A stretch of DNA of 64,000 nucleotides, from contig NZ_CADFDK010000008.1 in NCBI RefSeq assembly GCF_902832885.1, positions 124,001 to 188,000 on the forward strand, given 5' to 3'. The translations under genes were made by a program, and so were the position numbers. Under the pieces are notes generated by a model. It worked only from the letters and a program-made list of their open reading frames with translations, was not told the DNA's origin and made no database searches. Source of the stretch: Burkholderia seminalis DSM 23518. Lineage in GTDB: Bacteria; Pseudomonadota; Gammaproteobacteria; Burkholderiales; Burkholderiaceae. This document shows positions 1-64,000 of the stretch, in pieces (within the stretch, counting starts at the first letter, position 1; each line of letters begins with the position of its first letter).

Positions 1-1329
1 CTCAGTGCGCTGAAGGTCGACAAGCGGATCAGCGACAGCACCGGCCAGGGCGCGTGCGTCGAGCGCATCATCGCCGGCGGGCTGTTCTGGCTCGTGCTGC
101 TCGTCACCGCGGTGGGCATCTTCAACGTGCTCAATCTGTATGCGGTTTCCAATCCGTTCTCGCTGCTCGTCACGCACATCGTCAACTACCTGCCGAACCT
201 GATCGGCGGCGCGGCGCTGACGCTGATCGCGTGGCTCATCGCGTCGCTGCTGCGCAGCCTCGCGAACCGCGCGCTGAAGGCCAGCCGGATCGACGACAAG
301 CTGTCCGAAGGCGCCGGCATGCAGCCGATGAGCGGCTATCTCGGCGATGTGCTGTTCTGGCTCGTGATCCTGATGTTCCTGCCGGCGATCCTCGCGTCGT
401 TCGCGCTGTCGGGGCTGCTGTCGCCGGTGCAGGGGATGGTCGACAAGCTGCTCGCGATCGTGCCGAACCTGTTCGCGGCCGCGGTGATCGGCTTCGTCGG
501 CTGGGTCGTCGCGCGCGTGCTGCGCGGCCTCGTGACGAACCTGCTGGTCGCCGCCGGCGCCGATCGCCTCACGCAGCGCCTCGACAGCCCGACGCCCGTG
601 CGCGTGTCGAGCCTGATCGGCACGATCGTCTACGTGTTCGTGTTCGTGCCGACGTTGATCTCCGCGCTCGACGCGCTGAAGATCGAGGCGATCTCGATTC
701 CCGCGACCAACATGCTGAACCAGTTCCTCGGCGCGGTGCCGGACATCGTCGCGGCGATCGTGATCGTGGTCGTCACGTTCTACTTCGCGCGCTTCGTCGC
801 GTCGCTCGCGCAGAAGCTGCTCGAAGCCGCGGGCGCCGACGGGCTGCCGGCGGTGCTCGGCGTCGAGCGCGTGTTCTCGGGCATCTTGCAGCCGTCGGTG
901 CTGGTCGCACGGCTGATCGTGTTCTTCGCGATGCTGTTCGCGTCGGTCGAAGCCGCGAACCGGCTCGGTTTCTCGCAGGTGCGCGACGTCGTCACGCTGT
1001 TCATCGAATTCGGCGGCCACGTGCTGATGGGCGGCGTGATCCTCGTGATCGGCGTGTGGCTCGCGGGCCTCGCGCGCCGCGTGCTCGAGCAGGCCGACCG
1101 CGAACACAGCGTGCTGTTCGCGCGCATCGCGCAATTCGCGATCCTCGGTCTCGTGTTCGCGATGGGGCTGCGCGCGATGGGCATCGCGAACGAGATCGTC
1201 CAGCTCGCGTTCGGCCTCGTGCTCGGCGCGATCGCGGTGGCCGTGGCGCTGTCGTTCGGCCTCGGCGGCCGCGAGGCAGCCGGCAAGCTGCTCGACCGCT
1301 GGTTCAACCAGCGCGGCGGCGGCCAGTAA
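1..1329 (+). CDS. Mechanosensitive-channel-type membrane protein (5' end outside window)
   Basis: The reading frame is open from base 1, so the N-terminus lies upstream of the window; the GTG at 94 is internal. The visible 442 residues contain repeated hydrophobic segments separated by short amphipathic stretches of the 'conserved TM helix' type found in MscS-related inner-membrane proteins. Examples are a segment ending in the region of residues 60-85 and later ones rich in V/I/F. No soluble MscS beta domain is obvious, so it may be a TM-helix-repeat protein rather than a true osmotic channel. A GC-rich hairpin follows the stop. The family call comes from composition and motif feel, not from a search. 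Confidence 0.7.
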   Translation, partial: LSALKVDKRISDSTGQGACVERIIAGGLFWLVLLVTAVGIFNVLNLYAVSNPFSLLVTHIVNYLPNLIGGAALTLIAWLIASLLRSLANRALKASRIDDKLSEGAGMQPMSGYLGDVLFWLVILMFLPAILASFALSGLLSPVQGMVDKLLAIVPNLFAAAVIGFVGWVVARVLRGLVTNLLVAAGADRLTQRLDSPTPVRVSSLIGTIVYVFVFVPTLISALDALKIEAISIPATNMLNQFLGAVPDIVAAIVIVVVTFYFARFVASLAQKLLEAAGADGLPAVLGVERVFSGILQPSVLVARLIVFFAMLFASVEAANRLGFSQVRDVVTLFIEFGGHVLMGGVILVIGVWLAGLARRVLEQADREHSVLFARIAQFAILGLVFAMGLRAMGIANEIVQLAFGLVLGAIAVAVALSFGLGGREAAGKLLDRWFNQRGGGQ

Positions 1330-1334
1330 GCACG

Positions 1335-1368
1335 GGCGATCCGGCCCGCGTCGTGCGGCCGGATCGCC
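1335..1368 (+). terminator. GC-rich hairpin after the membrane-protein gene
   Basis: A 12-bp perfect inverted repeat (1335-1346 with 1357-1368) has a 10-nt loop and starts 5 nt after the TAA stop. There is no clear T-run, so it may end transcription weakly or protect the 3' end. Confidence 0.45.
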
Positions 1369-1517
1369 GTTGCAACCCGCGCGGCCGGCGTTTCCGTCAG
1401 CGAAATGTCAGCCGCGATCTTTGCCGAATTTCGATAACACGTCGTTTAATGACTCTCTAGCATCGATTCTCAGTCGCGCGGGCCGGCAAGGCCCGGCGCC
1501 CTTGAGGAGAATGTCCG

Positions 1518-2927
1518 ATGAAAGCAGAGTCGAATGGCCGGCCCGCCGCCGGCGCCAAGTCCGGCCAGCCCGCGCTGCAGCAGACGCTCGGGACCTGGCA
1601 ACTGTGGGGCATCGCGGTCGGCCTCGTGATTTCCGGCGAATACTTCGGCTGGAGCTATGGCTGGGCGAGCGCCGGCACGCTGGGCTTCGTCATCACCGCG
1701 CTGTTCGTCGCGGCGATGTACACGACCTTCATCTTCAGTTTCACCGAGCTGACGACGTCGATCCCCCATGCCGGCGGCCCGTTCGCCTATGCGCGCCGCG
1801 CGTTCGGCCCGACCGGCGGTTATCTCGCCGGCGCCGCGACGCTCGTCGAGTTCGTCTTCGCGCCACCCGCGATCGCGCTCGCGATCGGCGCGTACCTGCA
1901 CGTGCAGTTCCCCGGCCTCGAGCCGAAGCACGCGGCGATGGGCGCGTATCTCGTGTTCATGGCGCTGAACATCGTCGGCGTGCAGATCGCGGCGACCTTC
2001 GAGCTCGTCGTCACGCTGCTCGCGATCTTCGAGCTGCTGGTGTTCATGGGCGTCGTGTCGCCGGGCTTCGCGTGGAGCAACTTCGCGAAGGGCGGCTGGT
2101 CGGGCGCCGATCATTTCAGCGTGGGCGCGTTCCACGGGATGTTCGCGGCGATCCCGTTCGCGATCTGGTTCTTCCTCGCGATCGAAGGCGTCGCGATGGC
2201 CGCCGAGGAAGCGAAGAACCCGAAGCGCTCGATTCCGATCGCGTACGTCGCCGGGATCCTGACGCTCGTCGCGCTCGCGATCGGCGTGATGGTGTTCGCC
2301 GGCGGCGCGGGCGACTGGACCAAGCTCGCGAACATCAACGATCCGCTGCCGCAGGCGATGAAGTACATCGTCGGCGCGAACAGCGGCTGGATGCACATGC
2401 TCGTGTGGCTCGGGCTGTTCGGGCTCGTCGCGTCGTTCCACGGGATCATCCTCGGTTATTCGCGCCAGATCTTCGCGCTGGCCCGCGAGGGCTACCTGCC
2501 CGAATGGCTCGGCAAGGTCCATCCGCGCTTCAAGACCCCGCATCGCGCGATTCTCGCGGGCGGCGTGGTCGGCATCGCGGCGATCTACAGCGACGAGCTG
2601 ATCCAGTTCGGCGGGCAGACGCTGACCGCGAACATCGTGACGATGTCGGTATTCGGCGCGATCGTGATGTATATCGTGAGCATGGCGTCGCTGTTCAAGC
2701 TGCGCCGCACGCAGCCGAACATGGCGCGGCCGTTCCGCGCGCCGATGTACCCGATCTTCCCGGCGTTCGCGATCCTGGCCGCGCTCGTCTGTCTCGGCAC
2801 GATGGTGTATTTCAACGGGCTGGTCGCGCTGGTATTCGTCGGCTTCCTCGCGGTCGGCTACGCGTACTTCCTCGCGACGCGTTCGCAGCGGGCGAGTGCG
2901 CCGGGCGACGCGCTGCTGGAGGAGTGA
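1518..2927 (+). CDS. eat: Ethanolamine permease
   Basis: A 469-aa amino-acid/polyamine/organocation (APC) family transporter with about 12 hydrophobic segments. The N-terminal part has the characteristic G-rich first helix (LWGIAVGLVISGEYFGWSYG) and a PHAGGPFAYARRAFGP segment typical of Eat permeases. It imports ethanolamine for use as a carbon and nitrogen source. The start is set by a strong GAGGAG Shine-Dalgarno about 8 nt upstream. It lies directly upstream of eutB (100-bp gap) and is probably co-transcribed with it, which supports the substrate. No sigma-54 consensus is visible in front of it. Confidence 0.93.
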   Translation: MKAESNGRPAAGAKSGQPALQQTLGTWQLWGIAVGLVISGEYFGWSYGWASAGTLGFVITALFVAAMYTTFIFSFTELTTSIPHAGGPFAYARRAFGPTGGYLAGAATLVEFVFAPPAIALAIGAYLHVQFPGLEPKHAAMGAYLVFMALNIVGVQIAATFELVVTLLAIFELLVFMGVVSPGFAWSNFAKGGWSGADHFSVGAFHGMFAAIPFAIWFFLAIEGVAMAAEEAKNPKRSIPIAYVAGILTLVALAIGVMVFAGGAGDWTKLANINDPLPQAMKYIVGANSGWMHMLVWLGLFGLVASFHGIILGYSRQIFALAREGYLPEWLGKVHPRFKTPHRAILAGGVVGIAAIYSDELIQFGGQTLTANIVTMSVFGAIVMYIVSMASLFKLRRTQPNMARPFRAPMYPIFPAFAILAALVCLGTMVYFNGLVALVFVGFLAVGYAYFLATRSQRASAPGDALLEE

Positions 2928-3027
2928 GCAGCGTGAAGATGGCAGGCCGTTTCTGACGGCATCCGGCGCGCCCCGTCGAACGGGCGCGCCGTCGGCTTTT
3001 GGCAAGGATGGGCAAGGAGGCTCGCAG

Positions 3028-4425
3028 ATGTCCTATACGGAGACGATCGGTCCGCGCACGTACCGCTTCGCGGACCTGAAGACGCTGCTCGCGAAGGCGA
3101 GCCCGCTGCGTTCCGGCGACCAGCTCGCCGGCGTCGCGGCGGCGAGCGAGGAGGAGCGCGTGGCCGCGAAGATCGCGCTCGCGGGCGTGCCGCTGAAGGC
3201 GTTCCTGAACGAGGCGGTGATTCCGTACGAAGACGACGAGGTCACGCGCCTGATCATCGACGATCACGACGCGCAGGCGTTCGCGGAAATCTCGCACCTC
3301 ACCGTCGGCGATTTCCGCAACTGGCTGCTGTCGCCCGCGGCCGACGGCGCGGCGCTCGAACGGATCGCGCCGGGCCTCACGCCCGAGATGGTCGCGGCCG
3401 TGTCGAAGCTGATGCGCAACCAGGACCTGATCGCGGCCGCGCGCAAGCGCCGCGTCGTCACGCGCTTTCGCAACACGGTCGGGCTGGCCGGCCGGATGTC
3501 GGTGCGGCTGCAGCCGAACCACCCGACCGACGACGTGAAGGGCATCGCCGCGTCGATGCTCGACGGGCTGATGTACGGCTGCGGCGACGCGATGATCGGC
3601 ATCAACCCGGCCACCGACAGCCTCGCGGCGATCGTCAAGCTGCTCGCGATGATCGACGCGTTCCGCGAACGCTACGGCGTGCCGACCCAGTCGTGCGTGC
3701 TCACGCACGTGACCAACACGATCGCGGCGATCGAGAAGGGCGCGCCGGTCGATCTCGTGTTCCAGTCGATCGCGGGCACGGAGAAAGCGAACGCGAGCTT
3801 CGGCATCTCGCTGGCCCTGCTCGGCGAGGCGCGCGAGGCCGCGTTGTCGCTGAAGCGCGGCACCGTCGGCAACAATCTGATGTATTTCGAGACGGGCCAG
3901 GGCAGCGCGCTGTCGGCGAACGCGCACTTCGGCGTCGACCAGCAGACCTGCGAAGTGCGCGCGTATGCGGTCGCGCGCAAGTTCGAGCCGTTCCTCGTGA
4001 ACACGGTGGTCGGCTTCATCGGCCCCGAATACCTGTACGACGGCAAGCAGATCATCCGCGCGGGGCTCGAGGATCACTTCTGCGGGAAGCTGCTCGGCGT
4101 GCCGATGGGTTGCGACATCTGCTACACGAACCACGCGGAAGCCGACCAGGACGACATGGACACGCTGCTGACGCTGCTCGGGGCGGCCGGCATCAACTTC
4201 ATCATGGGGATCCCGGGCGCGGACGACGTGATGCTGAACTACCAGAGCACGTCGTTCCACGACCAGCTCTACGTGCGCGAGGTGCTCGGGCTGCGCCGCG
4301 CGCCGGAATTCGAGGAATGGCTGGAGACGATGGAGATTGCCGACGCGCACGGCGTGCTGCGCACGGCGACGGCACGCGTGCCGCTGCTCGCGGGGGCGAA
4401 CGACTGGATGGGGGTGTCCGCATGA
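3028..4425 (+). CDS. eutB: Ethanolamine ammonia-lyase large (alpha) subunit
   Basis: 465 aa, close to the E. coli EutB length. It forms the TIM-barrel subunit that, with EutC and adenosylcobalamin, converts ethanolamine to acetaldehyde and ammonia. Conserved stretches shared with EutB are obvious: RSGDxLAGVAA near the N-terminus, RLQPN, FETGQGSALSA, NTVVGFIGPEYLY, GLEDHFCGKL, CYTNHAEADQ and IMGIPGADDVMLNYQ. The ATG at 3028 is preceded by AAGGAGG (3013-3019). Its stop overlaps the eutC start by 4 bp (ATGA), implying coupled translation of the two subunits. No microcompartment genes are nearby, as expected for a beta-proteobacterial short-type eut system. Confidence 0.97.
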   Translation: MSYTETIGPRTYRFADLKTLLAKASPLRSGDQLAGVAAASEEERVAAKIALAGVPLKAFLNEAVIPYEDDEVTRLIIDDHDAQAFAEISHLTVGDFRNWLLSPAADGAALERIAPGLTPEMVAAVSKLMRNQDLIAAARKRRVVTRFRNTVGLAGRMSVRLQPNHPTDDVKGIAASMLDGLMYGCGDAMIGINPATDSLAAIVKLLAMIDAFRERYGVPTQSCVLTHVTNTIAAIEKGAPVDLVFQSIAGTEKANASFGISLALLGEAREAALSLKRGTVGNNLMYFETGQGSALSANAHFGVDQQTCEVRAYAVARKFEPFLVNTVVGFIGPEYLYDGKQIIRAGLEDHFCGKLLGVPMGCDICYTNHAEADQDDMDTLLTLLGAAGINFIMGIPGADDVMLNYQSTSFHDQLYVREVLGLRRAPEFEEWLETMEIADAHGVLRTATARVPLLAGANDWMGVSA

Positions 4426-5216
4426 GCGACGCCGTCGAGAAGAATCCGTGGGCGCAGCTGAAGTCGTTCACGAACGCGCGGATCGCGCTCGGCCGCGCGG
4501 GCAACAGCCTGCCGACCGCGCCGCTGCTGGCCTTCAACCTGTCGCATGCGCAGGCGCGCGACGCGGTGCACCAGCCGCTCGATGCGGACGCGCTGCGGCG
4601 CGAGATCGAGGCGGCCGGCCTGCTGCCGACGCTCGGCGTGCAGAGCGCCGCGCCGGATCGCGACCATTACCTGCGCCGGCCCGATCTCGGCCGCAAGCTG
4701 TCGGACGACAGCCGCGGGTTGCTGGCCGGCTACGGCGCGGCGCTCGACGAGGCGCCGGACGTCGTGTTCGTGGTCGGCGACGGGCTGTCGGCGTTCGCGG
4801 CCGCGAAGCAGGCGCTGCCGCTGCTGCAGGCCGTGCGGCCGCGGCTCGACGCGGACGGCTGGCGCGTCGGGCCGGTGGTGGTCGCGAAGCAGGCGCGCGT
4901 CGCGCTCGGCGACGAGATCGGCGAGCTGCTGCGCGCGAAGGTCGTCGCGATGCTGATCGGCGAACGGCCGGGGCTCAGCTCGCCGGACAGCCTCGGCGTG
5001 TACCTGACGTGGGCGCCGAAAGTCGGCTGCCACGATGCGCTGCGCAACTGCATCTCGAACGTGCGGCCCGAAGGGCTGCCGCATGCGGCAGCCGCGCACA
5101 AGCTGCATTACCTGATGACGCATGCGCGCCGCCTCGGGCTCACCGGCGTGGGGCTGAAGGACGACAGCGATGCGCTGCCGCCGCCGGCGGAAGCCGGGCG
5201 GATCGGCGCGGCGTGA
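4422..5216 (+). CDS. eutC: Ethanolamine ammonia-lyase small (beta) subunit
   Basis: 264 aa. Start codon overlaps the eutB stop (ATGA). Typical EutC features are visible: an N-terminal ARIALGRAGNSLPTAPLLAFNLSHAQARDAVH segment, a LPTLGVQSAAPDRDHYLRRPDLGR stretch, then a cobalamin-contacting C-terminal domain with VVGDGLSAFAA, ERPGLSSPDSLGVYLTW and CISNVRPEGL. It completes the B12-dependent lyase. Its TGA ends at 5216 and the convergent LysR gene's stop begins at 5217, so no room is left for a terminator between them. Confidence 0.96.
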   Translation: MSDAVEKNPWAQLKSFTNARIALGRAGNSLPTAPLLAFNLSHAQARDAVHQPLDADALRREIEAAGLLPTLGVQSAAPDRDHYLRRPDLGRKLSDDSRGLLAGYGAALDEAPDVVFVVGDGLSAFAAAKQALPLLQAVRPRLDADGWRVGPVVVAKQARVALGDEIGELLRAKVVAMLIGERPGLSSPDSLGVYLTWAPKVGCHDALRNCISNVRPEGLPHAAAAHKLHYLMTHARRLGLTGVGLKDDSDALPPPAEAGRIGAA

Positions 5217-6101
5217 CTACCTGAACAGCCGCTCGCACAGGAAATCGACGAACACGCGCAGCTTCGGCGACAACTGCCGGCTCGACGGCCACACGATCGA
5301 GAACTGCCCCGGCGCGATCCGGTAGTCGTCGAGCACGGTGACGAGCGCGCCGTGTTCGAGTGCGTCGCGCGCGAGGAAGTCGGGCATGTAGCCGATGCCG
5401 AGCCCCGCGAGCACGGTGCCGCGCAACGCCTCCATGTTGTTGCAGGTCATCGCGGTGCGCAGCTTCAGCGGCGTGCCGTCGTCGGCCGCGAGCGCCCAGT
5501 CCTGCAGCTTGCCGGTGGTCGGGAAGCAGTAGCGTATGCAGTCGTGCGCCTCGAGGTCGCGCGGCGTGCGCGGCGTGCCGGCCTGCGCGAGATACGCGGG
5601 CGTCGCGCACAGCACGAACGCGAACGGGCCGAGCCGCCGCGACATCAGGCTCGAATCGGACAGCGGGCCGCTGCGGATCACCGCGTCGAACCCGCCCTCG
5701 ACGACGTCGACCATCCGGTCGTTGAAATCGAGATCGAGCTCGACGTCCGGATAGCGCTGCCGGAATTCCGGCAGTACGGGCAGCAGGAAGCGGTAGCCGA
5801 TCACCGGCAGGCTCACGCGCAGCCTGCCGCGCGGGCGCTGCGCGGACGCCGTCACGGCCGCTTCCGCATCGCGGAAATCCTCGAGGATCCGCTGGCAGCG
5901 TTCGTAGAAGTGTCGTCCCTCGTCGGTGAGCGTGACGCGTCGCGTCGTGCGGTTGAACAGGCGCACGCCGAGCGACTGTTCGAGTTTCGCGATCGTCTTG
6001 CCGACCGCCGACGCCGAAATGCCGAGCGCACGGCCGGCCGCGACGAAGCTCAACGCTTCGGCGGTGCGGACGAACGCGACGATGCCGGAGAGGTTTTCCA
6101 T
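5217..6101 (-). CDS. LysR-family transcriptional regulator
   Basis: 294 aa from the ATG at 6101 (MENLSGIVAFVRTAEALSF). An in-frame start at 6143 would add 14 residues with no family character. The N-terminal winged helix (about residues 1-60) carries a standard LysR recognition region (RALGISASAVGKTIAKLEQSLGVRLFNRTTRRV). Residues 90-294 form the periplasmic-binding-protein-like effector domain. It diverges from the MFS transporter gene at 6261 across a 160-bp spacer, the usual layout for a LysR regulator controlling its neighbour. Effector unknown. It is convergent with eutC and probably not part of the ethanolamine regulon. Confidence 0.9.
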   Translation of the reverse strand: MENLSGIVAFVRTAEALSFVAAGRALGISASAVGKTIAKLEQSLGVRLFNRTTRRVTLTDEGRHFYERCQRILEDFRDAEAAVTASAQRPRGRLRVSLPVIGYRFLLPVLPEFRQRYPDVELDLDFNDRMVDVVEGGFDAVIRSGPLSDSSLMSRRLGPFAFVLCATPAYLAQAGTPRTPRDLEAHDCIRYCFPTTGKLQDWALAADDGTPLKLRTAMTCNNMEALRGTVLAGLGIGYMPDFLARDALEHGALVTVLDDYRIAPGQFSIVWPSSRQLSPKLRVFVDFLCERLFR

Positions 6102-6260
6102 CGTTCCATCGAATCGAAGGGCGCAAGACGACGCTCGCGCCACGGGAATTGCGGAATTTTAGTCCGTTATATGCGGAGCTTTGCGTAGTTTTTCGCGGAT
6201 TGAATCGGATTTATCTTCTGTCGCTCTGACGGCGCAGCCGCGCCGGCTTTTCGAGGAGCG

Positions 6261-7868
6261 ATGATGGATCACCCTGTATCGGCCGTTTCGGCCCAGTCGG
6301 CGCGCCGGCGCGCATGGGTGCTGGCCGCCGTCTGCATGGCCGCCGTCGCGCTGCCGCTGTCGTTTTCGGGCGGCGCGGTCGCGACGCCGGCCATCGGCCG
6401 CGACCTGCACGGCAGCCCGGTCGCGATGAACTGGATCACCAACGCGTTCATGCTCGCGTTCGGCAGCCTCCTGATGGCGTCGGGCGCGCTCGCCGACCAG
6501 TTCGGGCGCAAGCGCGTGTTCGCGATCGGCGTCGGCGGCTTCACGCTGATGTCGGTCGCGCTCGCGTTCGCGCCGTCGATGCTCGCGGTCGACCTGCTGC
6601 GCGCCGCGCAAGGGCTCGCGGCCGCCGCGGCGCTCGCCGGCGGTACCGCCGCGCTCGCGCAGGAGTTCGACGGCGCGGCGCGCACGCGTGCGTTCAGCCT
6701 GCTCGGCACGACCTTCGGCATCGGGCTCGCGTTCGGGCCCGTGCTCGCCGGCGGCCTGATCGGGCACTACGGCTGGCGCGCGATCTTCATGACGAGCGCG
6801 GTGGCCGGCGTGTTGTCGCTCGTGTTCGGGCTGCCGCGCATGCACGAGTCGCGCGACCCGCACGCGACGGGGCTCGACTGGCCGGGCACGGCCGCGTTCA
6901 CGGCCGCGCTGACGCTGTTCACGTTCGGCGTGATCGAGGCGCCCGCGCGCGGCGGGTCGAGCGCGCTCGTGATCGCGCTGCTGGCCGGGGCGGCGCTTGG
7001 CGCGGCTGCGTTCGTGACGATCGAGACGCGTGTCGCGCGGCCGATGCTCGATCTGTCGCTGTTTCGCATCGCGCGCTTCGTCGGCGTGCAGGTGCTGCCG
7101 GTGTCGACCTGCTGCTGCTACATCGTGCTGCTCGTCGTGCTGCCGCTGCGCTTCATCGGCATCGACGGCTTCAGCGAGATCGACGCCGGCTGGCTGATGC
7201 TCGCGATCTCCGCGCCGATGCTGGTCGTGCCGTTCGTCGCGGCGACGCTCACGCGCTGGCTGTCGGCCGGCGTGATCTCGGGGCTCGGGCTCATCGTCGC
7301 GGCGGCCGGGCTCGTGTGGCTGGGCATCGCGTTGCGCGGCGGCGCGGGGCCCGCGGCGATCGCGCCGATGCTCGCGATCGGCGTCGGCGCCGGCATGCCG
7401 TGGGGGCTGATGGACGGGCTGTCGGTGAGCGTCGTGCCGAAGGAGCGCGCGGGGATGGCGACGGGCATTTTCAGCACGACGCGGGTGGCCGGCGAGGGGA
7501 TCGCGCTGGCGATCGTCGGCGCGGTGCTGGCCGCGCTCGCGCGGACCGGGCTGACGCAGGCGGCGGGCGCGGCCGGCACGCCGGACGCGACGCTGCGGGC
7601 GGCCGCACGGCTCGCGACCGGCGATCTCGCGGGCGCGGCCGCCGCGTTGCCGGGCGTCGGGCACGCGGCGTTGATCGCGAGCTACGCGCATGCGTTCGAC
7701 CGGCTGCTGACCGGGCTGGCCGTCGTTACCGTGTTGTGTGCCGCCGTGGTGTTCGCGTTTCTCGGCGGGCGGGCTGCCGTGGCTGAAACGCCTGAAGCGG
7801 ATGACGGCGCCGGCGCGCCAGTGCGCGGCCGGATCGAACCGGCCTGCGCGGAAACGCACGGACGTTGA
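6261..7868 (+). CDS. MFS transporter, DHA2 (14-TM) drug-efflux type
   Basis: 535 aa with about 14 hydrophobic helices. Motif A appears between TM2 and TM3 (GALADQFGRKRVF) and a motif-C-like glycine/proline stretch in TM5 (GIGLAFGPVLAGGLIG). These mark the DHA2 proton-antiporter subfamily (EmrB/QacA-like). The substrate cannot be read from sequence. A GAGGAG ribosome site (6253-6258) better fits the second ATG at 6264, so the protein may be one residue shorter. It is divergent from the LysR gene and likely regulated by it. The C-terminal 25 residues are hydrophilic. Confidence 0.88.
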   Translation: MMDHPVSAVSAQSARRRAWVLAAVCMAAVALPLSFSGGAVATPAIGRDLHGSPVAMNWITNAFMLAFGSLLMASGALADQFGRKRVFAIGVGGFTLMSVALAFAPSMLAVDLLRAAQGLAAAAALAGGTAALAQEFDGAARTRAFSLLGTTFGIGLAFGPVLAGGLIGHYGWRAIFMTSAVAGVLSLVFGLPRMHESRDPHATGLDWPGTAAFTAALTLFTFGVIEAPARGGSSALVIALLAGAALGAAAFVTIETRVARPMLDLSLFRIARFVGVQVLPVSTCCCYIVLLVVLPLRFIGIDGFSEIDAGWLMLAISAPMLVVPFVAATLTRWLSAGVISGLGLIVAAAGLVWLGIALRGGAGPAAIAPMLAIGVGAGMPWGLMDGLSVSVVPKERAGMATGIFSTTRVAGEGIALAIVGAVLAALARTGLTQAAGAAGTPDATLRAAARLATGDLAGAAAALPGVGHAALIASYAHAFDRLLTGLAVVTVLCAAVVFAFLGGRAAVAETPEADDGAGAPVRGRIEPACAETHGR

Positions 7869-7956
7869 GCGTTGCGTCGTCGTCGCGCGTGGCGGTGCGG
7901 ATGACGGCAAGCCGCGCGCCGGCCTATTCCGTCGCGCGTGGATCACACGCGACGCG

Positions 7957-8385
7957 TCATGCGAGCACGAGCGGCGGCAGCGCCGCATCGGCCCGCGCCT
8001 GTGCCCGTTCCACGTCGACCACCACATAGCGCAACGCATCGGGCCACAGGTGCGCGCGGCTTCCCGCATCCTCGTCGATCGTCGCGCGTCCCTGCACGAG
8101 CCAGGTCGTCTGGCGCACGAAATCGACGAACAGCAGCGCGATCGCGGGATTCACGAGCAGGTTGCCGATCGTATTGAAGAGGTTGTTGCCCGCGAAGTCG
8201 GGCAGCACGAGCGTGCGGCGGTCGGGCAGGTGGACGAGCGGCTCGAACGAGCCGTCGCCGCGCGGCTGGCGGCCGCGGTACGAGCAGTCGCCGTTGCCGG
8301 CCGCGTCGGCGGTCGCGACGATCAGGAACGCCTGCTCGCGGATGAACGCGATGGCGTCGTCGGTCAGCGGGCACGGGTCGTTCAT
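7957..8385 (-). CDS. Pyridoxamine 5'-phosphate oxidase (PPOX)-family FMN split-barrel protein
   Basis: 142 aa from the ATG at 8385 (MNDPCPLTDDAIAFIREQ); a longer frame extends to 8589 but has no family sequence. The fold signature is AFLIVATADAAGNGDCSYRG, PDFAGNNLFNTIGNLLVNPAIALLFVDF and WLVQGRATI, typical of small flavin-binding PPOX proteins annotated as general flavoproteins. It is divergent from the aldehyde dehydrogenase, and its upstream region is shared with the sigma-54 promoter. A second PPOX-like protein lies on the other side of that dehydrogenase. Substrate unknown. Confidence 0.85.
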   Translation of the reverse strand: MNDPCPLTDDAIAFIREQAFLIVATADAAGNGDCSYRGRQPRGDGSFEPLVHLPDRRTLVLPDFAGNNLFNTIGNLLVNPAIALLFVDFVRQTTWLVQGRATIDEDAGSRAHLWPDALRYVVVDVERAQARADAALPPLVLA

Positions 8386-8477
8386 GGTGTCGGGCGGCGC
8401 GAAGGCCGTTGCGTGTCGATCGTCGGGTCGCATGCAAGCGACATGCCACGCGGCGCGGCCCGCATCCGCGTGCAGCG

Positions 8478-8580
8478 CAGTGCCGCGCACTGTGGAAATT
8501 TCGAACACCGGCCGCGCCGCTGCGCAATCGCGGTGTTCAGAATCGGCGCACCCATCGTGCTTCACGCGTGAACACCGCAC
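8478..8580 (+). promoter_or_regulatory. Candidate enhancer sites upstream of the sigma-54 promoter
   Basis: Several dyads sit 46-150 bp upstream of the -24/-12 element. They are CAGTG-CCGCG-CACTG at 8478-8492, and GAACACCG (8503-8510) facing CGGTGTTC (8531-8538), with a third GAACACCG copy at 8570-8577. This is where a bacterial enhancer-binding protein would be expected to bind. No such activator gene is in the window, so the identity of the binder is unknown. Confidence 0.4.
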
Positions 8581-8625
8581 GGTGCGCACACGGGCCGGCG
8601 GCGATCGACGTGGTCATGTCCTGTT

Positions 8626-8640
8626 TGGCACGCATGTTGC
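8626..8640 (+). promoter_or_regulatory. Sigma-54 (-24/-12) promoter of the aldehyde dehydrogenase gene
   Basis: TGGCACGCATGTTGC matches the RpoN consensus TGGCACG-N4-TTGC exactly. The GG (8627-8628) and GC (8639-8640) dinucleotides are 10 bp apart. Predicted transcription start is near 8652, about 55 bp upstream of the ATG at 8708. Sigma-54 control is common for acetaldehyde dehydrogenase genes in proteobacteria. Confidence 0.85.
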
Positions 8641-8707
8641 GTAAACGGATGCAGCGCATTCCAACCGGCGCTGCATCCACACAAAGCACGATGAACAGGA
8701 GACATGT

Positions 8708-10234
<1,527 letters not shown>

Positions 10235-10261
10235 TCGCCGACACGGGGGCAAGCGCCGGGA

Positions 10262-10295
10262 CGCACCGGCCGGCAGCGCAACGCCGGCCGGTGCG
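10262..10295 (+). terminator. Terminator-like hairpin after the aldehyde dehydrogenase
   Basis: A 13-bp GC-rich stem (left arm 10262-10274, right arm 10283-10295) with an 8-nt loop lies 27 bp after the stop, with a short TCTTT about 15 bp downstream. Likely transcript end; efficiency uncertain. Confidence 0.5.
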
Positions 10296-10481
10296 GTTGC
10301 CGGTCTTTCACGGTGACGCGGGCAGCGCATACGGCGCCGGGCGCGCTCGCGCGGCGCGTGGCCCGTTTCGATTTCGACATTCGGCGCCGGCGCTGCATCG
10401 TCGCATCCGGCACCGGAGACGACACCGGCGGCCGCCCGTTCGCGGCGGCACGGTGCGCTCACGCGCTTAACAAGAACCAGC

Positions 10482-11024
10482 ATGGCAGAACCGCCCCGAT
10501 CCTTTCCGCGTCACCCGGTATTTCATCCGGGTGAACTCGACGCGCAGCACCGCTTCGGCGTCGCCGACGAAGCCGAGCGGATGAGCGACGTCGTGACGAC
10601 GCGCCTGAGCATCGGCGTGCGGCAGTTTGTCGAATCGCAGCCGTTCATGTTCGTCGGCGCAGCGGGCGGCACCGGCGCTGTCGTGACCTGCGACATCGTG
10701 CAGAGCCTGCGCGATGCGAACGGCGATCTGCTGCCCGTCGTTCGCGTGATCGACACGAAGACGCTGCGGTTTGCGTTGGCCGCACATGACGGCGGCGGCC
10801 GGATCGCGTCGGCCGTGTACGACGGCAGCGGTGTCGGGTTGCTGTTCGTCGATTTCGTGCGCGGGATCCGGTACCGGATCAACGGCCGCGCCACGTTGCG
10901 GGCCGATCAGCCCGAAGCGGACGCGGCGCCGTGGGCGGCGGGCAGCACGATCGTCGAGCTGGCGGTCGCGCAGGCGTACGGCAACTGCGGCACGCGGGTC
11001 GTGCGGCTGAAGCCGGCCGGCTAG
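10482..11024 (+). CDS. PPOX-like (FMN split-barrel) family protein
   Basis: 180 aa. The segment GVGLLFVDFVRGIRYRINGRATL near residues 123-145 parallels ALLFVDF...WLVQGRATI in the gene at 7957, suggesting the same flavin-binding split-barrel fold. The N-terminal FHPGELDAQHRFG resembles the usual start of pyridoxamine-oxidase-like stress proteins. It lies between the aldehyde dehydrogenase and the EutR-type regulator on the same strand. The ribosome site is weak. Function unknown; the family call is moderate because the central part is divergent. Confidence 0.65.
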   Translation: MAEPPRSFPRHPVFHPGELDAQHRFGVADEAERMSDVVTTRLSIGVRQFVESQPFMFVGAAGGTGAVVTCDIVQSLRDANGDLLPVVRVIDTKTLRFALAAHDGGGRIASAVYDGSGVGLLFVDFVRGIRYRINGRATLRADQPEADAAPWAAGSTIVELAVAQAYGNCGTRVVRLKPAG

Positions 11025-11241
11025 CCGGTGTGTGGGAGCCGGTCGCGGCACGGATGCGCGGTCGCGGCGCATGTTGCACCGCGTATCGCACCGGCGGCGT
11101 GCGCGCCCCGCCGCCTTCGGGTGCGCCCGCATGGCGCGTATCGGCCGGACAGCGTGCAATGGCGGGCGATTCGCTGGGCCATGCGGTTCGGCACGGGACT
11201 TGCGTGACAGGCGCGGTTCCGCGCAGGTGAGGGAGGACACG

Positions 11242-12276
11242 ATGGATCAATACGTGGCGTGCAGGGAAGAACCGACCGCCGAAGACACGCGGCGCAATGC
11301 GCAGGGCGACGATGCGCTGGCCGGGCAGGCGGTCGTCAGCGTCGCGCACGATGCGGACGAGCAGGCGCGCAACCTGATCGGCTGGCGGCAGACCTACGAC
11401 CAGCTCGCGGCCGGCCGCTTCGTCGGCACGCTGACCGAGCTGCCGCTCGACACGATGAAGCTGTTTCGCGAATCGACGAGCCACCTGCTGCGTCAGGCGT
11501 GCGAAGTGCGCGGCGACGCGTACTGGTTCGGCATTCCGCTCGTGTCCGACGGCACGGCGCGCGTCGATGCGTGCCGCATCGGGCCCGGTGCGCTCGCGTT
11601 CCGGCCCGGCAACGTCGAATTCGAACTGGTGACGCCCGCGCAGTTCTCGATCTACGGCGTCGTCGTGCGCGGCGACGTGCTGCGCCGCTACGCGCAGGAG
11701 GTCGAACGTCGTGCGCTCGACGAGCGGCTGTTCACGCAGTGCGTGATGCAGGTCGGCGATGCGCGGCTCGCGCGCCTGTGCGCGCTGCTCGGCCGCCGCC
11801 TCGACGGCGCGGTGGCGATGGCCGGCCCGCTGCCCGATGCGCAGCGCGACGACCTGCAGGCCGACGTGCTGGCCGCGCTGTTCGACGTGTGCGCGCACCC
11901 GGCCGACGACGGCAGCGGCGCCGCGCCGTCGACGCGGCGCTGGATCGTCGATCAGGCGCGCGACTACGTGCTCGCGCACCGCACGCGCCCGGTCGGCGTG
12001 CCGGAATTGTGCGAGCAGTTGCACGTGAGCCGGCGCACGCTGCAGTACTGCTTCCAGGACGTGCTCGGGATGGCGCCCGCGACCTACCTGCGCACGCTGC
12101 GGCTGAACGGCGCGCGGCGCGACCTGTGCGGCCGCGCAGCCGGCTCGGTGCAGGATGTCGCGGAGGCATGGGGCTTCTGGCACCTGAGCCAGTTCGCGAC
12201 CGATTACCGGCGCCTGTTCGGCAAGCGGCCGTCGGAGACGCTGCGCGATCGCGCGGTGCGAGTCGGCGCGGGGTGA
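11242..12276 (+). CDS. eutR: EutR-type AraC-family activator of ethanolamine genes
   Basis: 344 aa. The N-terminal domain (about residues 30-170) shows the EutR pattern: W-x-Q-x-YDQL-x-x-G-x-F-x-G, FRESTSHLLRQAC and YWFGIPL. The C-terminal 100 residues form the two-helix-turn-helix AraC domain (PELCEQLHVSRRTLQYCFQDVLGMAPATYLR, then DVAEAWGFWHLSQFATDYRRLFGKRPSETL), closely following E. coli EutR, which responds to ethanolamine plus adenosylcobalamin. The start is set by GGGAGGA 6 nt upstream of ATG 11242; a longer open frame back to 11032 lacks family sequence. Presumably activates eat-eutBC. Confidence 0.88.
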   Translation: MDQYVACREEPTAEDTRRNAQGDDALAGQAVVSVAHDADEQARNLIGWRQTYDQLAAGRFVGTLTELPLDTMKLFRESTSHLLRQACEVRGDAYWFGIPLVSDGTARVDACRIGPGALAFRPGNVEFELVTPAQFSIYGVVVRGDVLRRYAQEVERRALDERLFTQCVMQVGDARLARLCALLGRRLDGAVAMAGPLPDAQRDDLQADVLAALFDVCAHPADDGSGAAPSTRRWIVDQARDYVLAHRTRPVGVPELCEQLHVSRRTLQYCFQDVLGMAPATYLRTLRLNGARRDLCGRAAGSVQDVAEAWGFWHLSQFATDYRRLFGKRPSETLRDRAVRVGAG

Positions 12277-12324
12277 CGAAGGCGGCGGGGGCGACGTTCC
12301 GACTCGCTGCCGCGCCCGGGTTCC

Positions 12325-13419
12325 TTATCCGGTGGCCGCCGCCGCATCGCGCGGTGCGGGCCACGGCAGCCCATCCCAGTCGACGTTCCGGTAAGCGGCT
12401 TCGACCGCCGCGAGATCGTCCGGCCGCTCGCTGCGGTGCAGCCCGCGCAATTCGGCCGGCAATTCGAGTTCGACCGGTACGCAATGCGGATAGTCGCGCA
12501 CGCGCAGCGCCGGCCCGATCGTCGTGAAGCACGCGAGCGTCGGCACGTCGAAACCGTCGGCGAGATGCAAGGCGGCCGTGTCGGGCGCGAACAGCAGGCG
12601 GGCGCCCTTGACCCACGAGATGAAGCGCGCGGTGTCGGTGGCGTCGCCGCTCACGTCGACGTAGTCGGGATGCGCGACCGGGCCGAAACCGGCCACCGGC
12701 AGCCCGTAGCGCTGCACGAGCCGATCCACGAATGCCGCGCGCAGCGCGGGCGGCACGCTGCGCACGGCGGTGCTCGCGTTCGGGCAGAACAGGACGTACG
12801 GCCGCTGCCACGCGGCCGGCAGCGCGGGCAGCGGCAGCCGGGCGAGCCAGCGGTTGCGCTTCGCGGCGGCCGGTACGGCGGCCGGGTCGACGCCGAGCGC
12901 ATCCAGGAAGAAATCGATCATCGGCAGCCGCGCGAATGCGGGCCAGTACAGGTGATTGCCGACGTCGATGCATGGCGCATCGGCGGGCAGCGCGTCGACC
13001 GGGCACGGCAGCGTGCGCGACGGCGCGACGACGTCGGCCGCGAGCGCATACAGCGTGTCGACATAGCGCGGCGCGCGGGCCGGCCGGTACAGCGTGAAAC
13101 GCAGGCCCGGGTGGGCCGCACGCAGCGCGGCGACGGCCGTCAGCCCGATCACCGAATCGCCGAGCGTGACGCCCATTCCGTTGATCACGTGCACGTGTCG
13201 CGCGTCGTCGTAATCGAGCCGGAACGGCCGATGCGCGGCGTGCAGCAGGCCGAGCGCGGGCGCGGCCGGCACGTGGCCGTCGGCACGCAGGTTGCCGGAC
13301 TCGAGGTCGTACGGCGCGACGAGCGCGCCGTCGGGCGCGAGCAGCGTGCCGGGGCAGGCCAGCGCGTCCTCATGCGACAGCCCGGCGCCGGGCGGCGCGG
13401 TGTGCGTGTCCACCGTCAC
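12325..13419 (-). CDS. GT9-like glycosyltransferase/heptosyltransferase-fold protein
   Basis: 364 aa. It starts at a GTG (13419) that overlaps the stop of the upstream TPP-enzyme gene (GTGA), so the two are translationally coupled. The C-terminal half has FCPNAS, then FAPDTAALHLADGFDVPTLACF, the nucleotide-sugar-binding pattern of family 9 glycosyltransferases. The middle carries VINGMGVTLGDSVIGLTAVAALRAAHPGLRFTLYRP, typical of the N-lobe of heptosyltransferases. The first 60 residues are extra. Coupling to an acetolactate-synthase-like enzyme is unusual and no role can be assigned. Acceptor and donor unknown. Confidence 0.7.
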   Translation of the reverse strand: MTVDTHTAPPGAGLSHEDALACPGTLLAPDGALVAPYDLESGNLRADGHVPAAPALGLLHAAHRPFRLDYDDARHVHVINGMGVTLGDSVIGLTAVAALRAAHPGLRFTLYRPARAPRYVDTLYALAADVVAPSRTLPCPVDALPADAPCIDVGNHLYWPAFARLPMIDFFLDALGVDPAAVPAAAKRNRWLARLPLPALPAAWQRPYVLFCPNASTAVRSVPPALRAAFVDRLVQRYGLPVAGFGPVAHPDYVDVSGDATDTARFISWVKGARLLFAPDTAALHLADGFDVPTLACFTTIGPALRVRDYPHCVPVELELPAELRGLHRSERPDDLAAVEAAYRNVDWDGLPWPAPRDAAAATG

Positions 13420-15119
13420 CCGCCGCGCGCCCGGCGGCCTTGCTCGCGGATCTGTTCGAGCGTTGCGGCCGGCGTGCTGGCGTCCTGCGGGATGCGGATC
13501 TCGATCACCGCGGGCAACCCGCAGGTCAGCGCGCGCTCGAGCGCGGGCGCGAATTCGGCGGTGCGCTCGACCGTCTCGCCATGCGCGCCGAATGCACGCG
13601 CATAGGCGGCGAAATCGGGATTCGTGAGCCCCGTGCCGTGCACGCGGCCCGGATAGTTGCGCTCCTGATGCATGCGGATCGTGCCGAAATGCCCGTTGTT
13701 GACGACGATCGCGACGATGTTCAGCCCGTACTGCATCGCGGTCGCGAGTTCGTTGCCGGCCATCATGAAGCAGCCGTCGCCCGCCAGCGCGACGACCGCG
13801 CGCGACGGGTACAGCGACTTCGCGGCGAGCGCGGCCGGCAGCCCGTAGCCCATCGCGCCGCTGGTCGGCGCGAGCTGCGAACGGAAGTGCCGGTACGCGA
13901 AGTGGCGATGCAGCCAGATCGCATAGTTGCCGGCGCCGTTGGTCAGGATCGCGTCGTGCGGTAGGCGCTCGCGCAACTGCACCATCACGTCGCCGAGCTG
14001 GACGTCGCCGGGCATCGGCAGCGGCGCATGCCATTCGCGGTACGCGCGATGGGCGTCGGCGGCCGCGCCGGCCCATGCCGGACGGGCGGGCGGCTCGAGC
14101 GCGGCAAGCGGCGCGGCGATCTCGGGCATCCCCGACACGATCGGCAGGTCGGCCGCATACACGCGGCCGAGTTCGTCGGCGCCCTGGTGCACGTGGATCA
14201 GCGTCTGGCGCGTTTTCGGGATGTCGAGCAGCGTATAGCCGCCGGTCGTGGCTTCGCCGAGGCGCGGCCCGATCACGAGCAGCAGGTCGGCGTCGCGGAT
14301 GCGCTTCGCGAGCGCGGGGTTGATCCCGAGGCCGACGTCGCCCGCGTAGTTCGGGTGCGCGTTGTCGATCGTGTCCTGGAAGCGGAACGCGCACGCGACC
14401 GGCAGTTGCCAGCGTTCGACGAAGGTGCGCAGGTTCGCGCACGCGTCGGGCGTCCAGCCGCTGCCGCCGACGATCACGAACGGCCGCTCCGCGCGCGCGA
14501 GCCGCTCGCGCAGCTCGTCGAGCTGCGCGGCCGACGGCGCGGCCGCGACGCGTTTCGCGGCCGGCACGACGGGTTGGGACGCGCACGCTTCGGACAGCAC
14601 GTCCTCCGGCAGCGCGAGCACGACCGGGCCGGGCCGGCCCGACGTCGCGACGTGAAACGCATGGCTCAGGTATTCGGGGAGGCGGCGCGGGTCGTCGATC
14701 TGCGCGACCCATTTCGCCATCTGGCCGAACATCCGGCGGTAGTCGATTTCCTGGAAGGCTTCGCGGTCGAGGTGCTCGCGTGCGCACTGGCCGACGAACA
14801 GGATCATCGGCGTCGAATCCTGGAACGCGGTGTGCACGCCGATCGACGCATGGGTCGCGCCGGGCCCGCGCGTGACGAATGCGATGCCGGGACGGCCGGT
14901 CAGCTTGCCGACCGCTTCGGCCATGTTCGCGGCGGCCGCCTCGTGACGGCAGACGACCGTCTGGATGCGCGCGGTGTCGTCCGCCAGCGCATCGAGTACG
15001 GCGAGGAAGCTTTCGCCCGGCACGCAGAAGACGCGTTCGACGTGATTGGCGAGCAACGCATCGACGAGCAGTCGCGCACCGGTGGTGGCGCGCGGCTCGA
15101 GATCCTTGGCATGCGACAT
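13416..15119 (-). CDS. Thiamine-pyrophosphate enzyme, acetolactate-synthase large-subunit-like
   Basis: 567 aa with the three TPP-enzyme domains. The N-terminal PYR domain contains the activating Glu in CVPGES. A central domain with VIVGGSG follows, then a C-terminal PP domain with the Mg/TPP motif GDGCFMMAGNELATAMQYGLNIVAIVVNN. No small regulatory subunit (ilvN) is adjacent and the partner is a GT9-like protein, so classical branched-chain biosynthesis is unlikely. A catabolic or sugar-linked carboligase or decarboxylase is possible. No FAD-dependence can be read. Divergent from the RelE-like toxin with a 90-bp spacer. Confidence 0.88.
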   Translation of the reverse strand: MSHAKDLEPRATTGARLLVDALLANHVERVFCVPGESFLAVLDALADDTARIQTVVCRHEAAAANMAEAVGKLTGRPGIAFVTRGPGATHASIGVHTAFQDSTPMILFVGQCAREHLDREAFQEIDYRRMFGQMAKWVAQIDDPRRLPEYLSHAFHVATSGRPGPVVLALPEDVLSEACASQPVVPAAKRVAAAPSAAQLDELRERLARAERPFVIVGGSGWTPDACANLRTFVERWQLPVACAFRFQDTIDNAHPNYAGDVGLGINPALAKRIRDADLLLVIGPRLGEATTGGYTLLDIPKTRQTLIHVHQGADELGRVYAADLPIVSGMPEIAAPLAALEPPARPAWAGAAADAHRAYREWHAPLPMPGDVQLGDVMVQLRERLPHDAILTNGAGNYAIWLHRHFAYRHFRSQLAPTSGAMGYGLPAALAAKSLYPSRAVVALAGDGCFMMAGNELATAMQYGLNIVAIVVNNGHFGTIRMHQERNYPGRVHGTGLTNPDFAAYARAFGAHGETVERTAEFAPALERALTCGLPAVIEIRIPQDASTPAATLEQIREQGRRARGG

Positions 15120-15208
15120 GGGCTGCCGTCTCCCTGGGTAGCGGGACGTACAGCTTACGCCCGTTGGCCGGGCGCTGAAAAGTGCCGCGGCAAGCGGGGT
15201 GACGCTGC

Positions 15209-15493
15209 TTGATCCTCGCGCTGTACTGGAATCCCAAGGCGCGCGAGGATCGCGCCGCGATCATGGACCATATCGGCCAGGACGATCCGCTGGCCGCGCT
15301 CGAACTGGACGAACTGCTGGAGGAGAAGGCAGCGGCGTTGCCGGCGCGCGCGGAACTGTATCGGCGAGGGCGCGTGGCAGGTACGCGCGAACTGGTGATT
15401 GCGCCGAACCATGTGCTCGTCTATCGCATTCGACCCACCGGGCACATCGTGGCAATTCTTCGCGTGTTGCATGCGCGACGGCAGTGGCCGTGA
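15209..15493 (+). CDS. RelE/ParE-superfamily toxin-like protein without a visible antitoxin
   Basis: 94 aa from a TTG at 15209. The pattern LYWNPKAREDRAAIMDHIGQD...RRGRVAGTRELVIAPNHVLVYRI is that of ParE/RelE type II toxins (AREDR, GTRELV, YVVVYRI-type strands). Only 90 bp separate it from the divergent TPP-enzyme gene, and no antitoxin-sized frame with antitoxin character fits there or downstream. The protein looks full-length and unbroken. It may be an orphan kept by silencing, by a distant antitoxin, or by loss of activity. Confidence 0.75.
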   Translation: MILALYWNPKAREDRAAIMDHIGQDDPLAALELDELLEEKAAALPARAELYRRGRVAGTRELVIAPNHVLVYRIRPTGHIVAILRVLHARRQWP

Positions 15494-15584
15494 TGGCGTC
15501 ATGCGGATACATGGCTTGCATCGAGCCTGTCGCGGTGTGCATGAACCCCGCCCGCGAGCGGAAGAAGATCATCCCGACAAACCG

Positions 15585-15689
15585 ATCGCCGCTCACGCTG
15601 TGCCGCTCGACGTCGTGCTCGTGACCCACAACGAGCGGGACTTCGCCGGTTATCCGGGCTTGCGGCTCGAGAGCGGGTTGAACGACTGA
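15585..15689 (+). pseudogene. Remnant of a VapC-type (PIN-domain) toxin, C-terminus only
   Basis: The frame ending at TGA 15687 encodes IAAHAVPLDVVLVTHNERDFAGYPGLRLESGLND. This matches the C-terminal signature of VapC toxins (IAAHAL...LVTxNxREFxRVPGLRLE). Sequence upstream in this frame has no PIN-domain N-terminus, so at least three quarters of the gene is gone. Together with the orphan RelE-like gene 92 bp upstream it marks a decayed toxin-antitoxin site. Confidence 0.65.
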
Positions 15690-15706
15690 TGCACGCCCGT
15701 TAGCGC

Positions 15707-15747
15707 CCGGCGGCCATGCGGGACATCGTGACCCGCGTGGCCGCCGG
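15707..15747 (-). terminator. Long hairpin downstream of sdaA
   Basis: A 16-bp stem (15707-15722 with 15732-15747, one G-T pair) and a 9-nt loop lie just after the sdaA stop on the minus strand. No T-run follows, but the stem is strong and placed at the operon end. Confidence 0.55.
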
Positions 15748-15755
15748 AACCCGCA

Positions 15756-17144
<1,389 letters not shown>

Positions 17145-17174
17145 TTCGATACCTGCCTTGCTTTAAGAGTAGTG

Positions 17175-18317
17175 CTAGCGCGCCTGCAATGGCAGGCACG
17201 CGGCGAGCCATGCGGGCGGCGTTGGGGAAAGCTGCTGCGCGACGCGGGCATAGCGCCCGTCGAGCCGCGCGGCCAGATGGAAGAGTTCGGTGGCGTTTTT
17301 CGGGTCCCACTGCCCCGTATAGCCCGGCAAGCCGGCCTCGCGGCGCTTCGCGTCGAACGGCACCGGCGAATTCACGAATTCCTCGTGGGTCTTCTCGCCG
17401 AGCGCGTACGGCACGAGCCAGTCGAGCGCCGCCGCGAGCGTCGCGCCGTTCGCGCCGCGTTCGCGCAGCCAGTTGCGGTTGAAGCGGCGCGCGGCGAGCG
17501 CGGCCGTCACCAGCGGCTGCAGGTCGTAGACCGCGTAATGCAGCGCATCGCGTTCCTCGAAGTCCCATGTCTTGCCGTCCGGGCCGATGTTGTCGGCGAG
17601 ATGCTCGACGAACAGCCGTTGCGCGGCGTTCATCATCTTGCGGTCGCCGAGCGTGAACGCGGACAGCGCGATCAGCTTGATCCGGTGGCTCTGCCAGTTG
17701 TTGCGCCAGGTGCCGGTGAGCGGGCGCTTCTGCGCGTCGATCTGCGCGACGTAGCCGGCGCCGAGCTTCGCGATGAACGCGGCCGTCGCGTTGCGCGTTT
17801 TTACCGGCAGCGCGCTCGCGGTCATGTCGTACGCGACGATCAGGCTCTCGAAGCGCGTTTCGTCGATCGGATTGAAGCTCGGCTGGTAGGTCGAGACCCA
17901 CGCGGACAGGAAGCGGTCGACGAGCTGCAGGTAGCGCGGCGCGTTCGTCACGCGCCACGCGAGCGCCGCGTCGCGCATCAGGTCCATGTCCTTCAGCGCG
18001 GCCGCACTCTGGTCGTAGATGCCTTCGTGCGGCAGCGTGCCCTCGGTGTGCACGCGCGCCATCGCCTTCGGCTGCTCGCCGATGCGCGCGTCGACGCTGC
18101 GGATCAGCGCCTGCACGCCCGGCTCGGCCTGCGTCGTCTCGCTCGCCTGCAGCGCCGGCGCCGCGCAGAAATTCATCGCCGCGCGCGCGCCGCCGGACGC
18201 GCCGAGGCCGGCGGCGGCAAGCGACAGCGAGGCGACGAGCATCGGCACGAAACGACCGGCACGCGCGTGCGGCCGCGTCCTGTTTGCACCATGGCCCGGA
18301 AACATCGGACGCACCAT
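17175..18317 (-). CDS. Secreted alginate-lyase-family (alpha/alpha-toroid) protein
   Basis: 380 aa from the ATG at 18317, chosen because AGGAG (18323-18327) lies 6 nt upstream; in-frame starts further out have no ribosome site. Residues about 20-50 are a signal peptide (FVPMLVASLSLAAAGLGASGGARAA). The mature part carries the alginate-lyase-family pattern: DRFLSAWVSTYQPSFNPIDETRFE, NNWQSHRIKLI (the NNW/H motif of PL5-like lyases) and a C-terminal YTGQWDPKNATELFHLA. It would act in the periplasm on uronic-acid polymers. It is separated from gcvP by a terminator and sits 30 bp upstream of sdaA. The substrate is not determinable here. Confidence 0.85.
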   Translation of the reverse strand: MVRPMFPGHGANRTRPHARAGRFVPMLVASLSLAAAGLGASGGARAAMNFCAAPALQASETTQAEPGVQALIRSVDARIGEQPKAMARVHTEGTLPHEGIYDQSAAALKDMDLMRDAALAWRVTNAPRYLQLVDRFLSAWVSTYQPSFNPIDETRFESLIVAYDMTASALPVKTRNATAAFIAKLGAGYVAQIDAQKRPLTGTWRNNWQSHRIKLIALSAFTLGDRKMMNAAQRLFVEHLADNIGPDGKTWDFEERDALHYAVYDLQPLVTAALAARRFNRNWLRERGANGATLAAALDWLVPYALGEKTHEEFVNSPVPFDAKRREAGLPGYTGQWDPKNATELFHLAARLDGRYARVAQQLSPTPPAWLAACLPLQAR

Positions 18318-18399
18318 GCGGAACTCCTTCATTGGCTGGATCGCGTGTGATGTTAGCCGGATTGGCGGGGGAACGTGAACCGGTTCGCCCGGCGAACGC

Positions 18400-18431
18400 A
18401 AAAACCGCACGCAACCCCGGGTTGCGTGCGG
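18400..18431 (-). terminator. Intrinsic terminator of the gcv operon
   Basis: On the minus strand an 11-bp perfect stem (18421-18431 with 18405-18415, 5-nt loop) is followed by five T residues (complement of 18400-18404). It lies 38 bp after the gcvP stop and ends the gcvTHP transcript before the alginate-lyase-family gene. Confidence 0.85.
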
Positions 18432-18468
18432 TGCGGTCATCGTCGGGCGGCGCCGGGGCTGGCGTGCG

Positions 18469-21396
<2,928 letters not shown>

Positions 21397-21454
21397 GGCG
21401 TGACTCTGGTCCCGCGCGGGCCGAGGCCGGCGCCACGCGGTTCGGGTAGGGAAA

Positions 21455-21835
21455 TTAGTCGATCAGCTTGCCGTAGGCGGCTGCGTCGATCAGCTTGTCG
21501 GTCGATGCGCCGGCCGCGAGCTTGATCTTGAAGAGCCACACGCCGTACGCGTCGCTGTTCACTGCTTCCGGTGCGTCGGTGGCTTCTTCGTTGATGGCGA
21601 TGATTTCGCCGGACACCGGCGAGTAGATGTCGGATGCCGCCTTCACCGACTCGACGACGCCGACGGCATCGCCTTCCTTCACTTGCTTGCCGACTGCCGG
21701 CAGTTCGAGGAACACGATGTCGCCAAGCGTGTTCTGCGCGTGATCGGTGATGCCGACCGTCAGCGTGCCGTCTGCCTCGGTGCGGATCCACTCGTGTTCG
21801 TCGGTGTATTTCAGCTCGGCCGGGACGTTGCTCAT
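21455..21835 (-). CDS. gcvH: Glycine cleavage system H-protein
   Basis: 126 aa from ATG 21835 ([18 protein letters not shown]), with GGAG just upstream; an extension to 21940 has no family sequence. The lipoylated lysine is Lys65 in [17 protein letters not shown]. It shuttles the aminomethyl group between GcvP and GcvT. Middle gene of gcvT-gcvH-gcvP. Confidence 0.98.
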
Positions 21836-21929
21836 CGGTTGCTCCTGGATAAAAGGGTGTGATTCGTTCTTCTGGCGCGCCGCCATGGCACGCCGGGTAG
21901 GGTTGCGCCGGGCGCCATCTCCCGGCTTA

Positions 21930-21949
21930 CCGGGAGGCACGCCTCCCGG
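21930..21949 (-). repeat. Intergenic hairpin between gcvT and gcvH
   Basis: A 9-bp perfect inverted repeat with a 2-nt loop lies 4 bp after the gcvT stop. No T-run follows, so it more likely stabilises or processes the gcvT end of the operon mRNA than terminates it. Confidence 0.5.
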
Positions 21950-21952
21950 CCG

Positions 21953-23071
21953 TTACGCAGCGAGGACCTTGCCGTTGCGTACGAACGGCAGTTTTACCAC
22001 GCGCGCGGGAAGATTCTTGTCTCGAATTTGCACCTGGATCAGGTCGCCGATCTGGACGGCGGCCGGCACGCGCGCGAACGCGATCGATTCCTGCATCGAC
22101 GGCGAGAACGTGCCGCTCGTGATCTCGCCTTCGCCGTGCGGCGTGACGACCTTCTGGTGCGCGCGCAGCACGCCGCCCGCCTTGCCGTTTTCCTTCTGCA
22201 GGATCAGGCCGACGAACGCGGCGCGCGTGCCGTTGGCTTCCAGTGCGGCGCGGCCGACGAAGTCGCGCGGCGCGCTGAGGTCGACCGTCCACGCGAGGCC
22301 CGCGTCGAGCGGGGAGACGGTGTCGTCCATGTCCTGGCCGTACAGGTTCATGCCGGCCTCCAGGCGCAGCGTGTCGCGCGCGCCGAGCCCGCACGGACGC
22401 ACGCCGTTTTGCTGCAGCGCGGCCCACAGCGCTTCGACGTGCACGGCCGGGACGATCACTTCGAAACCGTCTTCACCGGTATAGCCGGTGCGGGCGATGG
22501 TGAGGTCGCCGAACGGCGTGCCGGCGACCTGCGCGGCGTTGAACGGCTTCAGCTCGCTGGTCGCGGCGCGTGCGGAAGGCACCGTCGTCCACACCTTTTC
22601 GCGCGCGTTCGGGCCCTGTACGGCGACGATCGCGAAGTCGCGGCGCGGCGCGATCGTGAGACCGAAGCCGCCTTGCTCGTTCAGCTGGTTGAACCACGCG
22701 ATGTCTTTCTCGGCCGTGCCGGCATTGACGACGACGCGGAAGAATTCCTCGGTGAAGTAATAGACGATCAGGTCGTCGATGACGCCGCCCTGCGGGTTGA
22801 GCAGGCACGAGTAAAGCGCCTTGCCGGGCGTCTTGAGCTTGCCGACGTTGTTTGCGATCGCGTGCTCGAAGAACGCGCGCACGCGGCTGCCGGTGAAATC
22901 GATCACGCACATGTGCGACACGTCGAACATGCCGGCGTCGGTGCGCACGGCTGCGTGTTCTTCGATCTGCGAGCCGTAGTTGACGGGCATGTCCCAGCCG
23001 CCGAAGTCGACCATGCGGGCATTGAGCGCGCGGTGCGCGGCGTTGAGCGGGGTGTGTTTCAGTGCAGTCAT
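21953..23071 (-). CDS. gcvT: Aminomethyltransferase, glycine cleavage T-protein
   Basis: 372 aa from ATG 23071 ([35 protein letters not shown]), the canonical N-terminus. A longer frame runs to 23245 but through the riboswitch. It transfers the methylene group from lipoyl-GcvH to tetrahydrofolate, releasing ammonia. Family landmarks include [17 protein letters not shown] and [29 protein letters not shown]. First gene of the gcv operon. Confidence 0.98.
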
Positions 23072-23152
23072 CGAGGCCTCAGGCAAGGCGCTTGCGCGCG
23101 GATCAGAACGGCCATGTGCCGACCGCCGCGGCCGATGGCCCGAGCGATCCGG

Positions 23153-23418
23153 TACATGCCCCTCTGTCCTCGATACCTGAGAGATTGCGCGGCGGGCAAA
23201 GCCCGGCCGGCGCGCGCCCCTTCGGTGGGCAGCCTGCCCGCGCAACCAGTGCGCTGCGGGCTACTGCCGCTCTCCAGAGTGCGGGGAGCGTATGGCCCGC
23301 GCAGTGCGCGGACGCGATTCCCCGACGCGGTCGGTCCTTTTGCCTGAGAGTTTGCGGGTGTGCCCCTTCGGCGGCGCAACCGGTGTCGAAACCACCCGGT
23401 TACACGCTCTCCCGACGC
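23153..23418 (-). ncRNA. Tandem glycine riboswitch
   Basis: On the minus strand two glycine aptamers precede gcvT. Aptamer I spans about 23418-23334: GGGAGAGCG start, CGCCGAAGGGGCA core, ACTCTCAGGCAAAAGGAC end. Aptamer II spans about 23282-23153: GGAGAGCGG start, CCACCGAAGGGGCG core, ATCTCTCAGGTATCGAGGAC end. The linker is about 50 nt, longer than in many tandem switches. The gcvT start follows about 80 nt downstream. In this class glycine binding normally turns the glycine-degradation operon on. Confidence 0.93.
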
Positions 23419-23427
23419 GTGCGGGCG

Positions 23428-23456
23428 ACTGTACGCGAGCAGATGGGCATTGTCAA
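23428..23456 (-). promoter_or_regulatory. Sigma-70 promoter of the gcv operon
   Basis: TTGACA (complement of 23451-23456), a 17-bp spacer and TACAGT (complement of 23428-23433) give a near-consensus housekeeping promoter. Predicted start is about 23421, just before the first riboswitch aptamer. Confidence 0.8.
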
Positions 23457-23545
23457 TTTGGGCAAAATAATGTCGCTTCGCGACAAGCGGCGGCGTGAGG
23501 GGCCGCCGCTTTCGCCGACACCGGGAAGGGGCGGCGCTGCCGGGA

Positions 23546-23914
23546 TTACTCGCCGATCGCGCGTGCGGCGGTGTCGAGTTCCTGGTTCAGCACGCGCTGC
23601 TCGTCGCCGGACAGGCCGCCGTTGTGCTGGGCCGACATGTCGTTCGCTTCCTGGCGGATCACGTCGAGGCGGTGGTGCAGCTGCGCGCCGTACGGCGGCG
23701 GGTAGTAGCCGTTGTTGACCCGCGCGTCGATCCGGCGGTGCAGGTTGTCGATCCGGCCCTGGACCTCCTGCATGCGGTCGTTCGCGACGACCTGCGGATT
23801 CGGTCGCGGCGGAGGCGGCGGTGCCTGTCGGACCGGTCGCTGCGGCTGCACGATACAGGCCGCGAGCGTGGAAACCAGGACGCAGCATGCCGCTGCGCGA
23901 ATCAACCGTTGCAT
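23546..23914 (-). CDS. Small putative lipoprotein, function unknown
   Basis: 122 aa from ATG 23914, with AGGAGA 6 nt upstream; a GTG one codon earlier is less likely. Residues 1-20 form a lipoprotein signal with lipobox LAAC. The mature protein begins with a Pro-rich linker (APPPPPRPNP), then a helical region (DRMQEVQGRIDNLHRRIDARV). A YYPPPYG segment is followed by a second helical part rich in Q/N/D. It is probably an outer-membrane-anchored, partly coiled-coil protein. Convergent or divergent partners do not suggest a role. Confidence 0.75.
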   Translation of the reverse strand: MQRLIRAAACCVLVSTLAACIVQPQRPVRQAPPPPPRPNPQVVANDRMQEVQGRIDNLHRRIDARVNNGYYPPPYGAQLHHRLDVIRQEANDMSAQHNGGLSGDEQRVLNQELDTAARAIGE

Positions 23915-24115
23915 CACATTCTCCTGACGGTTTGGTGTCGGATCGACTTTTTGAGAAACGCGTCAGACCGGATGACCGCTGACTTTCGTTCCCGCACCAT
24001 TTGTAACGGAATGTTCCGGACCGTGCCGGCGGGGCGGCCCGCGCAGGGCCGCTGCCCGCGAACGACGCGGGAGGGCGGCTGCGGCCGGGCAGGCGCCGGC
24101 CCGGCCGGTGGCCCG

Positions 24116-25168
24116 TCAGATGGCGCGGCGCACGAATGGTACCCGGCGGCCGTCGTGCTCGCTTTGCGCGGCAAGCTCGATGACGGTCATCACGTCGACG
24201 GCGTCCTGCGCGGTGACGGGGAACGGCGCGCCGTCGCGGATCGACGCCGCGAGCGCGCGGTAGAACTCAGCGTACTGGCCGTCGAGGGTCGGGATCGGGC
24301 GCTCGACCTCGACGTCGCCGTCGAGCACGCGCAGCAGGCCGGGCGGGTTGCCGCCGCCGAATTCGACGTCGTCCGCGGTGAGGCCGGCCTTGAGCTGGTC
24401 TTCCTGCGTGTCGAGCCCGAACTTCTGGTAGCTGCCGCGCGTGCCGTGCAGCGTGAAGCGCGCGGGCTCGATCGCCGACAGCGCGCTCGCATGCAGCGCG
24501 ACCTCCTTGTCCGGATAACCGAGCAGCAGGTGGACGAAATCGGGCGCGGTGCCATCGTCGCGGCGCGTCTTGACGGTCGCGCTCACCGTTTCCGGCAGGC
24601 CGAACAGCGCGAGCGCCTGGTCGATCAGGTGCGGGCCGAGGTCGAGCAGCAGGCCGCCGCCGCGGGCCGGTTCCTCGCGCCAGCGCGTGCGCGGCGTCGG
24701 CCGGAAACGGTCGAAGTGCGACGCGAAATAGGTGAGGCGGCCGAGCTCGCCCGATTTGACGATGTCGCGCACGGTGAGGAAATCGCCGTCCCAGCGGCGG
24801 TTGTGAAACGGCGCGAACAGCCGGCTGCGCGCGTTCGCGAGCCGCGCGAGCGCGAGCGCCTCGTCGGCGGTGAGCGTGACGGGCTTGTCGACGACCACGT
24901 GGCGGCCGGCCTCGAGCACCTGGCGTGCGAGCGTGAAGTGCGTGTCGTTCGGCGTGGCGATCACCACGCACTCGATGTCGTCGAGGCCGAGCAGCGCGTC
25001 GAGATCGGGGACCACGCGCGCGCCCGGATACGCGGCCTGCGCGCGATCGGGCTGCCCCGTCGCGATCGCGGCGACTTCAGTGCGGCCGCTCGTGGCGATC
25101 ACCGGCGCGTGAAACGTCGCGCCGGCGAAACCGAAACCCATCAAACCAATCCTGAGCAATGACGACAT
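24116..25168 (-). CDS. Gfo/Idh/MocA-family NAD(P)-dependent oxidoreductase
   Basis: 350 aa. The N-terminal Rossmann domain shows RIGLMGFGFAGATFHAPVI (a variant GxGxxG) and the family EKP-type motif as VVDKPVTLT. The later PFHNRRWDGDFLTVRDIV and GPHLIDQALALFG match the second, sugar/inositol-binding domain. The conserved Asp/His pair of the catalytic region is in LLDLGPHLIDQ. It likely oxidises or reduces a sugar or cyclitol, substrate unknown. No operon partner is within 100 bp. Confidence 0.9.
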   Translation of the reverse strand: MSSLLRIGLMGFGFAGATFHAPVIATSGRTEVAAIATGQPDRAQAAYPGARVVPDLDALLGLDDIECVVIATPNDTHFTLARQVLEAGRHVVVDKPVTLTADEALALARLANARSRLFAPFHNRRWDGDFLTVRDIVKSGELGRLTYFASHFDRFRPTPRTRWREEPARGGGLLLDLGPHLIDQALALFGLPETVSATVKTRRDDGTAPDFVHLLLGYPDKEVALHASALSAIEPARFTLHGTRGSYQKFGLDTQEDQLKAGLTADDVEFGGGNPPGLLRVLDGDVEVERPIPTLDGQYAEFYRALAASIRDGAPFPVTAQDAVDVMTVIELAAQSEHDGRRVPFVRRAI

Positions 25169-25402
25169 GGCAATTCCTGGCTGCGAAGGAAACTAAAGGA
25201 TGGCGCGCCGAAACGGCGCGAAGACGACCGGCTATTTTGGCATGGCGCCGCCGCTTGCACAGGCACGTTGGGCGAAATGCGCGACGCGACGCAGCACATG
25301 CGCAAGGAAGGCCGGCATTTTGCGCGAGGCCGTGCGCCGCGCGCGGCATCGCGGGCTGCCCGGCTGAGCGGTGAACGGGCGGCGTGCGGCCCACACACCG
25401 CG

Positions 25403-26110
25403 TCATGCGGCTGCCCGTTGCCGCACGGCCGTTGCGACCTGAGAAGCCCACGCCGCGCACGCGGCTTCACCGGGATGGAGGCCGTCGGCGGCCATCAGGT
25501 GGCGCTCGAGCGGCAGGTCGACCCGCAGGAACGTGCAGTGCTGCTGCGTGCCGGCCCAGCCGGCGAGCGCCGCATTGAGCCGCTTCGCGCGCAGCCCGAG
25601 ATACCACGCGAGCGGCTGCGGCAGCGCCGGGAAGCGCTCCATCGGCGGCACCGCCGACAGGATCGCGTGCCCGACCCGGAAGCGGGCGGCGAGCAGCCGC
25701 ACCAGCTCGGCCTGCTGCGCCAGCCAGCGCGCGGGCGCCACGCCGCCCGTCACGTCGTTGACGCCGAGCGACGTGACGGCCACGTCGAACGGCTCGGCCG
25801 GCTCGGCGGCGAGCCACTCGACGAGCTCCCGGGTGGTGAGGCCCGTGCGCGCGAGCAGCTTCCAGCTCACGCGGTGCGTGGCCGCCAGCGCGTGCGCCAG
25901 TTGCCCGGCGAGCGCGTCGCGCTGCGTGGCGACGCCGACGCCCGCGGCGGCCGAATCGCCGACCACCAGCACACGCAGCGGCGGGCCGTCGCCGGCCACG
26001 CCGCCGCGCGGGCCGGCCGCTTCGGGCAGCCGCGGCGTGACGCGCCGCACGTAGCACCCCTGCGCGAACAGCAGCGGGCCGAGGGCGGCGGTGGCGAACG
26101 GGTAGCCCAT
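25403..26110 (-). CDS. SGNH/GDSL-family hydrolase
   Basis: 235 aa. Block I has GDSAAAGVGV (nucleophile Ser), block III GVND and block V DGLHPGEAAC with the catalytic Asp and His. The N-terminal 20 residues are hydrophobic (FATAALGPLLFAQGCYV), a signal or anchor, so the enzyme probably acts outside the cytoplasm as an esterase or lipase. Divergent from rep with a 310-bp spacer. Confidence 0.88.
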   Translation of the reverse strand: MGYPFATAALGPLLFAQGCYVRRVTPRLPEAAGPRGGVAGDGPPLRVLVVGDSAAAGVGVATQRDALAGQLAHALAATHRVSWKLLARTGLTTRELVEWLAAEPAEPFDVAVTSLGVNDVTGGVAPARWLAQQAELVRLLAARFRVGHAILSAVPPMERFPALPQPLAWYLGLRAKRLNAALAGWAGTQQHCTFLRVDLPLERHLMAADGLHPGEAACAAWASQVATAVRQRAAA

Positions 26111-26420
26111 GAGGTCGATCCGGTGGTTGGTTCAGACGAATGAAATCGGACCGGCGCGGGTGGCGCCGGGGAGTAGGTATTGTGTCCGATCGCCGCGCGA
26201 ACGGGGCCGGATTGGCCGAACGGGCAGGGACGACCGCGCCGGACGGACAGGGGGTGCCCGCCCGGCAAGCCCGCGCGGCCCCGTCCGGCGGCACGCCCGA
26301 AATGCGCGCCGCCGACGTGTTAACATGCGCGTCCTGCCCGCGTGTCCGCCTGCTTCGCCAGCCTGTCGCGCACGGCATCCTCCCGGCGTTCCGCCGTCAA
26401 CCGCAACACCATCCGTCATC
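26111..26420 (+). other. Intergenic region between SGNH hydrolase and rep
   Basis: 310 bp with no credible gene. It is slightly less GC-rich near 26310-26330 and presumably holds the two divergent promoters. No operator or hairpin stands out. Confidence 0.5.
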
Positions 26421-28508
26421 ATGTCCGCAGGCCTCAATCCCGCCCAGAACGAAGCGGTGCGCTACCTCGACGGTCCCTGTCTCGTGCTCGCCGGCGCGGG
26501 CAGCGGCAAGACCCGCGTGATCACGCAGAAGATCGCGCACCTGATCGAAGCGAAAGGCTTCGAGCCGCGCCATATTGCCGCCGTCACGTTCACGAACAAG
26601 GCGGCCGCCGAAATGCGCGAGCGCGTGTCGAAGCTGCTCGAGGGCAAGACGCTCACCACGCCCGGCAAGGAAGGCCGCAAGGTGCCCGTCAACCAGCTCA
26701 CCGTCTGCACGTTCCATTCGCTGGGCGTGCAGATCCTGCGCCAGGAGGCCGAGCACGTCGGGCTGAAGCCGCAGTTCTCGATCATGGATTCGGACGACTG
26801 CTTCGGGATGATCCAGGAGCAGCTCGGCACGACCGACAAGGGGCTGATCCGCAAGATCCAGAGCATCATCTCGCTGTGGAAGAACGGCCTGATCATGCCC
26901 GACGAGGCGATGGCGATCGCGGCGAACGAGGACGAGCACCAGGCCGCGCTGGTCTACCGCAACTACGTCGCGACGCTGCACGCGTACCAGGCGGTCGACT
27001 TCGACGACCTGATTCGCCTGCCGGCCGAGCTGTTCGCGAAGAACGAGCAGGTGCGCGACCGCTGGCAGAACAAGCTGCGCTACCTGCTGATCGACGAGTA
27101 CCAGGACACCAACGCGTGCCAGTACGAGCTGCTGAAGCTGCTCGCCGGCCCGCGCGCCGCGTTCACGGCGGTCGGCGACGACGACCAGGCGATCTACGGC
27201 TGGCGCGGCGCGACGCTCGAAAACCTCGCGCAGCTCGGCAAGGATTTCCCGAAGCTGCACGTGATCAAGCTCGAGCAGAACTACCGGTCGACGGTGCGGA
27301 TCCTGACCGCCGCGAACAACGTGATCGCGAACAACCCGAAGCTGTTCGAGAAGAAGCTGTGGTCCGAGCACGGGATGGGCGATTCGATCACCGTCACGCC
27401 GTGCAACGACGAGGAGCACGAGGCCGAATCGGTCGTGTTCCGGCTGTCGGCGCACAAGTTCGAGCGGCGCGCGCAGTTCCGCGACTACGCGATCCTGTAC
27501 CGCGGCAACTTCCAGGCGCGCATCTTCGAGCAGGTACTGCGGCGCGAGCGGATCCCGTACGTGCTGTCGGGCGGCCAGTCGTTCTTCGACAAGGCCGAGA
27601 TCAAGGATCTGTGCGCCTACCTGCGGCTGATCGCGAACGCCGACGACGATCCCGCGTTCATCCGCGCGGTCACGACGCCGCGCCGCGGGATCGGCAACAC
27701 GACGCTCGAGGCGCTCGGCTCGTTCGCGGGGCAGGCGAAGGTGTCGCTGTTCGAGGCCGTGTACATGGGCGGGATCGAGGCGCGGCTGTCGGCGCGCCAG
27801 GTCGAGCCGTTGCGGATGTTCTGCGACTTCATCCAGCGCCTGACCGAGCGCGCGGACAAGGAGCCCGCGACCGTCGTGCTCGACGACATGATGGAGGCGA
27901 TCCACTACGAGGCGTACCTGTACGACGCGTTCGACGAGCGGCAGGCGCAGTCGAAGTGGCAGAACGTGCTCGAATTTCTGGAATGGCTGAAGCGCAAGGG
28001 CACCAAGCCCGAGACGGAAGCCGTCGACGGCGAGGCCGAAGGCTTCCACAACGCGGACGGGCTCGCCGATACGGGCAAGAACCTGCTCGGCCTGATCCAG
28101 ACCGTCGCGCTGATGTCGATGCTCGAGGGCAAGGACGAGGATCCGGACGCGGTGCGGCTGTCGACCGTCCATGCATCGAAGGGGCTCGAGTATCCGCACG
28201 TGTTCCTGGTCGGCGTCGAGGAAGGCATCATGCCGCACCGCGGCGGCAGCGAGGACGACGGCCCGATCGACAGCGAGCGGATCGAGGAGGAGCGCCGGCT
28301 GATGTACGTCGCGATCACGCGCGCGCAGCGCAGCCTGCACCTGAACTGGTGCAAGAAGCGCAAGCGGGCCCGCGAGACGGTCGTGTGCGAGCCGTCGCGT
28401 TTCATCCCGGAGATGGGGCTCGACGAAGCGCCGCCGCCGACGCCGGAAGAAGCGCCGATGTCGCCGAAGGACCGGCTCGCGAGCCTGAAGGCGCTGCTGC
28501 AGAAGTAA
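26421..28508 (+). CDS. rep: Rep-type ATP-dependent 3'-5' DNA helicase (UvrD/Rep superfamily 1)
   Basis: 695 aa from ATG 26421 (MSAGLNPAQNEAVRYLDGPCLVLAGAGSGKTRV), aligning with E. coli Rep from its first residues. Helicase motifs appear in order: I GAGSGKT, Ia FTNKAAAEM, II DEYQDTN, III GDDDQAIYGWRGA, IV EQNYRS, V STVHASKGLEYPHVFLVG and VI EERRLMYVAITRAQ. It acts at replication forks to remove obstacles. Compared with E. coli Rep it has an insertion near residues 535-555. Followed by a bidirectional terminator. Confidence 0.93.
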   Translation: MSAGLNPAQNEAVRYLDGPCLVLAGAGSGKTRVITQKIAHLIEAKGFEPRHIAAVTFTNKAAAEMRERVSKLLEGKTLTTPGKEGRKVPVNQLTVCTFHSLGVQILRQEAEHVGLKPQFSIMDSDDCFGMIQEQLGTTDKGLIRKIQSIISLWKNGLIMPDEAMAIAANEDEHQAALVYRNYVATLHAYQAVDFDDLIRLPAELFAKNEQVRDRWQNKLRYLLIDEYQDTNACQYELLKLLAGPRAAFTAVGDDDQAIYGWRGATLENLAQLGKDFPKLHVIKLEQNYRSTVRILTAANNVIANNPKLFEKKLWSEHGMGDSITVTPCNDEEHEAESVVFRLSAHKFERRAQFRDYAILYRGNFQARIFEQVLRRERIPYVLSGGQSFFDKAEIKDLCAYLRLIANADDDPAFIRAVTTPRRGIGNTTLEALGSFAGQAKVSLFEAVYMGGIEARLSARQVEPLRMFCDFIQRLTERADKEPATVVLDDMMEAIHYEAYLYDAFDERQAQSKWQNVLEFLEWLKRKGTKPETEAVDGEAEGFHNADGLADTGKNLLGLIQTVALMSMLEGKDEDPDAVRLSTVHASKGLEYPHVFLVGVEEGIMPHRGGSEDDGPIDSERIEEERRLMYVAITRAQRSLHLNWCKKRKRARETVVCEPSRFIPEMGLDEAPPPTPEEAPMSPKDRLASLKALLQK

Positions 28509-28535
28509 TGCGGTAGTCCGGCGGACCGGAAAGAC

Positions 28536-28573
28536 AAAACCCCCGCGATGCGTGTGCGTCGCGGGGGTTTTTT
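28536..28573. terminator. Bidirectional intrinsic terminator
   Basis: A 9-bp GC stem (28540-28548 with 28559-28567, 10-nt loop) is flanked by A4 on the left and T6 on the right. It terminates rep rightward and the cytochrome c gene leftward. Confidence 0.9.
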
Positions 28574-28591
28574 ACGGATGGCCCGGCGCGA

Positions 28592-29476
28592 TTACTTCGA
28601 CGCGTTGACCATGTAGTCGACGGCCGCCTTCACGTCGGCGTCCGACGCGGTCGACCCGCCCTTCGGCGGCATCGCGCCCTTGCCGTGCAGCGCGTAGTTG
28701 TAGACCGTGTCCATCGAGTCCTTCAGGCGCGGCGCCCAGTCCTCCTTGCTGCCGAACTTCGGTGCGCCGAGCACGCCGGCCGCGTGACAGGCTTGGCAGG
28801 TCGACGTGTACAGCGCCTTGCCGGCCGTTGCCGCGTCGGCGCTGGCCGGCGCGGCCGCGGGTTTTTCGCCGGCCTTCGGAATCGCGGCGATCGCGGCCAT
28901 GGCGGCGGCGGCCTGCGCGTTCGACGCGTCGGCGCCCGATGCGGCGGCGCCGGCGGCGGGCGCGGCATTGGCAGCCGGAGCGGCCGGTTCGGGGAAGTTC
29001 GCGCCGTCGTTGTTCGCCATGTAGACGATCGCGCGGGCGATTTCATAGTCGCTGACGTCGTCGGGGCTCGTGCCGCCGCGCGGCGGCATCGCGCCCTTGC
29101 CGGCGAGGGCCGTCTTCAGCAGCGTGTCGAAGCCTTGCGAGATGCGCGGCGCCCAGTCGTCCTTGTTGCCGAACTTCGGTGCGCCGGCGGCGCCGGTGCC
29201 GTGACAGGTCACGCAGACTGCCTTGTAGACCGCCTCGCCGGTCTTGTACGTGCGGGGCGCGTTGGCGTCCTTCACGTCGACCTTCGCGAGTGGCGCGATG
29301 CGCGCGGCGACCTGCTCGTCGGACAGCGCATCCGTGCCGGCGCCGGAACGGAACGCATGGTTCGCATAGTTGGCGAACAGGACGATCAGGATGATCGGAA
29401 TCGCGAACGACGCGATGATGACGGCAATCAGCTGCCCGGGGGTTTTGACGGGAGATTCGTGGGGTGCTTCGCTCAT
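28592..29476 (-). CDS. Membrane-anchored dihaem cytochrome c (cytochrome c5-like)
   Basis: 294 aa. A single N-terminal transmembrane anchor spans about residues 17-37. Two class I haem c domains follow, with CVTCH at 88-92 and CQACH about 140 residues later. Each domain ends in a KGAMPPRGG or KGAMPPKGG motif that supplies the Met ligand. An Ala-rich linker joins them. It carries electrons in the periplasm, probably between a quinol-oxidising complex and a terminal oxidase. A TATAAT -10 is visible on the minus strand (complement of 29552-29557), about 75 bp upstream of the start. Confidence 0.92.
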   Translation of the reverse strand: MSEAPHESPVKTPGQLIAVIIASFAIPIILIVLFANYANHAFRSGAGTDALSDEQVAARIAPLAKVDVKDANAPRTYKTGEAVYKAVCVTCHGTGAAGAPKFGNKDDWAPRISQGFDTLLKTALAGKGAMPPRGGTSPDDVSDYEIARAIVYMANNDGANFPEPAAPAANAAPAAGAAASGADASNAQAAAAMAAIAAIPKAGEKPAAAPASADAATAGKALYTSTCQACHAAGVLGAPKFGSKEDWAPRLKDSMDTVYNYALHGKGAMPPKGGSTASDADVKAAVDYMVNASK

Positions 29477-29680
29477 GCTTGCCTCGTCTCCATGAATAGG
29501 AATTGTGAGCGCGGTGCAACGGCAAAATGGCAGTCCAATGAAGCACGGACGATTATAGACGGAACGTTTACATCACGGCGAGCGATGCGATGGCGCGTGT
29601 TTACCCGCACGCAGCAAGGCCCGGCGGCCATTCGGCGGGTAAGGTGGACGCGTCATGGGAAACCGGGTATCCTTGCCGTC

Positions 29681-29707
29681 TTGCCAAACGTGGGCGGCCT
29701 GTATATG
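29681..29707 (+). promoter_or_regulatory. Likely promoter of tRNA-Arg
   Basis: TTGCCA (29681-29686), a 15-bp spacer and TATATG (29702-29707) place a start about 14 nt before the mature tRNA. The spacer is short, so this is tentative. Confidence 0.45.
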
Positions 29708-29727
29708 GGGTCGCTTCACTGTCTCAC

Positions 29728-29803
29728 GCGCCCGTAGCTCAATGGATAGAGTACTGCCCTCCGAAGGCAGGGGTTGCTGGTTCGATCCCAGCCGGGCGCG
29801 CCA
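29728..29803 (+). tRNA. tRNA-Arg (anticodon CCG)
   Basis: 76 nt with a complete cloverleaf. The acceptor stem is GCGCCCG paired with CGGGCGC, the D arm contains AGCTCAATGGATAGAG, the anticodon loop is CTCCGAA with anticodon CCG, and the T arm is GGTTCGATCC. CCA is encoded. The last 10 nt before and including CCA lie inside the integrated element, which therefore supplies the 3' acceptor strand (see tailocin entry). Confidence 0.97.
29759..29794 (+). repeat. attL core (36-bp direct repeat, in tRNA-Arg)
   Basis: Runs from the anticodon loop to the 3' strand of the T stem and first acceptor base. It is identical over 36 bp to 52602-52637 and diverges on both sides. Adjacent to the integrase gene. 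Confidence 0.92.
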
Positions 29804-29818
29804 AGCCTGTTCAGGCTC

Positions 29819-30934
29819 TCAGCGGTTTTCCCCCTTTGTCGTGCAGCCGCGTTGCAGCTGAATTGCAGCGGGCACCGGCGTCGGTTCAGACGTCAACGGC
29901 GCGACCCATTGCGCCAGGTGGTCGGCCGACAGGTGTGCATACCGCTGCACCATTTCCATCGTTTCCCATCCGCCCAGTTCCTTGAGCACCTGAAGCGGCG
30001 TGCCGCGCTGCACGTGCCAGCTTGCCCAGGTGTGGCGCAGGTCGTGCCAGCGGAAGTCGCACAGACCGGCGCGCTGCAACGCCTTGGCCCATGCCGCCGT
30101 GGCCGTCTGGTAGACCGGTTTGCCGTGATAGACGAACACGCTGTCCACGCATTCCGGCAACCGCGGGTTCGCGCGCTGGCGGCGCAGCACGGCGATCGCG
30201 GTGTCCGACAGCGGCACGGTGATCGCCTTTCGCGCCTTCGCCTGATCCGGATGGATCCAGGCGACGCGACGCGCGAGGTCGATTTGTGACCATTGGAGCC
30301 CCGTCACATTGGAACGGCGCAAGCCGGTCTCGAGACTGAAGCGCGCCATGTCGGCGAGATGCGCGGGCAACTCGGCGAGCAATCGCTCGGCCTCGACCGG
30401 CGTCAGCCAGCGGATGCGTTTCGAGACGACCTTCGCGCGCTTCGTGACGGGGGCACGCGCCAGCCATTCCCATTCGACGGCCGCGTTCAGCACGGCTTTC
30501 AGCACGCCGATCACGCGGCGCACGGTGGCGTCGCTGACGGCCCGGCCTGTTTCGACGACACCGTGCCGCGTGCGCACCGTACGCGGCTCCTGACGTTTGG
30601 CGAGCGCGATCGCATCGATGCGGCCGCGGTCGATATCGGCGAGTGCGACGCCGGACAGGTGCCGGTCGAGCCAGCGCAGATGGATCTTCGACGTTTCCAG
30701 GCTCGCGAGGCCCGATCGCTCGCCGACATAGCGGATGACCGCGTCGTTCCACGAATGGCGTGGCTTCGTCCCGAGCCGAGCCTGGTTCCACAGGTCGACC
30801 TTCAACCGGTCGTGGAATTCCTGGGCCTGCGCTTTGTCGCGGGTGCCAGTGCTTCCCTGTATCGGCGTTCCGCCGCCAGGGGGGTACAGCTTGTATTGCC
30901 AGTTCGGGCTGGTTTTCCGCTTGTAGAGCGACAT
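29819..30934 (-). CDS. int: Tyrosine-recombinase integrase of the tailocin element
   Basis: 371 aa from ATG 30934 (MSLYKRKTSPNWQYKLYPPGGG), with AGAGGAAG upstream. The N-terminal arm-binding/SAM-like core-binding domain is followed by the catalytic domain. That domain has the catalytic Arg in SLETGLRRSNVTGLQW, the H-x-x-R box HDLRHTWASWH, and the nucleophile Tyr in METMEMVQRYAHLS-like context near the C-terminus. The gene ends 25 bp from the attL core, as usual for tRNA-integrating phages. Its 5' end overlaps the upstream HTH gene by 133 bp. It appears intact. Confidence 0.93.
   Translation of the reverse strand: MSLYKRKTSPNWQYKLYPPGGGTPIQGSTGTRDKAQAQEFHDRLKVDLWNQARLGTKPRHSWNDAVIRYVGERSGLASLETSKIHLRWLDRHLSGVALADIDRGRIDAIALAKRQEPRTVRTRHGVVETGRAVSDATVRRVIGVLKAVLNAAVEWEWLARAPVTKRAKVVSKRIRWLTPVEAERLLAELPAHLADMARFSLETGLRRSNVTGLQWSQIDLARRVAWIHPDQAKARKAITVPLSDTAIAVLRRQRANPRLPECVDSVFVYHGKPVYQTATAAWAKALQRAGLCDFRWHDLRHTWASWHVQRGTPLQVLKELGGWETMEMVQRYAHLSADHLAQWVAPLTSEPTPVPAAIQLQRGCTTKGENR
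29852..29869 (+). repeat. Candidate integrase arm site, left end
   Basis: TTGCAGCTGAATTGCAGC recurs with one mismatch and in the same orientation at 52478-52495 near the right end. A GTGCAGCC half-site also occurs at both ends. The position near both att cores suggests arm-type Int binding. The left copy lies within the int coding end. Confidence 0.45.
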
Positions 30935-31251
30935 GGGTTCGCTTCCTCTTGCTGATTGTTTTGCGTGACGCGCGGGAGCCATTCCCCGGCGAGGTAGCGC
31001 TGCAGCGCAACGATGGAAAAGATCCAGCGCTTGCCGACCTTGCGGCCGGGTAGCGCGCCGGCCTTGGCCTTCAGGCGCACCGTTTCGGGATGCGCGCCGA
31101 GCAAGGCCGCCGCGCCGGACAGGTCGACGGTCGCCGGATTCGCGTCGTCGGCAGGCCGCGCGCCGGGTGGGCATGCAGCGCAACTCGTGGAGTGATGGGT
31201 CGCGTGTGAACGGTGCATAACACGTTGATATTCAAGGGTTTGGTTTGCCAT
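30802..31251 (-). CDS. Excisionase-like helix-turn-helix protein
   Basis: 149 aa from ATG 31251; a start at 31219 is also possible. The central region DLSGAAALLGAHPETVRLKAKAGALPGRKVGKRWIFSIVALQRYLAGEW is a MerR/Xis-type winged helix-turn-helix of the 'helix-turn-helix domain' family that binds DNA as a directionality factor. The last 44 codons overlap int in another frame. Next to int, this is the natural candidate Xis and may also bind the CGTGGC repeats just upstream. Confidence 0.7.
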   Translation of the reverse strand: MANQTLEYQRVMHRSHATHHSTSCAACPPGARPADDANPATVDLSGAAALLGAHPETVRLKAKAGALPGRKVGKRWIFSIVALQRYLAGEWLPRVTQNNQQEEANPCRSTSGKPARTGNTSCTPLAAERRYREALAPATKRRPRNSTTG

Positions 31252-31267
31252 CGGTCGCCATCATTCA

Positions 31268-31485
31268 CACGTGGCGGCGGCACGGAACCCGTGGCACGAA
31301 ATTGCGCCGTCGATCGCGACCGATGGCATCGCGTGTCCGACTCGTGGCGCGCGATTGCGGCCGGCCGTTGCGCCTTCCCGGTGCTCTTTCTTCTTTCTCT
31401 TCAATGAGTTGAAGAGAGAGAAAGAGGAGGGTGTGGCGGTTGGCGGGCAAACCGGACTCGTGGCAAAAACGGCACGACACGTGGC
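31268..31485 (+). repeat. Five direct copies of C(A/C/T)CGTGGC
   Basis: Copies start at 31268, 31288, 31341, 31457 and 31478, all in the same orientation. The outer pairs are spaced 20 and 21 bp, about two helical turns. The second and third copies share a longer imperfect 22-bp repeat ending in ATTGCG. The region is non-coding (31252-31628). Possible iteron-like origin or binding array for the excisionase-like protein or primase. Confidence 0.5.
31391..31422. repeat. Pyrimidine/purine-rich hairpin
   Basis: CTCTTCAA-TGAG-TTGAAGAG (31397-31416) extends outward to about 14 bp with one G-T pair. It lies in the middle of the CGTGGC array, between primase and the HTH gene. It could end the primase transcript or be part of an origin. 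Confidence 0.5.
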
Positions 31486-31628
31486 GAATCCGGGCAGATG
31501 CGCGGCGGCAGTTTCTTCAAGAATCAAGGACTTGAGAGCCGGCACCCCTGGCAACCGCGACTCGCGTGCGCTGCGTGACCGCTTCCCGCGACCCGCGCCG
31601 CGCGCCAGCCGGTATGCTGAATCGCGGC

Positions 31629-34421
31629 TCATGCGCGGCCTCCGTGCAGCGCGTCGGTCGCCAGGTCCTCGCGCACCGACACGTGCAGGCCGAATGCCGC
31701 CAGGCGCTCGAGCGACACCGGCGTGAGATACGGCACGCGGCGCATGTAGATGCGGCGCTCGACCTCCTTCTCGCCGACCACGACACCGGCGTGCTTGAGC
31801 TGCGCCTTGAACACGCGATCGGACTTCACGGGCAGGCCGTTCCACTTGTCGCGCAGCGCGCTCGTGTGCGCGAGGTGATCCATTACGTGCCCGGTGCGCA
31901 GCAGCAGGCAGAATTCGCCGTCGACGGTGTCGAACGTGTACGGATGCTTGTAGTTGCCACCGTCGATTTCCGACAGCACCGTCTCCATGATCCAGACCCA
32001 CGGCTCGCGGTCGGCGCTCGTTTCGGCGACGTGGCCGTTCATCTCGGCGAGCAGGTCGCGCGGGAAATCGCCTTCGCTCGGGTCCATGCCGGCGAACTCG
32101 CACAGGTAGCGCCAGGCCAGCCCGACCGCCGCGTAGTTGCCGGCCATGCGCCGTGCACCGTCGTCCTCGCCGCTGGCGCGGCAGCCGGCAAGTGCCTTGT
32201 CGCGCAACGTTGCGTACTGGTCCAGTGCCGCGCGCCGGTCGAGCCCGGTCAGGAATTCGAGCCATTGCCGCAGCGGGAAGCGCGGCAGGTCGTCAGGCAG
32301 GAGCGGCCCGCGCTTGCCGGTCAGTGTCGTGCGCACGAGCTTGCCGAGCAGGCTGCGCACCGGCACGTCCTCGCCGGCGAGCATCACGGGGGCGCACAGC
32401 AGGTATTCGGTCATGTCGGTGCCGCGCCGCGTCACCGTGTATTGATAGTTCTCCTGCAGCAACCCGACCGCCTTGTCGATCACATCCTGCCGGCGCGCCG
32501 ACAGTTCTTCCCAGCCGACCGGGTGGCTCGTGTGGCTGATGCTGGTCAGCAGCCGGAATTCGGTCTGCAGCGACTGCCCCGAGAACATCGTGAACGCGAG
32601 CGAGCGCTCGAGGCGCTTGATGAGCGTCGACTTGCCCGCGCCCTTGTTCGCCTGGATCGTCAGGTGCGGCCAGAAGCCGAGCAGCGCTTTCAGATGGCCG
32701 CCGAGCGCCCACACGAGCGGGATCGTCGCGGCGTTCTGCCGGAACGTCGTCTGGTAGGCCGAGATCACGCGGCGCGCGTCGCTCACCGGGCCGCCGGGGA
32801 ACGTCAGGTTGTGATACGGGCACTGCTTGTCCGCTTCGGTGAAGTAGCAGTCGGGGCCTTCGTTGACGATCAGCCGGCCGTCGCGCCACGCGAGCCCGAC
32901 GAAGTTCGCGGCGCGGCGCGCACCCAGGTCGGCGCCGCGCTCGAGGATGTTCACCATCCGCTTGAACGGTGCCGGCGCCCAGATCGGGCCGAACTTGCCC
33001 CATTGGTCGACGTTGTGCAGCTGGTCGTCGAGCATCACGCGGCGGATCAGCTGCGCACCGTGCCGCGGCGCCTGCACCGACACCGCGAAGTAGACGGTGG
33101 GCGCCTGGTCGGCGTCGCCCGTCATCGTCGACGTCGCGCTCGCGACGGCCACGCGGCTGATGCCGGCGATGCGAAAGCCGCACAGATCCGTCATCACGGG
33201 CGTGTCGACGCCCGATTCCTCGTTGCGATCCATCTTGGTGATGTAGCTCGTGAAATCCGGCCGCACGCGAAACCGCCAGTACTGCGCGAAATCGTGCGGC
33301 GGCAGGAAGATGCGCGGCCGGCCGCGGCGTGACGCGTCGCCGGGCAGGCCGGCGACCAGCCAGGGTTCGAGCTGGTCGAGCGCGCGCGCCAGGTCGGTCG
33401 GGCCGCGCAGTTGCAGGTAGTCGTTCACGTCGTTGATCGGTGTGCGCGCGGTGTCGCCGTCCGCCAGATCCGCGAGCCAGTCCGACTGGTCGACCAGCAC
33501 GGCGCTGATGTCGAGTGCCGTCAGCCGTTCGTGGAGCGTCCATGCGGCCTCCGGGCCGGGGCGCTGCCCGGCGCGCGGATGGCCGTCCGCGAACGGCTCG
33601 TCGTTGTCCAGGCAGATCGTGACCTGCTTGCCGCGCAGGAACGCGAAGTCGATGCGCTCGGCGTTCGCGAGGCCGCGCAGCGCGAGCGCGGCCGTGCCGG
33701 GCAACGCGCAGGTATCGATCGACAGCGCGTTGATCGCGCTCTCGACGATGACCACGCGCTTCGCGCGGTCGAGCCGGCGCGCGTCGGCGGTCCACGCATA
33801 GCCGGCCTTGTCGCCCTGCGTCTGCGTCTTGACGCCGCCGTTGAGCGCGGGATCGACGTAGCGCATGTCGACCGCGACGACACGCGCATCGCCCGGCGCG
33901 CGCACCACGAACGCGGCGGCCGGGCCGCCGTGGCCGACCTCGCCGGCGGCGATCTTCGGGCTCGTCCACGTATTGAAGCCGAGGGTGCGCGCGGCGATCG
34001 CCGCGTCGATTGCCGCAGCGGCAATGCCGCGGCCGCCGAGGTAGTCGCGCACGCGCTCGCGCTCGGCCAGGCACCGGTCCGCGATGTACTCGACGGTCGA
34101 TTTCTCGCGGCGCTCCGCCGGCGCCGGCCGCTCGGACGGGAGGCCGTACGCGTCGTGCAGATAGCGCACGGCATCGGCGACGGTGCCGCCGCGCGCGTGG
34201 ATCACGAGATCGATGCAGGAGCCGCCGGCGTCGGCGCTGTGATCGCGCCAGCCGGTGCCGTATTTCGGGTGGTTCGCGTAGATCGACAGCGACGGGTTGC
34301 GATCCGCGTGCTGCGGCGAGTGATAGAGCGCACGGTCGCCGCCGCGGCCGCGCTTCAGGCCGAGACGGTCCGCCAGGTCGTGCAGGTCGATGTGTCGTTT
34401 CAGTTCGTCGATCGAGGCCAT
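31629..34421 (-). CDS. Phage primase/helicase (Toprim plus DUF927-like ATPase)
   Basis: 930 aa. The N-terminal 100 residues resemble a CHC2 zinc-finger primase domain (YHSPQHADRNPSLSIY...GWRDHSADAGGSCIDLV), but the zinc cysteines and histidine are largely replaced. Residues about 225-320 form a Toprim domain (VVIVESAINALSID...TICLDNDEPFADG). The C-terminal half is a superfamily 3/DUF927-type ATPase with Walker A ANKGAGKST. In related P2-like Burkholderia phages this protein starts replication, so its retention in a headless element is notable. It ends next to the CGTGGC repeat array. Confidence 0.85.
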   Translation of the reverse strand: MASIDELKRHIDLHDLADRLGLKRGRGGDRALYHSPQHADRNPSLSIYANHPKYGTGWRDHSADAGGSCIDLVIHARGGTVADAVRYLHDAYGLPSERPAPAERREKSTVEYIADRCLAERERVRDYLGGRGIAAAAIDAAIAARTLGFNTWTSPKIAAGEVGHGGPAAAFVVRAPGDARVVAVDMRYVDPALNGGVKTQTQGDKAGYAWTADARRLDRAKRVVIVESAINALSIDTCALPGTAALALRGLANAERIDFAFLRGKQVTICLDNDEPFADGHPRAGQRPGPEAAWTLHERLTALDISAVLVDQSDWLADLADGDTARTPINDVNDYLQLRGPTDLARALDQLEPWLVAGLPGDASRRGRPRIFLPPHDFAQYWRFRVRPDFTSYITKMDRNEESGVDTPVMTDLCGFRIAGISRVAVASATSTMTGDADQAPTVYFAVSVQAPRHGAQLIRRVMLDDQLHNVDQWGKFGPIWAPAPFKRMVNILERGADLGARRAANFVGLAWRDGRLIVNEGPDCYFTEADKQCPYHNLTFPGGPVSDARRVISAYQTTFRQNAATIPLVWALGGHLKALLGFWPHLTIQANKGAGKSTLIKRLERSLAFTMFSGQSLQTEFRLLTSISHTSHPVGWEELSARRQDVIDKAVGLLQENYQYTVTRRGTDMTEYLLCAPVMLAGEDVPVRSLLGKLVRTTLTGKRGPLLPDDLPRFPLRQWLEFLTGLDRRAALDQYATLRDKALAGCRASGEDDGARRMAGNYAAVGLAWRYLCEFAGMDPSEGDFPRDLLAEMNGHVAETSADREPWVWIMETVLSEIDGGNYKHPYTFDTVDGEFCLLLRTGHVMDHLAHTSALRDKWNGLPVKSDRVFKAQLKHAGVVVGEKEVERRIYMRRVPYLTPVSLERLAAFGLHVSVREDLATDALHGGRA

Positions 34422-34426
34422 CGTCG

Positions 34427-34684
34427 TTATTGCTGTCGTTCAGGTTGTGCGGGCTGCGCGGAAGTGGCCGCCGTGGCCGGTGACGCGACGAGCGCGCGCA
34501 GCGCGGCGGCGGATTGCGGGAAGCCGAGCGCAAGGCGGTCGGCGAGCGCCGACACGAAGCAGCCGAGCGCGAGTTGCCGTGCAACGTGGTCGGGCGCGTG
34601 GTCGAAACACGGCATGTCGGCGGCCGCCGCGATGGCCGCCCGGAGCGCGACGTCGTGCGGTGCGGGATCGGCGTAGCGGTTCAT
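34427..34684 (-). CDS. Small phage protein of unknown function
   Basis: 85 aa from ATG 34684, with CGGAGG upstream. Ala-rich, mostly helical, ending in an A/Q/P-rich tail. It lies 5 bp before the primase start on the same strand, so co-expressed early. Not recognised. Confidence 0.6.
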   Translation of the reverse strand: MNRYADPAPHDVALRAAIAAAADMPCFDHAPDHVARQLALGCFVSALADRLALGFPQSAAALRALVASPATAATSAQPAQPERQQ

Positions 34685-34811
34685 GCGCGTGCCTCCGGGC
34701 CGCGGCTCGCACGGTTCGAGATCATGAGGAATCCTTTCAATGGCAAAAACAATCCCTCGCGCCGTTCAGGCACGATGCGAGGGAAACGGGAGAAGGTGAC
34801 GGGTTAGGGCG

Positions 34812-35060
34812 TCAGACGGGCAGCTCGAGCTGCGCGGCGAGGCGTTCGCGCACGTGCGGCGAGAGCGGCAGCTGCAACGACAGGTTCGGGATCGCGGACG
34901 GCGACAGCGTGCGCGCGAATTCCATGTTGACGACGTACGTGTGGCCGCATTCCGGATTCGAGCACTGGAACGTGATTTCGCGGAAGGTCAGCGACATTTC
35001 ACGGCTGCTGCGCGCGGTGGCGCGCGTGCGGCAGTGCGGGCAGCGGTTCAGGATTCGCAT
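34812..35060 (-). CDS. ogr: Ogr/Delta-type zinc-finger activator of late genes
   Basis: 82 aa. The N-terminal zinc ribbon has CPHC near residue 7 and CSNPEC about 25 residues later, with the family pattern C-P-H-C...T...Q-C-x-N-x-x-C-x-x-T-Y-V. GGAGTGA precedes the ATG. In P2 Ogr activates the late tail and lysis promoters. Here it lies in the early leftward operon next to primase rather than just after gene D. Its presence argues that the tailocin tail operons are still under phage-type late control. Confidence 0.9.
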   Translation of the reverse strand: MRILNRCPHCRTRATARSSREMSLTFREITFQCSNPECGHTYVVNMEFARTLSPSAIPNLSLQLPLSPHVRERLAAQLELPV

Positions 35061-35227
35061 GAGGGCTCACTCCGGGCTGAAGACTTCGAGCGGCCGGGCC
35101 GGGCGGGGAGCGTGCGTGCGATTCGGCTGCAGCACCGGCCGATCGGCGGATGGGCACGGGCACGCGCACGGCTCACAATCGGGGCTTCGGGCACATTCGA
35201 AAGCGGGGGACATGGAGGCGTTCCGGC

Positions 35228-35443
35228 TCAATGACGCGCGCTCCGGGAGCGGGGCGCCGTGATCGCGCGCAGATGGCTCGCGCCGAGGCGGATCAGCTCG
35301 CGCGCCATGCTCGAGATCGAGCGGTTGCGCTGCGCGGCGAGCTGTTCGAGTTCGCCGCGCTCGACAGGCGTCAGCCCCACGTAGACGGGTTTGTCCGACA
35401 TCGTGCCGCGCGGCGAACGGCGCGGTCCTTTGGGAGTAGTCAT
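35228..35443 (-). CDS. Ribbon-helix-helix (CopG/Arc-like) DNA-binding protein
   Basis: 71 aa (58 aa if started at 35401). PVYVGLTPVERGELEQLAAQRNRSISSMARELIRLGA has the beta strand and two helices of ribbon-helix-helix repressors. It diverges from the XRE repressor across a 90-bp region and could act as a Cro-like or Cox-like regulator of early genes. Confidence 0.7.
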   Translation of the reverse strand: MTTPKGPRRSPRGTMSDKPVYVGLTPVERGELEQLAAQRNRSISSMARELIRLGASHLRAITAPRSRSARH

Positions 35444-35533
35444 GGTCGGTATACTTTGAGGAGATAGTCTTGCGTTACGATGAGGCTAGTGTAATGAGCA
35501 AAAAACGACGCGTCAATTGTTAATGGGTAATTT
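35444..35533. promoter_or_regulatory. AT-rich divergent control region of the element
   Basis: 90 bp between two divergent DNA-binding protein genes, clearly more AT-rich than surrounding DNA. It likely contains the repressor promoter and operator and the early leftward promoter. Exact -35/-10 boxes cannot be chosen confidently. Confidence 0.6.
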
Positions 35534-36025
35534 ATGACACAAATCGGGAGTCGCTTGCGGGACGAGCGCTTGCGGATCGGGCTCAGCCAGGACGAGTTTG
35601 CGACCGTGGGTGGCGTCGCGAGACGCTCGCAGTCGGCGTACGAGTCGGACGAGCGCGCTCCCGACGCGGCTTATCTGCTGGCCATTCGCGCGATCGGCGT
35701 CGATATCGGTTACGTGCTGACCGGCGAGCGGTTCGCCGCCGGCGGGGCGGCGCCGGAGGCGGGCACCCGCGACGCGGACGAAGCCGACGTGCTCGCGATG
35801 TACCGGCAGCTCAACGACACCGGCAAGGCATCGCTGCATGCGTTCCTCGCCAGTTGCATCAATTCGGGGGCGATGGTGCAGGCCGCGACGCCGCGGCGCG
35901 CGAAACGCCTGCCGGAGAAGCGTCGCGCGGCGCTCGATCAGCGCACGGCCGAAAACGTCGATCGCGCGATGGCCGAGATCGAACGGCTGAAGGCCGAACG
36001 CGCGACGAAGCCGTCGAAGAAGTAA
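35534..36025 (+). CDS. XRE-family repressor (CI-like) of the tailocin
   Basis: 163 aa. Residues 1-65 form an XRE helix-turn-helix (GSRLRDERLRIGLSQDEFATVGGVARRSQSAYESDERAPDAAYLLAI) followed by GVDIGYVLTGE, a pattern common in phage repressors of Pseudomonas and Burkholderia. The C-terminal 90 residues are helical and basic. No S24/LexA-like Ser-Lys autoprotease domain is present, so RecA-triggered self-cleavage is not expected. The only other rightward gene in this area is the small ORF behind a LexA box. Confidence 0.85.
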   Translation: MTQIGSRLRDERLRIGLSQDEFATVGGVARRSQSAYESDERAPDAAYLLAIRAIGVDIGYVLTGERFAAGGAAPEAGTRDADEADVLAMYRQLNDTGKASLHAFLASCINSGAMVQAATPRRAKRLPEKRRAALDQRTAENVDRAMAEIERLKAERATKPSKK

Positions 36026-36209
36026 GCGTCTGGCGGGGCGGTGCCCCACGCCGCCATCAGGCACGTGTGCGCAGCACGCGTGGCCAACCGTTGCCCGATT
36101 CGGTCCGTTGCGTGTGCGACAGTCGGGGCGATCCCTCTCCTCGTTTTCCGTGTCGTGGCGGCGCCCTCGGCGCGCCGCACAAGGGCATCGGATAAAATCG
36201 GATGAAACA

Positions 36210-36225
36210 CTGTATATCCATACAG
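36210..36225 (+). promoter_or_regulatory. LexA (SOS) box
   Basis: CTGTATATCCATACAG fits CTG-N10-CAG with an AT-rich, near-palindromic centre. It lies 110 bp upstream of the ATG at 36335 and 185 bp after the repressor gene. A TAGCAT -10-like sequence begins 9 bp downstream of the box, so LexA would occlude the promoter. It is in a stretch of notably low GC. Confidence 0.85.
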
Positions 36226-36334
36226 TATTGGTTTAGCATTCTGAAAGCCGGTGAGCTGGCGGCGGGGCGTTCCGAGGCGCCCCGTCGTGTCAGGCGGCCC
36301 CCGGTTGATGACTGAGTTTGCGGAGACCGGAAAA

Positions 36335-36631
36335 ATGGACACCAACAGGAAGCACGACAACGGGACGATCGGCGCGCCAGCACACACCGACCATCGCGCG
36401 GATGCGCGTGGATTGACGATGGGGCCGCCGCGGTATCGTTCGGACCTGACCGACGACGAGCGGGCTGATGCGCACGCGGCGATCGACAGCGCGATGCTGT
36501 CGGTCGGGCAGGTGCTCGAGGCCGCGCTGCAGGCGATGGCCAATCTGCGTGATGCGCGTGCCACCTTGCAGCAATGCGGCGACACGCGTGACCTGCGCAT
36601 GACGCTCGGCGGCCGTCAGCAATCGAGCTGA
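36335..36631 (+). CDS. Small protein behind the LexA box, candidate SOS-induced antirepressor
   Basis: 98 aa from ATG 36335, chosen because GGAG (36322-36325) precedes it; an in-frame ATG at 36308 has no ribosome site. The sequence is hydrophilic, with an acidic helical part (YRSDLTDDERADAHAAIDSAM...QVLEAALQAMANLRDARATLQQ). No family is recognised. It is the first gene downstream of the SOS box, and the next gene (D) is on the other strand. A role like Tum of phage 186 is inferred from location only. Confidence 0.6.
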   Translation: MDTNRKHDNGTIGAPAHTDHRADARGLTMGPPRYRSDLTDDERADAHAAIDSAMLSVGQVLEAALQAMANLRDARATLQQCGDTRDLRMTLGGRQQSS

Positions 36632-36797
36632 ACCGCTACCCAGTCTGATCCCCGCAGGCCGGCATTCGCTCCGGCCGCCGCAGCGAATCCGAGTTGCGCA
36701 TCCTGCGTCTCGCCTCGCGCCCCATCCCACCGAAATCCTGAATTCGCCGCCGCGATCGACACCTTGCGATCGCGTATCGGGCATGGCGGCCCGTCGG

Positions 36798-37868
36798 TCA
36801 GTGCTTGCCGGAGCGAGGCGTCTTCTTCGGCGTGTCGCGCACCTCGAGTTCGAGCGCGGTCGTGAACCCGCCGTCGCCGATCGTATGCGTTGCTTTCTTC
36901 ACGAGCCACGGTGTGTCGTCGATGTCCGGCTTGAACCCGGTCACCGTGACGGGCATCTCGGGAAACAGCTCGGGTCGGCCGAGTGCGAGCGTGTAGCTCA
37001 GCGTGGACTGGCCGCGCTGGGTGCGCGCATATTCGGCTTGCGCGGCCGCGCGGGCCTCGGCCTCCGTCGCGTAATCGTCGGGCAGCACCTTGGCGTTCTT
37101 GCCCTTCGCATCGCCGACGACCACCGACAGCCGCCGCGCACTGCCGTTCGAGTGATAGTGCGCGCGCACCGACGTGTAACTGTCGCGCTGCGCGACGTGA
37201 TAACGATGCTGGTCACCGCTCGCGCGCGTGACGGCCAGCACGTCGAGCGTCTTGCCGCTGATCGTTTTGCCCGTACCGATCGGCGTGAACAACAGGTGCT
37301 TGTCCTTGACGGTCATCACCGCGTCGTAGCGCTTCGCGAGACGCGTCAGGAACGACATGTCGGACTCCTGCGTCTGGTCGACATGATCGATCCGCGTCGC
37401 GGCAAGCGTCGCGTCGACGGCTGCCGTGAGCCCGTAGCGCGCGGCGATGGTTCGCACGATTGCGCCGATCGTCTGCCGGTGCCAGCTTTTCTCCCGGCGT
37501 TCGTGCATGTCGTTGGTCATCGACGCCGAGCGTGCGCGGATCGTGATGACGTCCGGCGCGCCGCTGTGCTCGACTTCGTCGACCGTGAACGTACCCTTGT
37601 CGACGAGCGGTTCGCCGACCCATCCGATCGACAGCTTGATGCTGGCGCCGCGCTTCGGAATGGCGAACGTCCCCTTGGCATCGTCGAGCACCAGGTCGAG
37701 CATGTCCGCCTCGTCCGCGCGCGATTCCGACAGCGACAGGCTGATGAGGTTGGGCGCGATCAGGCGCGACAGGTCGCGGCCGTCGAGCGTGATGCGGTAG
37801 TCGGCCTGCGGCTGCGTACGTCCCGTGCGGACCTGCGCGTCAGCCGGCGTGCGTTCCTGCGTGCTCAT
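36798..37868 (-). CDS. D: Late control/tail hub protein D (gpD)
   Basis: 356 aa, homologous to P2 gpD and T4 gp27/VgrG. It forms the baseplate hub under the tube. Typical stretches are YRITLDGRDLSRLIAPNLISLSLSESRADEADMLDLVLDD and SDMSFLTRLAKRYDAVMTVKDKHLLF. Last gene of the FETUD operon; its start overlaps the U stop by 4 bp (ATGA). Confidence 0.93.
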   Translation of the reverse strand: MSTQERTPADAQVRTGRTQPQADYRITLDGRDLSRLIAPNLISLSLSESRADEADMLDLVLDDAKGTFAIPKRGASIKLSIGWVGEPLVDKGTFTVDEVEHSGAPDVITIRARSASMTNDMHERREKSWHRQTIGAIVRTIAARYGLTAAVDATLAATRIDHVDQTQESDMSFLTRLAKRYDAVMTVKDKHLLFTPIGTGKTISGKTLDVLAVTRASGDQHRYHVAQRDSYTSVRAHYHSNGSARRLSVVVGDAKGKNAKVLPDDYATEAEARAAAQAEYARTQRGQSTLSYTLALGRPELFPEMPVTVTGFKPDIDDTPWLVKKATHTIGDGGFTTALELEVRDTPKKTPRSGKH

Positions 37869-38296
37869 TGCTCGGCCGCTCCGCTTTCGTCGTCCTGCGG
37901 CGCTTCGGCCAACACGCCATCATCGACGCGCTTCAGCGTCAGCGTGAATGCGATCTTGCGTGGAATGCCTTCTTTCGTGTGATACGTGGCCGTCTCGTTG
38001 AGGCTGTCGATGACATATGCGCCGTACACGTTACCGTTGCCGTCGACGAGCACGTAGGCATCGCCGGCGTCGCCCATTCGTGCGAGCGCCTCGATCGAGG
38101 CGATCTCGCCGATGCCGTTGTCGGGCGCGACGATGCCGGTGAGCGTGATCGTGTCGTCGCCGGCGCCGGTGAACTGGCTTGCATCGCGCACGCCAATGCG
38201 CGAGCTGGTGCGATGCTTCCAGTTGCGCTGGCGCTGGAGTTCCTGGTAAGGCGTGGTCGCCAGGCTGAAAACGAACTGGTCGAGCGACATCATCAT
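37865..38296 (-). CDS. U: Tail protein U (gpU)
   Basis: 143 aa from ATG 38296, because GGAGGAAA lies 8 nt upstream; the frame continues to 38320 without support. Phage P2 GpU family: LDQFVFSLATTPYQELQRQRNWKH at the N-terminus. It caps or completes the tail tube end. It lies between T and D as in P2. The C-terminal tail is acidic (DDESGAAEQ). Confidence 0.9.
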   Translation of the reverse strand: MMMSLDQFVFSLATTPYQELQRQRNWKHRTSSRIGVRDASQFTGAGDDTITLTGIVAPDNGIGEIASIEALARMGDAGDAYVLVDGNGNVYGAYVIDSLNETATYHTKEGIPRKIAFTLTLKRVDDGVLAEAPQDDESGAAEQ

Positions 38297-38320
38297 GGGC
38301 GGGTTTCCTCCAGCGGACAA

Positions 38321-40891
38321 TCAATCGGACAGGCGCGACGCGGTGCGCGACGCCCTCGCGCGTTCGGTGCGTTCGAGTTCGGCGCGCACCATGCGGGCGA
38401 TCTCGGCCGCATCGACGCCCGGCGGCGGCGCGATGTTGATGGTGACGGGGCCGGCCGGCGGCGCGGCGCTCGCCACGGCGGCCGGCGCCGTGAGCGGCGG
38501 GCGGTAGTCGAGCGACAGGTTGTAGCGTTCGAGCGGCGCGGCGGCGGCGACCGCGGGGCTTGCGGCAAACGCGGGCGGCCCGACCAGGGCGGCGGCGGTC
38601 GTGAGCGCGGCGGCGGTTCGCGTCATGCGGGCCGGGGTGCCGGTGGTGCCGCCTGCCGCGGTGCTGTCGGATGGGGTCGATGCCTGCATGCCGAGTTTTT
38701 CCTTGAGCCAGCCGACCGCCGAGCTGCCCAGGCCGCCGATCGTCTCCTTCAGCGCGCCGAGGCGATTCGTGATGCCGCCGACCAGGCCGGACACCATGCT
38801 GGCGCCGATTTCCTGGAAACGCGGGCCGAGATCGCCGAACCAGTCGCCGATGCCGCCGAGTGCGGCTTTCACCCACTCGACGGTGGCGTCCCATTTGGCG
38901 GCAATCCAGTCGCCGGCCGCGCCGAATGCGCCCTTGATGGTTTCCCACAGCGCGATGAATTTCGGGCCGAGCGTGTCCCAGTTCTGCCAGACGTAGACAG
39001 CGGCCGCGGCGATCAACCCGATGACGAGCAGCAGCGGATGCGCCATTGCGAGCCGGCCGAGCATCATCAATGCCTGCCCGACGAGCCTGAACGCGCCGGC
39101 CATCGACGTCGCGAAGCGCAGCACATTGACCGATCCAAGGATGTTGCCGAAAACGCTTGCCAGCGTGCCGACGACGGTGAGTGCGCCGCCCAGCGCCGCG
39201 AAGGTCGTGACGAGAATCCGGGTGGCCGTGCCGTGTTCGCGCACGAACCGGACGATCTTCTCGAGCATCGTGGCCGTGACGTCCAGCGCCGCGTTGTAGA
39301 CCGGCGTGATTTTCTCGCCGATTTCGAGCTTCAGGTCGCGCAATTGCGCGAGCACGGCGAGCTCGCGGCCCGCGGTCGAATCCGCGGCCTTCGCCCGCAT
39401 TCCGGTGATGCCGTCGGCGGCGGCGCTCTGTCTTTCGGTGTCGTGGATCTGCTCGCGTTGTTCGTACATCGTCGTGAGCAGGGTTACTGCGGCCTTGTCG
39501 GAGACCAGCTTCGCCAGCGCGGCTTTCACCTTGTCGGGCTGGGTGATGCCTTTCGCGGCGAGCTTCGGCAGCAGCACCTTTTCGAGCCATTCGAGCGGCG
39601 ACGCCTGCAGCATGTCGCTGCCCGCCAGCGCACCCGGCTCGAGCCCGCGGATCGCGCCGTTCTTCGCATGCATGACCTGCTTCGGATCGACCAGGCCGAG
39701 CGCCGTCCACTGCCGTGCGGCGGGCGCGGTCATCTTGCCGTCGAAGAGGCTGCCGGACAGCGCGGCGAGGCCTTCGCCGGCCGCCTTGCCGCCGAGCTTC
39801 TCGACGAGTGGCTGCATCTGGTAATAGAACGCGTCCGTGCGCAACTTCCTGGCTGCGCCGCCCCCCGATTCGGCGAAGTTGTTCCATTCATCGCCGCTGA
39901 CCTTGCCGCCGGTTGCCGTCTGCATCTTCTGCACGATGTTCGCTTCGGCGCCGAACGCGGCTTCGTTCTTCGTGCCGCCGCGCAGGTCGATGACCTTCAG
40001 CATGCCCGTGAACTTGTCGACGTTCGCCTTGGCATCGTCCTTGCCGAACAGCGCCTCGTTCGCCGATCTCATGTTCGCGAGCATCGGCATCACGACGCGC
40101 GCGCGTTGCTCGTCGCCGCCCAGCGCCGACAGTGATTCGCGCATCAGGGCCAGGTTGTCGACGAGCGACTGGCCGCCGATCTGCTGCGCGCGCGCGAATT
40201 TCACGGCGTCGGCCGATGCGCCCTGCGCACGCAGGCGCAGCGTTTCGCTCTCGGCCTGCTTCGCGACGTCGAGCGGTTCGGACAGCATGCCGAACATGCT
40301 CTTGCCGGCGCCCGTGATCGTCTTGCCGCGCTCCGCCCATTGCTTGCCCACGCCGCTCAGTGCGTCGATCTTCGCGCGCCTGGCGTCGGCGCGCTGGCGG
40401 CGCGTGTCGTCGAACGCGAGCACGTCGGCGGTCATCTTCGCCTTGCGTCGCGCGCTGTTCGTGGCCAGCGCGAATTCATGCTGGTCGAGGTGGCGCGTGT
40501 CGATGCCCGCGCCGACGAGCTGCGTGCGCAGTTCGCGGATGCGCGCGACCTGCCTGCCTTGCGCGGCCGTCAAATCCGTGGCCGTGCGTTCCAGCTTGGC
40601 GAGGTCGTCGACCATCTGGCGCGACGGCGGACCGGACGCGCGCAGCGCCACGCGCAGCTCGCCGGCACGCAGCTTCGCTGTCTTGAGGTCGGTCGCGGTT
40701 TTCGCCACACCGCCGCGCAAGTCGCGAAACTCGCCGATGCGCTTCTGCGTCTTCGCCATGTCGTCCAGCTCGCGGCGGGTGGCTCGCAGCGAGTCGGCCA
40801 GCCCCTTGTTGCCGGTCAGCATCATTTGCAGGGGCTTCGTCATGTTGTCGACCATGTCGACCATGACGCGCAGTTTCGTGGTGTTGTCCAT
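38321..40891 (-). CDS. T: Tail tape-measure protein (gpT)
   Basis: 856 aa, close to P2 gpT. The N-terminal 200 residues are strongly helical/coiled coil (LRATRRELDDMAKTQKRIGEFRDLR). Residues about 590-660 hold several hydrophobic helices (LVVIGLIAAAAVYVW-type) typical of tape measures. The C-terminus is Ala/Pro-rich. It sets tail length and would exit the tube on firing. Gene order E-T-U-D conserved. Confidence 0.93.
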   Translation of the reverse strand: MDNTTKLRVMVDMVDNMTKPLQMMLTGNKGLADSLRATRRELDDMAKTQKRIGEFRDLRGGVAKTATDLKTAKLRAGELRVALRASGPPSRQMVDDLAKLERTATDLTAAQGRQVARIRELRTQLVGAGIDTRHLDQHEFALATNSARRKAKMTADVLAFDDTRRQRADARRAKIDALSGVGKQWAERGKTITGAGKSMFGMLSEPLDVAKQAESETLRLRAQGASADAVKFARAQQIGGQSLVDNLALMRESLSALGGDEQRARVVMPMLANMRSANEALFGKDDAKANVDKFTGMLKVIDLRGGTKNEAAFGAEANIVQKMQTATGGKVSGDEWNNFAESGGGAARKLRTDAFYYQMQPLVEKLGGKAAGEGLAALSGSLFDGKMTAPAARQWTALGLVDPKQVMHAKNGAIRGLEPGALAGSDMLQASPLEWLEKVLLPKLAAKGITQPDKVKAALAKLVSDKAAVTLLTTMYEQREQIHDTERQSAAADGITGMRAKAADSTAGRELAVLAQLRDLKLEIGEKITPVYNAALDVTATMLEKIVRFVREHGTATRILVTTFAALGGALTVVGTLASVFGNILGSVNVLRFATSMAGAFRLVGQALMMLGRLAMAHPLLLVIGLIAAAAVYVWQNWDTLGPKFIALWETIKGAFGAAGDWIAAKWDATVEWVKAALGGIGDWFGDLGPRFQEIGASMVSGLVGGITNRLGALKETIGGLGSSAVGWLKEKLGMQASTPSDSTAAGGTTGTPARMTRTAAALTTAAALVGPPAFAASPAVAAAAPLERYNLSLDYRPPLTAPAAVASAAPPAGPVTINIAPPPGVDAAEIARMVRAELERTERARASRTASRLSD

Positions 40892-40906
40892 CGTCGATCG
40901 TTTCGC

Positions 40907-41409
40907 TCATTGGGCGCCGGCGCGCACTCGCGCGCGCTCGCGCCAGTCCATCAGCTCGGCCAGGCTGAAAGCGTCCATCACGGGCGGTGTCCAGCCGAAC
41001 ACCGTCGCGATGTCCGCCATCGGGTCTTCTATGCGGTCTGGGAGGCCAGTCGGGATTTCACGGCCTTCGGCATCAAAAAACCGGCGAAGATGCCCCCCAG
41101 TTGCACGAGGTCGGCCGGGTCGATGCCGGCGACGTCGGCTTCCGTCAGCATCGGCGAGCTGATGCGCGGCAGCACCTTCGACAGCGCGACGACATCGAGG
41201 CTGACGAGGTCGGACAGCGATACGCCGCGCAGCTCGCCCGATTTGGGTTTGCGCAGCGTGATCGACGTGATCGTCTGGTTGCCGCGCACGATCGGCGTGT
41301 CGAGCGTGTGGGTGGCCGGATCGTCCTGTTCGGGCGTTGCGATGGCGGCCACGGCGGGCGCGTCGGCCTGCAGGTCGTTCGCGGCCGGTTCGGATTGGAT
41401 CGGATTCAT
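40907..41409 (-). CDS. E+E': Tail chaperone E+E' (programmed -1 frameshift product)
   Basis: A -1 slip at T TTT TTG in the 3' part of E joins E codons to the E' frame (FFDAEGREIPTGLPDRIEDPMADIATVFGW...), giving about 167 aa. The E' end (MADIATVFGWTPPVMDAFSLAELMDWRERARVRAGAQ, 40907-41020) is the GpE-family tail. It might also be translated from its own ATG. As in P2, the long and short forms likely chaperone the tape measure during tail assembly. Confidence 0.85.
41029..41409 (-). CDS. E: Tail assembly chaperone E (gpE, short form)
   Basis: 126 aa ending in the zero frame at TAG 41029. Central part TITSITLRKPKSGELRGVSLSDLVSLDVVALSKVLPRISSPMLTEADVAGIDPADLVQL is typical of P2 GpE-like/Mu gp41-like tail assembly proteins. 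The N-terminal 30 residues are low-complexity. The slippery site lies about 16 codons before the stop. Between FII and T, as in P2. Confidence 0.9.
   Translation of the reverse strand: MNPIQSEPAANDLQADAPAVAAIATPEQDDPATHTLDTPIVRGNQTITSITLRKPKSGELRGVSLSDLVSLDVVALSKVLPRISSPMLTEADVAGIDPADLVQLGGIFAGFLMPKAVKSRLASQTA
41074..41080 (-). promoter_or_regulatory. Slippery heptamer T TTT TTG for -1 frameshifting
   Basis: In the E zero frame the codons read GGT TTT TTG, giving the heptamer TTTTTTG (complement of 41074-41080). This is the same slippery type reported for P2 E/E+E'. The -1 frame stays open to the GpE domain and stops at 40907. Confidence 0.88.
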
Positions 41410-41484
41410 GGTGGTCCTGTCGTTGATCTGTCGGGAGGAAAGGCGGAGGCAGGGCCCGGCCGGCGTAACCGGCCGGGTGGCGGA

Positions 41485-41994
41485 TTACAGGCCGATCGCG
41501 TTGCGCAGCGCGGCGAACAGGTCGTTGCCGTTGACCTTCTCGATCATGTTGACGAAGTCGATCTCGATCACGTCCTGTCCGTTCACGGACAGCTTGTAGT
41601 AGCTGGCGACCGTCGTGACCTTGAACGCGGTGTCTTCCTTCGACTTCGCGGTGCCCGGATCGATTTCGCTGTGGCGGCCGCGGATCACGATCTCGATCGC
41701 GTCGACGCTGGTCGAATCCTCGGATTGATAGCCGCCGGCGAAGCGCAGCAGCACGCCGTCGTGCTTCGTGATCGCGTACTGGCCGAGCACGGAGCGCATG
41801 AAGCCGCCGCAGGTCCATTCGAGCTGGATCCCTTCCTGCCCGAAGTCGACCTTGATCGGGCCGCTCATGCCGCCGCCCTGGTAGTCCTCCATCTTGCGCG
41901 TGAGCTTCGGCAGCGTGACTTCGACAACCTGACCGACGAAGTTCTCGCCGTTCTGGAACAGGTTGAATCCCTTGAGTTTGCGAGGCATACCCAT
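41485..41994 (-). CDS. FII: Major tail tube protein FII
   Basis: 169 aa, P2 FII family: MGMPRKLKGFNLFQNGENFVGQVVEVTLPKLTRKMEDYQGGGM at the N-terminus and LSVNGQDVIEIDFVNMIEKVNGNDLFAALRNAIGL at the end. Hexamers stack to form the inner tube that punctures the target envelope. Directly after the sheath gene. Confidence 0.96.
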   Translation of the reverse strand: MGMPRKLKGFNLFQNGENFVGQVVEVTLPKLTRKMEDYQGGGMSGPIKVDFGQEGIQLEWTCGGFMRSVLGQYAITKHDGVLLRFAGGYQSEDSTSVDAIEIVIRGRHSEIDPGTAKSKEDTAFKVTTVASYYKLSVNGQDVIEIDFVNMIEKVNGNDLFAALRNAIGL

Positions 41995-42022
41995 CGTGTG
42001 TGACTCCTGGTGAGGCCGGTCG

Positions 42023-43195
42023 TTACGCGCTCACGCGCGCGGCGAAATCGGCGAGATAACGGTCGGTGATGCGCTGGCGCAGCATCAGGTTTTCGAGCGG
42101 CGGAACCGGCGTGTATTCGTAGTCGAGATACGCCTTGCCGGACTTCAGCACGTCGGTCGTGTTCGGCTCCGGGTCGTACCAGGCCGAGCCGCCGATCAGG
42201 TAGCCCTGCGAGATCCATTCGCGGAACTTGGCGTTGATCGTTTCGATGATGTCGCGCGGCAGCGACGGGTTGAGCGGGCCGTCGATGATGGCCATCTGCG
42301 CTTCGGCGATCGAATCGGCGATGACTTGCGCGGTGCGCGTGTAGTTCTCGAACGCGAACAGCGGATCGTCCGAGCACGTGCGCGAACCCCAGAAGCGGAA
42401 GCCGTTGCGGTTCACGAGCGTCGTCACGTCCTGTTCGTTCAGGAACCCCGCGTCCGTCGCCGGATCCTGCAGGTCCCACGACACGTCGGCGCTGATGCCG
42501 GTGACGCCGTTCACGCCGACGTTCGACAGCGTCTTGTGCCAGCCCGTGTCGTTGTCGATCTTCGCGCGCAGGCCGGCCGCATACGCGGTGGCCGGCACGA
42601 CGACGGTCGTGTTGATCGTGTCGTCCCACGCGAGGAAGTCCGGCCAGACCACCATCAGCTCGCGCTGGCTGAACTGCTTGCGGTACGTGACGGCTTCTTC
42701 CTTCGTCTTGCAGCCGTTGGCCGAGACGTAGGCGAACGCGCGCAGCGATTGCGCGACCGACGCGAGCGCGGCGGCGACGGGTTGCGTGTCGAGGCCCGGC
42801 GTCGCGAGGATGCGCGGCTTCACGCCGAAGCGCGCCTGCGCGCCGAGCAGCGCCTTCATGCCGGTGTACTTGCCGTCGGCGGTGACGCTGCCGATCACGT
42901 TGGTTGCCGTCTCGGCGGCGTCCTTGCCTTCGGCGACGCGCACGACGATCGTGACGGGCTTGGTCTGCCGGCCGATCGCATCGAGCGTGCGGCGCAGCGT
43001 GCCTTTGGTGCCGGCCTTGCCGAGTGCGGCGACGACGTTGGTCAGCAGCACGGGCGTGTCGAGCGGGAAGGCGGTGGCGTCGGCGTCGGACGCCGTGCAG
43101 ACGATGCCGACGACGGCCGTCGACACGGTGCGGATCGGGCGCGAGCCCTCGTTGATTTCGATGACGCGTACGCCGTGGTGGTAATCCTGCGGCAT
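42023..43195 (-). CDS. FI: Contractile tail sheath protein FI
   Basis: 390 aa from ATG 43195 (MPQDYHHGVRVIEINEGSRPIRTVSTAVVGIV), P2 FI length. It forms the contractile sheath. The conserved C-terminal GGSAWYDPEPNTTDVLKSGKAYLDYEYTPVPPLENLMLRQRITDRYL is plain. An extension upstream to 43324 is not in the family. Diagnostic for an R-type (contractile) particle. Confidence 0.96.
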   Translation of the reverse strand: MPQDYHHGVRVIEINEGSRPIRTVSTAVVGIVCTASDADATAFPLDTPVLLTNVVAALGKAGTKGTLRRTLDAIGRQTKPVTIVVRVAEGKDAAETATNVIGSVTADGKYTGMKALLGAQARFGVKPRILATPGLDTQPVAAALASVAQSLRAFAYVSANGCKTKEEAVTYRKQFSQRELMVVWPDFLAWDDTINTTVVVPATAYAAGLRAKIDNDTGWHKTLSNVGVNGVTGISADVSWDLQDPATDAGFLNEQDVTTLVNRNGFRFWGSRTCSDDPLFAFENYTRTAQVIADSIAEAQMAIIDGPLNPSLPRDIIETINAKFREWISQGYLIGGSAWYDPEPNTTDVLKSGKAYLDYEYTPVPPLENLMLRQRITDRYLADFAARVSA

Positions 43196-43250
43196 GGTGT
43201 GTGGCTCCTGTGTGTGCAGATGAAAGAGAACGGGAGGAATCCCGTGCGGA

Positions 43251-43889
43251 TCAGGCCGCGGGGTCCGCGACCGGAGCTGCGGGTGCGCTCGGCTCGGCCG
43301 GAGGCGGGGGCGGCGGCGGTACATACGGCGCCGGCGTTGCCGGCCACGTCACCGCATCGGGGAACGTGTCCGCCTGGATGACCGACACGAGCGCCATCTG
43401 GTAGGCCGACCAGGCCTTGAAGTAGTAGACGCCTTCGTCATCGAGCAGCCCCGCCGCATAGGCATCGGCCTTGCCGGCATTGGCCTTGCGCGCGGCTTCC
43501 AGTCGGCGCTCGAACTCGGTCATCGCCGCGTCGCGCTTTTCCTGTTCGAGCAGCGCTGCCGGGACGGCCCACGCGCCGTTGATCCATGCGTGGCGCGGTG
43601 ACGGTTGCGGCTCGGTCGTCAGGCCGAGTTCGTCGGGCGTCTTGCCGGCGGTCGCGATTTCGACGGCTTCGCCGGTATCGGTGCGATAGCAAAGGCGGCC
43701 GCGGAAGTCCGGCAACAGGGCCCACGCGCCGTCGCGGTAGAACGGCCAGGTCGTCGGCGTGCGCGCCGGCGGTTGGTCGAACGTTGCCCATGACGGCACG
43801 AGCCAGCGGTCGGGGTTGCGCGGGTCGGCGTCGGGCTGGCCGCTGCTCAGGTATTCGCCGTTGGATTGGCTGTAGTGGTGGATCAGCAT
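43251..43889 (-). CDS. Tail fibre assembly chaperone-like protein
   Basis: 212 aa, directly after the tail fibre gene. The N-terminus MLIHHYSQSNGEYLSSGQPDADPRNPDRWLVPS and PRHAWINGAWAVPAALLEQEK are typical of DUF4376/tail-fibre-associated chaperones. The C-terminus is Pro-rich (YVPPPPPPPAEPSAPAAP). Occupies the position of P2 gpG. Likely needed to fold the fibre; co-evolves with it. Confidence 0.8.
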   Translation of the reverse strand: MLIHHYSQSNGEYLSSGQPDADPRNPDRWLVPSWATFDQPPARTPTTWPFYRDGAWALLPDFRGRLCYRTDTGEAVEIATAGKTPDELGLTTEPQPSPRHAWINGAWAVPAALLEQEKRDAAMTEFERRLEAARKANAGKADAYAAGLLDDEGVYYFKAWSAYQMALVSVIQADTFPDAVTWPATPAPYVPPPPPPPAEPSAPAAPVADPAA

Positions 43890-43905
43890 GTTTCGTTATC
43901 CAGAG

Positions 43906-46527
43906 TTAGTAGGCGCGGATCATGGCGAGCAGCGCGATGTTGCGCGGCCGTGCTTCGTTGCTGCCGTCACCGTTGACGGTGATGGCGTGGCTGTGGCGAC
44001 CGGCGCCGCCGATGCCGACGTTGTGGCCGTGGTTGCCGGCTTCGCTGAGCCAGATGCCGGTGCCGGCACCCTCGGTGCCGTGCATGTCCTGCCGGTCCCA
44101 GTTGTACGGGCCCCAGCCTTGGCCGTAGGAGGTGGCGACGACGCCGACGCGCCCCATCCGGACACCGTGCGCGTGGCCAGGATCATTGACGCCGTGGCCG
44201 TGCTGTCCCTGCCCGTCGGTCCAGGCCGAGTGCGCGTGATCGCCGACTTCGCCCGCGCTTGCGCCGTGGCCGTGCCATCGGTTCGCGCTGTCCTGCCACG
44301 AGCCGAGTATTCGATTGGTATCGATGCCGCGCGCGTCGTCCCAGCAGCGGATGTGCTCGCCGCGCAGTTCGGGGAGGCGGAATGTCGTCGTGCCGTTACC
44401 GTGCGAGAAGCTGCCCCACAGGGCTTTCTGCCATTCATCCTCCGTCACCAGTGCGCCGCTGGCTTGTGCGTACGCCCACAATGCGGGATAGTCGGCGCGA
44501 TTGACGAGCGCGCCGTTGGCCTTGAGGAACCCCGTGCGTACCGACGTACGAGGTTCGAAGACGATCTGGCCGATGGAGTTCGTCGATAGAGCGGCCAGCA
44601 CCCATTCGGTAGTAGCGAGCGCCGTTGACCGGTCGCCTGCCGCGGGTGTAGGGCCCTGCACGGGCGTTTTGAAGACAGTGCCTCCGGGCGTGAACGATGC
44701 CTGCGCGACCGAGTTGCACGTGACGCCGAACGACCCATCGTTGATGTGGTACAGGCCGGTGTCCGGTGCGCCGTCGTTGATGAACGTGAGGGACGGTGCT
44801 TGCGCGCTGCCTTCCGACAGGTAAATCCGCTTGCCCGGATCGAACCAGAGATCACCTGTCATCGTGCCGCCCTTCGTGCGATCGAGCGGCGTCAGGTTTC
44901 CGGTGTGCCATGCCGGCTTGCCATCGATGCGGAAGGTGTGGTCATCGGTGTGATACGCGAACGAGCCGTTGTTTGCGCCCCACCAGCCAACCGCCTTGTC
45001 GTTGCCAAAGAGGTAGCCATCGATGGGGCCGATGCGCAGGCGTCCTTCGTATGGGCCATTGCCGAGAGCCAACTCACCACGAATGCTGGTGTTGCCGCCG
45101 ATCGATGTGCCGGCTCCCTGATCGTCGATAGTGACGCGACCGGTCGCGAGGTTCAGCGTGAACGGCCGGTAGTCGTTGAACGTGCCCTCCGGATCACCTT
45201 TCTTCGTCGACAGCAGATAGACGTTCACGCCGTCGTTGCGCCAGAACGCACCGTAGTCGCCGTAGACCGTTCGGAAATTCGCGCCACCGGTGTCCAGTTC
45301 ACGCGAGGTCACGCCACCCTTGAACGTGGCGCTCCCCCCTGCCTGAACCGCATTGCGGCCGTCATCACCGACATCACCGACGAGCAGGCGCTTCGCCACC
45401 GAGAACGCCTGCGTGCCGCGGCTGACACGAAACGCGGGAAACTGCGTGACACCGTCGTCCGCGAACGCGTTCACGCCGAAATCGTTGCCGCCGTTGCCTC
45501 CGGTTGCCGCGCCGTCCCGCTTGAACATCGACCAGCGGATCTTGCCGCCGTCGGTGAAGAACAGCGTCGAGAAATTGCCGGCGCCACCGTCGATCGAGGC
45601 AGCCTTCGCATAGCTCGTACCTTCCGCAACGGTGTCGCCGCCGACACGCAGTCGCGAATTCCCGTCGTCGTTCTTGACGTCGCCAACCAGCACGCGGCCG
45701 CCGTAGCCGATGCGCAGGGCGCGCGCCTGGTTCGCGTCGATCTCGGCGTCGTTGGCGGTCTTGTTGAGCCACAGATCGACGTACTCGCGGCCCCAGGCAC
45801 CGCTGTCGAAACCGGAGCGGATCGTTGCGATGAGGCGCGACCCTGTATCCGGATTGTTGCCGCTGAACGTGCCATGCAGGCGCACGCGGCCTTCGCGACC
45901 GTTCTTGCCGGTCGGCGGACGAATCGACACGTGCGCGGTATCAGGACCCGCATCGAATTCCGTGACGACCGGGCCGGTGAACTTCGCGCCGGTCAGCGCC
46001 GCGTATCGCGACGCGGCGGTCTTCGGCGTCAGCACGCGCGTATCGTCGGTGCCGGTGTTCACTTCTCCCTGCGTCGCCAGCTCGACCACGCCCTGCCGCT
46101 CCGTCGTCGCCGGCGGATTCAGGAACGATGCGTCGCCGAACACGAGCTTCGTCGCGTCGATCGTCGCGAACTGCATGTCGGTCGACAGCAGCAGTAACGC
46201 GGCCGGCGACTTCTCCATGATCGGCGTCGTCTGGCCGTATGCGGCCAGGAGCACGCCGTTCTCGAGGTAGAGGCCGAATCCGTAGAGCGAATACTGGTCC
46301 GCCGAGTCGTCCTTCAGCGTCGTGTGGATCGTGTCCGGCGCGACGTTGGCGCCGCCGAAGGACTTGATCCGTTTCAGCTCGTTCGGCAGTTTCGTGAGCC
46401 CCTTGTCGGCGACGAACGGCGCGTTCGCCAGGCCGATTTCCACGGCCTGGTGGGCGTTCGTGCCGCCGTTGCCGGCGGCGACGAGTGCGGCACGGCCGGC
46501 GTCGGTGATGATGATCTGGGTTGCCAT
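43906..46527 (-). CDS. H: Tail fibre (receptor-binding) protein H
   Basis: 873 aa. N-terminal P2 GpH/Mu-type baseplate-binding domain: MATQIIITDAGRAALVAAGNGGTNAHQAVEIGLAN. A long repetitive beta-rich shaft of G/N/D-rich motifs and GGANFRTVYGDYGAFWRNDGVNVYLLST-like units follows. The C-terminal 150 residues contain at least six His-x-His motifs (HGHG, HAHS, HGHG, HAHG, HGHN, HSHA), as in iron-binding fibre knobs of T4 gp37 type, and end NEARPRNIALLAMIRAY. It decides which cells are killed. Confidence 0.92.
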   Translation of the reverse strand: MATQIIITDAGRAALVAAGNGGTNAHQAVEIGLANAPFVADKGLTKLPNELKRIKSFGGANVAPDTIHTTLKDDSADQYSLYGFGLYLENGVLLAAYGQTTPIMEKSPAALLLLSTDMQFATIDATKLVFGDASFLNPPATTERQGVVELATQGEVNTGTDDTRVLTPKTAASRYAALTGAKFTGPVVTEFDAGPDTAHVSIRPPTGKNGREGRVRLHGTFSGNNPDTGSRLIATIRSGFDSGAWGREYVDLWLNKTANDAEIDANQARALRIGYGGRVLVGDVKNDDGNSRLRVGGDTVAEGTSYAKAASIDGGAGNFSTLFFTDGGKIRWSMFKRDGAATGGNGGNDFGVNAFADDGVTQFPAFRVSRGTQAFSVAKRLLVGDVGDDGRNAVQAGGSATFKGGVTSRELDTGGANFRTVYGDYGAFWRNDGVNVYLLSTKKGDPEGTFNDYRPFTLNLATGRVTIDDQGAGTSIGGNTSIRGELALGNGPYEGRLRIGPIDGYLFGNDKAVGWWGANNGSFAYHTDDHTFRIDGKPAWHTGNLTPLDRTKGGTMTGDLWFDPGKRIYLSEGSAQAPSLTFINDGAPDTGLYHINDGSFGVTCNSVAQASFTPGGTVFKTPVQGPTPAAGDRSTALATTEWVLAALSTNSIGQIVFEPRTSVRTGFLKANGALVNRADYPALWAYAQASGALVTEDEWQKALWGSFSHGNGTTTFRLPELRGEHIRCWDDARGIDTNRILGSWQDSANRWHGHGASAGEVGDHAHSAWTDGQGQHGHGVNDPGHAHGVRMGRVGVVATSYGQGWGPYNWDRQDMHGTEGAGTGIWLSEAGNHGHNVGIGGAGRHSHAITVNGDGSNEARPRNIALLAMIRAY

Positions 46528-46533
46528 GTGCGA

Positions 46534-47076
46534 TCAGTAGTCGGTGAGGTTCAGGCGGCGATAGGCCGCCACGCGCGCGGCGGCGCCGATCAGTTGTCGG
46601 CCCCGCATCTCGAAGCCCTGCGTGAACGTGTAATGCGCCCGCACGGGTTTGGTGCGATCGATTTCCGCGAGGATGTCGGCCACGTATTCGGCGGTCGGCG
46701 GCTGGCCTTCCTGGCCGCTGACCGTCATCACGAGGTCGAACGTGCCGGGCCGACCCGGCGGCCGCTGCTCGAACCATTCGCGCAGGACGATGTTTCCGCC
46801 AAAGGCCGCGACGACCTCGCGCACCGACGCGGCCGTGCCCTTGCGACGGGCGATCGGAATCGCCTGGCCGGCGCGGGCGCGCTTCACGTACTCGGGCCAG
46901 TAGTCCTTCCATGCGTCGACGCCGAGGTGCCAGGCGAGCCACGGCAGCAGGTCGGGGCGGATCGTGTCCGGATTCATCAGCGTCGCGAGCGGCGTCGGCA
47001 CGTCGTCGATGCGGGCATTCGTCGCGGCAAGCCGGCGTTCGAGCCGCGACGCATTCGGCGGCAGGATGTCAATCAT
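46534..47076 (-). CDS. I: Tail protein I (baseplate wedge)
   Basis: 180 aa, P2 gpI family: PPNASRLERRLAATNARIDDVPTPLATLMNPDTIRPDLLPWLAWHLGVDAW at the N-terminus. Baseplate wedge protein that anchors the fibres. Overlaps J by 8 bp, as in P2. Confidence 0.93.
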   Translation of the reverse strand: MIDILPPNASRLERRLAATNARIDDVPTPLATLMNPDTIRPDLLPWLAWHLGVDAWKDYWPEYVKRARAGQAIPIARRKGTAASVREVVAAFGGNIVLREWFEQRPPGRPGTFDLVMTVSGQEGQPPTAEYVADILAEIDRTKPVRAHYTFTQGFEMRGRQLIGAAARVAAYRRLNLTDY

Positions 47077-47983
47077 TGCTGTACACCCCGCCGTCGATCA
47101 GCTCGATCCCGGTGCAATAGGGCGCCTGCTGTTTCGTCGCCGGCAGGCCGGCGAGCGGGCTTTCGAGGATCACCTTCTGCACGCCGGCCGCGCGGGCAGC
47201 CGCGTAGATCCCGTCGAGCGTGACTTCCATCCCGAGGCGGTGCATCGATTCGGTGTACTTCTTCATCGCGCGGTTGGCTTCGGCGAGCGCCACCGCGCGA
47301 TCCGGGCCGGCGAAGAACACCAGCCGCGCGCGCACCTGGTAGCGCAGGATGTCCGCGCCGCGCACGGTGACCTGGTCGGTGAGCGGCCGCACGTCGTCGG
47401 CCTGCAGCGCAGCGGCCACGGCGTCGATCAGCGCCTTGTCGGCGGTGCCGTCGCCGTCGCGCGCCAGCACCGTGACGAGCACTTCGCACGGGGCCGGGCT
47501 GATCGCCGACGCGTCGAGCACGCGGCCGTCCGCATTGCGTGCGTGCGAGACGTACGCGCCTTCGGGGCCCGCGACGGAGAAGCTTTGCGGTGCGAGCTGC
47601 GTGCGGGCGCGCAGGTCGGTATCGCTTTCCATGACCGGCGCGACGCCGTGTTCCGGATCGGCGGGCGAGATCGTCAGGCGCCGGATGCCGAACAGCGCCG
47701 CGAGGTTGTCGAGGTCCGCGCCGACCGCATAGGCGAGCATCACGGCGCGCGCAGCGTCGTTCACGCGCTGCCGCAGCACGATTTCGCGGTAGGTGTTTTC
47801 CTGCAGCAGCTTCACGAGCGGCTCCGATTCGAGCGCCAGCGTCGCGGCGATCTCGGCCTGCTCGGCAGCCGGGTAGAGCGACACGAGCCGTGCCTTGCGC
47901 ACGGCAAGCAGCGTCTCGTAGTCGATCGTGTCGACGACGTCGGGCGACGGCAGTTGCGAGAGGTCGATCGGCGTCACGCTCAT
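47069..47983 (-). CDS. J: Baseplate assembly protein J
   Basis: 304 aa from ATG 47983 (MSVTPIDLSQLPSPDVVDTIDYETLLAVRKARLVSLYP). Its start overlaps the W stop by 4 bp. Contains the J-family core ADPEHGVAPVMESDTDLRARTQLAPQSFSVAGPEGAYVSHARNADGRVLDASAISPAPCEVLVTVL. Wedge protein of the baseplate. Confidence 0.95.
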   Translation of the reverse strand: MSVTPIDLSQLPSPDVVDTIDYETLLAVRKARLVSLYPAAEQAEIAATLALESEPLVKLLQENTYREIVLRQRVNDAARAVMLAYAVGADLDNLAALFGIRRLTISPADPEHGVAPVMESDTDLRARTQLAPQSFSVAGPEGAYVSHARNADGRVLDASAISPAPCEVLVTVLARDGDGTADKALIDAVAAALQADDVRPLTDQVTVRGADILRYQVRARLVFFAGPDRAVALAEANRAMKKYTESMHRLGMEVTLDGIYAAARAAGVQKVILESPLAGLPATKQQAPYCTGIELIDGGVYSND

Positions 47984-48342
47984 GCCGTGCCTCCGTGCGT
48001 GACCGGCACGCGAGTCGATACGGCGGTGCCGCTTTCGTTGGTCCAGCCTTCGATGTCGAGATAGAGCGAGCCGGCAGCCGCGTTCGCGTCGTCCGCGGCG
48101 AGCACGACGCGGGTGAGCGTCAGGCGCGGTTCCCAGCGCATGAGCGCCGTCGCGACGGCCGCATAGAGCCGCGTGCGCACGGTGCCGTTGCCAGGCGCGT
48201 CGATCAGGTCCGGCAATTCGGAGCCGAACGTACGGCGCTTCACGCACGACGCGAGCGGCGTCGTGACGATTCTGCCGATCGACTGGTAGAAATGGTCCAG
48301 GCCCGAGATCGAGCGGCCAGTGTTCGCGTTCATGCCTTTCAT
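47980..48342 (-). CDS. W: Baseplate assembly protein W
   Basis: 120 aa, T4 gp25/lysozyme-like fold: SGLDHFYQSIGRIVTTPLASCVKRRTFGSELPDLIDAPGN. ATGA overlaps at both ends (V stop, J start) show coupled translation. Initiates sheath polymerisation at the baseplate. Confidence 0.95.
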   Translation of the reverse strand: MKGMNANTGRSISGLDHFYQSIGRIVTTPLASCVKRRTFGSELPDLIDAPGNGTVRTRLYAAVATALMRWEPRLTLTRVVLAADDANAAAGSLYLDIEGWTNESGTAVSTRVPVTHGGTA

Positions 48343-49025
48343 TGCGGTGCGCTCACGAGTTGTCCATCGCCTTGTTCGCGATGCGTGTGATGCGGGAGGC
48401 TGATGCCCTGGGATTTCACTTCACGCGTGAAGGTGGCCGCGCCGTCGATCTGCATCGTGGCGCCGCCGCCGGCGCCGCCCGTGCCGGTCATGCCGGATTC
48501 GAACGCGAACGGCCCCTTGACCGTCATCGCGCCGGTGCAGGTCGTCTGCTGCGCGTCGAACGTGATGCGCTCGGCCTGCACGGTCGCGTCCCGGGTCTGT
48601 ACGACGACCGATCCCGGCGCGACGACACGGAGGGTCGCGCCGGCCGGCAGCTCGGCCGTGAGCGCATGCGCCGCGTGGTCGTACGTGATGCTTGCGCCGT
48701 CGGGATAGACGCGCGCATGGGTATCCGGGCTCGAAGCCGGCGCAGGCGCGGCATTCGAATAGACGCCGCGCAGCGCGACGCCTTGCGCCGGGTCACCCAT
48801 CGGGCAGAGCAGCACGACCTGTTCGCCGGGCGTCGGCGGCAGCCATTCGCGGGTCCCGCCGGCGGTGCCCGCGACCCACGGAATCCAGTTGGTTTGCAGT
48901 CCGCTGCCGTCGGCATCGGCGTCGCCGACCGAGACACGGCACAACGCCGCCGCATGGTCGACCGCGAGGATCGTTCCCTTGCGCACCGCGTTGCGTGCCT
49001 GTCGTTGAATTTCATTTGCGTCCAT
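48339..49025 (-). CDS. V: Baseplate/tail spike protein V
   Basis: 228 aa. P2 gpV type: an N-terminal OB-fold (RKGTILAVDHAAALCRVSVGDADADG, WIPWVAGTAGGTREWLPPTPGEQVVLLCP) and a C-terminal beta-helix ending in SLPHHTHREQGDG, whose HxH is the iron-binding tip motif of membrane-piercing spikes. First gene of the VWJIH operon. Confidence 0.94.
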   Translation of the reverse strand: MDANEIQRQARNAVRKGTILAVDHAAALCRVSVGDADADGSGLQTNWIPWVAGTAGGTREWLPPTPGEQVVLLCPMGDPAQGVALRGVYSNAAPAPASSPDTHARVYPDGASITYDHAAHALTAELPAGATLRVVAPGSVVVQTRDATVQAERITFDAQQTTCTGAMTVKGPFAFESGMTGTGGAGGGATMQIDGAATFTREVKSQGISLPHHTHREQGDGQLVSAPQ

Positions 49026-49517
49026 GCAGTCATGGTGACGGTCGGCTGGTCGCGGCGCGAGTGATGGCCTGTGTCGTCGCGACGACGACAGCGCGTACCG
49101 GGTGCCGGCACGAAGACGCGCATCGACAATTGCTGCACCGGTCGGCGCGAGGATGGAGTCGTGCGCCTTCGTGACGTCGTCACGAGGTTTGAATGTGTGT
49201 GCCGATCGACGTCGGGAAGCAGGGCGATGAGCTGGGTATGCGATGGAGCGTGTGGCGAGGTGGTCTGAACGGATGCCGCGTGAATGGCGGGACCCGCGCT
49301 CCGCAGGGATGTCGCATGGGTGCTTGTCGCGGGCCGCGCATGGGCGTGCCGTCGCCGGCGAAGGCCGGTTCGACAGGAAGGGATGACGAGCTGATCCGCG
49401 TGCGATCGGGCGGTGCGGTTTCGCCTAGCGGCGAGACGAGGTGGCCGGCTGCGGCGCGCAGCCGTGGGAGAGGCGAACGACGCGGTGTGCGGGAGGGCGG
49501 GCCGGTGCCCGCCGGGC
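49026..49517 (-). other. Gap where P2 gene S would be expected
   Basis: 492 bp between R and V. The only frame over 100 codons (49180-49545 minus) is Arg/Pro-rich without any protein family character. Two palindromes stand out: a perfect 14-bp one at 49073-49086 and CGTGAC-GTC-GTCACG at about 49168-49182. Probably contains the V operon promoter and a lost S gene. Confidence 0.55.
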
Positions 49518-49982
49518 TCAGCGGATCTGCGGCAGCGCGACCCACGTCAGGGTGTCGGCCGGATCGACCTTGGTGTCGTCGACATGCGTGATCTCGTGCC
49601 GGCCGTCAGGCCCGGTCGTCACGGCGACGCTTTCCGTCAGCGCCAGCCGGATCGACAGGTCGACGGCAGCCTGGTCGCGGATGCCGACCTCGAAGGTGAT
49701 GCCGCTCGCGCGCGCGGCCGGGTTTGTCACGAGATCCGGCTGGTTCGCACGCACCCATTCGACCAGTGCGGCGAACACGGGATCGGTGTCGCCGGAAAAA
49801 TTCGTCGCGAGCACGTGGGCCGTGTACCGGTATTCGAACGAGGGCGTCAGCGTGCCGGTCGTCGCGATCGACCCCTGCTCGACGAGTACGGACAGCGCGC
49901 CTGGTTCGGCGGCGAGCGACGGGATGGCGGCGGCGAGCGCCTGCCGCAGGCTGTCCGGCTTAATCATGCGGATGGGCTCCAT
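49518..49982 (-). CDS. R: Tail completion protein R
   Basis: 154 aa, P2 gpR family: MIKPDSLRQALAAAIPSLAAEPGALSVLVEQGSIATTGTLTPSFEYRYTAHVLATNFSGDTDPVFAALVEWVRANQPDLV. In P2 it helps terminate and join the tail to the head; here it may only cap the tail. Start 49982 or the second Met (49967). Overlaps the end of Rz1. Its usual partner S is missing. Confidence 0.85.
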   Translation of the reverse strand: MEPIRMIKPDSLRQALAAAIPSLAAEPGALSVLVEQGSIATTGTLTPSFEYRYTAHVLATNFSGDTDPVFAALVEWVRANQPDLVTNPAARASGITFEVGIRDQAAVDLSIRLALTESVAVTTGPDGRHEITHVDDTKVDPADTLTWVALPQIR

Positions 49983-50247
49983 GGTCGGGGGTGGGCGTGC
50001 CGGCCTGGCATGCCGCGATCATGTCGACGGTGGCCGCGCATGTCGCCCAGGCCGCCTTGACGAGGGTGAGCGCGCCGTCGAGGTCACCGTTGGTGCGGGG
50101 CGCGAGCATCGGCAGCGTGCACGGTTTCACCGTCTGGCACGTGTTCGACATAATCGTCGGCGCCGGTGAGAGCGGGACTGGCTTGCAGGCGGACAACGTC
50201 GTCAGGCAGAGGAGTGTCAGCCCAGGCGCGAAGCGTGGCGTTTTCAT
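49960..50247 (-). CDS. lysC: o-spanin Rz1-like lipoprotein
   Basis: 95 aa. Signal peptide with lipobox LSAC (TLLCLTTLSACKPVPLSPAP), Pro-rich after the Cys, typical of Rz1. The start lies inside the Rz gene in another frame, with 164 bp overlap, and the end overlaps R. Outer-membrane subunit of the spanin that fuses the envelope during release. Confidence 0.8.
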   Translation of the reverse strand: MKTPRFAPGLTLLCLTTLSACKPVPLSPAPTIMSNTCQTVKPCTLPMLAPRTNGDLDGALTLVKAAWATCAATVDMIAACQAGTPTPDHGAHPHD

Positions 50248-50524
50248 CGGTCAATCTCCGGTTTTCAAGTCGAATGGCGTCGAGCTTCGACGCGATCGCG
50301 GTATGCGAGCGATCGAGCCGTGCCTGCTGTTGGGCGTGCGCGGCGGCGTCCTGCCGCATGCGCGCAATGACGTCGTCGCGCGCGGCAAGCGCCTGTTGCG
50401 CATCGGCTCGCTGCTGCTGCGCGATGGCCAGGTCGGCACGCAGCGCATGCAGGTACAGCGCTGCCGCGACGCATGCGGACAGCGCGACGGCGCAGGCGGC
50501 GAATTTCGCGACGAGTCCGTTCAT
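50084..50524 (-). CDS. lysB: i-spanin Rz-like protein
   Basis: 146 aa from ATG 50524 (MNGLVAKFAACAVALSACVAAALYLHALRADLAIAQQQ). One N-terminal membrane anchor followed by a long coiled coil (AQQALAARDDVIARMRQDAAAHAQQQARLDRSHTAI), the pattern of inner-membrane spanins. ATGA overlap with the endolysin stop. Confidence 0.85.
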   Translation of the reverse strand: MNGLVAKFAACAVALSACVAAALYLHALRADLAIAQQQRADAQQALAARDDVIARMRQDAAAHAQQQARLDRSHTAIASKLDAIRLENRRLTDENATLRAWADTPLPDDVVRLQASPALTGADDYVEHVPDGETVHAADARAPHQR

Positions 50525-51363
50525 GTGCCGGTCGTGGCGTTGGCCGAACCCGATGCCGCACCGGCCGAGGGGCGTATCGGCGCATAGCGGTCGTAGGCGC
50601 GCACAAGCTTCACGTCGTAGAGGTTCGTCGCGTAGTCGGGCCCGTTGTACGCGCGGGCGAAAGCGGCCCACTGGCGTGCACCGAGCGCGCGGCGCAGCGC
50701 GTCGTCGGCCGCGATGTAACGGACGAACGCATCGAGGTGCTGTGCTTCGCCGGTTTCCATGCATGCGACGAATTCGTCGATGGACGCGTAGCCGAGGCGC
50801 AGCCAGTGATAGCCCATCACCTGGAACGAGCCCCAGCTCGCGGATTCCCACGCGGCGCCGGCATCGATCGCCTCGGCCGCGGCGAGGCGCGTGTATTCCG
50901 CGGCGCTGCCGCGATAGCCGCCGCGCGTGCACGACACGATGTCTGGCTGACGGGCAGCGAACGGCGCCGGGTCGATGCCGCGCGCCTGCAGCCGCTTCCA
51001 GAACACATGGCGCTCGAACAGGATGACGGGCCGGCCGTCGGGCAGGAAGCCGGCGCCGCGCGACTCGACTTCGTTGACCGCCCGAACGCATGCAAGCGGC
51101 ACGTCGAGCGTGCGCGCGGCGCGTTCGAGGTCGGCGAGCGCGAGATGTTTCGGATCGCGTTGACCGGTGGCCAATGCGGCAAGGGTCTTCGGGCCGGCGA
51201 TGCCGTCGTCGACGAGGCCGGTCCCGCGTTGGAGCGCGATGACGGCGGCTTCGGTCGCCGCGTCATAGCAGTGCGTGACCTGTACCGCGTAACCGGCGCG
51301 AATCAGTCTGCGTTGCAGCAGGCCCACGTCGTCGCCGTGGTCGCCGAGGCGGCGGGTCTTCAT
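50521..51363 (-). CDS. Endolysin: PG-binding domain plus N-acetylmuramidase
   Basis: 280 aa. Residues about 5-65 are a peptidoglycan-binding domain (DVGLLQRRLIRAGYAVQVTHCYDAATEAAVIALQRGTGLVDDGIAGPKTLAAL). Residues about 85-265 match the DUF3380 N-acetylmuramidase domain (VRAVNEVESRGAGFLPDGRPVILFERHVFWKRL, SASWGSFQVMGYHW, FARAYNGPDY) with a catalytic Glu in NEVESRG. No signal peptide, so it needs a holin. It lyses the producing cell to release tailocins. Confidence 0.93.
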   Translation of the reverse strand: MKTRRLGDHGDDVGLLQRRLIRAGYAVQVTHCYDAATEAAVIALQRGTGLVDDGIAGPKTLAALATGQRDPKHLALADLERAARTLDVPLACVRAVNEVESRGAGFLPDGRPVILFERHVFWKRLQARGIDPAPFAARQPDIVSCTRGGYRGSAAEYTRLAAAEAIDAGAAWESASWGSFQVMGYHWLRLGYASIDEFVACMETGEAQHLDAFVRYIAADDALRRALGARQWAAFARAYNGPDYATNLYDVKLVRAYDRYAPIRPSAGAASGSANATTGT

Positions 51364-51366
51364 GAT

Positions 51367-51633
51367 TCATTCGCTCCTCAGGAGGCGTGCGACATTGCCG
51401 CGCGTGCCGCAGACGAACGTCGCGAGGAATACCGAGGTGGCCGCGTCGAAGAAGCCGACGGAGCCCGCATGCAGCAGCAGTTCGATCGATGCGCCGCCGG
51501 CGACGGCGACGAGACTCCATGCGAACCACGATGCGTGGCGCCGGTGCCGCGCGCCGTTGCGTCGATAGGTGAGCACGCGTACGAGCACGGCGACGTGCGC
51601 GGAGAGTGCGATCAGCGCGAGCGGGAGAGGCAT
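51367..51633 (-). CDS. Small membrane protein, holin/antiholin-like
   Basis: 88 aa with about three hydrophobic segments (LPLALIALSAHVAVLVRVLTY, ASWFAWSLVAVAGGASIELLLHAG, FFDAATSVFLATFVCG). Three bp before the endolysin on the same strand. Probably the second membrane protein of a P2-like two-holin cassette. Confidence 0.7.
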   Translation of the reverse strand: MPLPLALIALSAHVAVLVRVLTYRRNGARHRRHASWFAWSLVAVAGGASIELLLHAGSVGFFDAATSVFLATFVCGTRGNVARLLRSE

Positions 51634-51634
51634 G

Positions 51635-51979
51635 TCATCCCCCTTTGCGGAACAGCGAGAGCAGGTCCAGCGTCTTGACCCGCTCGATCAGTTGCAGCGT
51701 GACGGTAATGACGAGCGCGGCCGCGAAGAACGCGGCGACGCCCGTCGAATGGATCGGCGTGGCGCCGACGATTTCGGGTGCGGCGAGGTAGCCCATCACG
51801 AGCGAGATCAGCAGGTAGGCGGCACGCCGCGCGACACCGATCTCCTTCGATGTGACGACCACGAGCGCGGCGCCCGTGAACGCGCCGATCAGCGCGTTGC
51901 CGTCGATGCCGGGCGCGAGCCCGGCGACGCCGAGCGCGGCGGACAGCATGGCGGCGGTGGTGAGGTTCGGTTCGGCCAT
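51635..51979 (-). CDS. Putative holin
   Basis: 114 aa from ATG 51979 (MAEPNLTTAAMLSAALGVAGLAPGIDGNALIGAFTGAALVVVTS). Three transmembrane segments with a charged C-terminus (LIERVKTLDLLSLFRKGG). It follows gene X and precedes the endolysin, the place of gene Y in P2. The single-base gap to the next gene shows tight coupling. Confidence 0.75.
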   Translation of the reverse strand: MAEPNLTTAAMLSAALGVAGLAPGIDGNALIGAFTGAALVVVTSKEIGVARRAAYLLISLVMGYLAAPEIVGATPIHSTGVAAFFAAALVITVTLQLIERVKTLDLLSLFRKGG

Positions 51980-51995
51980 GAAGGCGATTCCAGGG

Positions 51996-52202
51996 TCAGT
52001 CAAACAGTTGCAGCAACGGCCGTGCGCTTGTCACGGTGTCGAGCGGCGGCAGGTAGACGGGCGTGCCGGCGGGCAGGACGACGCCGAGGCTGGCGAGCCC
52101 GGTGTTCGCTTCCAGCACGGTCTCGACGGTGCCGTCGGTCCGACCGTAGTGACGCCAGCACAGCGCGTCGACCGTGTCGCCCTGCAAGGTGCGCGCGATC
52201 AT
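51996..52202 (-). CDS. X: Tail protein X
   Basis: 68 aa, P2 gpX family with a LysM-like fold: MIARTLQGDTVDALCWRHYGRTDGTVETVLEANTGLASLGVVLPAGTPVYLPP. Binds at the baseplate/tube junction. First surviving gene of the former ONMLXYK operon; its ATG overlaps the stop of a short frame upstream. Confidence 0.93.
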   Translation of the reverse strand: MIARTLQGDTVDALCWRHYGRTDGTVETVLEANTGLASLGVVLPAGTPVYLPPLDTVTSARPLLQLFD

Positions 52203-52601
52203 GGCTGGTCCCTCCGGTGCTGAAGGGGCCGGCTGTCGGTGGCGCTGCCGGCCGGCGCGCTGCGCGGGGGAGTCGATGTCGTGCTGCTTGCCATGGCGAG
52301 GTCTCGAGCCGTGAGGCAGTGAAGATGGTTGTCATGGTCGAGCTTCGCGGGGCGGGGTTCAACGAGATGCGTGCGTGATCCGTCCGGACACGCAGCGCGG
52401 CGCGTGTCGCGGCGCGCATCGCGCTTTACGCTTCACGGACTGGCGCGGGATGTTCGCGGGCGGGTGCCGTGCGCGCCTTGCAGCGGAATTGCAGCCTGGG
52501 TGAACCGGGCTGGCCTTGAGTGATCTTGTGCAGCCTTGGTTTTGCCTGGAGGGAGGCGCGCGGAGCCTTGCCGGGCAAGGGGCGGGCAGGCGTAGGTAAA
52601 A
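52203..52601 (-). other. Deletion junction where P2 head genes (Q to L) would lie
   Basis: About 400 bp between gene X and attR. The only frame of note is 31 codons (52199-52294) ending with TGA overlapping the X start (ATGA), possibly the residue of the last head gene (L) or chance. The region must hold the promoter for X and the lysis genes. A candidate integrase arm repeat sits at 52478-52495. Confidence 0.6.
52478..52495 (+). repeat. Candidate integrase arm site, right end
   Basis: TTGCAGCGGAATTGCAGC differs by one base from 29852-29869, in the same orientation. A further TGTGCAGCC follows at about 52527. Confidence 0.45.
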
Positions 52602-52637
52602 CTCCGAAGGCAGGGGTTGCTGGTTCGATCCCAGCCG
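52602..52637 (+). repeat. attR core (36-bp direct repeat)
   Basis: Identical to 29759-29794. The bases after it (CCGCCGCTG) do not continue the tRNA acceptor stem (GGCGCGCCA), so this copy could not rebuild tRNA-Arg on excision. Confidence 0.92.
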
Positions 52638-52765
52638 CCGCCGCTGTCGCTACCTGACGGCTCCGGGCGGCTGTGCCGCGCCGCCTCACCGCCGTGCGAG
52701 AATCTCCCGCAACGACAACTCAAGCGTCGATCGCGGCGGCCGTCCGCGCATCACGCCGACTCCCG

Positions 52766-54295
52766 ATGGCAGCCCTTCCGTCTACCCCGACCGCGGTCGA
52801 TGCCCGTGCGCTGACCGATGCGCAACAGGCGCTGCTCGCGCGTCTGCACGCCTATTCCCCCGACGATCCACGCGCGCCGCTGCCGTACAGCCGGCGCCTC
52901 GCCGAAGCCGAAGGCTGGTCGCATGCCCACGCGCTGGCCGTGATCGACGAATACAAGCGCTTCGCGTTTCTCGCGCAGGCGGCCGGGCATCCGGTCACAC
53001 CGTCGGTCGCGGTCGATGCCGCATGGCATTTCCACCTGCAGTACACGCTCGAATACTGGGACGTCTTCTGCGCCGGCGTGCTGCGCGCGCGGCTGCATCA
53101 CATGCCCGGTACGGGCGCGCCGGACGAGGGCGCCGTGTATGCGCGGCGCTATCGCGACACGCTCGACAGCTATCGCCGGATGTTCGGCCAAGAGCCGCCG
53201 GAGTCGATCTGGCCGCGCCCGGTCGATCGGCCGGCCGAAGCGGCGGCGCCGCAGGCAGACGAGCCGGCCGCCGCTGCGCCGCGCGGCGCGTTGGGCATCC
53301 GGTTGCCGAAACTCGCGTGGCCGGCGGCCGCCGCAAGCGTCGCCGCGACCTGCGCATCGGCGCAGGACTTCAACGTGCTGGATTACACGGGGCCGCGGTT
53401 TCTCGCGTTCTACATTCCGGTCTGCATCGCCGCGCTGCTGCTGATCGGGCTCCTGCAACAGATCGAATACCGATGCCGGCGCAGGCGCGCATTCCCATCG
53501 GACCTGACTGCCGAGGAGGCCGCGTACCTCGCCGGCGACGCGTCGCGGGTCGTGCAGGTCGCGACGCTTTCGCTCGTCCATGCGGGCGCGATCGATCTGA
53601 CGATGGCCGGACGGCTGGGTGGGCGCGTGCGGCTCATCGACGCGACTCGGGCGGGTGCGTACGCGGACGCATGCGAATGGCTGGCCGGGCAGCCTGACGG
53701 GGAGGCCAGCTTCGGCGCATTCCGCCAGCTGCTGGCACGTCACGCTGCCGAGCACGCGAAATCGTTGCGCGCGCGTGGCTGCTTCTGGGCGCCGGGCGAC
53801 CTGCGGACGGCGCGCATGGCCGCACGCGCGATTGCGCTGCTGGTGCTCGGCACGGGCGCGGCGAAACTGGCGGTCGGGCTGAGCCGGGGGCGGCCGGTCC
53901 TGTTGCTCGTCATCGGCATGGCGGCATTCGCGATTGCGTACCGCATCGTCGTGGGGCGGCTGACCGGATTCGGGCGGCCTGGCCTGACGGTGGGCGGGCA
54001 GGCGTCGCTCGCCGCGCGGCGGACCGTGCGCAGCGACGATCACGACGGGCCGGACGCATTGCTGTGGACCGCCGCGCTGTTCGGCGCGGGCGCCCTGGCC
54101 GGCACCGCATGGGCCGCGCATTCGATGGTGCTGATGGAGCCGCCGCCGTTGGCGCCGGCCGCCGCACGGGCGGGCGGATCGACCGGTTCCTCCTACGGTT
54201 CGAGCGACTCGTCGTCGAGCTGCAGTTCGTCGAGTTCGTGCAACTCCAGCTCCTGCAGTTCGAGCAGTTGCGGCGGATGCTCGTCGAGCAACTGA
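52766..54295 (+). CDS. TIGR04222-like membrane protein with Ser/Cys-rich C-terminal tail
   Basis: 509 aa from ATG 52766. The N-terminal 150 residues are soluble (YSRRLAEAEGWSHAHALAVIDEYKRFAFLA...VAVDAAWHFHLQYTLEYWDVFC...LHHMPGTG), resembling glycine-rich/GRDP-type domains. A linker and transmembrane helices follow (FLAFYIPVCIAALLLIGLLQ, then two near residues 355-400 and one near 435). The last 40 residues are almost only Ser and Cys with a few Gly and Asn. Such tails are typical of TIGR04222 proteins. Function unknown; first host gene after attR. Confidence 0.7.
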   Translation: MAALPSTPTAVDARALTDAQQALLARLHAYSPDDPRAPLPYSRRLAEAEGWSHAHALAVIDEYKRFAFLAQAAGHPVTPSVAVDAAWHFHLQYTLEYWDVFCAGVLRARLHHMPGTGAPDEGAVYARRYRDTLDSYRRMFGQEPPESIWPRPVDRPAEAAAPQADEPAAAAPRGALGIRLPKLAWPAAAASVAATCASAQDFNVLDYTGPRFLAFYIPVCIAALLLIGLLQQIEYRCRRRRAFPSDLTAEEAAYLAGDASRVVQVATLSLVHAGAIDLTMAGRLGGRVRLIDATRAGAYADACEWLAGQPDGEASFGAFRQLLARHAAEHAKSLRARGCFWAPGDLRTARMAARAIALLVLGTGAAKLAVGLSRGRPVLLLVIGMAAFAIAYRIVVGRLTGFGRPGLTVGGQASLAARRTVRSDDHDGPDALLWTAALFGAGALAGTAWAAHSMVLMEPPPLAPAAARAGGSTGSSYGSSDSSSSCSSSSSCNSSSCSSSSCGGCSSSN

Positions 54296-54338
54296 GCGCG
54301 CCCGGTCACGAAGGCACGATGGGGACCGGGCGCCTTCG

Positions 54339-57134
54339 TCAATCGATCGCCGCATCCGCGGCGGTCGTCTCCTGAATATCGTCTCCGGCTTCGGTGTCCG
54401 CGGCGTCGATGATCGTGAACCAGTCGAACGCCGGCATCGCGGCGAGCTGGTCGGCCGTGGCCGCATACTCGTGCGGCGTGGCCCGCAGGTAACGCAGCCG
54501 GTCCGTCCACTCGGGCAGCGGGTCGGGTGACGTCGTCAGCACCACGCTCAGCAGATCCTGTTCGGCGCGTGCCGCGACGATCCGCAGCGCGGCCTGCACA
54601 CGCTCGACGTCGCCGGCGGCGTCGAGGATCAGCACGCCCGGAATCGGCGCTTCGCGCGGCGGCAACTGCACGGCCGTGCCCTGACGTTCGACGCACAACC
54701 GGTAAAGTTCGCGATGCAGCGGCAGTTGCGCCTGCAGCGCGTCGCGCTTGCGCACGCGTGCCTGCGCGGTGCGGGCCAGCCGCCGGCGCAGTGCGGGTTG
54801 CGTGACCAGGCGGTCGATCGCGTCGTCCCACGCGTGCGGGTCGTCGCCGGCAAGCAGTACGTCGTCGCCGTCGTTCAGGCCGATGCGAAGCGCCGGCAGG
54901 TCGCTCGCCACCACGGCGATGCCGGCGGCCGCGAATTCCTGCCGCCGGATGGCGCTGGCCGCGTTGTCATCGGCATCGGCGAGCGGCATCAACGCGATGT
55001 CCCAGTCCAGCACGCGCAACTGCTGCGCATACGCGCGATACGCATCGGGCGCGGGCAGGAAGGAGGCTGCCGGATGGTCCGCCCAGCCGGCGGGCGCGTG
55101 CGTGCCGAAGAACTGCACGGCGACGCGGCCGGCGTGGCGCGCGCAGACCGCGCGCAGCGCGGCGTCCACGCGTGCGAAGTTGGCCGGCCGCAGCGCGTCG
55201 CCCGCGACGCCGATGGTCACGCGATCCGCCGCATGGGCCGGCACCGGCCGCAGGAACAGGTCGAGATCGACGCCGTCGGGCAGCACGAACACGCGTGGGT
55301 TCCACGGCCGGTAGCGGTGCGCGAGATCCGGCGTCGGGACGACGACAGCGCAGGCGTTGCCGAGCGTATACGCGATGCCCGTCCACGCCGGATCGTCCGG
55401 CGCCGCGGGCGGCGGGCAGTCGGTCGCATAAATCACCGGCTTGTCGAATTTGAAGATCGCGCGCAGGCCGTCGAGCGACAGCCGGCCCGGCGTGTGGCGA
55501 TCGAGCAGCACGGCGTCCGCCGTGGCGATCGCGGTGCCGTCGGCCATGCCCCAGACGAATTCCCAATCGTTGCCGAGCCGCGCGAACGGCAGCGCGACGC
55601 GGCGCTGCACGGACGCACCGTCGACCGGATCGAGCGCATAGGCGACGAGGCGCTTCTTCTGCCAGGCACGCGGCACGTGCGCGCCGCCGGGCGCGGGTGC
55701 CGGTGCGCGAACCGGCCGCCGGCCCTGTTCGGCGAGCCACGCGTACAGCGTACCGTGGCGGATGCAGTCGGCATCGCCGGGGAGCACGTGTACCGCCGCA
55801 TTGACGTGACGGTACGTGCGCGCGATCGCGTCCGACGGCACGACCAGCGCATCGGCACGCCGGATCGCGTCGTGCATCGCGGCCAGCCGGCGCGCGCTGC
55901 CGGCGACTTCCGGGCCATCGAGCGTGAGCGCGTCGAGCGGCCGGTCGAGATCGCAGACGACCGGCTTGCCGAGCGCGAACATCTGCTCGAGCGCGGGGCC
56001 CGACAGCAGGCTTGCGACCGCGCCGTGCAGGACGACGATGTCCGCCCGCTGGAGCGCGTCGAGGTCGATGCCGTTGCTGCCGACGGGAAAGTCCACCGCC
56101 CATTCGCGATCGATCTGGCCGAACGGGGTGCCGAACCGCGCCGCGATGTGCGGGTGCGTGGCCGGTTCGGCGCAGACGACGGCCATGCGCCGCACTGCGC
56201 GCGCCGCTGCCGCCCGCGCGCCTGCCGGGCCACGCGAATCGGGCCGCGCATCGAGCGCGCTGGCATGGGCCTGGGTCTTGTCGACGAAGTGCCGCAATTG
56301 CCGCCAGAACGTTGCCTCTTCTTCCCGGTAGACGTCGCGCGCTTCATGCACGGTCGCTTTCGCGTGCGCGATTTCGCGCGGATCGAGTCCCCATGCGATG
56401 CCCTTGCCGCCCATCACCCAGCGCTCCGCGTCCGGCATCGACGCGTCGTTGAGGATGCACACGACCGGGCAGCCGCACAGCAGCGCTTCGAAGGCGATGG
56501 TGGACCACTCGTACAGGTACACGCATTCGACCCGGCGCAACAGTTCGGCGAGCTCGTGCGCGGAGCGCTCCGGCACGCGGCCGGAGATCTCGATGGATTC
56601 GGCCGTCGCCGGATGCAGGCTGCCGCCGCGGCGAAGGTGGCGGTTCAGGAAGACGGCCGTGCCGCTGCGGGTCGCGTCGTCGACGCCGTCGCAGTGGAAG
56701 ATGCGCGCATCGACGAGCGGGATTCTCAGCAGGTCGGCCTGCCATCCGTCGGGCACGATCGTCGGCCCGAACGCGAACACGAGATCGGTCGGCGCCAGGT
56801 CGAGCGGGTTGCCGTTGATGCGGCCGGGTTCCGCGAGCAGATAGCGCGCGACACAGCGTGAACCGAACGGATTGCCCTCGACGATCTCGGGATACACGGC
56901 CACCGGGCTGCGGCCCGCTTCGAAGTGGGCCTGCGCGATCTCCTGCGTCAGCAACGGCGTGCGCAGCGCGGGATGCACTTCCGTGGTCTTGAGGTAGGCC
57001 TCGCAGCCGAGCAGGTTCAGCGCATGGCACAGGTAGTGCATCGCGCGCACGCCGCCCGACGTCTGCTTGTAGCCGGGCGCGGTGAGGTAGTACGGATGGT
57101 CGAGCGGCGCGAAGATGCGGGGCGAGTCGTTCAT
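54339..57134 (-). CDS. Large (931-aa) two-lobe glycosyltransferase-like protein
   Basis: Starts at ATG 57134 (MNDSPRIFAPLDHPYYLTAPGYKQTSGGVRAMHYLCHALNLLGCEAYL). The N-terminal part (1-330) and the middle to C-terminal part (about 500-850) each look like GT-B glycosyltransferases. The first has EWSTIAFEALLCGCPVVCI. The second has VIYATDCPPP, RVFVLPDGVDLDLFLRP and RRQEFAAAGIAVVASDLPALRIGLNDGDDVLL. The C-terminal 80 residues form an extra domain. Probably transfers two sugars or acts on a glycan made by the neighbouring genes. Downstream of the WecE-type aminotransferase with a 44-bp gap. Confidence 0.75.
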   Translation of the reverse strand: MNDSPRIFAPLDHPYYLTAPGYKQTSGGVRAMHYLCHALNLLGCEAYLKTTEVHPALRTPLLTQEIAQAHFEAGRSPVAVYPEIVEGNPFGSRCVARYLLAEPGRINGNPLDLAPTDLVFAFGPTIVPDGWQADLLRIPLVDARIFHCDGVDDATRSGTAVFLNRHLRRGGSLHPATAESIEISGRVPERSAHELAELLRRVECVYLYEWSTIAFEALLCGCPVVCILNDASMPDAERWVMGGKGIAWGLDPREIAHAKATVHEARDVYREEEATFWRQLRHFVDKTQAHASALDARPDSRGPAGARAAAARAVRRMAVVCAEPATHPHIAARFGTPFGQIDREWAVDFPVGSNGIDLDALQRADIVVLHGAVASLLSGPALEQMFALGKPVVCDLDRPLDALTLDGPEVAGSARRLAAMHDAIRRADALVVPSDAIARTYRHVNAAVHVLPGDADCIRHGTLYAWLAEQGRRPVRAPAPAPGGAHVPRAWQKKRLVAYALDPVDGASVQRRVALPFARLGNDWEFVWGMADGTAIATADAVLLDRHTPGRLSLDGLRAIFKFDKPVIYATDCPPPAAPDDPAWTGIAYTLGNACAVVVPTPDLAHRYRPWNPRVFVLPDGVDLDLFLRPVPAHAADRVTIGVAGDALRPANFARVDAALRAVCARHAGRVAVQFFGTHAPAGWADHPAASFLPAPDAYRAYAQQLRVLDWDIALMPLADADDNAASAIRRQEFAAAGIAVVASDLPALRIGLNDGDDVLLAGDDPHAWDDAIDRLVTQPALRRRLARTAQARVRKRDALQAQLPLHRELYRLCVERQGTAVQLPPREAPIPGVLILDAAGDVERVQAALRIVAARAEQDLLSVVLTTSPDPLPEWTDRLRYLRATPHEYAATADQLAAMPAFDWFTIIDAADTEAGDDIQETTAADAAID

Positions 57135-57178
57135 GGGACGAATGGCGAAAGGCGCGATGAAGGGCGACGGGCGGCCGG

Positions 57179-58339
57179 TTACGCGCCGGCCCGGTAGAAA
57201 TCGGATACCACGTCGATGACGCGATCCTGTTCCGCCTCGCTCATCGCGTGGTACAGCGGCAGGCGCACGAGCCGGTCGGCGACGTCGTCGGTAACCTGCA
57301 TGCCGGAGCCGCACCGGCCGTAGCGCAGGCCCGCCGGCGAACTGTGCAGCGGCACGTAATGGAACACGGCGAATACGCCCGCGTCGCGGATCCGTTCGAG
57401 CAGCGCCGTGCGTTCGGCGAGGTTGCGCGTGAGGAGATAGAACAGGTGGCCGTTGCCCTGCTCGCTCAGCGGCGTGGCGGGCAGCGTGATGTGACCGGCT
57501 TCGTGCAGCGGCCGCAGCGCGTCTTCGTAGCGTTTCACGGTCGCGCGCCGCTGCGCGGTGATCACGTCCGCGTGTTCGAACTGCGCGTACAGGAACGCGG
57601 CGATCAGCTCGCCCGGCAGGTACGACGAACCGACGTCGACCCACGTGTACTTGTCCACGTGGCCGCGGAAGAACTGGCTGCGGTTGGTGCCCTTCTCGCG
57701 GACGATTTCCGCACGCTCGACGAGGCGTTCGTCGTTGACGAGCAGCGCACCGCCTTCGCCGGCGATCACGTTCTTGGTCTCGTGGAAGCTGAGGCACGCG
57801 AGGTGGCCGATGCTGCCGAGCGGCCTGCCCTTCCAGGTCGACTGGATCGCCTGCGCGGCGTCCTCGACGACCCACAGCCGGTAATCGGCCGCGAGGTGCG
57901 AGATCGTGTCCATGTCGCACGCCACGCCCGCGTAGTGAACCGGGACGATCGCGCGCGTGCGCTCGGTGATTGCGGCCGCGACGAGCTTCTCGTCGAGGTT
58001 CAGCGTGTCGGGCCGGATGTCGACGAAGACGGGCGTCGCGCCGCGCAACGCGAATGCATTGGCGGTCGACACGAACGTGTAGGACGGCATGATCACCTCG
58101 TCGCCCGGGCCGACGTCGGTGAGGATCGCAGCCATCTCCAGCGCGGCCGTGCACGAATGCGTGAGCAGCGCGCGATGACAGCCGATGCGCGCTTCGAGCC
58201 ACTGGTGACACAGCTTCGTGAAGGCCTGGTCGCCGGCGAGCCCGCCCTGTTCCACCGCTTTCGCGATGTAGTAGAGCTCCTTGCCGACGATGAACGGCCG
58301 GCCGAACGGAATGCGGTCGAGATTGGGAGGAGCGAACAT
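57179..58339 (-). CDS. wecE: DegT/DnrJ-family sugar aminotransferase (WecE/RffA type)
   Basis: 386 aa from ATG 58339. Very close in pattern to RffA/WecE, which makes dTDP-4-amino-4,6-dideoxygalactose: LEARIGCHRALLTHSCTAALEMAAIL, GDEVIMPSYTFVSTANAF, VPVHYAGVACDMDTI, VVEDAAQAIQSTWKGRPLG, SFHETKN with the PLP lysine, and EKGTNRSQFFRGHVDKYTW. Likely gives the 4-amino-4,6-dideoxyhexose used for the glycan of this cluster. Symbol by family resemblance. Confidence 0.9.
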   Translation of the reverse strand: MFAPPNLDRIPFGRPFIVGKELYYIAKAVEQGGLAGDQAFTKLCHQWLEARIGCHRALLTHSCTAALEMAAILTDVGPGDEVIMPSYTFVSTANAFALRGATPVFVDIRPDTLNLDEKLVAAAITERTRAIVPVHYAGVACDMDTISHLAADYRLWVVEDAAQAIQSTWKGRPLGSIGHLACLSFHETKNVIAGEGGALLVNDERLVERAEIVREKGTNRSQFFRGHVDKYTWVDVGSSYLPGELIAAFLYAQFEHADVITAQRRATVKRYEDALRPLHEAGHITLPATPLSEQGNGHLFYLLTRNLAERTALLERIRDAGVFAVFHYVPLHSSPAGLRYGRCGSGMQVTDDVADRLVRLPLYHAMSEAEQDRVIDVVSDFYRAGA

Positions 58340-58397
58340 GACGGGACTCCGCGGGAGCATATGAGGGGCGACGGGCGGCAGCTTGCGCGGGGCGCGT

Positions 58398-59048
58398 TCA
58401 GCCGTCCTTCCTGACGAGCAGCGTGAATTCGTACAGCCCGTAGTCGTGCAGCAGCGCGACGTGCCGCGAGTAGCGGCGCTTGCAGCGATCGAACAGCGCG
58501 CACGGATCGGCGTAGTAGAGCCGTTCGGGGCGCATGAACGGCGGATCGGAATACGACGTCAGGCAGTTGAACGAGAAGCCGAGTCGGCTCGTCGCATGCA
58601 GCATGTCGAGCGTCGTGTGGATGTAGTCGAGCCACGTCGCGTCGTCGTGGCCGCGATGGACGTTGAAGATCCCCGACGCGATGCCGTAGTCGGCGCTCGC
58701 CAGCGGCGTATCGCCGACGTGAAACGACACGTCGGCGCGGTCGCGATAACGCTGCCGTGCCGCGTCGACCATCTCGGGCGACACGTCGTTGCCCGCGTAG
58801 GCATGACGGCGTCCCGCCGCATGCTCGTCGAGGAAATCCACCAGCGCGCCATAACCGCAGCCGATGTCGTTGACCGAAAAGGCGTCGGCATCGGGCGCGA
58901 CGATTTTCGTCAGCTGTGCGAAGCGCAGCCGCTGGCCGTCCTCGCCGTTCCAGTCCACGCCGCGCGCGGTCTGTCCGTGCTCGGCGAGGCGCGCGCCGTA
59001 ATAGGCGGCGACGTCCGCCAGCAGGCTCGAGTGTCGGGAATCGTGCAT
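58398..59048 (-). CDS. Class I SAM-dependent methyltransferase
   Basis: 216 aa. SAM-binding motif I is VNDIGCGYGALVDFL, motif II region YAGNDVSPEMVDAARQRY, then FHVGDTPL. Position in the sugar cluster suggests methylation of a sugar or its acyl group. Ten bp after the WbqC-type gene on the same strand. Confidence 0.85.
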   Translation of the reverse strand: MHDSRHSSLLADVAAYYGARLAEHGQTARGVDWNGEDGQRLRFAQLTKIVAPDADAFSVNDIGCGYGALVDFLDEHAAGRRHAYAGNDVSPEMVDAARQRYRDRADVSFHVGDTPLASADYGIASGIFNVHRGHDDATWLDYIHTTLDMLHATSRLGFSFNCLTSYSDPPFMRPERLYYADPCALFDRCKRRYSRHVALLHDYGLYEFTLLVRKDG

Positions 59049-59058
59049 CGCGTGGTCC

Positions 59059-59766
59059 TCAGGTTCGGCCGGTCACGACATGGCGGCGCGCCTCCGGGCC
59101 GCAATGAAACAGCACGTCGAGCACCGTCACGCCATGCACGAACTCGCCCCACAGCTGCGCATAGGGCGGATAGGCCGGATAGTCGAACCAGCGCACCGCG
59201 ATGCCTTCGGCCGCGAACCGGCTCTCGTCGAGGTAGTCGCGTGCGGCGGGGCCCGACAGGTATTCGGTCGCACCGGCCTGGAGGCACAGGTTCAGCAGCT
59301 TGTCGGTGCGGTCGCCTTCCAGCGTGTAGTCGGACGACGAAGAAATGCGCGTGGCGATGCCCAGCTGCCGGTTGATCCAGGCCAGCATCGCGAGGTTCAG
59401 CGCGCTCAGCGTGTCGTGCCGGCCGTTCAGGTAAAGCGCCTCGAGCTGCTCCGCGTAGCGCGCGAAATGCGGCGCACGCGCGTAGTTCTGCCGCAGCCGC
59501 GTCCAGTGCTGCTGTGCCCATTGCGTGCCGTCGATCTCGGTTTCGCGAATGCTCTGGTGATAACGGCCTTTCACCTTGACCGGCACGGTCAGCCACTGCA
59601 CGCCTTGCGGCGTCTTGATCTGGTTGCGGTTGCGCCAGTCGCGCCGCGTGTACTGCGCGTCGTCGTACAGGATGAACTCATCGGTCGCGGCGATCAGGTC
59701 GAAGTACCCCTTCCACGGGATGTAGTTCGACTGGACGATCGCGATGCGCTTCGGCTGCGGATTCAT
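59059..59766 (-). CDS. WbqC-family protein
   Basis: 235 aa from ATG 59766. WbqC signature: RIAIVQSNYIPWKGYFDLIAATDEFILYDDAQYTRRDWRNRNQIKTPQGVQWLTVPV. The family occurs in O-antigen and glycosylation clusters and is suspected to act in N-acyl or glycine-type modification of amino sugars; its enzyme activity is not settled. Five bp before the FAD oxidoreductase gene's end in the operon. Confidence 0.88.
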   Translation of the reverse strand: MNPQPKRIAIVQSNYIPWKGYFDLIAATDEFILYDDAQYTRRDWRNRNQIKTPQGVQWLTVPVKVKGRYHQSIRETEIDGTQWAQQHWTRLRQNYARAPHFARYAEQLEALYLNGRHDTLSALNLAMLAWINRQLGIATRISSSSDYTLEGDRTDKLLNLCLQAGATEYLSGPAARDYLDESRFAAEGIAVRWFDYPAYPPYAQLWGEFVHGVTVLDVLFHCGPEARRHVVTGRT

Positions 59767-59771
59767 GTCGA

Positions 59772-61157
59772 TCAGGCGGGGATGTGACCGTACCGGTACA
59801 TGTCGACGAGCTCGGGCGGAATGCCCCAGTCCGTCGCGCCGAGCCGGTCGTGCAGTGCCTCGAGATCCGCGCGGCTCGCGCGTTCGAGCTGTTCGACCAT
59901 GCGGTTGCGCGCCGGGACGAAGTCGTGCTGGAAAGCCGCGTTGATCTGGTGGCGGACCGTCTTGGCGATCGCCGCTTCGCGCGACAGGTTGCGGATCAGC
60001 GGCCGCTCCGGCGCGAGGTCCGCATAACGCGGGTCGATCGGCTCGCCGCGCATCGCCGCGACGAGGTCGCGGCACAGCACCGGCGACAGATGAAAGCCGT
60101 CGCGCTTGGTGCCGCCGAGGATCCACAGGTCGCGCACGCTGGTCGCGCCGATCAGCGGATAGAGATCGGATGTCGTCGGGCGCCAGCCGACGTTGACGTT
60201 GACGAGATTCGCGCGCGAGAAACGCGTATTGATCTGGTCCATCGCCGATTTGAGCAGCGTATACGCGCTGCCGGCATGCCCGTGTTCGTGCGGCACCGGG
60301 CTGATGTAGTTGCTGGCGCCGACGAGCGTGCGGTCCGGGCCGTACGGCGCCGAATAGACGCCGCACGCGAGGCCGCGGTTGGTCGTGCGCACGCAGTGCG
60401 TATGCACGTTCTCGCTGCTCTGCAGTTCGATCGACATGCCGATGCCGTAGAACAGCCGCTGCACCGGCAGCTCCGGCACGCTCGCCTGCAGCACGCGCGT
60501 CAGGTTCGCGCCGTTGCAGAGCACGAAGCGGTCGGCCTCGACCGTCGAGCCGTCGCTCAGCCGGGCGCCGGTCACGCGCCCGCTCGCGACGTCGATGCGC
60601 TCGACTTCGGCCGAAACGAAGGTGACATGGCCTGCCGCGGCCACGCTGGCCTGGAGCGCATCGAGAAACTGTTTCGGGTTCGTCCAGCCTTCGCGCTTCA
60701 GATACACCGCGTTCAGCGCGCGGAACTGCGGATGCGGGTGATAGTTCGGGATGCCGGCGGGATCGACGGTCTCGCACGGCTCCTCGAATTCGCGGCAGAA
60801 GCGCCGCATCGCCGCGAAGTTCTCGTCGTCGAGCGCGTCGGTGGCCGCGTTGTTGAGCACGTAGGTGCCGAAGCCGTGCGCGACCGCGTGCGCCGGCGTG
60901 CAGATCTCGGCGAACACGCCGGGCCAGGCGGCGGTCGCCGCGCGGCTCAGCTCGAACTTGAAGCGGTCGAGCGGCGTGCCGAGCGAATCGCCTTCCAGTT
61001 CGGTGAACGAGTTGAGCATCGCGGCGGCCGCGCGCGTCGCGGAACCTGGGCGCTGCGCGGGACCGACGACGACGAGCTCGATGCCCGGCTCGGCGCGCTG
61101 CCAGGCACGGGCCGTCATCAGCCCGAGGATGCCGTTGCCGAGGATCGCGATCTTCAT
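59772..61157 (-). CDS. FAD-dependent oxidoreductase (DAO family)
   Basis: 461 aa. N-terminal dinucleotide fold MKIAILGNGILGLMTARAWQR with a DAO-type second signature (RFVLCNGANLTRVLQ) and C-terminal ILGGTKRDGFHLSPVLCRDLV. Possibly oxidises an amino acid or amino sugar for the glycan. ATGA overlap with the upstream methyltransferase gene's stop. Confidence 0.85.
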   Translation of the reverse strand: MKIAILGNGILGLMTARAWQRAEPGIELVVVGPAQRPGSATRAAAAMLNSFTELEGDSLGTPLDRFKFELSRAATAAWPGVFAEICTPAHAVAHGFGTYVLNNAATDALDDENFAAMRRFCREFEEPCETVDPAGIPNYHPHPQFRALNAVYLKREGWTNPKQFLDALQASVAAAGHVTFVSAEVERIDVASGRVTGARLSDGSTVEADRFVLCNGANLTRVLQASVPELPVQRLFYGIGMSIELQSSENVHTHCVRTTNRGLACGVYSAPYGPDRTLVGASNYISPVPHEHGHAGSAYTLLKSAMDQINTRFSRANLVNVNVGWRPTTSDLYPLIGATSVRDLWILGGTKRDGFHLSPVLCRDLVAAMRGEPIDPRYADLAPERPLIRNLSREAAIAKTVRHQINAAFQHDFVPARNRMVEQLERASRADLEALHDRLGATDWGIPPELVDMYRYGHIPA

Positions 61158-61939
61158 GGGCGCACCCCGCCGCCTTCCGGGAACGTCAGATAGCACAGCG
61201 ACGGATACGATTTCGCCTTGTGGATGCGGTGCGGGTGCTTGCCGAGCAGCTCGCGCACGTAGTGGATCCCTTCGGCCGGCGTCTGGCCGCCGCGCGTGAG
61301 CTGCCAGAACGCGACCACGCCGCCGGGCACGAGCCGCTTCATCACGGTCTCGAAGGCGTGGCGCGTCGGTCCCGGCACGTTCAGGTCGAACCACGCGAGC
61401 GCGACCGGTTCGCCGGGATGCGCTTCCTCGTAGGCGGCGAGCGTTTCGCGGCAGTCGCCTTCCCACACGTGGTGCTTGCCGTTCACGTGGCCCATCGCGT
61501 TGTTGCGTTCGTGCAGCGACAGCAGGTTGCGCAGCAGGTCCGCGTAGTCGCCGGCGAGCGAGTACGTGCCGTCGGAGAACAGCTTGCGATCGCGCGAATC
61601 GGTGTCGGAGAAGCCCGCGTAGCCGGTGAACGTATCGAACGCGTGAATCCGGCGCTGGAAGTTCAGCGGCTCGAGGATCGCGCGGAAGTTCTCGCACAGC
61701 ACGGCGGTCTGCCCGCGCCAGGTGCCCAGATCGAGGATCGAGCCGGGCAACGGCACGATCTGCTCATAGACCTCGTACGTCGCGAGAATCCGCGCGAGCA
61801 GCGAGCCGCGCACGAACAGGCCGAGCGAGCGTTCGAGTTCCTCCTGCGTCGCCGGATAGGTCTGCATCAGGTCGAACAGTTCGCGCCGCGCGGCGAGCTG
61901 ATCGTCGTTCGAGTTGGAGATGATTGAGGACTCGTGCAT
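61154..61939 (-). CDS. TylF/cephalosporin-hydroxylase-like methyltransferase
   Basis: 261 aa from ATG 61939, 8 nt after GGAG; ATG 61945 is too close to it. Rossmann core: VPLPGSILDLGTWRGQTAVLCENFRAIL, IHAFDTFTGY and VALAWFDLNVPGPTRHAFETVMKRLVPGGVVAFW, the TylF/MacrO-methyltransferase pattern with an acidic metal site. First gene of the minus-strand cluster. Would methylate a sugar hydroxyl. Confidence 0.82.
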   Translation of the reverse strand: MHESSIISNSNDDQLAARRELFDLMQTYPATQEELERSLGLFVRGSLLARILATYEVYEQIVPLPGSILDLGTWRGQTAVLCENFRAILEPLNFQRRIHAFDTFTGYAGFSDTDSRDRKLFSDGTYSLAGDYADLLRNLLSLHERNNAMGHVNGKHHVWEGDCRETLAAYEEAHPGEPVALAWFDLNVPGPTRHAFETVMKRLVPGGVVAFWQLTRGGQTPAEGIHYVRELLGKHPHRIHKAKSYPSLCYLTFPEGGGVRP

Positions 61940-62497
61940 ACACATGGCTCCAGGCGCTGAGGGTGGATTCGAGGGCATCCCCAGCCGCGGGCCGGCAAGC
62001 GGCTTGCGCCCGGCGCGATCGTCCGCGCGGTGGACGCCTCCAAGTCTGTGCCCGAGTCTATCGATCCGCGCCCGGATCGAACGGCGGATTAGCGGGCCGT
62101 TTCACCCCGCATTTCGACGGATGCCGCCGCGACCGGCGGCCGGGCGGGCGCAGCCGCCGCATGCCGCCGCAATGCCGAAAACCGTTATCCGGCGCGGCCC
62201 GGCGCGATCCGGCACCCATGCGCGGCATGCCGTCTCGGCCGACGATCCGCGTTCCGCGCCGCTCGAGCCGCAACCTTGACCGGCGTCATGCCGGCACCCG
62301 CGCGGTCACATGAAAAGCGACCAAATCCGGCACCTGCTCCGCCGATTGGAACGACAGGCGCGCGCCGAGAATGCTGGCATGTCGAAGGCCGTCCGCCCGC
62401 ATGCCGACCGGTATCCGCCCGGGCGTGCCTTCGCGATCACGTGCCGGCCCGCGCGCCGGTGCGCGCGCCCCTATCGAACCCAGGCTGGCTTACCACG
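61940..62497. other. Divergent intergenic region
   Basis: 558 bp without credible genes between the minus-strand sugar cluster and the plus-strand TPR glycosyltransferase. GC-rich throughout except around 62310-62330. No clear promoter could be picked. Confidence 0.5.
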
Positions 62498-64000
62498 ATG
62501 ACTGATCTCACGCTGCCCGACTCCCCCGTCGCCACGATCGAAGCGGCGCTGGCGCTGCACCAGGCCGACCGCCTCGAAGAAGCCGAGACGCTGTACCGGC
62601 AACTCCTCGACGCCGACCCCCGGCACGCGGACGCGCTGCACCTGCTCGGCCTGATCGGTCACCAGTACGGGCGCTATCAGGAGGCGTCCGAACTGATCAT
62701 GGCGGCGATCGAGATCAAGCCCGACGCGATCTACTACTACAACCTCGGCAACGTGATGCAGGCGCACAACCGCCCGGCCGCGGCCGCCGAGTGTTTCCGC
62801 CTCGCGATCGAGCTGCGGCCCGACTACGTCGACGCGCACAACAACCTCGGCAACGCGCAGCGGCTGGCGGGCAACGCGCGCGCGGCCGTCGACGCGTTCT
62901 GCCAGGCGATCGCGCTGCAGCCCGACCACGGGCAGGCGTACAACAATCTCGGCAATGCGCTGCTCGACCTGAACGAGATTCCGGCCGCGCTCGAGGCGTA
63001 CCAGCACGCGGTCGCGCTGCGCCCCGAGCTGCCCGAGCCGCGCAGCAACCTGCTGTTCGCGTACCACTACAGCGATGCGTTCGACCAGCAGGCGTATCTC
63101 GACGAAGCGGCCCGCTTCGACGCGCTCGTCACCGGCCGCGCGCAACCGTGGTCGACCTGGCTCGTCGACCTGACCGCGCGCATCGGCCGGCCGCTGCGCG
63201 TCGGCATCGTATCGGGCGACCTGAAGTCGCATCCGGTCGGCTATTTCATCGAAGGGATGCTCGCGCACCTGAACGGCGCGCGTGTCGAGCTGCATGCGTA
63301 CCCGACGCGCGACGTCGAGGACGACGTCACCGCGCGCCTCAAGCAGCGCTTCGCGTCGTGGACCCGCCTCGCGGGCCTCGGCGACGCCGCCGCGGCCGCC
63401 CGGATCCGCGACGACCGCATCGACGTGCTGATCGATGCGTCGGGCCACACGATCCACAACCGCCTGCCGCTGTTCGCGTGGAAGCCCGCGCCGCTGCAGG
63501 TGAGCTGGCCCGGCTATTTCGCGAGCACCGGCATGCGCGCGATCGACTACGTGCTCGGCGACCGCCACGTGATGCCGGACGACGAGGCCGCGCATTTCGT
63601 CGAGCGCGCATGGCATTTGCCCGACAGCTACCTGTGCTTCACGCCGCCGGCCGTCGAGCTCGACGCCGGCCCGCTGCCGATGCTCGCGAACGGTTATCCG
63701 ACCTTCGGCTATTTCGGCAAGCTCGCGAAGCTCACCGACCGCGTGATCGCGGTATGGTCGCGCGTGCTGGCCGACGTGCCGAACGCGAAACTGTTCGTGA
63801 AGGCGCCGCATCTGGACGACCCGCGCGAGCAGGACGCGCTGTCGGCCCGCTTCGCGGCGCACGGCATCGGCGCGGCGCGCCTGCTGTTCGAGGGCCGCTC
63901 GCCGCGCGACGAATACCTCGCCGCGTACCGGCGCGTCGACCTGATGCTGAGTCCGTTCCCGTACCCGGGCGGCACGACGACGGCCGAAGCGCTGTGGATG
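62498..64000 (+). CDS. TPR-containing O-linked GlcNAc transferase-type (SPINDLY/GT41) glycosyltransferase, 3' end outside window
   Basis: Open from ATG 62498 to the window edge (501 codons). Residues about 10-175 are four to five TPR units (EAETLYRQLLDADPRHADALHLLGLIGHQYG, YYYNLGNVMQAHN, AHNNLGNAQRLAGN, AYNNLGNALLDLN). From residue about 225 a GT41 catalytic domain begins (RPLRVGIVSGDLKSHPVGYFIEGML, DVLIDASGHTIHNRLPLFAWKPAPLQVSWPGYFASTGMRAIDYVLGDRHVMP, YPTFGYFGKLAKLTDRVIAVWSRVLADVPNAKLFVK). In B. cenocepacia a glycosyltransferase linked to the flagellin genes is required for flagellin glycosylation, and this gene is a good candidate for it. Confidence 0.92.
   Translation, partial: MTDLTLPDSPVATIEAALALHQADRLEEAETLYRQLLDADPRHADALHLLGLIGHQYGRYQEASELIMAAIEIKPDAIYYYNLGNVMQAHNRPAAAAECFRLAIELRPDYVDAHNNLGNAQRLAGNARAAVDAFCQAIALQPDHGQAYNNLGNALLDLNEIPAALEAYQHAVALRPELPEPRSNLLFAYHYSDAFDQQAYLDEAARFDALVTGRAQPWSTWLVDLTARIGRPLRVGIVSGDLKSHPVGYFIEGMLAHLNGARVELHAYPTRDVEDDVTARLKQRFASWTRLAGLGDAAAAARIRDDRIDVLIDASGHTIHNRLPLFAWKPAPLQVSWPGYFASTGMRAIDYVLGDRHVMPDDEAAHFVERAWHLPDSYLCFTPPAVELDAGPLPMLANGYPTFGYFGKLAKLTDRVIAVWSRVLADVPNAKLFVKAPHLDDPREQDALSARFAAHGIGAARLLFEGRSPRDEYLAAYRRVDLMLSPFPYPGGTTTAEALWM

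Follow-up and report, generated by a model that had tools for sequence, protein, structure and literature searches.

We analysed a 64,000-nucleotide window of Burkholderia seminalis DSM 23518 (the whole stretch of DNA under study) and found a P2/KL3-type element that spans two exact copies of a 36-bp att repeat, with a tRNA-Arg gene, whole at the left end, as its attachment gene. Its boundaries and its integration and replication genes are as follows:

29728-29803 (+), tRNA-Arg (CCG), attachment gene (ARAGORN)
29759-29794 (unstranded), attL core, 36 bp, exact repeat inside tRNA-Arg; 36/36 also in phage Milagro
29819-30934 (-), tyrosine integrase (Int), 371 aa; PF00589, HxLR motif at residue 297; dN/dS 0.10-0.17 in 8 comparisons
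30802-31251 (-), excisionase-like HTH protein (Xis), overlapping int; PHROG excisionase families, HTH_17; dN/dS 0.34-0.63
31261-31632 (-), small ORF after the primase, homologous to part of Milagro gp41, probably BceTMilo gene 3; no Pfam match
31629-34421 (-), primase/helicase-type replication protein, 930 aa; Toprim_3; dN/dS 0.06-0.12
34427-34684 (-), small phage ORF; phrog_5898
52481-52545 (-), att-proximal arm, homologous to Milagro 31517-31581
52602-52637 (unstranded), attR core, 36 bp, exact repeat

Upon searching the window by tblastn (E <= 0.001) with 53 of the 56 annotated Milagro proteins and 50 of the 52 annotated KL3 proteins, we obtained matches that keep the phage order X, antiholin, holin, endolysin, Rz, Rz1, R, V, W, J, I, H, TFA, FI, FII, E, T, U, D. 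Further matches in phage order were to the repressor, an Arc-like regulator, Ogr and the primase, with Int matched from Milagro; KL3 int had no match in the window, whereas KL3 Ogr and the gp13-type repressor did. The frames matched by tail, lysis, regulatory, primase and Int proteins contained no internal stop, the sole match across a stop being a weak one to Milagro gp41, and most gene identities were also backed by Pfam. The tail and lysis genes, together with the S/methylase deletion site and the P/O strip, are:

36798-37868 (-), D, baseplate hub; PF05954
37865-38296 (-), U, tail protein; PF06995
38321-40891 (-), T, tape measure, 856 aa, by homology; no Pfam match
40907-41409 (-), E and E' chaperones, E ending at 41029; PF10109
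41485-41994 (-), FII, tail tube; PF04985
42023-43195 (-), FI, contractile sheath; PF04984, PF17482
43251-43889 (-), tail fibre assembly chaperone; PF02413
43906-46527 (-), H, tail fibre, with mosaic C-terminus; PF21446, PF07484
46534-47076 (-), I, baseplate; PF09684
47069-47983 (-), J, baseplate; PF04865
47980-48342 (-), W, baseplate wedge; PF04965
48339-49025 (-), V, baseplate spike; PF04717
49026-49517 (unstranded), S/methylase deletion site, without remnant; V-proximal part conserved among relatives
49518-49967 (-), R, tail completion; PF06891
49960-50247 (-), outer spanin (Rz1/LysC); PF23793
50084-50524 (-), inner spanin (Rz/LysB), 48% identical to the Milagro i-spanin; no Pfam match
50521-51363 (-), endolysin, N-acetylmuramidase with PG-binding domain; PF11860, PF01471
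51367-51633 (-), holin; PF05449
51635-51979 (-), antiholin/holin; PF16931
51996-52202 (-), X, last tail gene ahead of the head breakpoint; PF05489
52282-52433 (-), surviving piece of the phage P/O junction, upstream of X, covering the annotated 5' end of P, the gap and the start of O

In E, a slippery TTTTTTG for -1 frameshifting lies at 41074-41080, and the E' frame stays open until just before T. The original prediction of an att-bounded, headless P2/KL3-like element is borne out by the exact repeat and the tblastn gene set, as is its claim of intact holin-like, endolysin and spanin genes, all matched by KL3/Milagro proteins. Its statement that all P2 tail genes are in order and intact holds for X, R, V, W, J, I, H, the chaperone, FI, FII, E/E', T, U and D, with no inactivating mutation in sheath or tube, but fails for S, which is missing: the set present is that of KL3/P2 minus S, plus lysis genes, in preserved order. 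In P2, S acts in head-tail joining. The earlier list of tail genes leaves out S without comment.

The loss of the head module, likewise predicted, extended over the whole window, as the KL3/Milagro queries for Q, P, O, N, M, L, S and the DNA methylase gave no match in it. None of the features of an intact P2-like phage (terminase, portal, capsid, scaffold, completion genes, cos) was found. The breakpoint falls between X and L, with S and the methylase also lost, and the pattern is identical in 8/8 relatives. Between R and V we found no convincing S/methylase remnant, the best match (31 bits) lying elsewhere in the element and one 14-base match occurring in G043. Upstream of X, a strip of the P/O junction survives that aligns with Milagro 3070-3221 at 72% identity (154 bp, 75 bits); its local score was 91 versus at most 30 in 200 shuffles, in a comparison that scored 11 elements and left out G061. 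The remnant was present in 9/9 closest elements; the match in G043 was weak, its 36.5 bits falling short of the highest score (41.9 bits) among 500 shuffles of another strip. We presume that this strip is the late promoter of the head operon and that it now precedes X.

The eight nearest relatives, found in other Burkholderia genomes, are missing the same set of genes and occupy the same chromosomal site: the left-flank DNA is 89-96% identical in seven of them and 95% in the eighth, where it lies on a separate contig. The 96% identity of this flank to B. arboris places the host genome probably in the cepacia complex. Together with the B. seminalis element they form one clade of nine that includes the B. 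cenocepacia NCTC13227 locus and stands apart from headed phages, with support of 100 in both trees. The first tree was limited to loci holding the full set FI, FII, J, W, U and D, which retained 26 of 28 candidates and removed L023 and L025 (L033-L036 unused); the second had 26 rows, leaving out L027, L028, L030 and L031 and holding L023 as G050, from the same genome. The two sets of handles pair, by our matching, as G007=L011, G061=L012, G019=L013, G005=L014, G062=L015, G050=L023 and G025=L025.

In its sheath, the element shares 98-99% identity with four named Burkholderia loci. The check by alignment to a BceTMilo-type locus and to KL3 used NCTC13227, which we take to be the same strain as J2315: sheath and tube are both 99% identical there, the tape measure 91% and the primase 97%, whereas the mosaic tail fibre reaches only 77%. 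KL3 and Milagro (Peduoviridae), collinear in tail, lysis, regulatory and primase genes and, for Milagro, sharing the att core and a 78% identical integrase, differ in having their own heads, S, methylase, cos and cargo, a sheath only 80-81% identical and a tape measure of 1075 aa. BceTMilo, from B. cenocepacia BC0425, was compared through the NCTC13227 locus and, as far as it extends, the published description, which places the J2315 tailocin at BCAL0081-0107 (PMC5411513). Within that description, the BceTMilo/J2315 tailocin resides in another host genome and shares the gene set, the X/L breakpoint, the loss of S, the methylase, and L and beyond, and the Int/Xis/repressor/Ogr layout (PMC5411513). 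Since the sheath is nearer to tailocin loci than to KL3/Milagro and the breakpoints are the same, the element belongs to a known kind, as predicted; it adds a new member, known here from genes alone, to an already described kind of Burkholderia tailocin. Comparable by description is BglaTNB6 of B. gladioli NB6, a headless prophage-derived R-type tailocin whose locus holds a headed counterpart in a second strain; it differs in being a phiE202-like region between cytochrome c and beta-galactosidase genes (PMC11524443). The R-type pyocins of Pseudomonas aeruginosa are likewise contractile and headless, with similar tail genes except tape measure, fibre and chaperone, according to the account of BceTMilo (PMC5411513).

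We found the retained genes to be under purifying constraint, with dN/dS of 0.02-0.68 across 19 tail and lysis genes in 8 comparisons, the weaker values falling on the tape measure (0.27-0.53), the inner spanin (0.25-0.68) and the outer spanin (0.30-0.64), the spanin frames overlapping. A functionless KL3-type prophage on its way out would fit the loss of the head, S, cos and cargo regions, but these dN/dS values and the lack of any stop inside the tail and lysis matches, both in the window and in 8/8 same-site relatives (some fibre matches being partial, in G022, G010 and G062), make such decay very improbable. Open frames, low dN/dS and 8/8 headless relatives instead argue for selection for tail-only particles, as originally proposed.

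A phage satellite, or a partner whose tails are completed in trans by helper-phage heads, appears less probable still. Int and the primase are retained and constrained, and contig C10 of the same genome carries another prophage, contractile-tailed and with a lambda-type head module, so that the genome is not wholly free of head genes outside the element. Those of P2 type are absent, as the capsid, portal and terminase families PF05125, PF04860 and PF06056 had no match across the assembly. The C10 sheath, however, is only 34% identical to that of the tailocin and, fibre and chaperone aside, the C10 tail proteins share just 28-46% identity over matched parts. With S missing and cos not detected as well, head supply in trans is unlikely. 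P4-like satellites have cos in common with their helper phage and are not known to carry a full tail set. Here the tail set is present and the Milagro cos query gave at best 27 bits in the element versus 445 bits in KL3, the positive control, and on this missing match the satellite reading was rejected. Least probable of all is an eCIS-like contractile injector with a protein payload against eukaryotes: the reading frames alone are compatible with a payload, but gene content and order are those of a P2 tail plus lysis. The eCIS hallmarks are an AAA ATPase, toxin cargo and a characteristic gene order; when 27 different element proteins were scanned with general Pfam models, neither an AAA ATPase nor a toxin family came up.

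The preferred reading, a BceTMilo-family tailocin, also includes a proposal for how the element could be switched on. The regulatory features are:

34812-35060 (-), Ogr/Delta late-gene activator; PF04606; dN/dS 0-0.07
35228-35443 (-), Arc-like regulator, divergent from the repressor; phrog_3431
35534-36025 (+), CI-like repressor, 70% identical to the Milagro repressor; HTH_3
36210-36225 (+), LexA (SOS) box CTGTATATCCATACAG, the sole CTGT-N8-ACAG in the window
36308-36628 (+), small ORF downstream of the SOS box, with putative start codon; PHROG 12492, proposed antirepressor

In Pfam searches, the repressor matched HTH domains only, without a match to a self-cleavage domain, and the small ORF had no match. 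The box, which sits between the two, is identical in 9/9 elements of the clade described above (clade A) and lies within a conserved island of otherwise poorly aligning intergenic DNA (8 elements aligned, G007 being excluded because of an insertion); NCTC13227 differs by a ~1.9 kb insertion between box and ORF, which the B. seminalis element does not have. Two boxes of the same form precede the host lexA. Headed relatives carry the site too, exact in L020 and L022 and with one mismatch in KL3, Milagro, L019 and L021, indicating that this regulation was inherited and did not arise as an adaptation of tailocins; in headless G052 no exact site was found. Coliphage 186 has a Tum/LexA switch, in which a LexA-controlled small antirepressor acts against a repressor that is not known to cleave itself. 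The layout here is parallel, and from its position we propose the small ORF as a putative SOS-induced antirepressor; R-type pyocins differ in their PrtR/PrtN regulation. The conserved box is consistent with RecA-dependent induction, and box and antirepressor together would explain the RecA dependence reported for BceTMilo, for which killing and an LPS receptor are also demonstrated in print (PMC5411513).

Overall, we arrive at roughly 90% probability that the element is a BceTMilo-family tailocin, and propose the following working. Upon DNA damage, active RecA would lead to inactivation of LexA, which would leave the box at 36210, and the small protein would counteract the repressor. Int and Xis would excise the element and the primase would replicate it, as their conserved genes suggest; Ogr would switch on the late operons, of which X-lysis-R would be driven from the old P/O promoter region, as the conserved remnant suggests. 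Tails would assemble without heads at a length set by T, the cell would be burst by holin, endolysin and spanins, and freed tails, attached by H to sugars on the target surface, would contract and depolarise the target cell. The encoded spring-loaded tail would thus probably kill rival bacteria. This supports the view of BceTMilo-type tailocins as an old, maintained Burkholderia system and not a strain oddity, and gives testable accounts of how RecA could control induction despite a repressor without a self-cleavage domain match, and of how late transcription could survive removal of the head operon.

R-type pyocins are not known to carry an integrase or a primase. Here, integrase, primase (94-98% identical in 8/8 relatives) and Ogr are constrained as strongly as the tail genes, Xis less so, which makes it testable whether tailocin production depends on excision and replication. 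We discounted as a gene an ORF at 31261-32265 that overlaps the primase, since its dN/dS was 1.32-1.85 across 8 comparisons among tailocins, three of which showed stops. Contig C166 of G061 (23,414 bp, B. cepacia LK29) ends in 99 bases that recur at its positions 73-171, but it was rejected as an excised circle, as the join skips the att core and could reflect an artefact of assembly or a tandem copy; it stays a lead on excision only.

More distant headless elements have the same att core, while their tail genes are polyphyletic. Common ancestry of the tail genes was rejected for headless groups A+B (AU p = 3.9e-11) and A+B+C (5.6e-36), whereas the A+B+C grouping was not rejected for int and primase (0.51 and 0.52), with constraint trees from a fast search and with set C including L025/G025 (B. 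multivorans WS-FJ9), a truncated contig of only presumed headlessness. Polyphyletic tail genes at a shared att core point to repeated head loss or tail-cassette exchange. Tentatively, and with the balance slightly against it, tRNA-Arg tailocins may still be mobile: SOS induction would lead to excision and replication by the conserved Int and primase, raising tail gene dosage, and at one att core tail cassettes would have been swapped with headed phages, or heads lost several times, renewing the weapon while the element stayed.

We searched for head genes throughout the element and, for three P2-type families, in the Burkholderia genome around it (7.97 Mb in 55 contigs, with the window at G000:C8:124001-188000), the element being bounded by two copies of an att core:

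Left copy: 36-bp att core, within tRNA-Arg(CCG)
52602-52637: exact second copy of the 36-bp att core

Upon querying with 53 of 56 Milagro and 50 of 52 KL3 proteins (tblastn, E <= 0.001), we obtained matches along the element in phage order, and the matched frames contained no internal stops except in a weak match to Milagro gp41. Pfam identified the proteins of the sheath, tube, baseplate and fibre, those for tail completion, the holin, endolysin and outer spanin, as well as an integrase, a primase with a Toprim domain, Ogr and HTH regulators. Two proteins without a Pfam match, the inner spanin and the tape measure, owe their names to homology with Milagro. A slippery site, TTTTTTG, is retained in the E gene, and the E' frame has no stop until just before T. 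Q, P, O, N, M, L, S and the methylase yielded no tblastn match at E <= 0.001, and a cos-like match was absent from the element (best 27 bits, versus 445 bits in KL3 with the same query). The same genes were absent from all eight other elements with a sheath at least 94% identical, and the P2 capsid (PF05125), Phage_portal (PF04860) and Terminase_5 (PF06056) families matched nowhere in the whole genome assembly. Contig C10 holds a second contractile-tail element, whose head genes are of lambda type (GpA terminase, portal_2, capsid E, gpD) and whose sheath is 34% identical to the window's. In this separate prophage (G000:C10:48000-67500, L037), the lambda-type head is thus paired with a contractile tail resembling that of P2, and its fibre matches the window fibre at 54% identity across residues 565-873.

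The published description of BceTMilo gives a KL3-like element cut between X and L, without S and the methylase (PMC5411513), which is the architecture we observed here. The original prediction of a BceTMilo-type tailocin locus was thus borne out, and we assign the locus to that type from its sequence, with function in its own strain predicted. As the class is already known, the novelty of the locus is modest; the additions that deserve tests are the proposed SOS switch, a retained P/O region, and a constrained integrase and primase.

A scan of genome contigs returned 26 loci. Sheath identity to the window was 98-99% for B. cenocepacia NCTC13227, B. cepacia LK29, B. lata and B. arboris, and 94% for B. 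ubonensis, compared to 80-81% for the headed phages KL3 and Milagro. Some sheath match (E <= 0.001) occurred in 39 of 65 genomes of the genus, and nine of the 65, own included, reached at least 94% identity. Host DNA of the left flank matched in seven of the eight relatives at 89-96% identity (best in B. arboris, 96%), and right-flank DNA matched in the same seven at 71-82%; in LK29, the left flank sits on another contig (95%). These flank matches indicate that one insertion site has been kept across species, and the B. arboris match makes the host probably a cepacia-complex species. The LK29 element fills a 23,414-bp contig of its own (G061:C166; L038, L039), whose last 99 bases repeat its positions 73-171; this would be a circular or tandem junction bypassing the att core, or an assembly artefact. 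In G022, G010 and G062 (L048-L053), R and V are 3.0-3.7 kb apart, compared to 0.5 kb in the window. Near this gap lie fragments resembling the sheath, two of which contain a stop, and, in L015 (the G062 locus), one resembling J; they are apparently the remains of another tail cluster.

The interval between attR and X, some 400 bp in which no gene was recognised, retains a trace of the head module. In all nine group A elements (the window's and its eight closest relatives), a strip of it matches Milagro ~3066-3244, annotated as the 5' end of P, a short gap and the start of O. For the window, the match was 72% over 154 bp (75 bits), and scores ranged from 131 bits in G010 to 36.5 bits in G043, the latter under the 41.9-bit maximum of 500 shuffles of the G010 strip. 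Against its own 200 shuffles, the G043 strip exceeded all (54 versus at most 32), as did the seven other group A strips in this test, which covered every member but LK29. In most elements, an att-proximal arm homologous to Milagro ~31490-31581 adjoins the strip. Together, these matches point to a two-sided removal: cargo, cos and Q went on one side with the bulk of P, and most of O through L on the other, which left the P/O junction just ahead of X. In P2, the P/O region carries divergent late promoters. The retained region would drive X, the lysis genes and R.

Between the repressor and the ORF at 36308-36628 we found a candidate LexA box:

36210-36225: CTGTATATCCATACAG, the sole CTGT-N8-ACAG site in the window

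Shuffling gave an expectation of 0.24 such sites per 64 kb, and ten other Burkholderia stretches held two in 170,909 bases. The box is identical in all nine group A elements and lies within a conserved island, while the surrounding intergenic DNA aligns poorly (eight elements aligned). Host lexA has two upstream sites of this form, one with a single-position difference. Since the repressor has HTH domains only (Pfam), BceTMilo induction is reported as RecA-dependent (PMC5411513), and a conserved box precedes the ORF, we propose that ORF 36308-36628 may encode an SOS-induced antirepressor, judging by its position and conservation. No word starting LexA, SOS or promoter appears in the main text of the paper on BceTMilo (PMC5411513), and a LexA/SOS switch in a Burkholderia tailocin was not recognised among the literature matches listed. 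Among headed loci, L020 and L022 carry the exact box, and KL3, Milagro, L019 and L021 have one mismatch. The latter four (KL3 being L002 and Milagro L001) share the substitution CTGTATATCCATCCAG, which may weaken LexA control in these headed phages. G052, L016-L018 and L023-L025, a set that includes partial loci, gave no match to the exact motif. In NCTC13227 (L011/G007), an insertion of ~1.9 kb with a YADD-bearing reading frame separates box and ORF, matching a group II intron reported in J2315, for which the published account gives tails in low numbers only (PMC5411513); that the insertion causes these low numbers is speculation.

Three more distant genomes, G014 (L064, L065), G050 (L076, L077) and G052 (L066, L067), carry KL3-type elements that are also headless: L to Q, S and the methylase had no match in them. 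Their att core matches that of the window, but their tail genes come from other lineages. Int, Xis and primase are retained in G014 and G052, the G052 primase match including one TGA, inside the gene or outside it; in G050, int and primase lie on a different contig, and no Xis was seen. In the tail tree, the nine group A elements form one clade, G014 and G050 group with KL3-type headed phages (support 100), and G052 with L025 falls elsewhere. Monophyly of headless tails was rejected both for group A with G014 and G050 (AU p 3.9e-11) and upon adding the set that includes G052 and L025 (5.6e-36). For this full set, monophyly was not rejected for int (AU p 0.51) or primase (0.52); for primase, group A with G014 and G050 alone was rejected (0.018), and the best int tree lacked a group A clade, the monophyly of which was not rejected (0.175). 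G014 (39) and G050 (34; shuffle maxima 32) have a weak P/O remnant, and none was seen in G052, where 54 of 200 shuffles scored as well. We suggest that the att site has seen either repeated head loss or tail exchange after one loss.

Computed per 100-residue block, fibre identity over residues 1-200 was 83-98% with the eight remaining members of group A, compared to 60-77% with the phages Milagro and KL3. Over residues 701-873, it was 52-66% with seven of these eight and both phages, versus 89-90% with G043. The receptor-binding end of the fibre is thus mosaic, so that the target range cannot be taken from that of BceTMilo.

Estimates of dN/dS between the window and the eight relatives, by the simple Nei-Gojobori method rather than a codon model, were low for the sheath (0.05-0.23), tube (0.02-0.44), J (0.09-0.19), endolysin (0.16-0.21) and holin (0.13-0.32), and 0.27-0.53 for the tape measure, with the inner spanin highest among tail and lysis genes (0.68). 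The primase (0.06-0.12), integrase (0.10-0.17) and Ogr (0-0.07) were as constrained as the tail and lysis genes; constraint was weaker in Xis (0.34-0.63) and ORF 34427-34684 (0.21-0.65). A frame at 31261-32265 was rejected as spurious (1.32-1.85) and served as a rough negative control. At 29819-29860, the window integrase extends 12 codons beyond the residue-359 stop of five of the eight close relatives.
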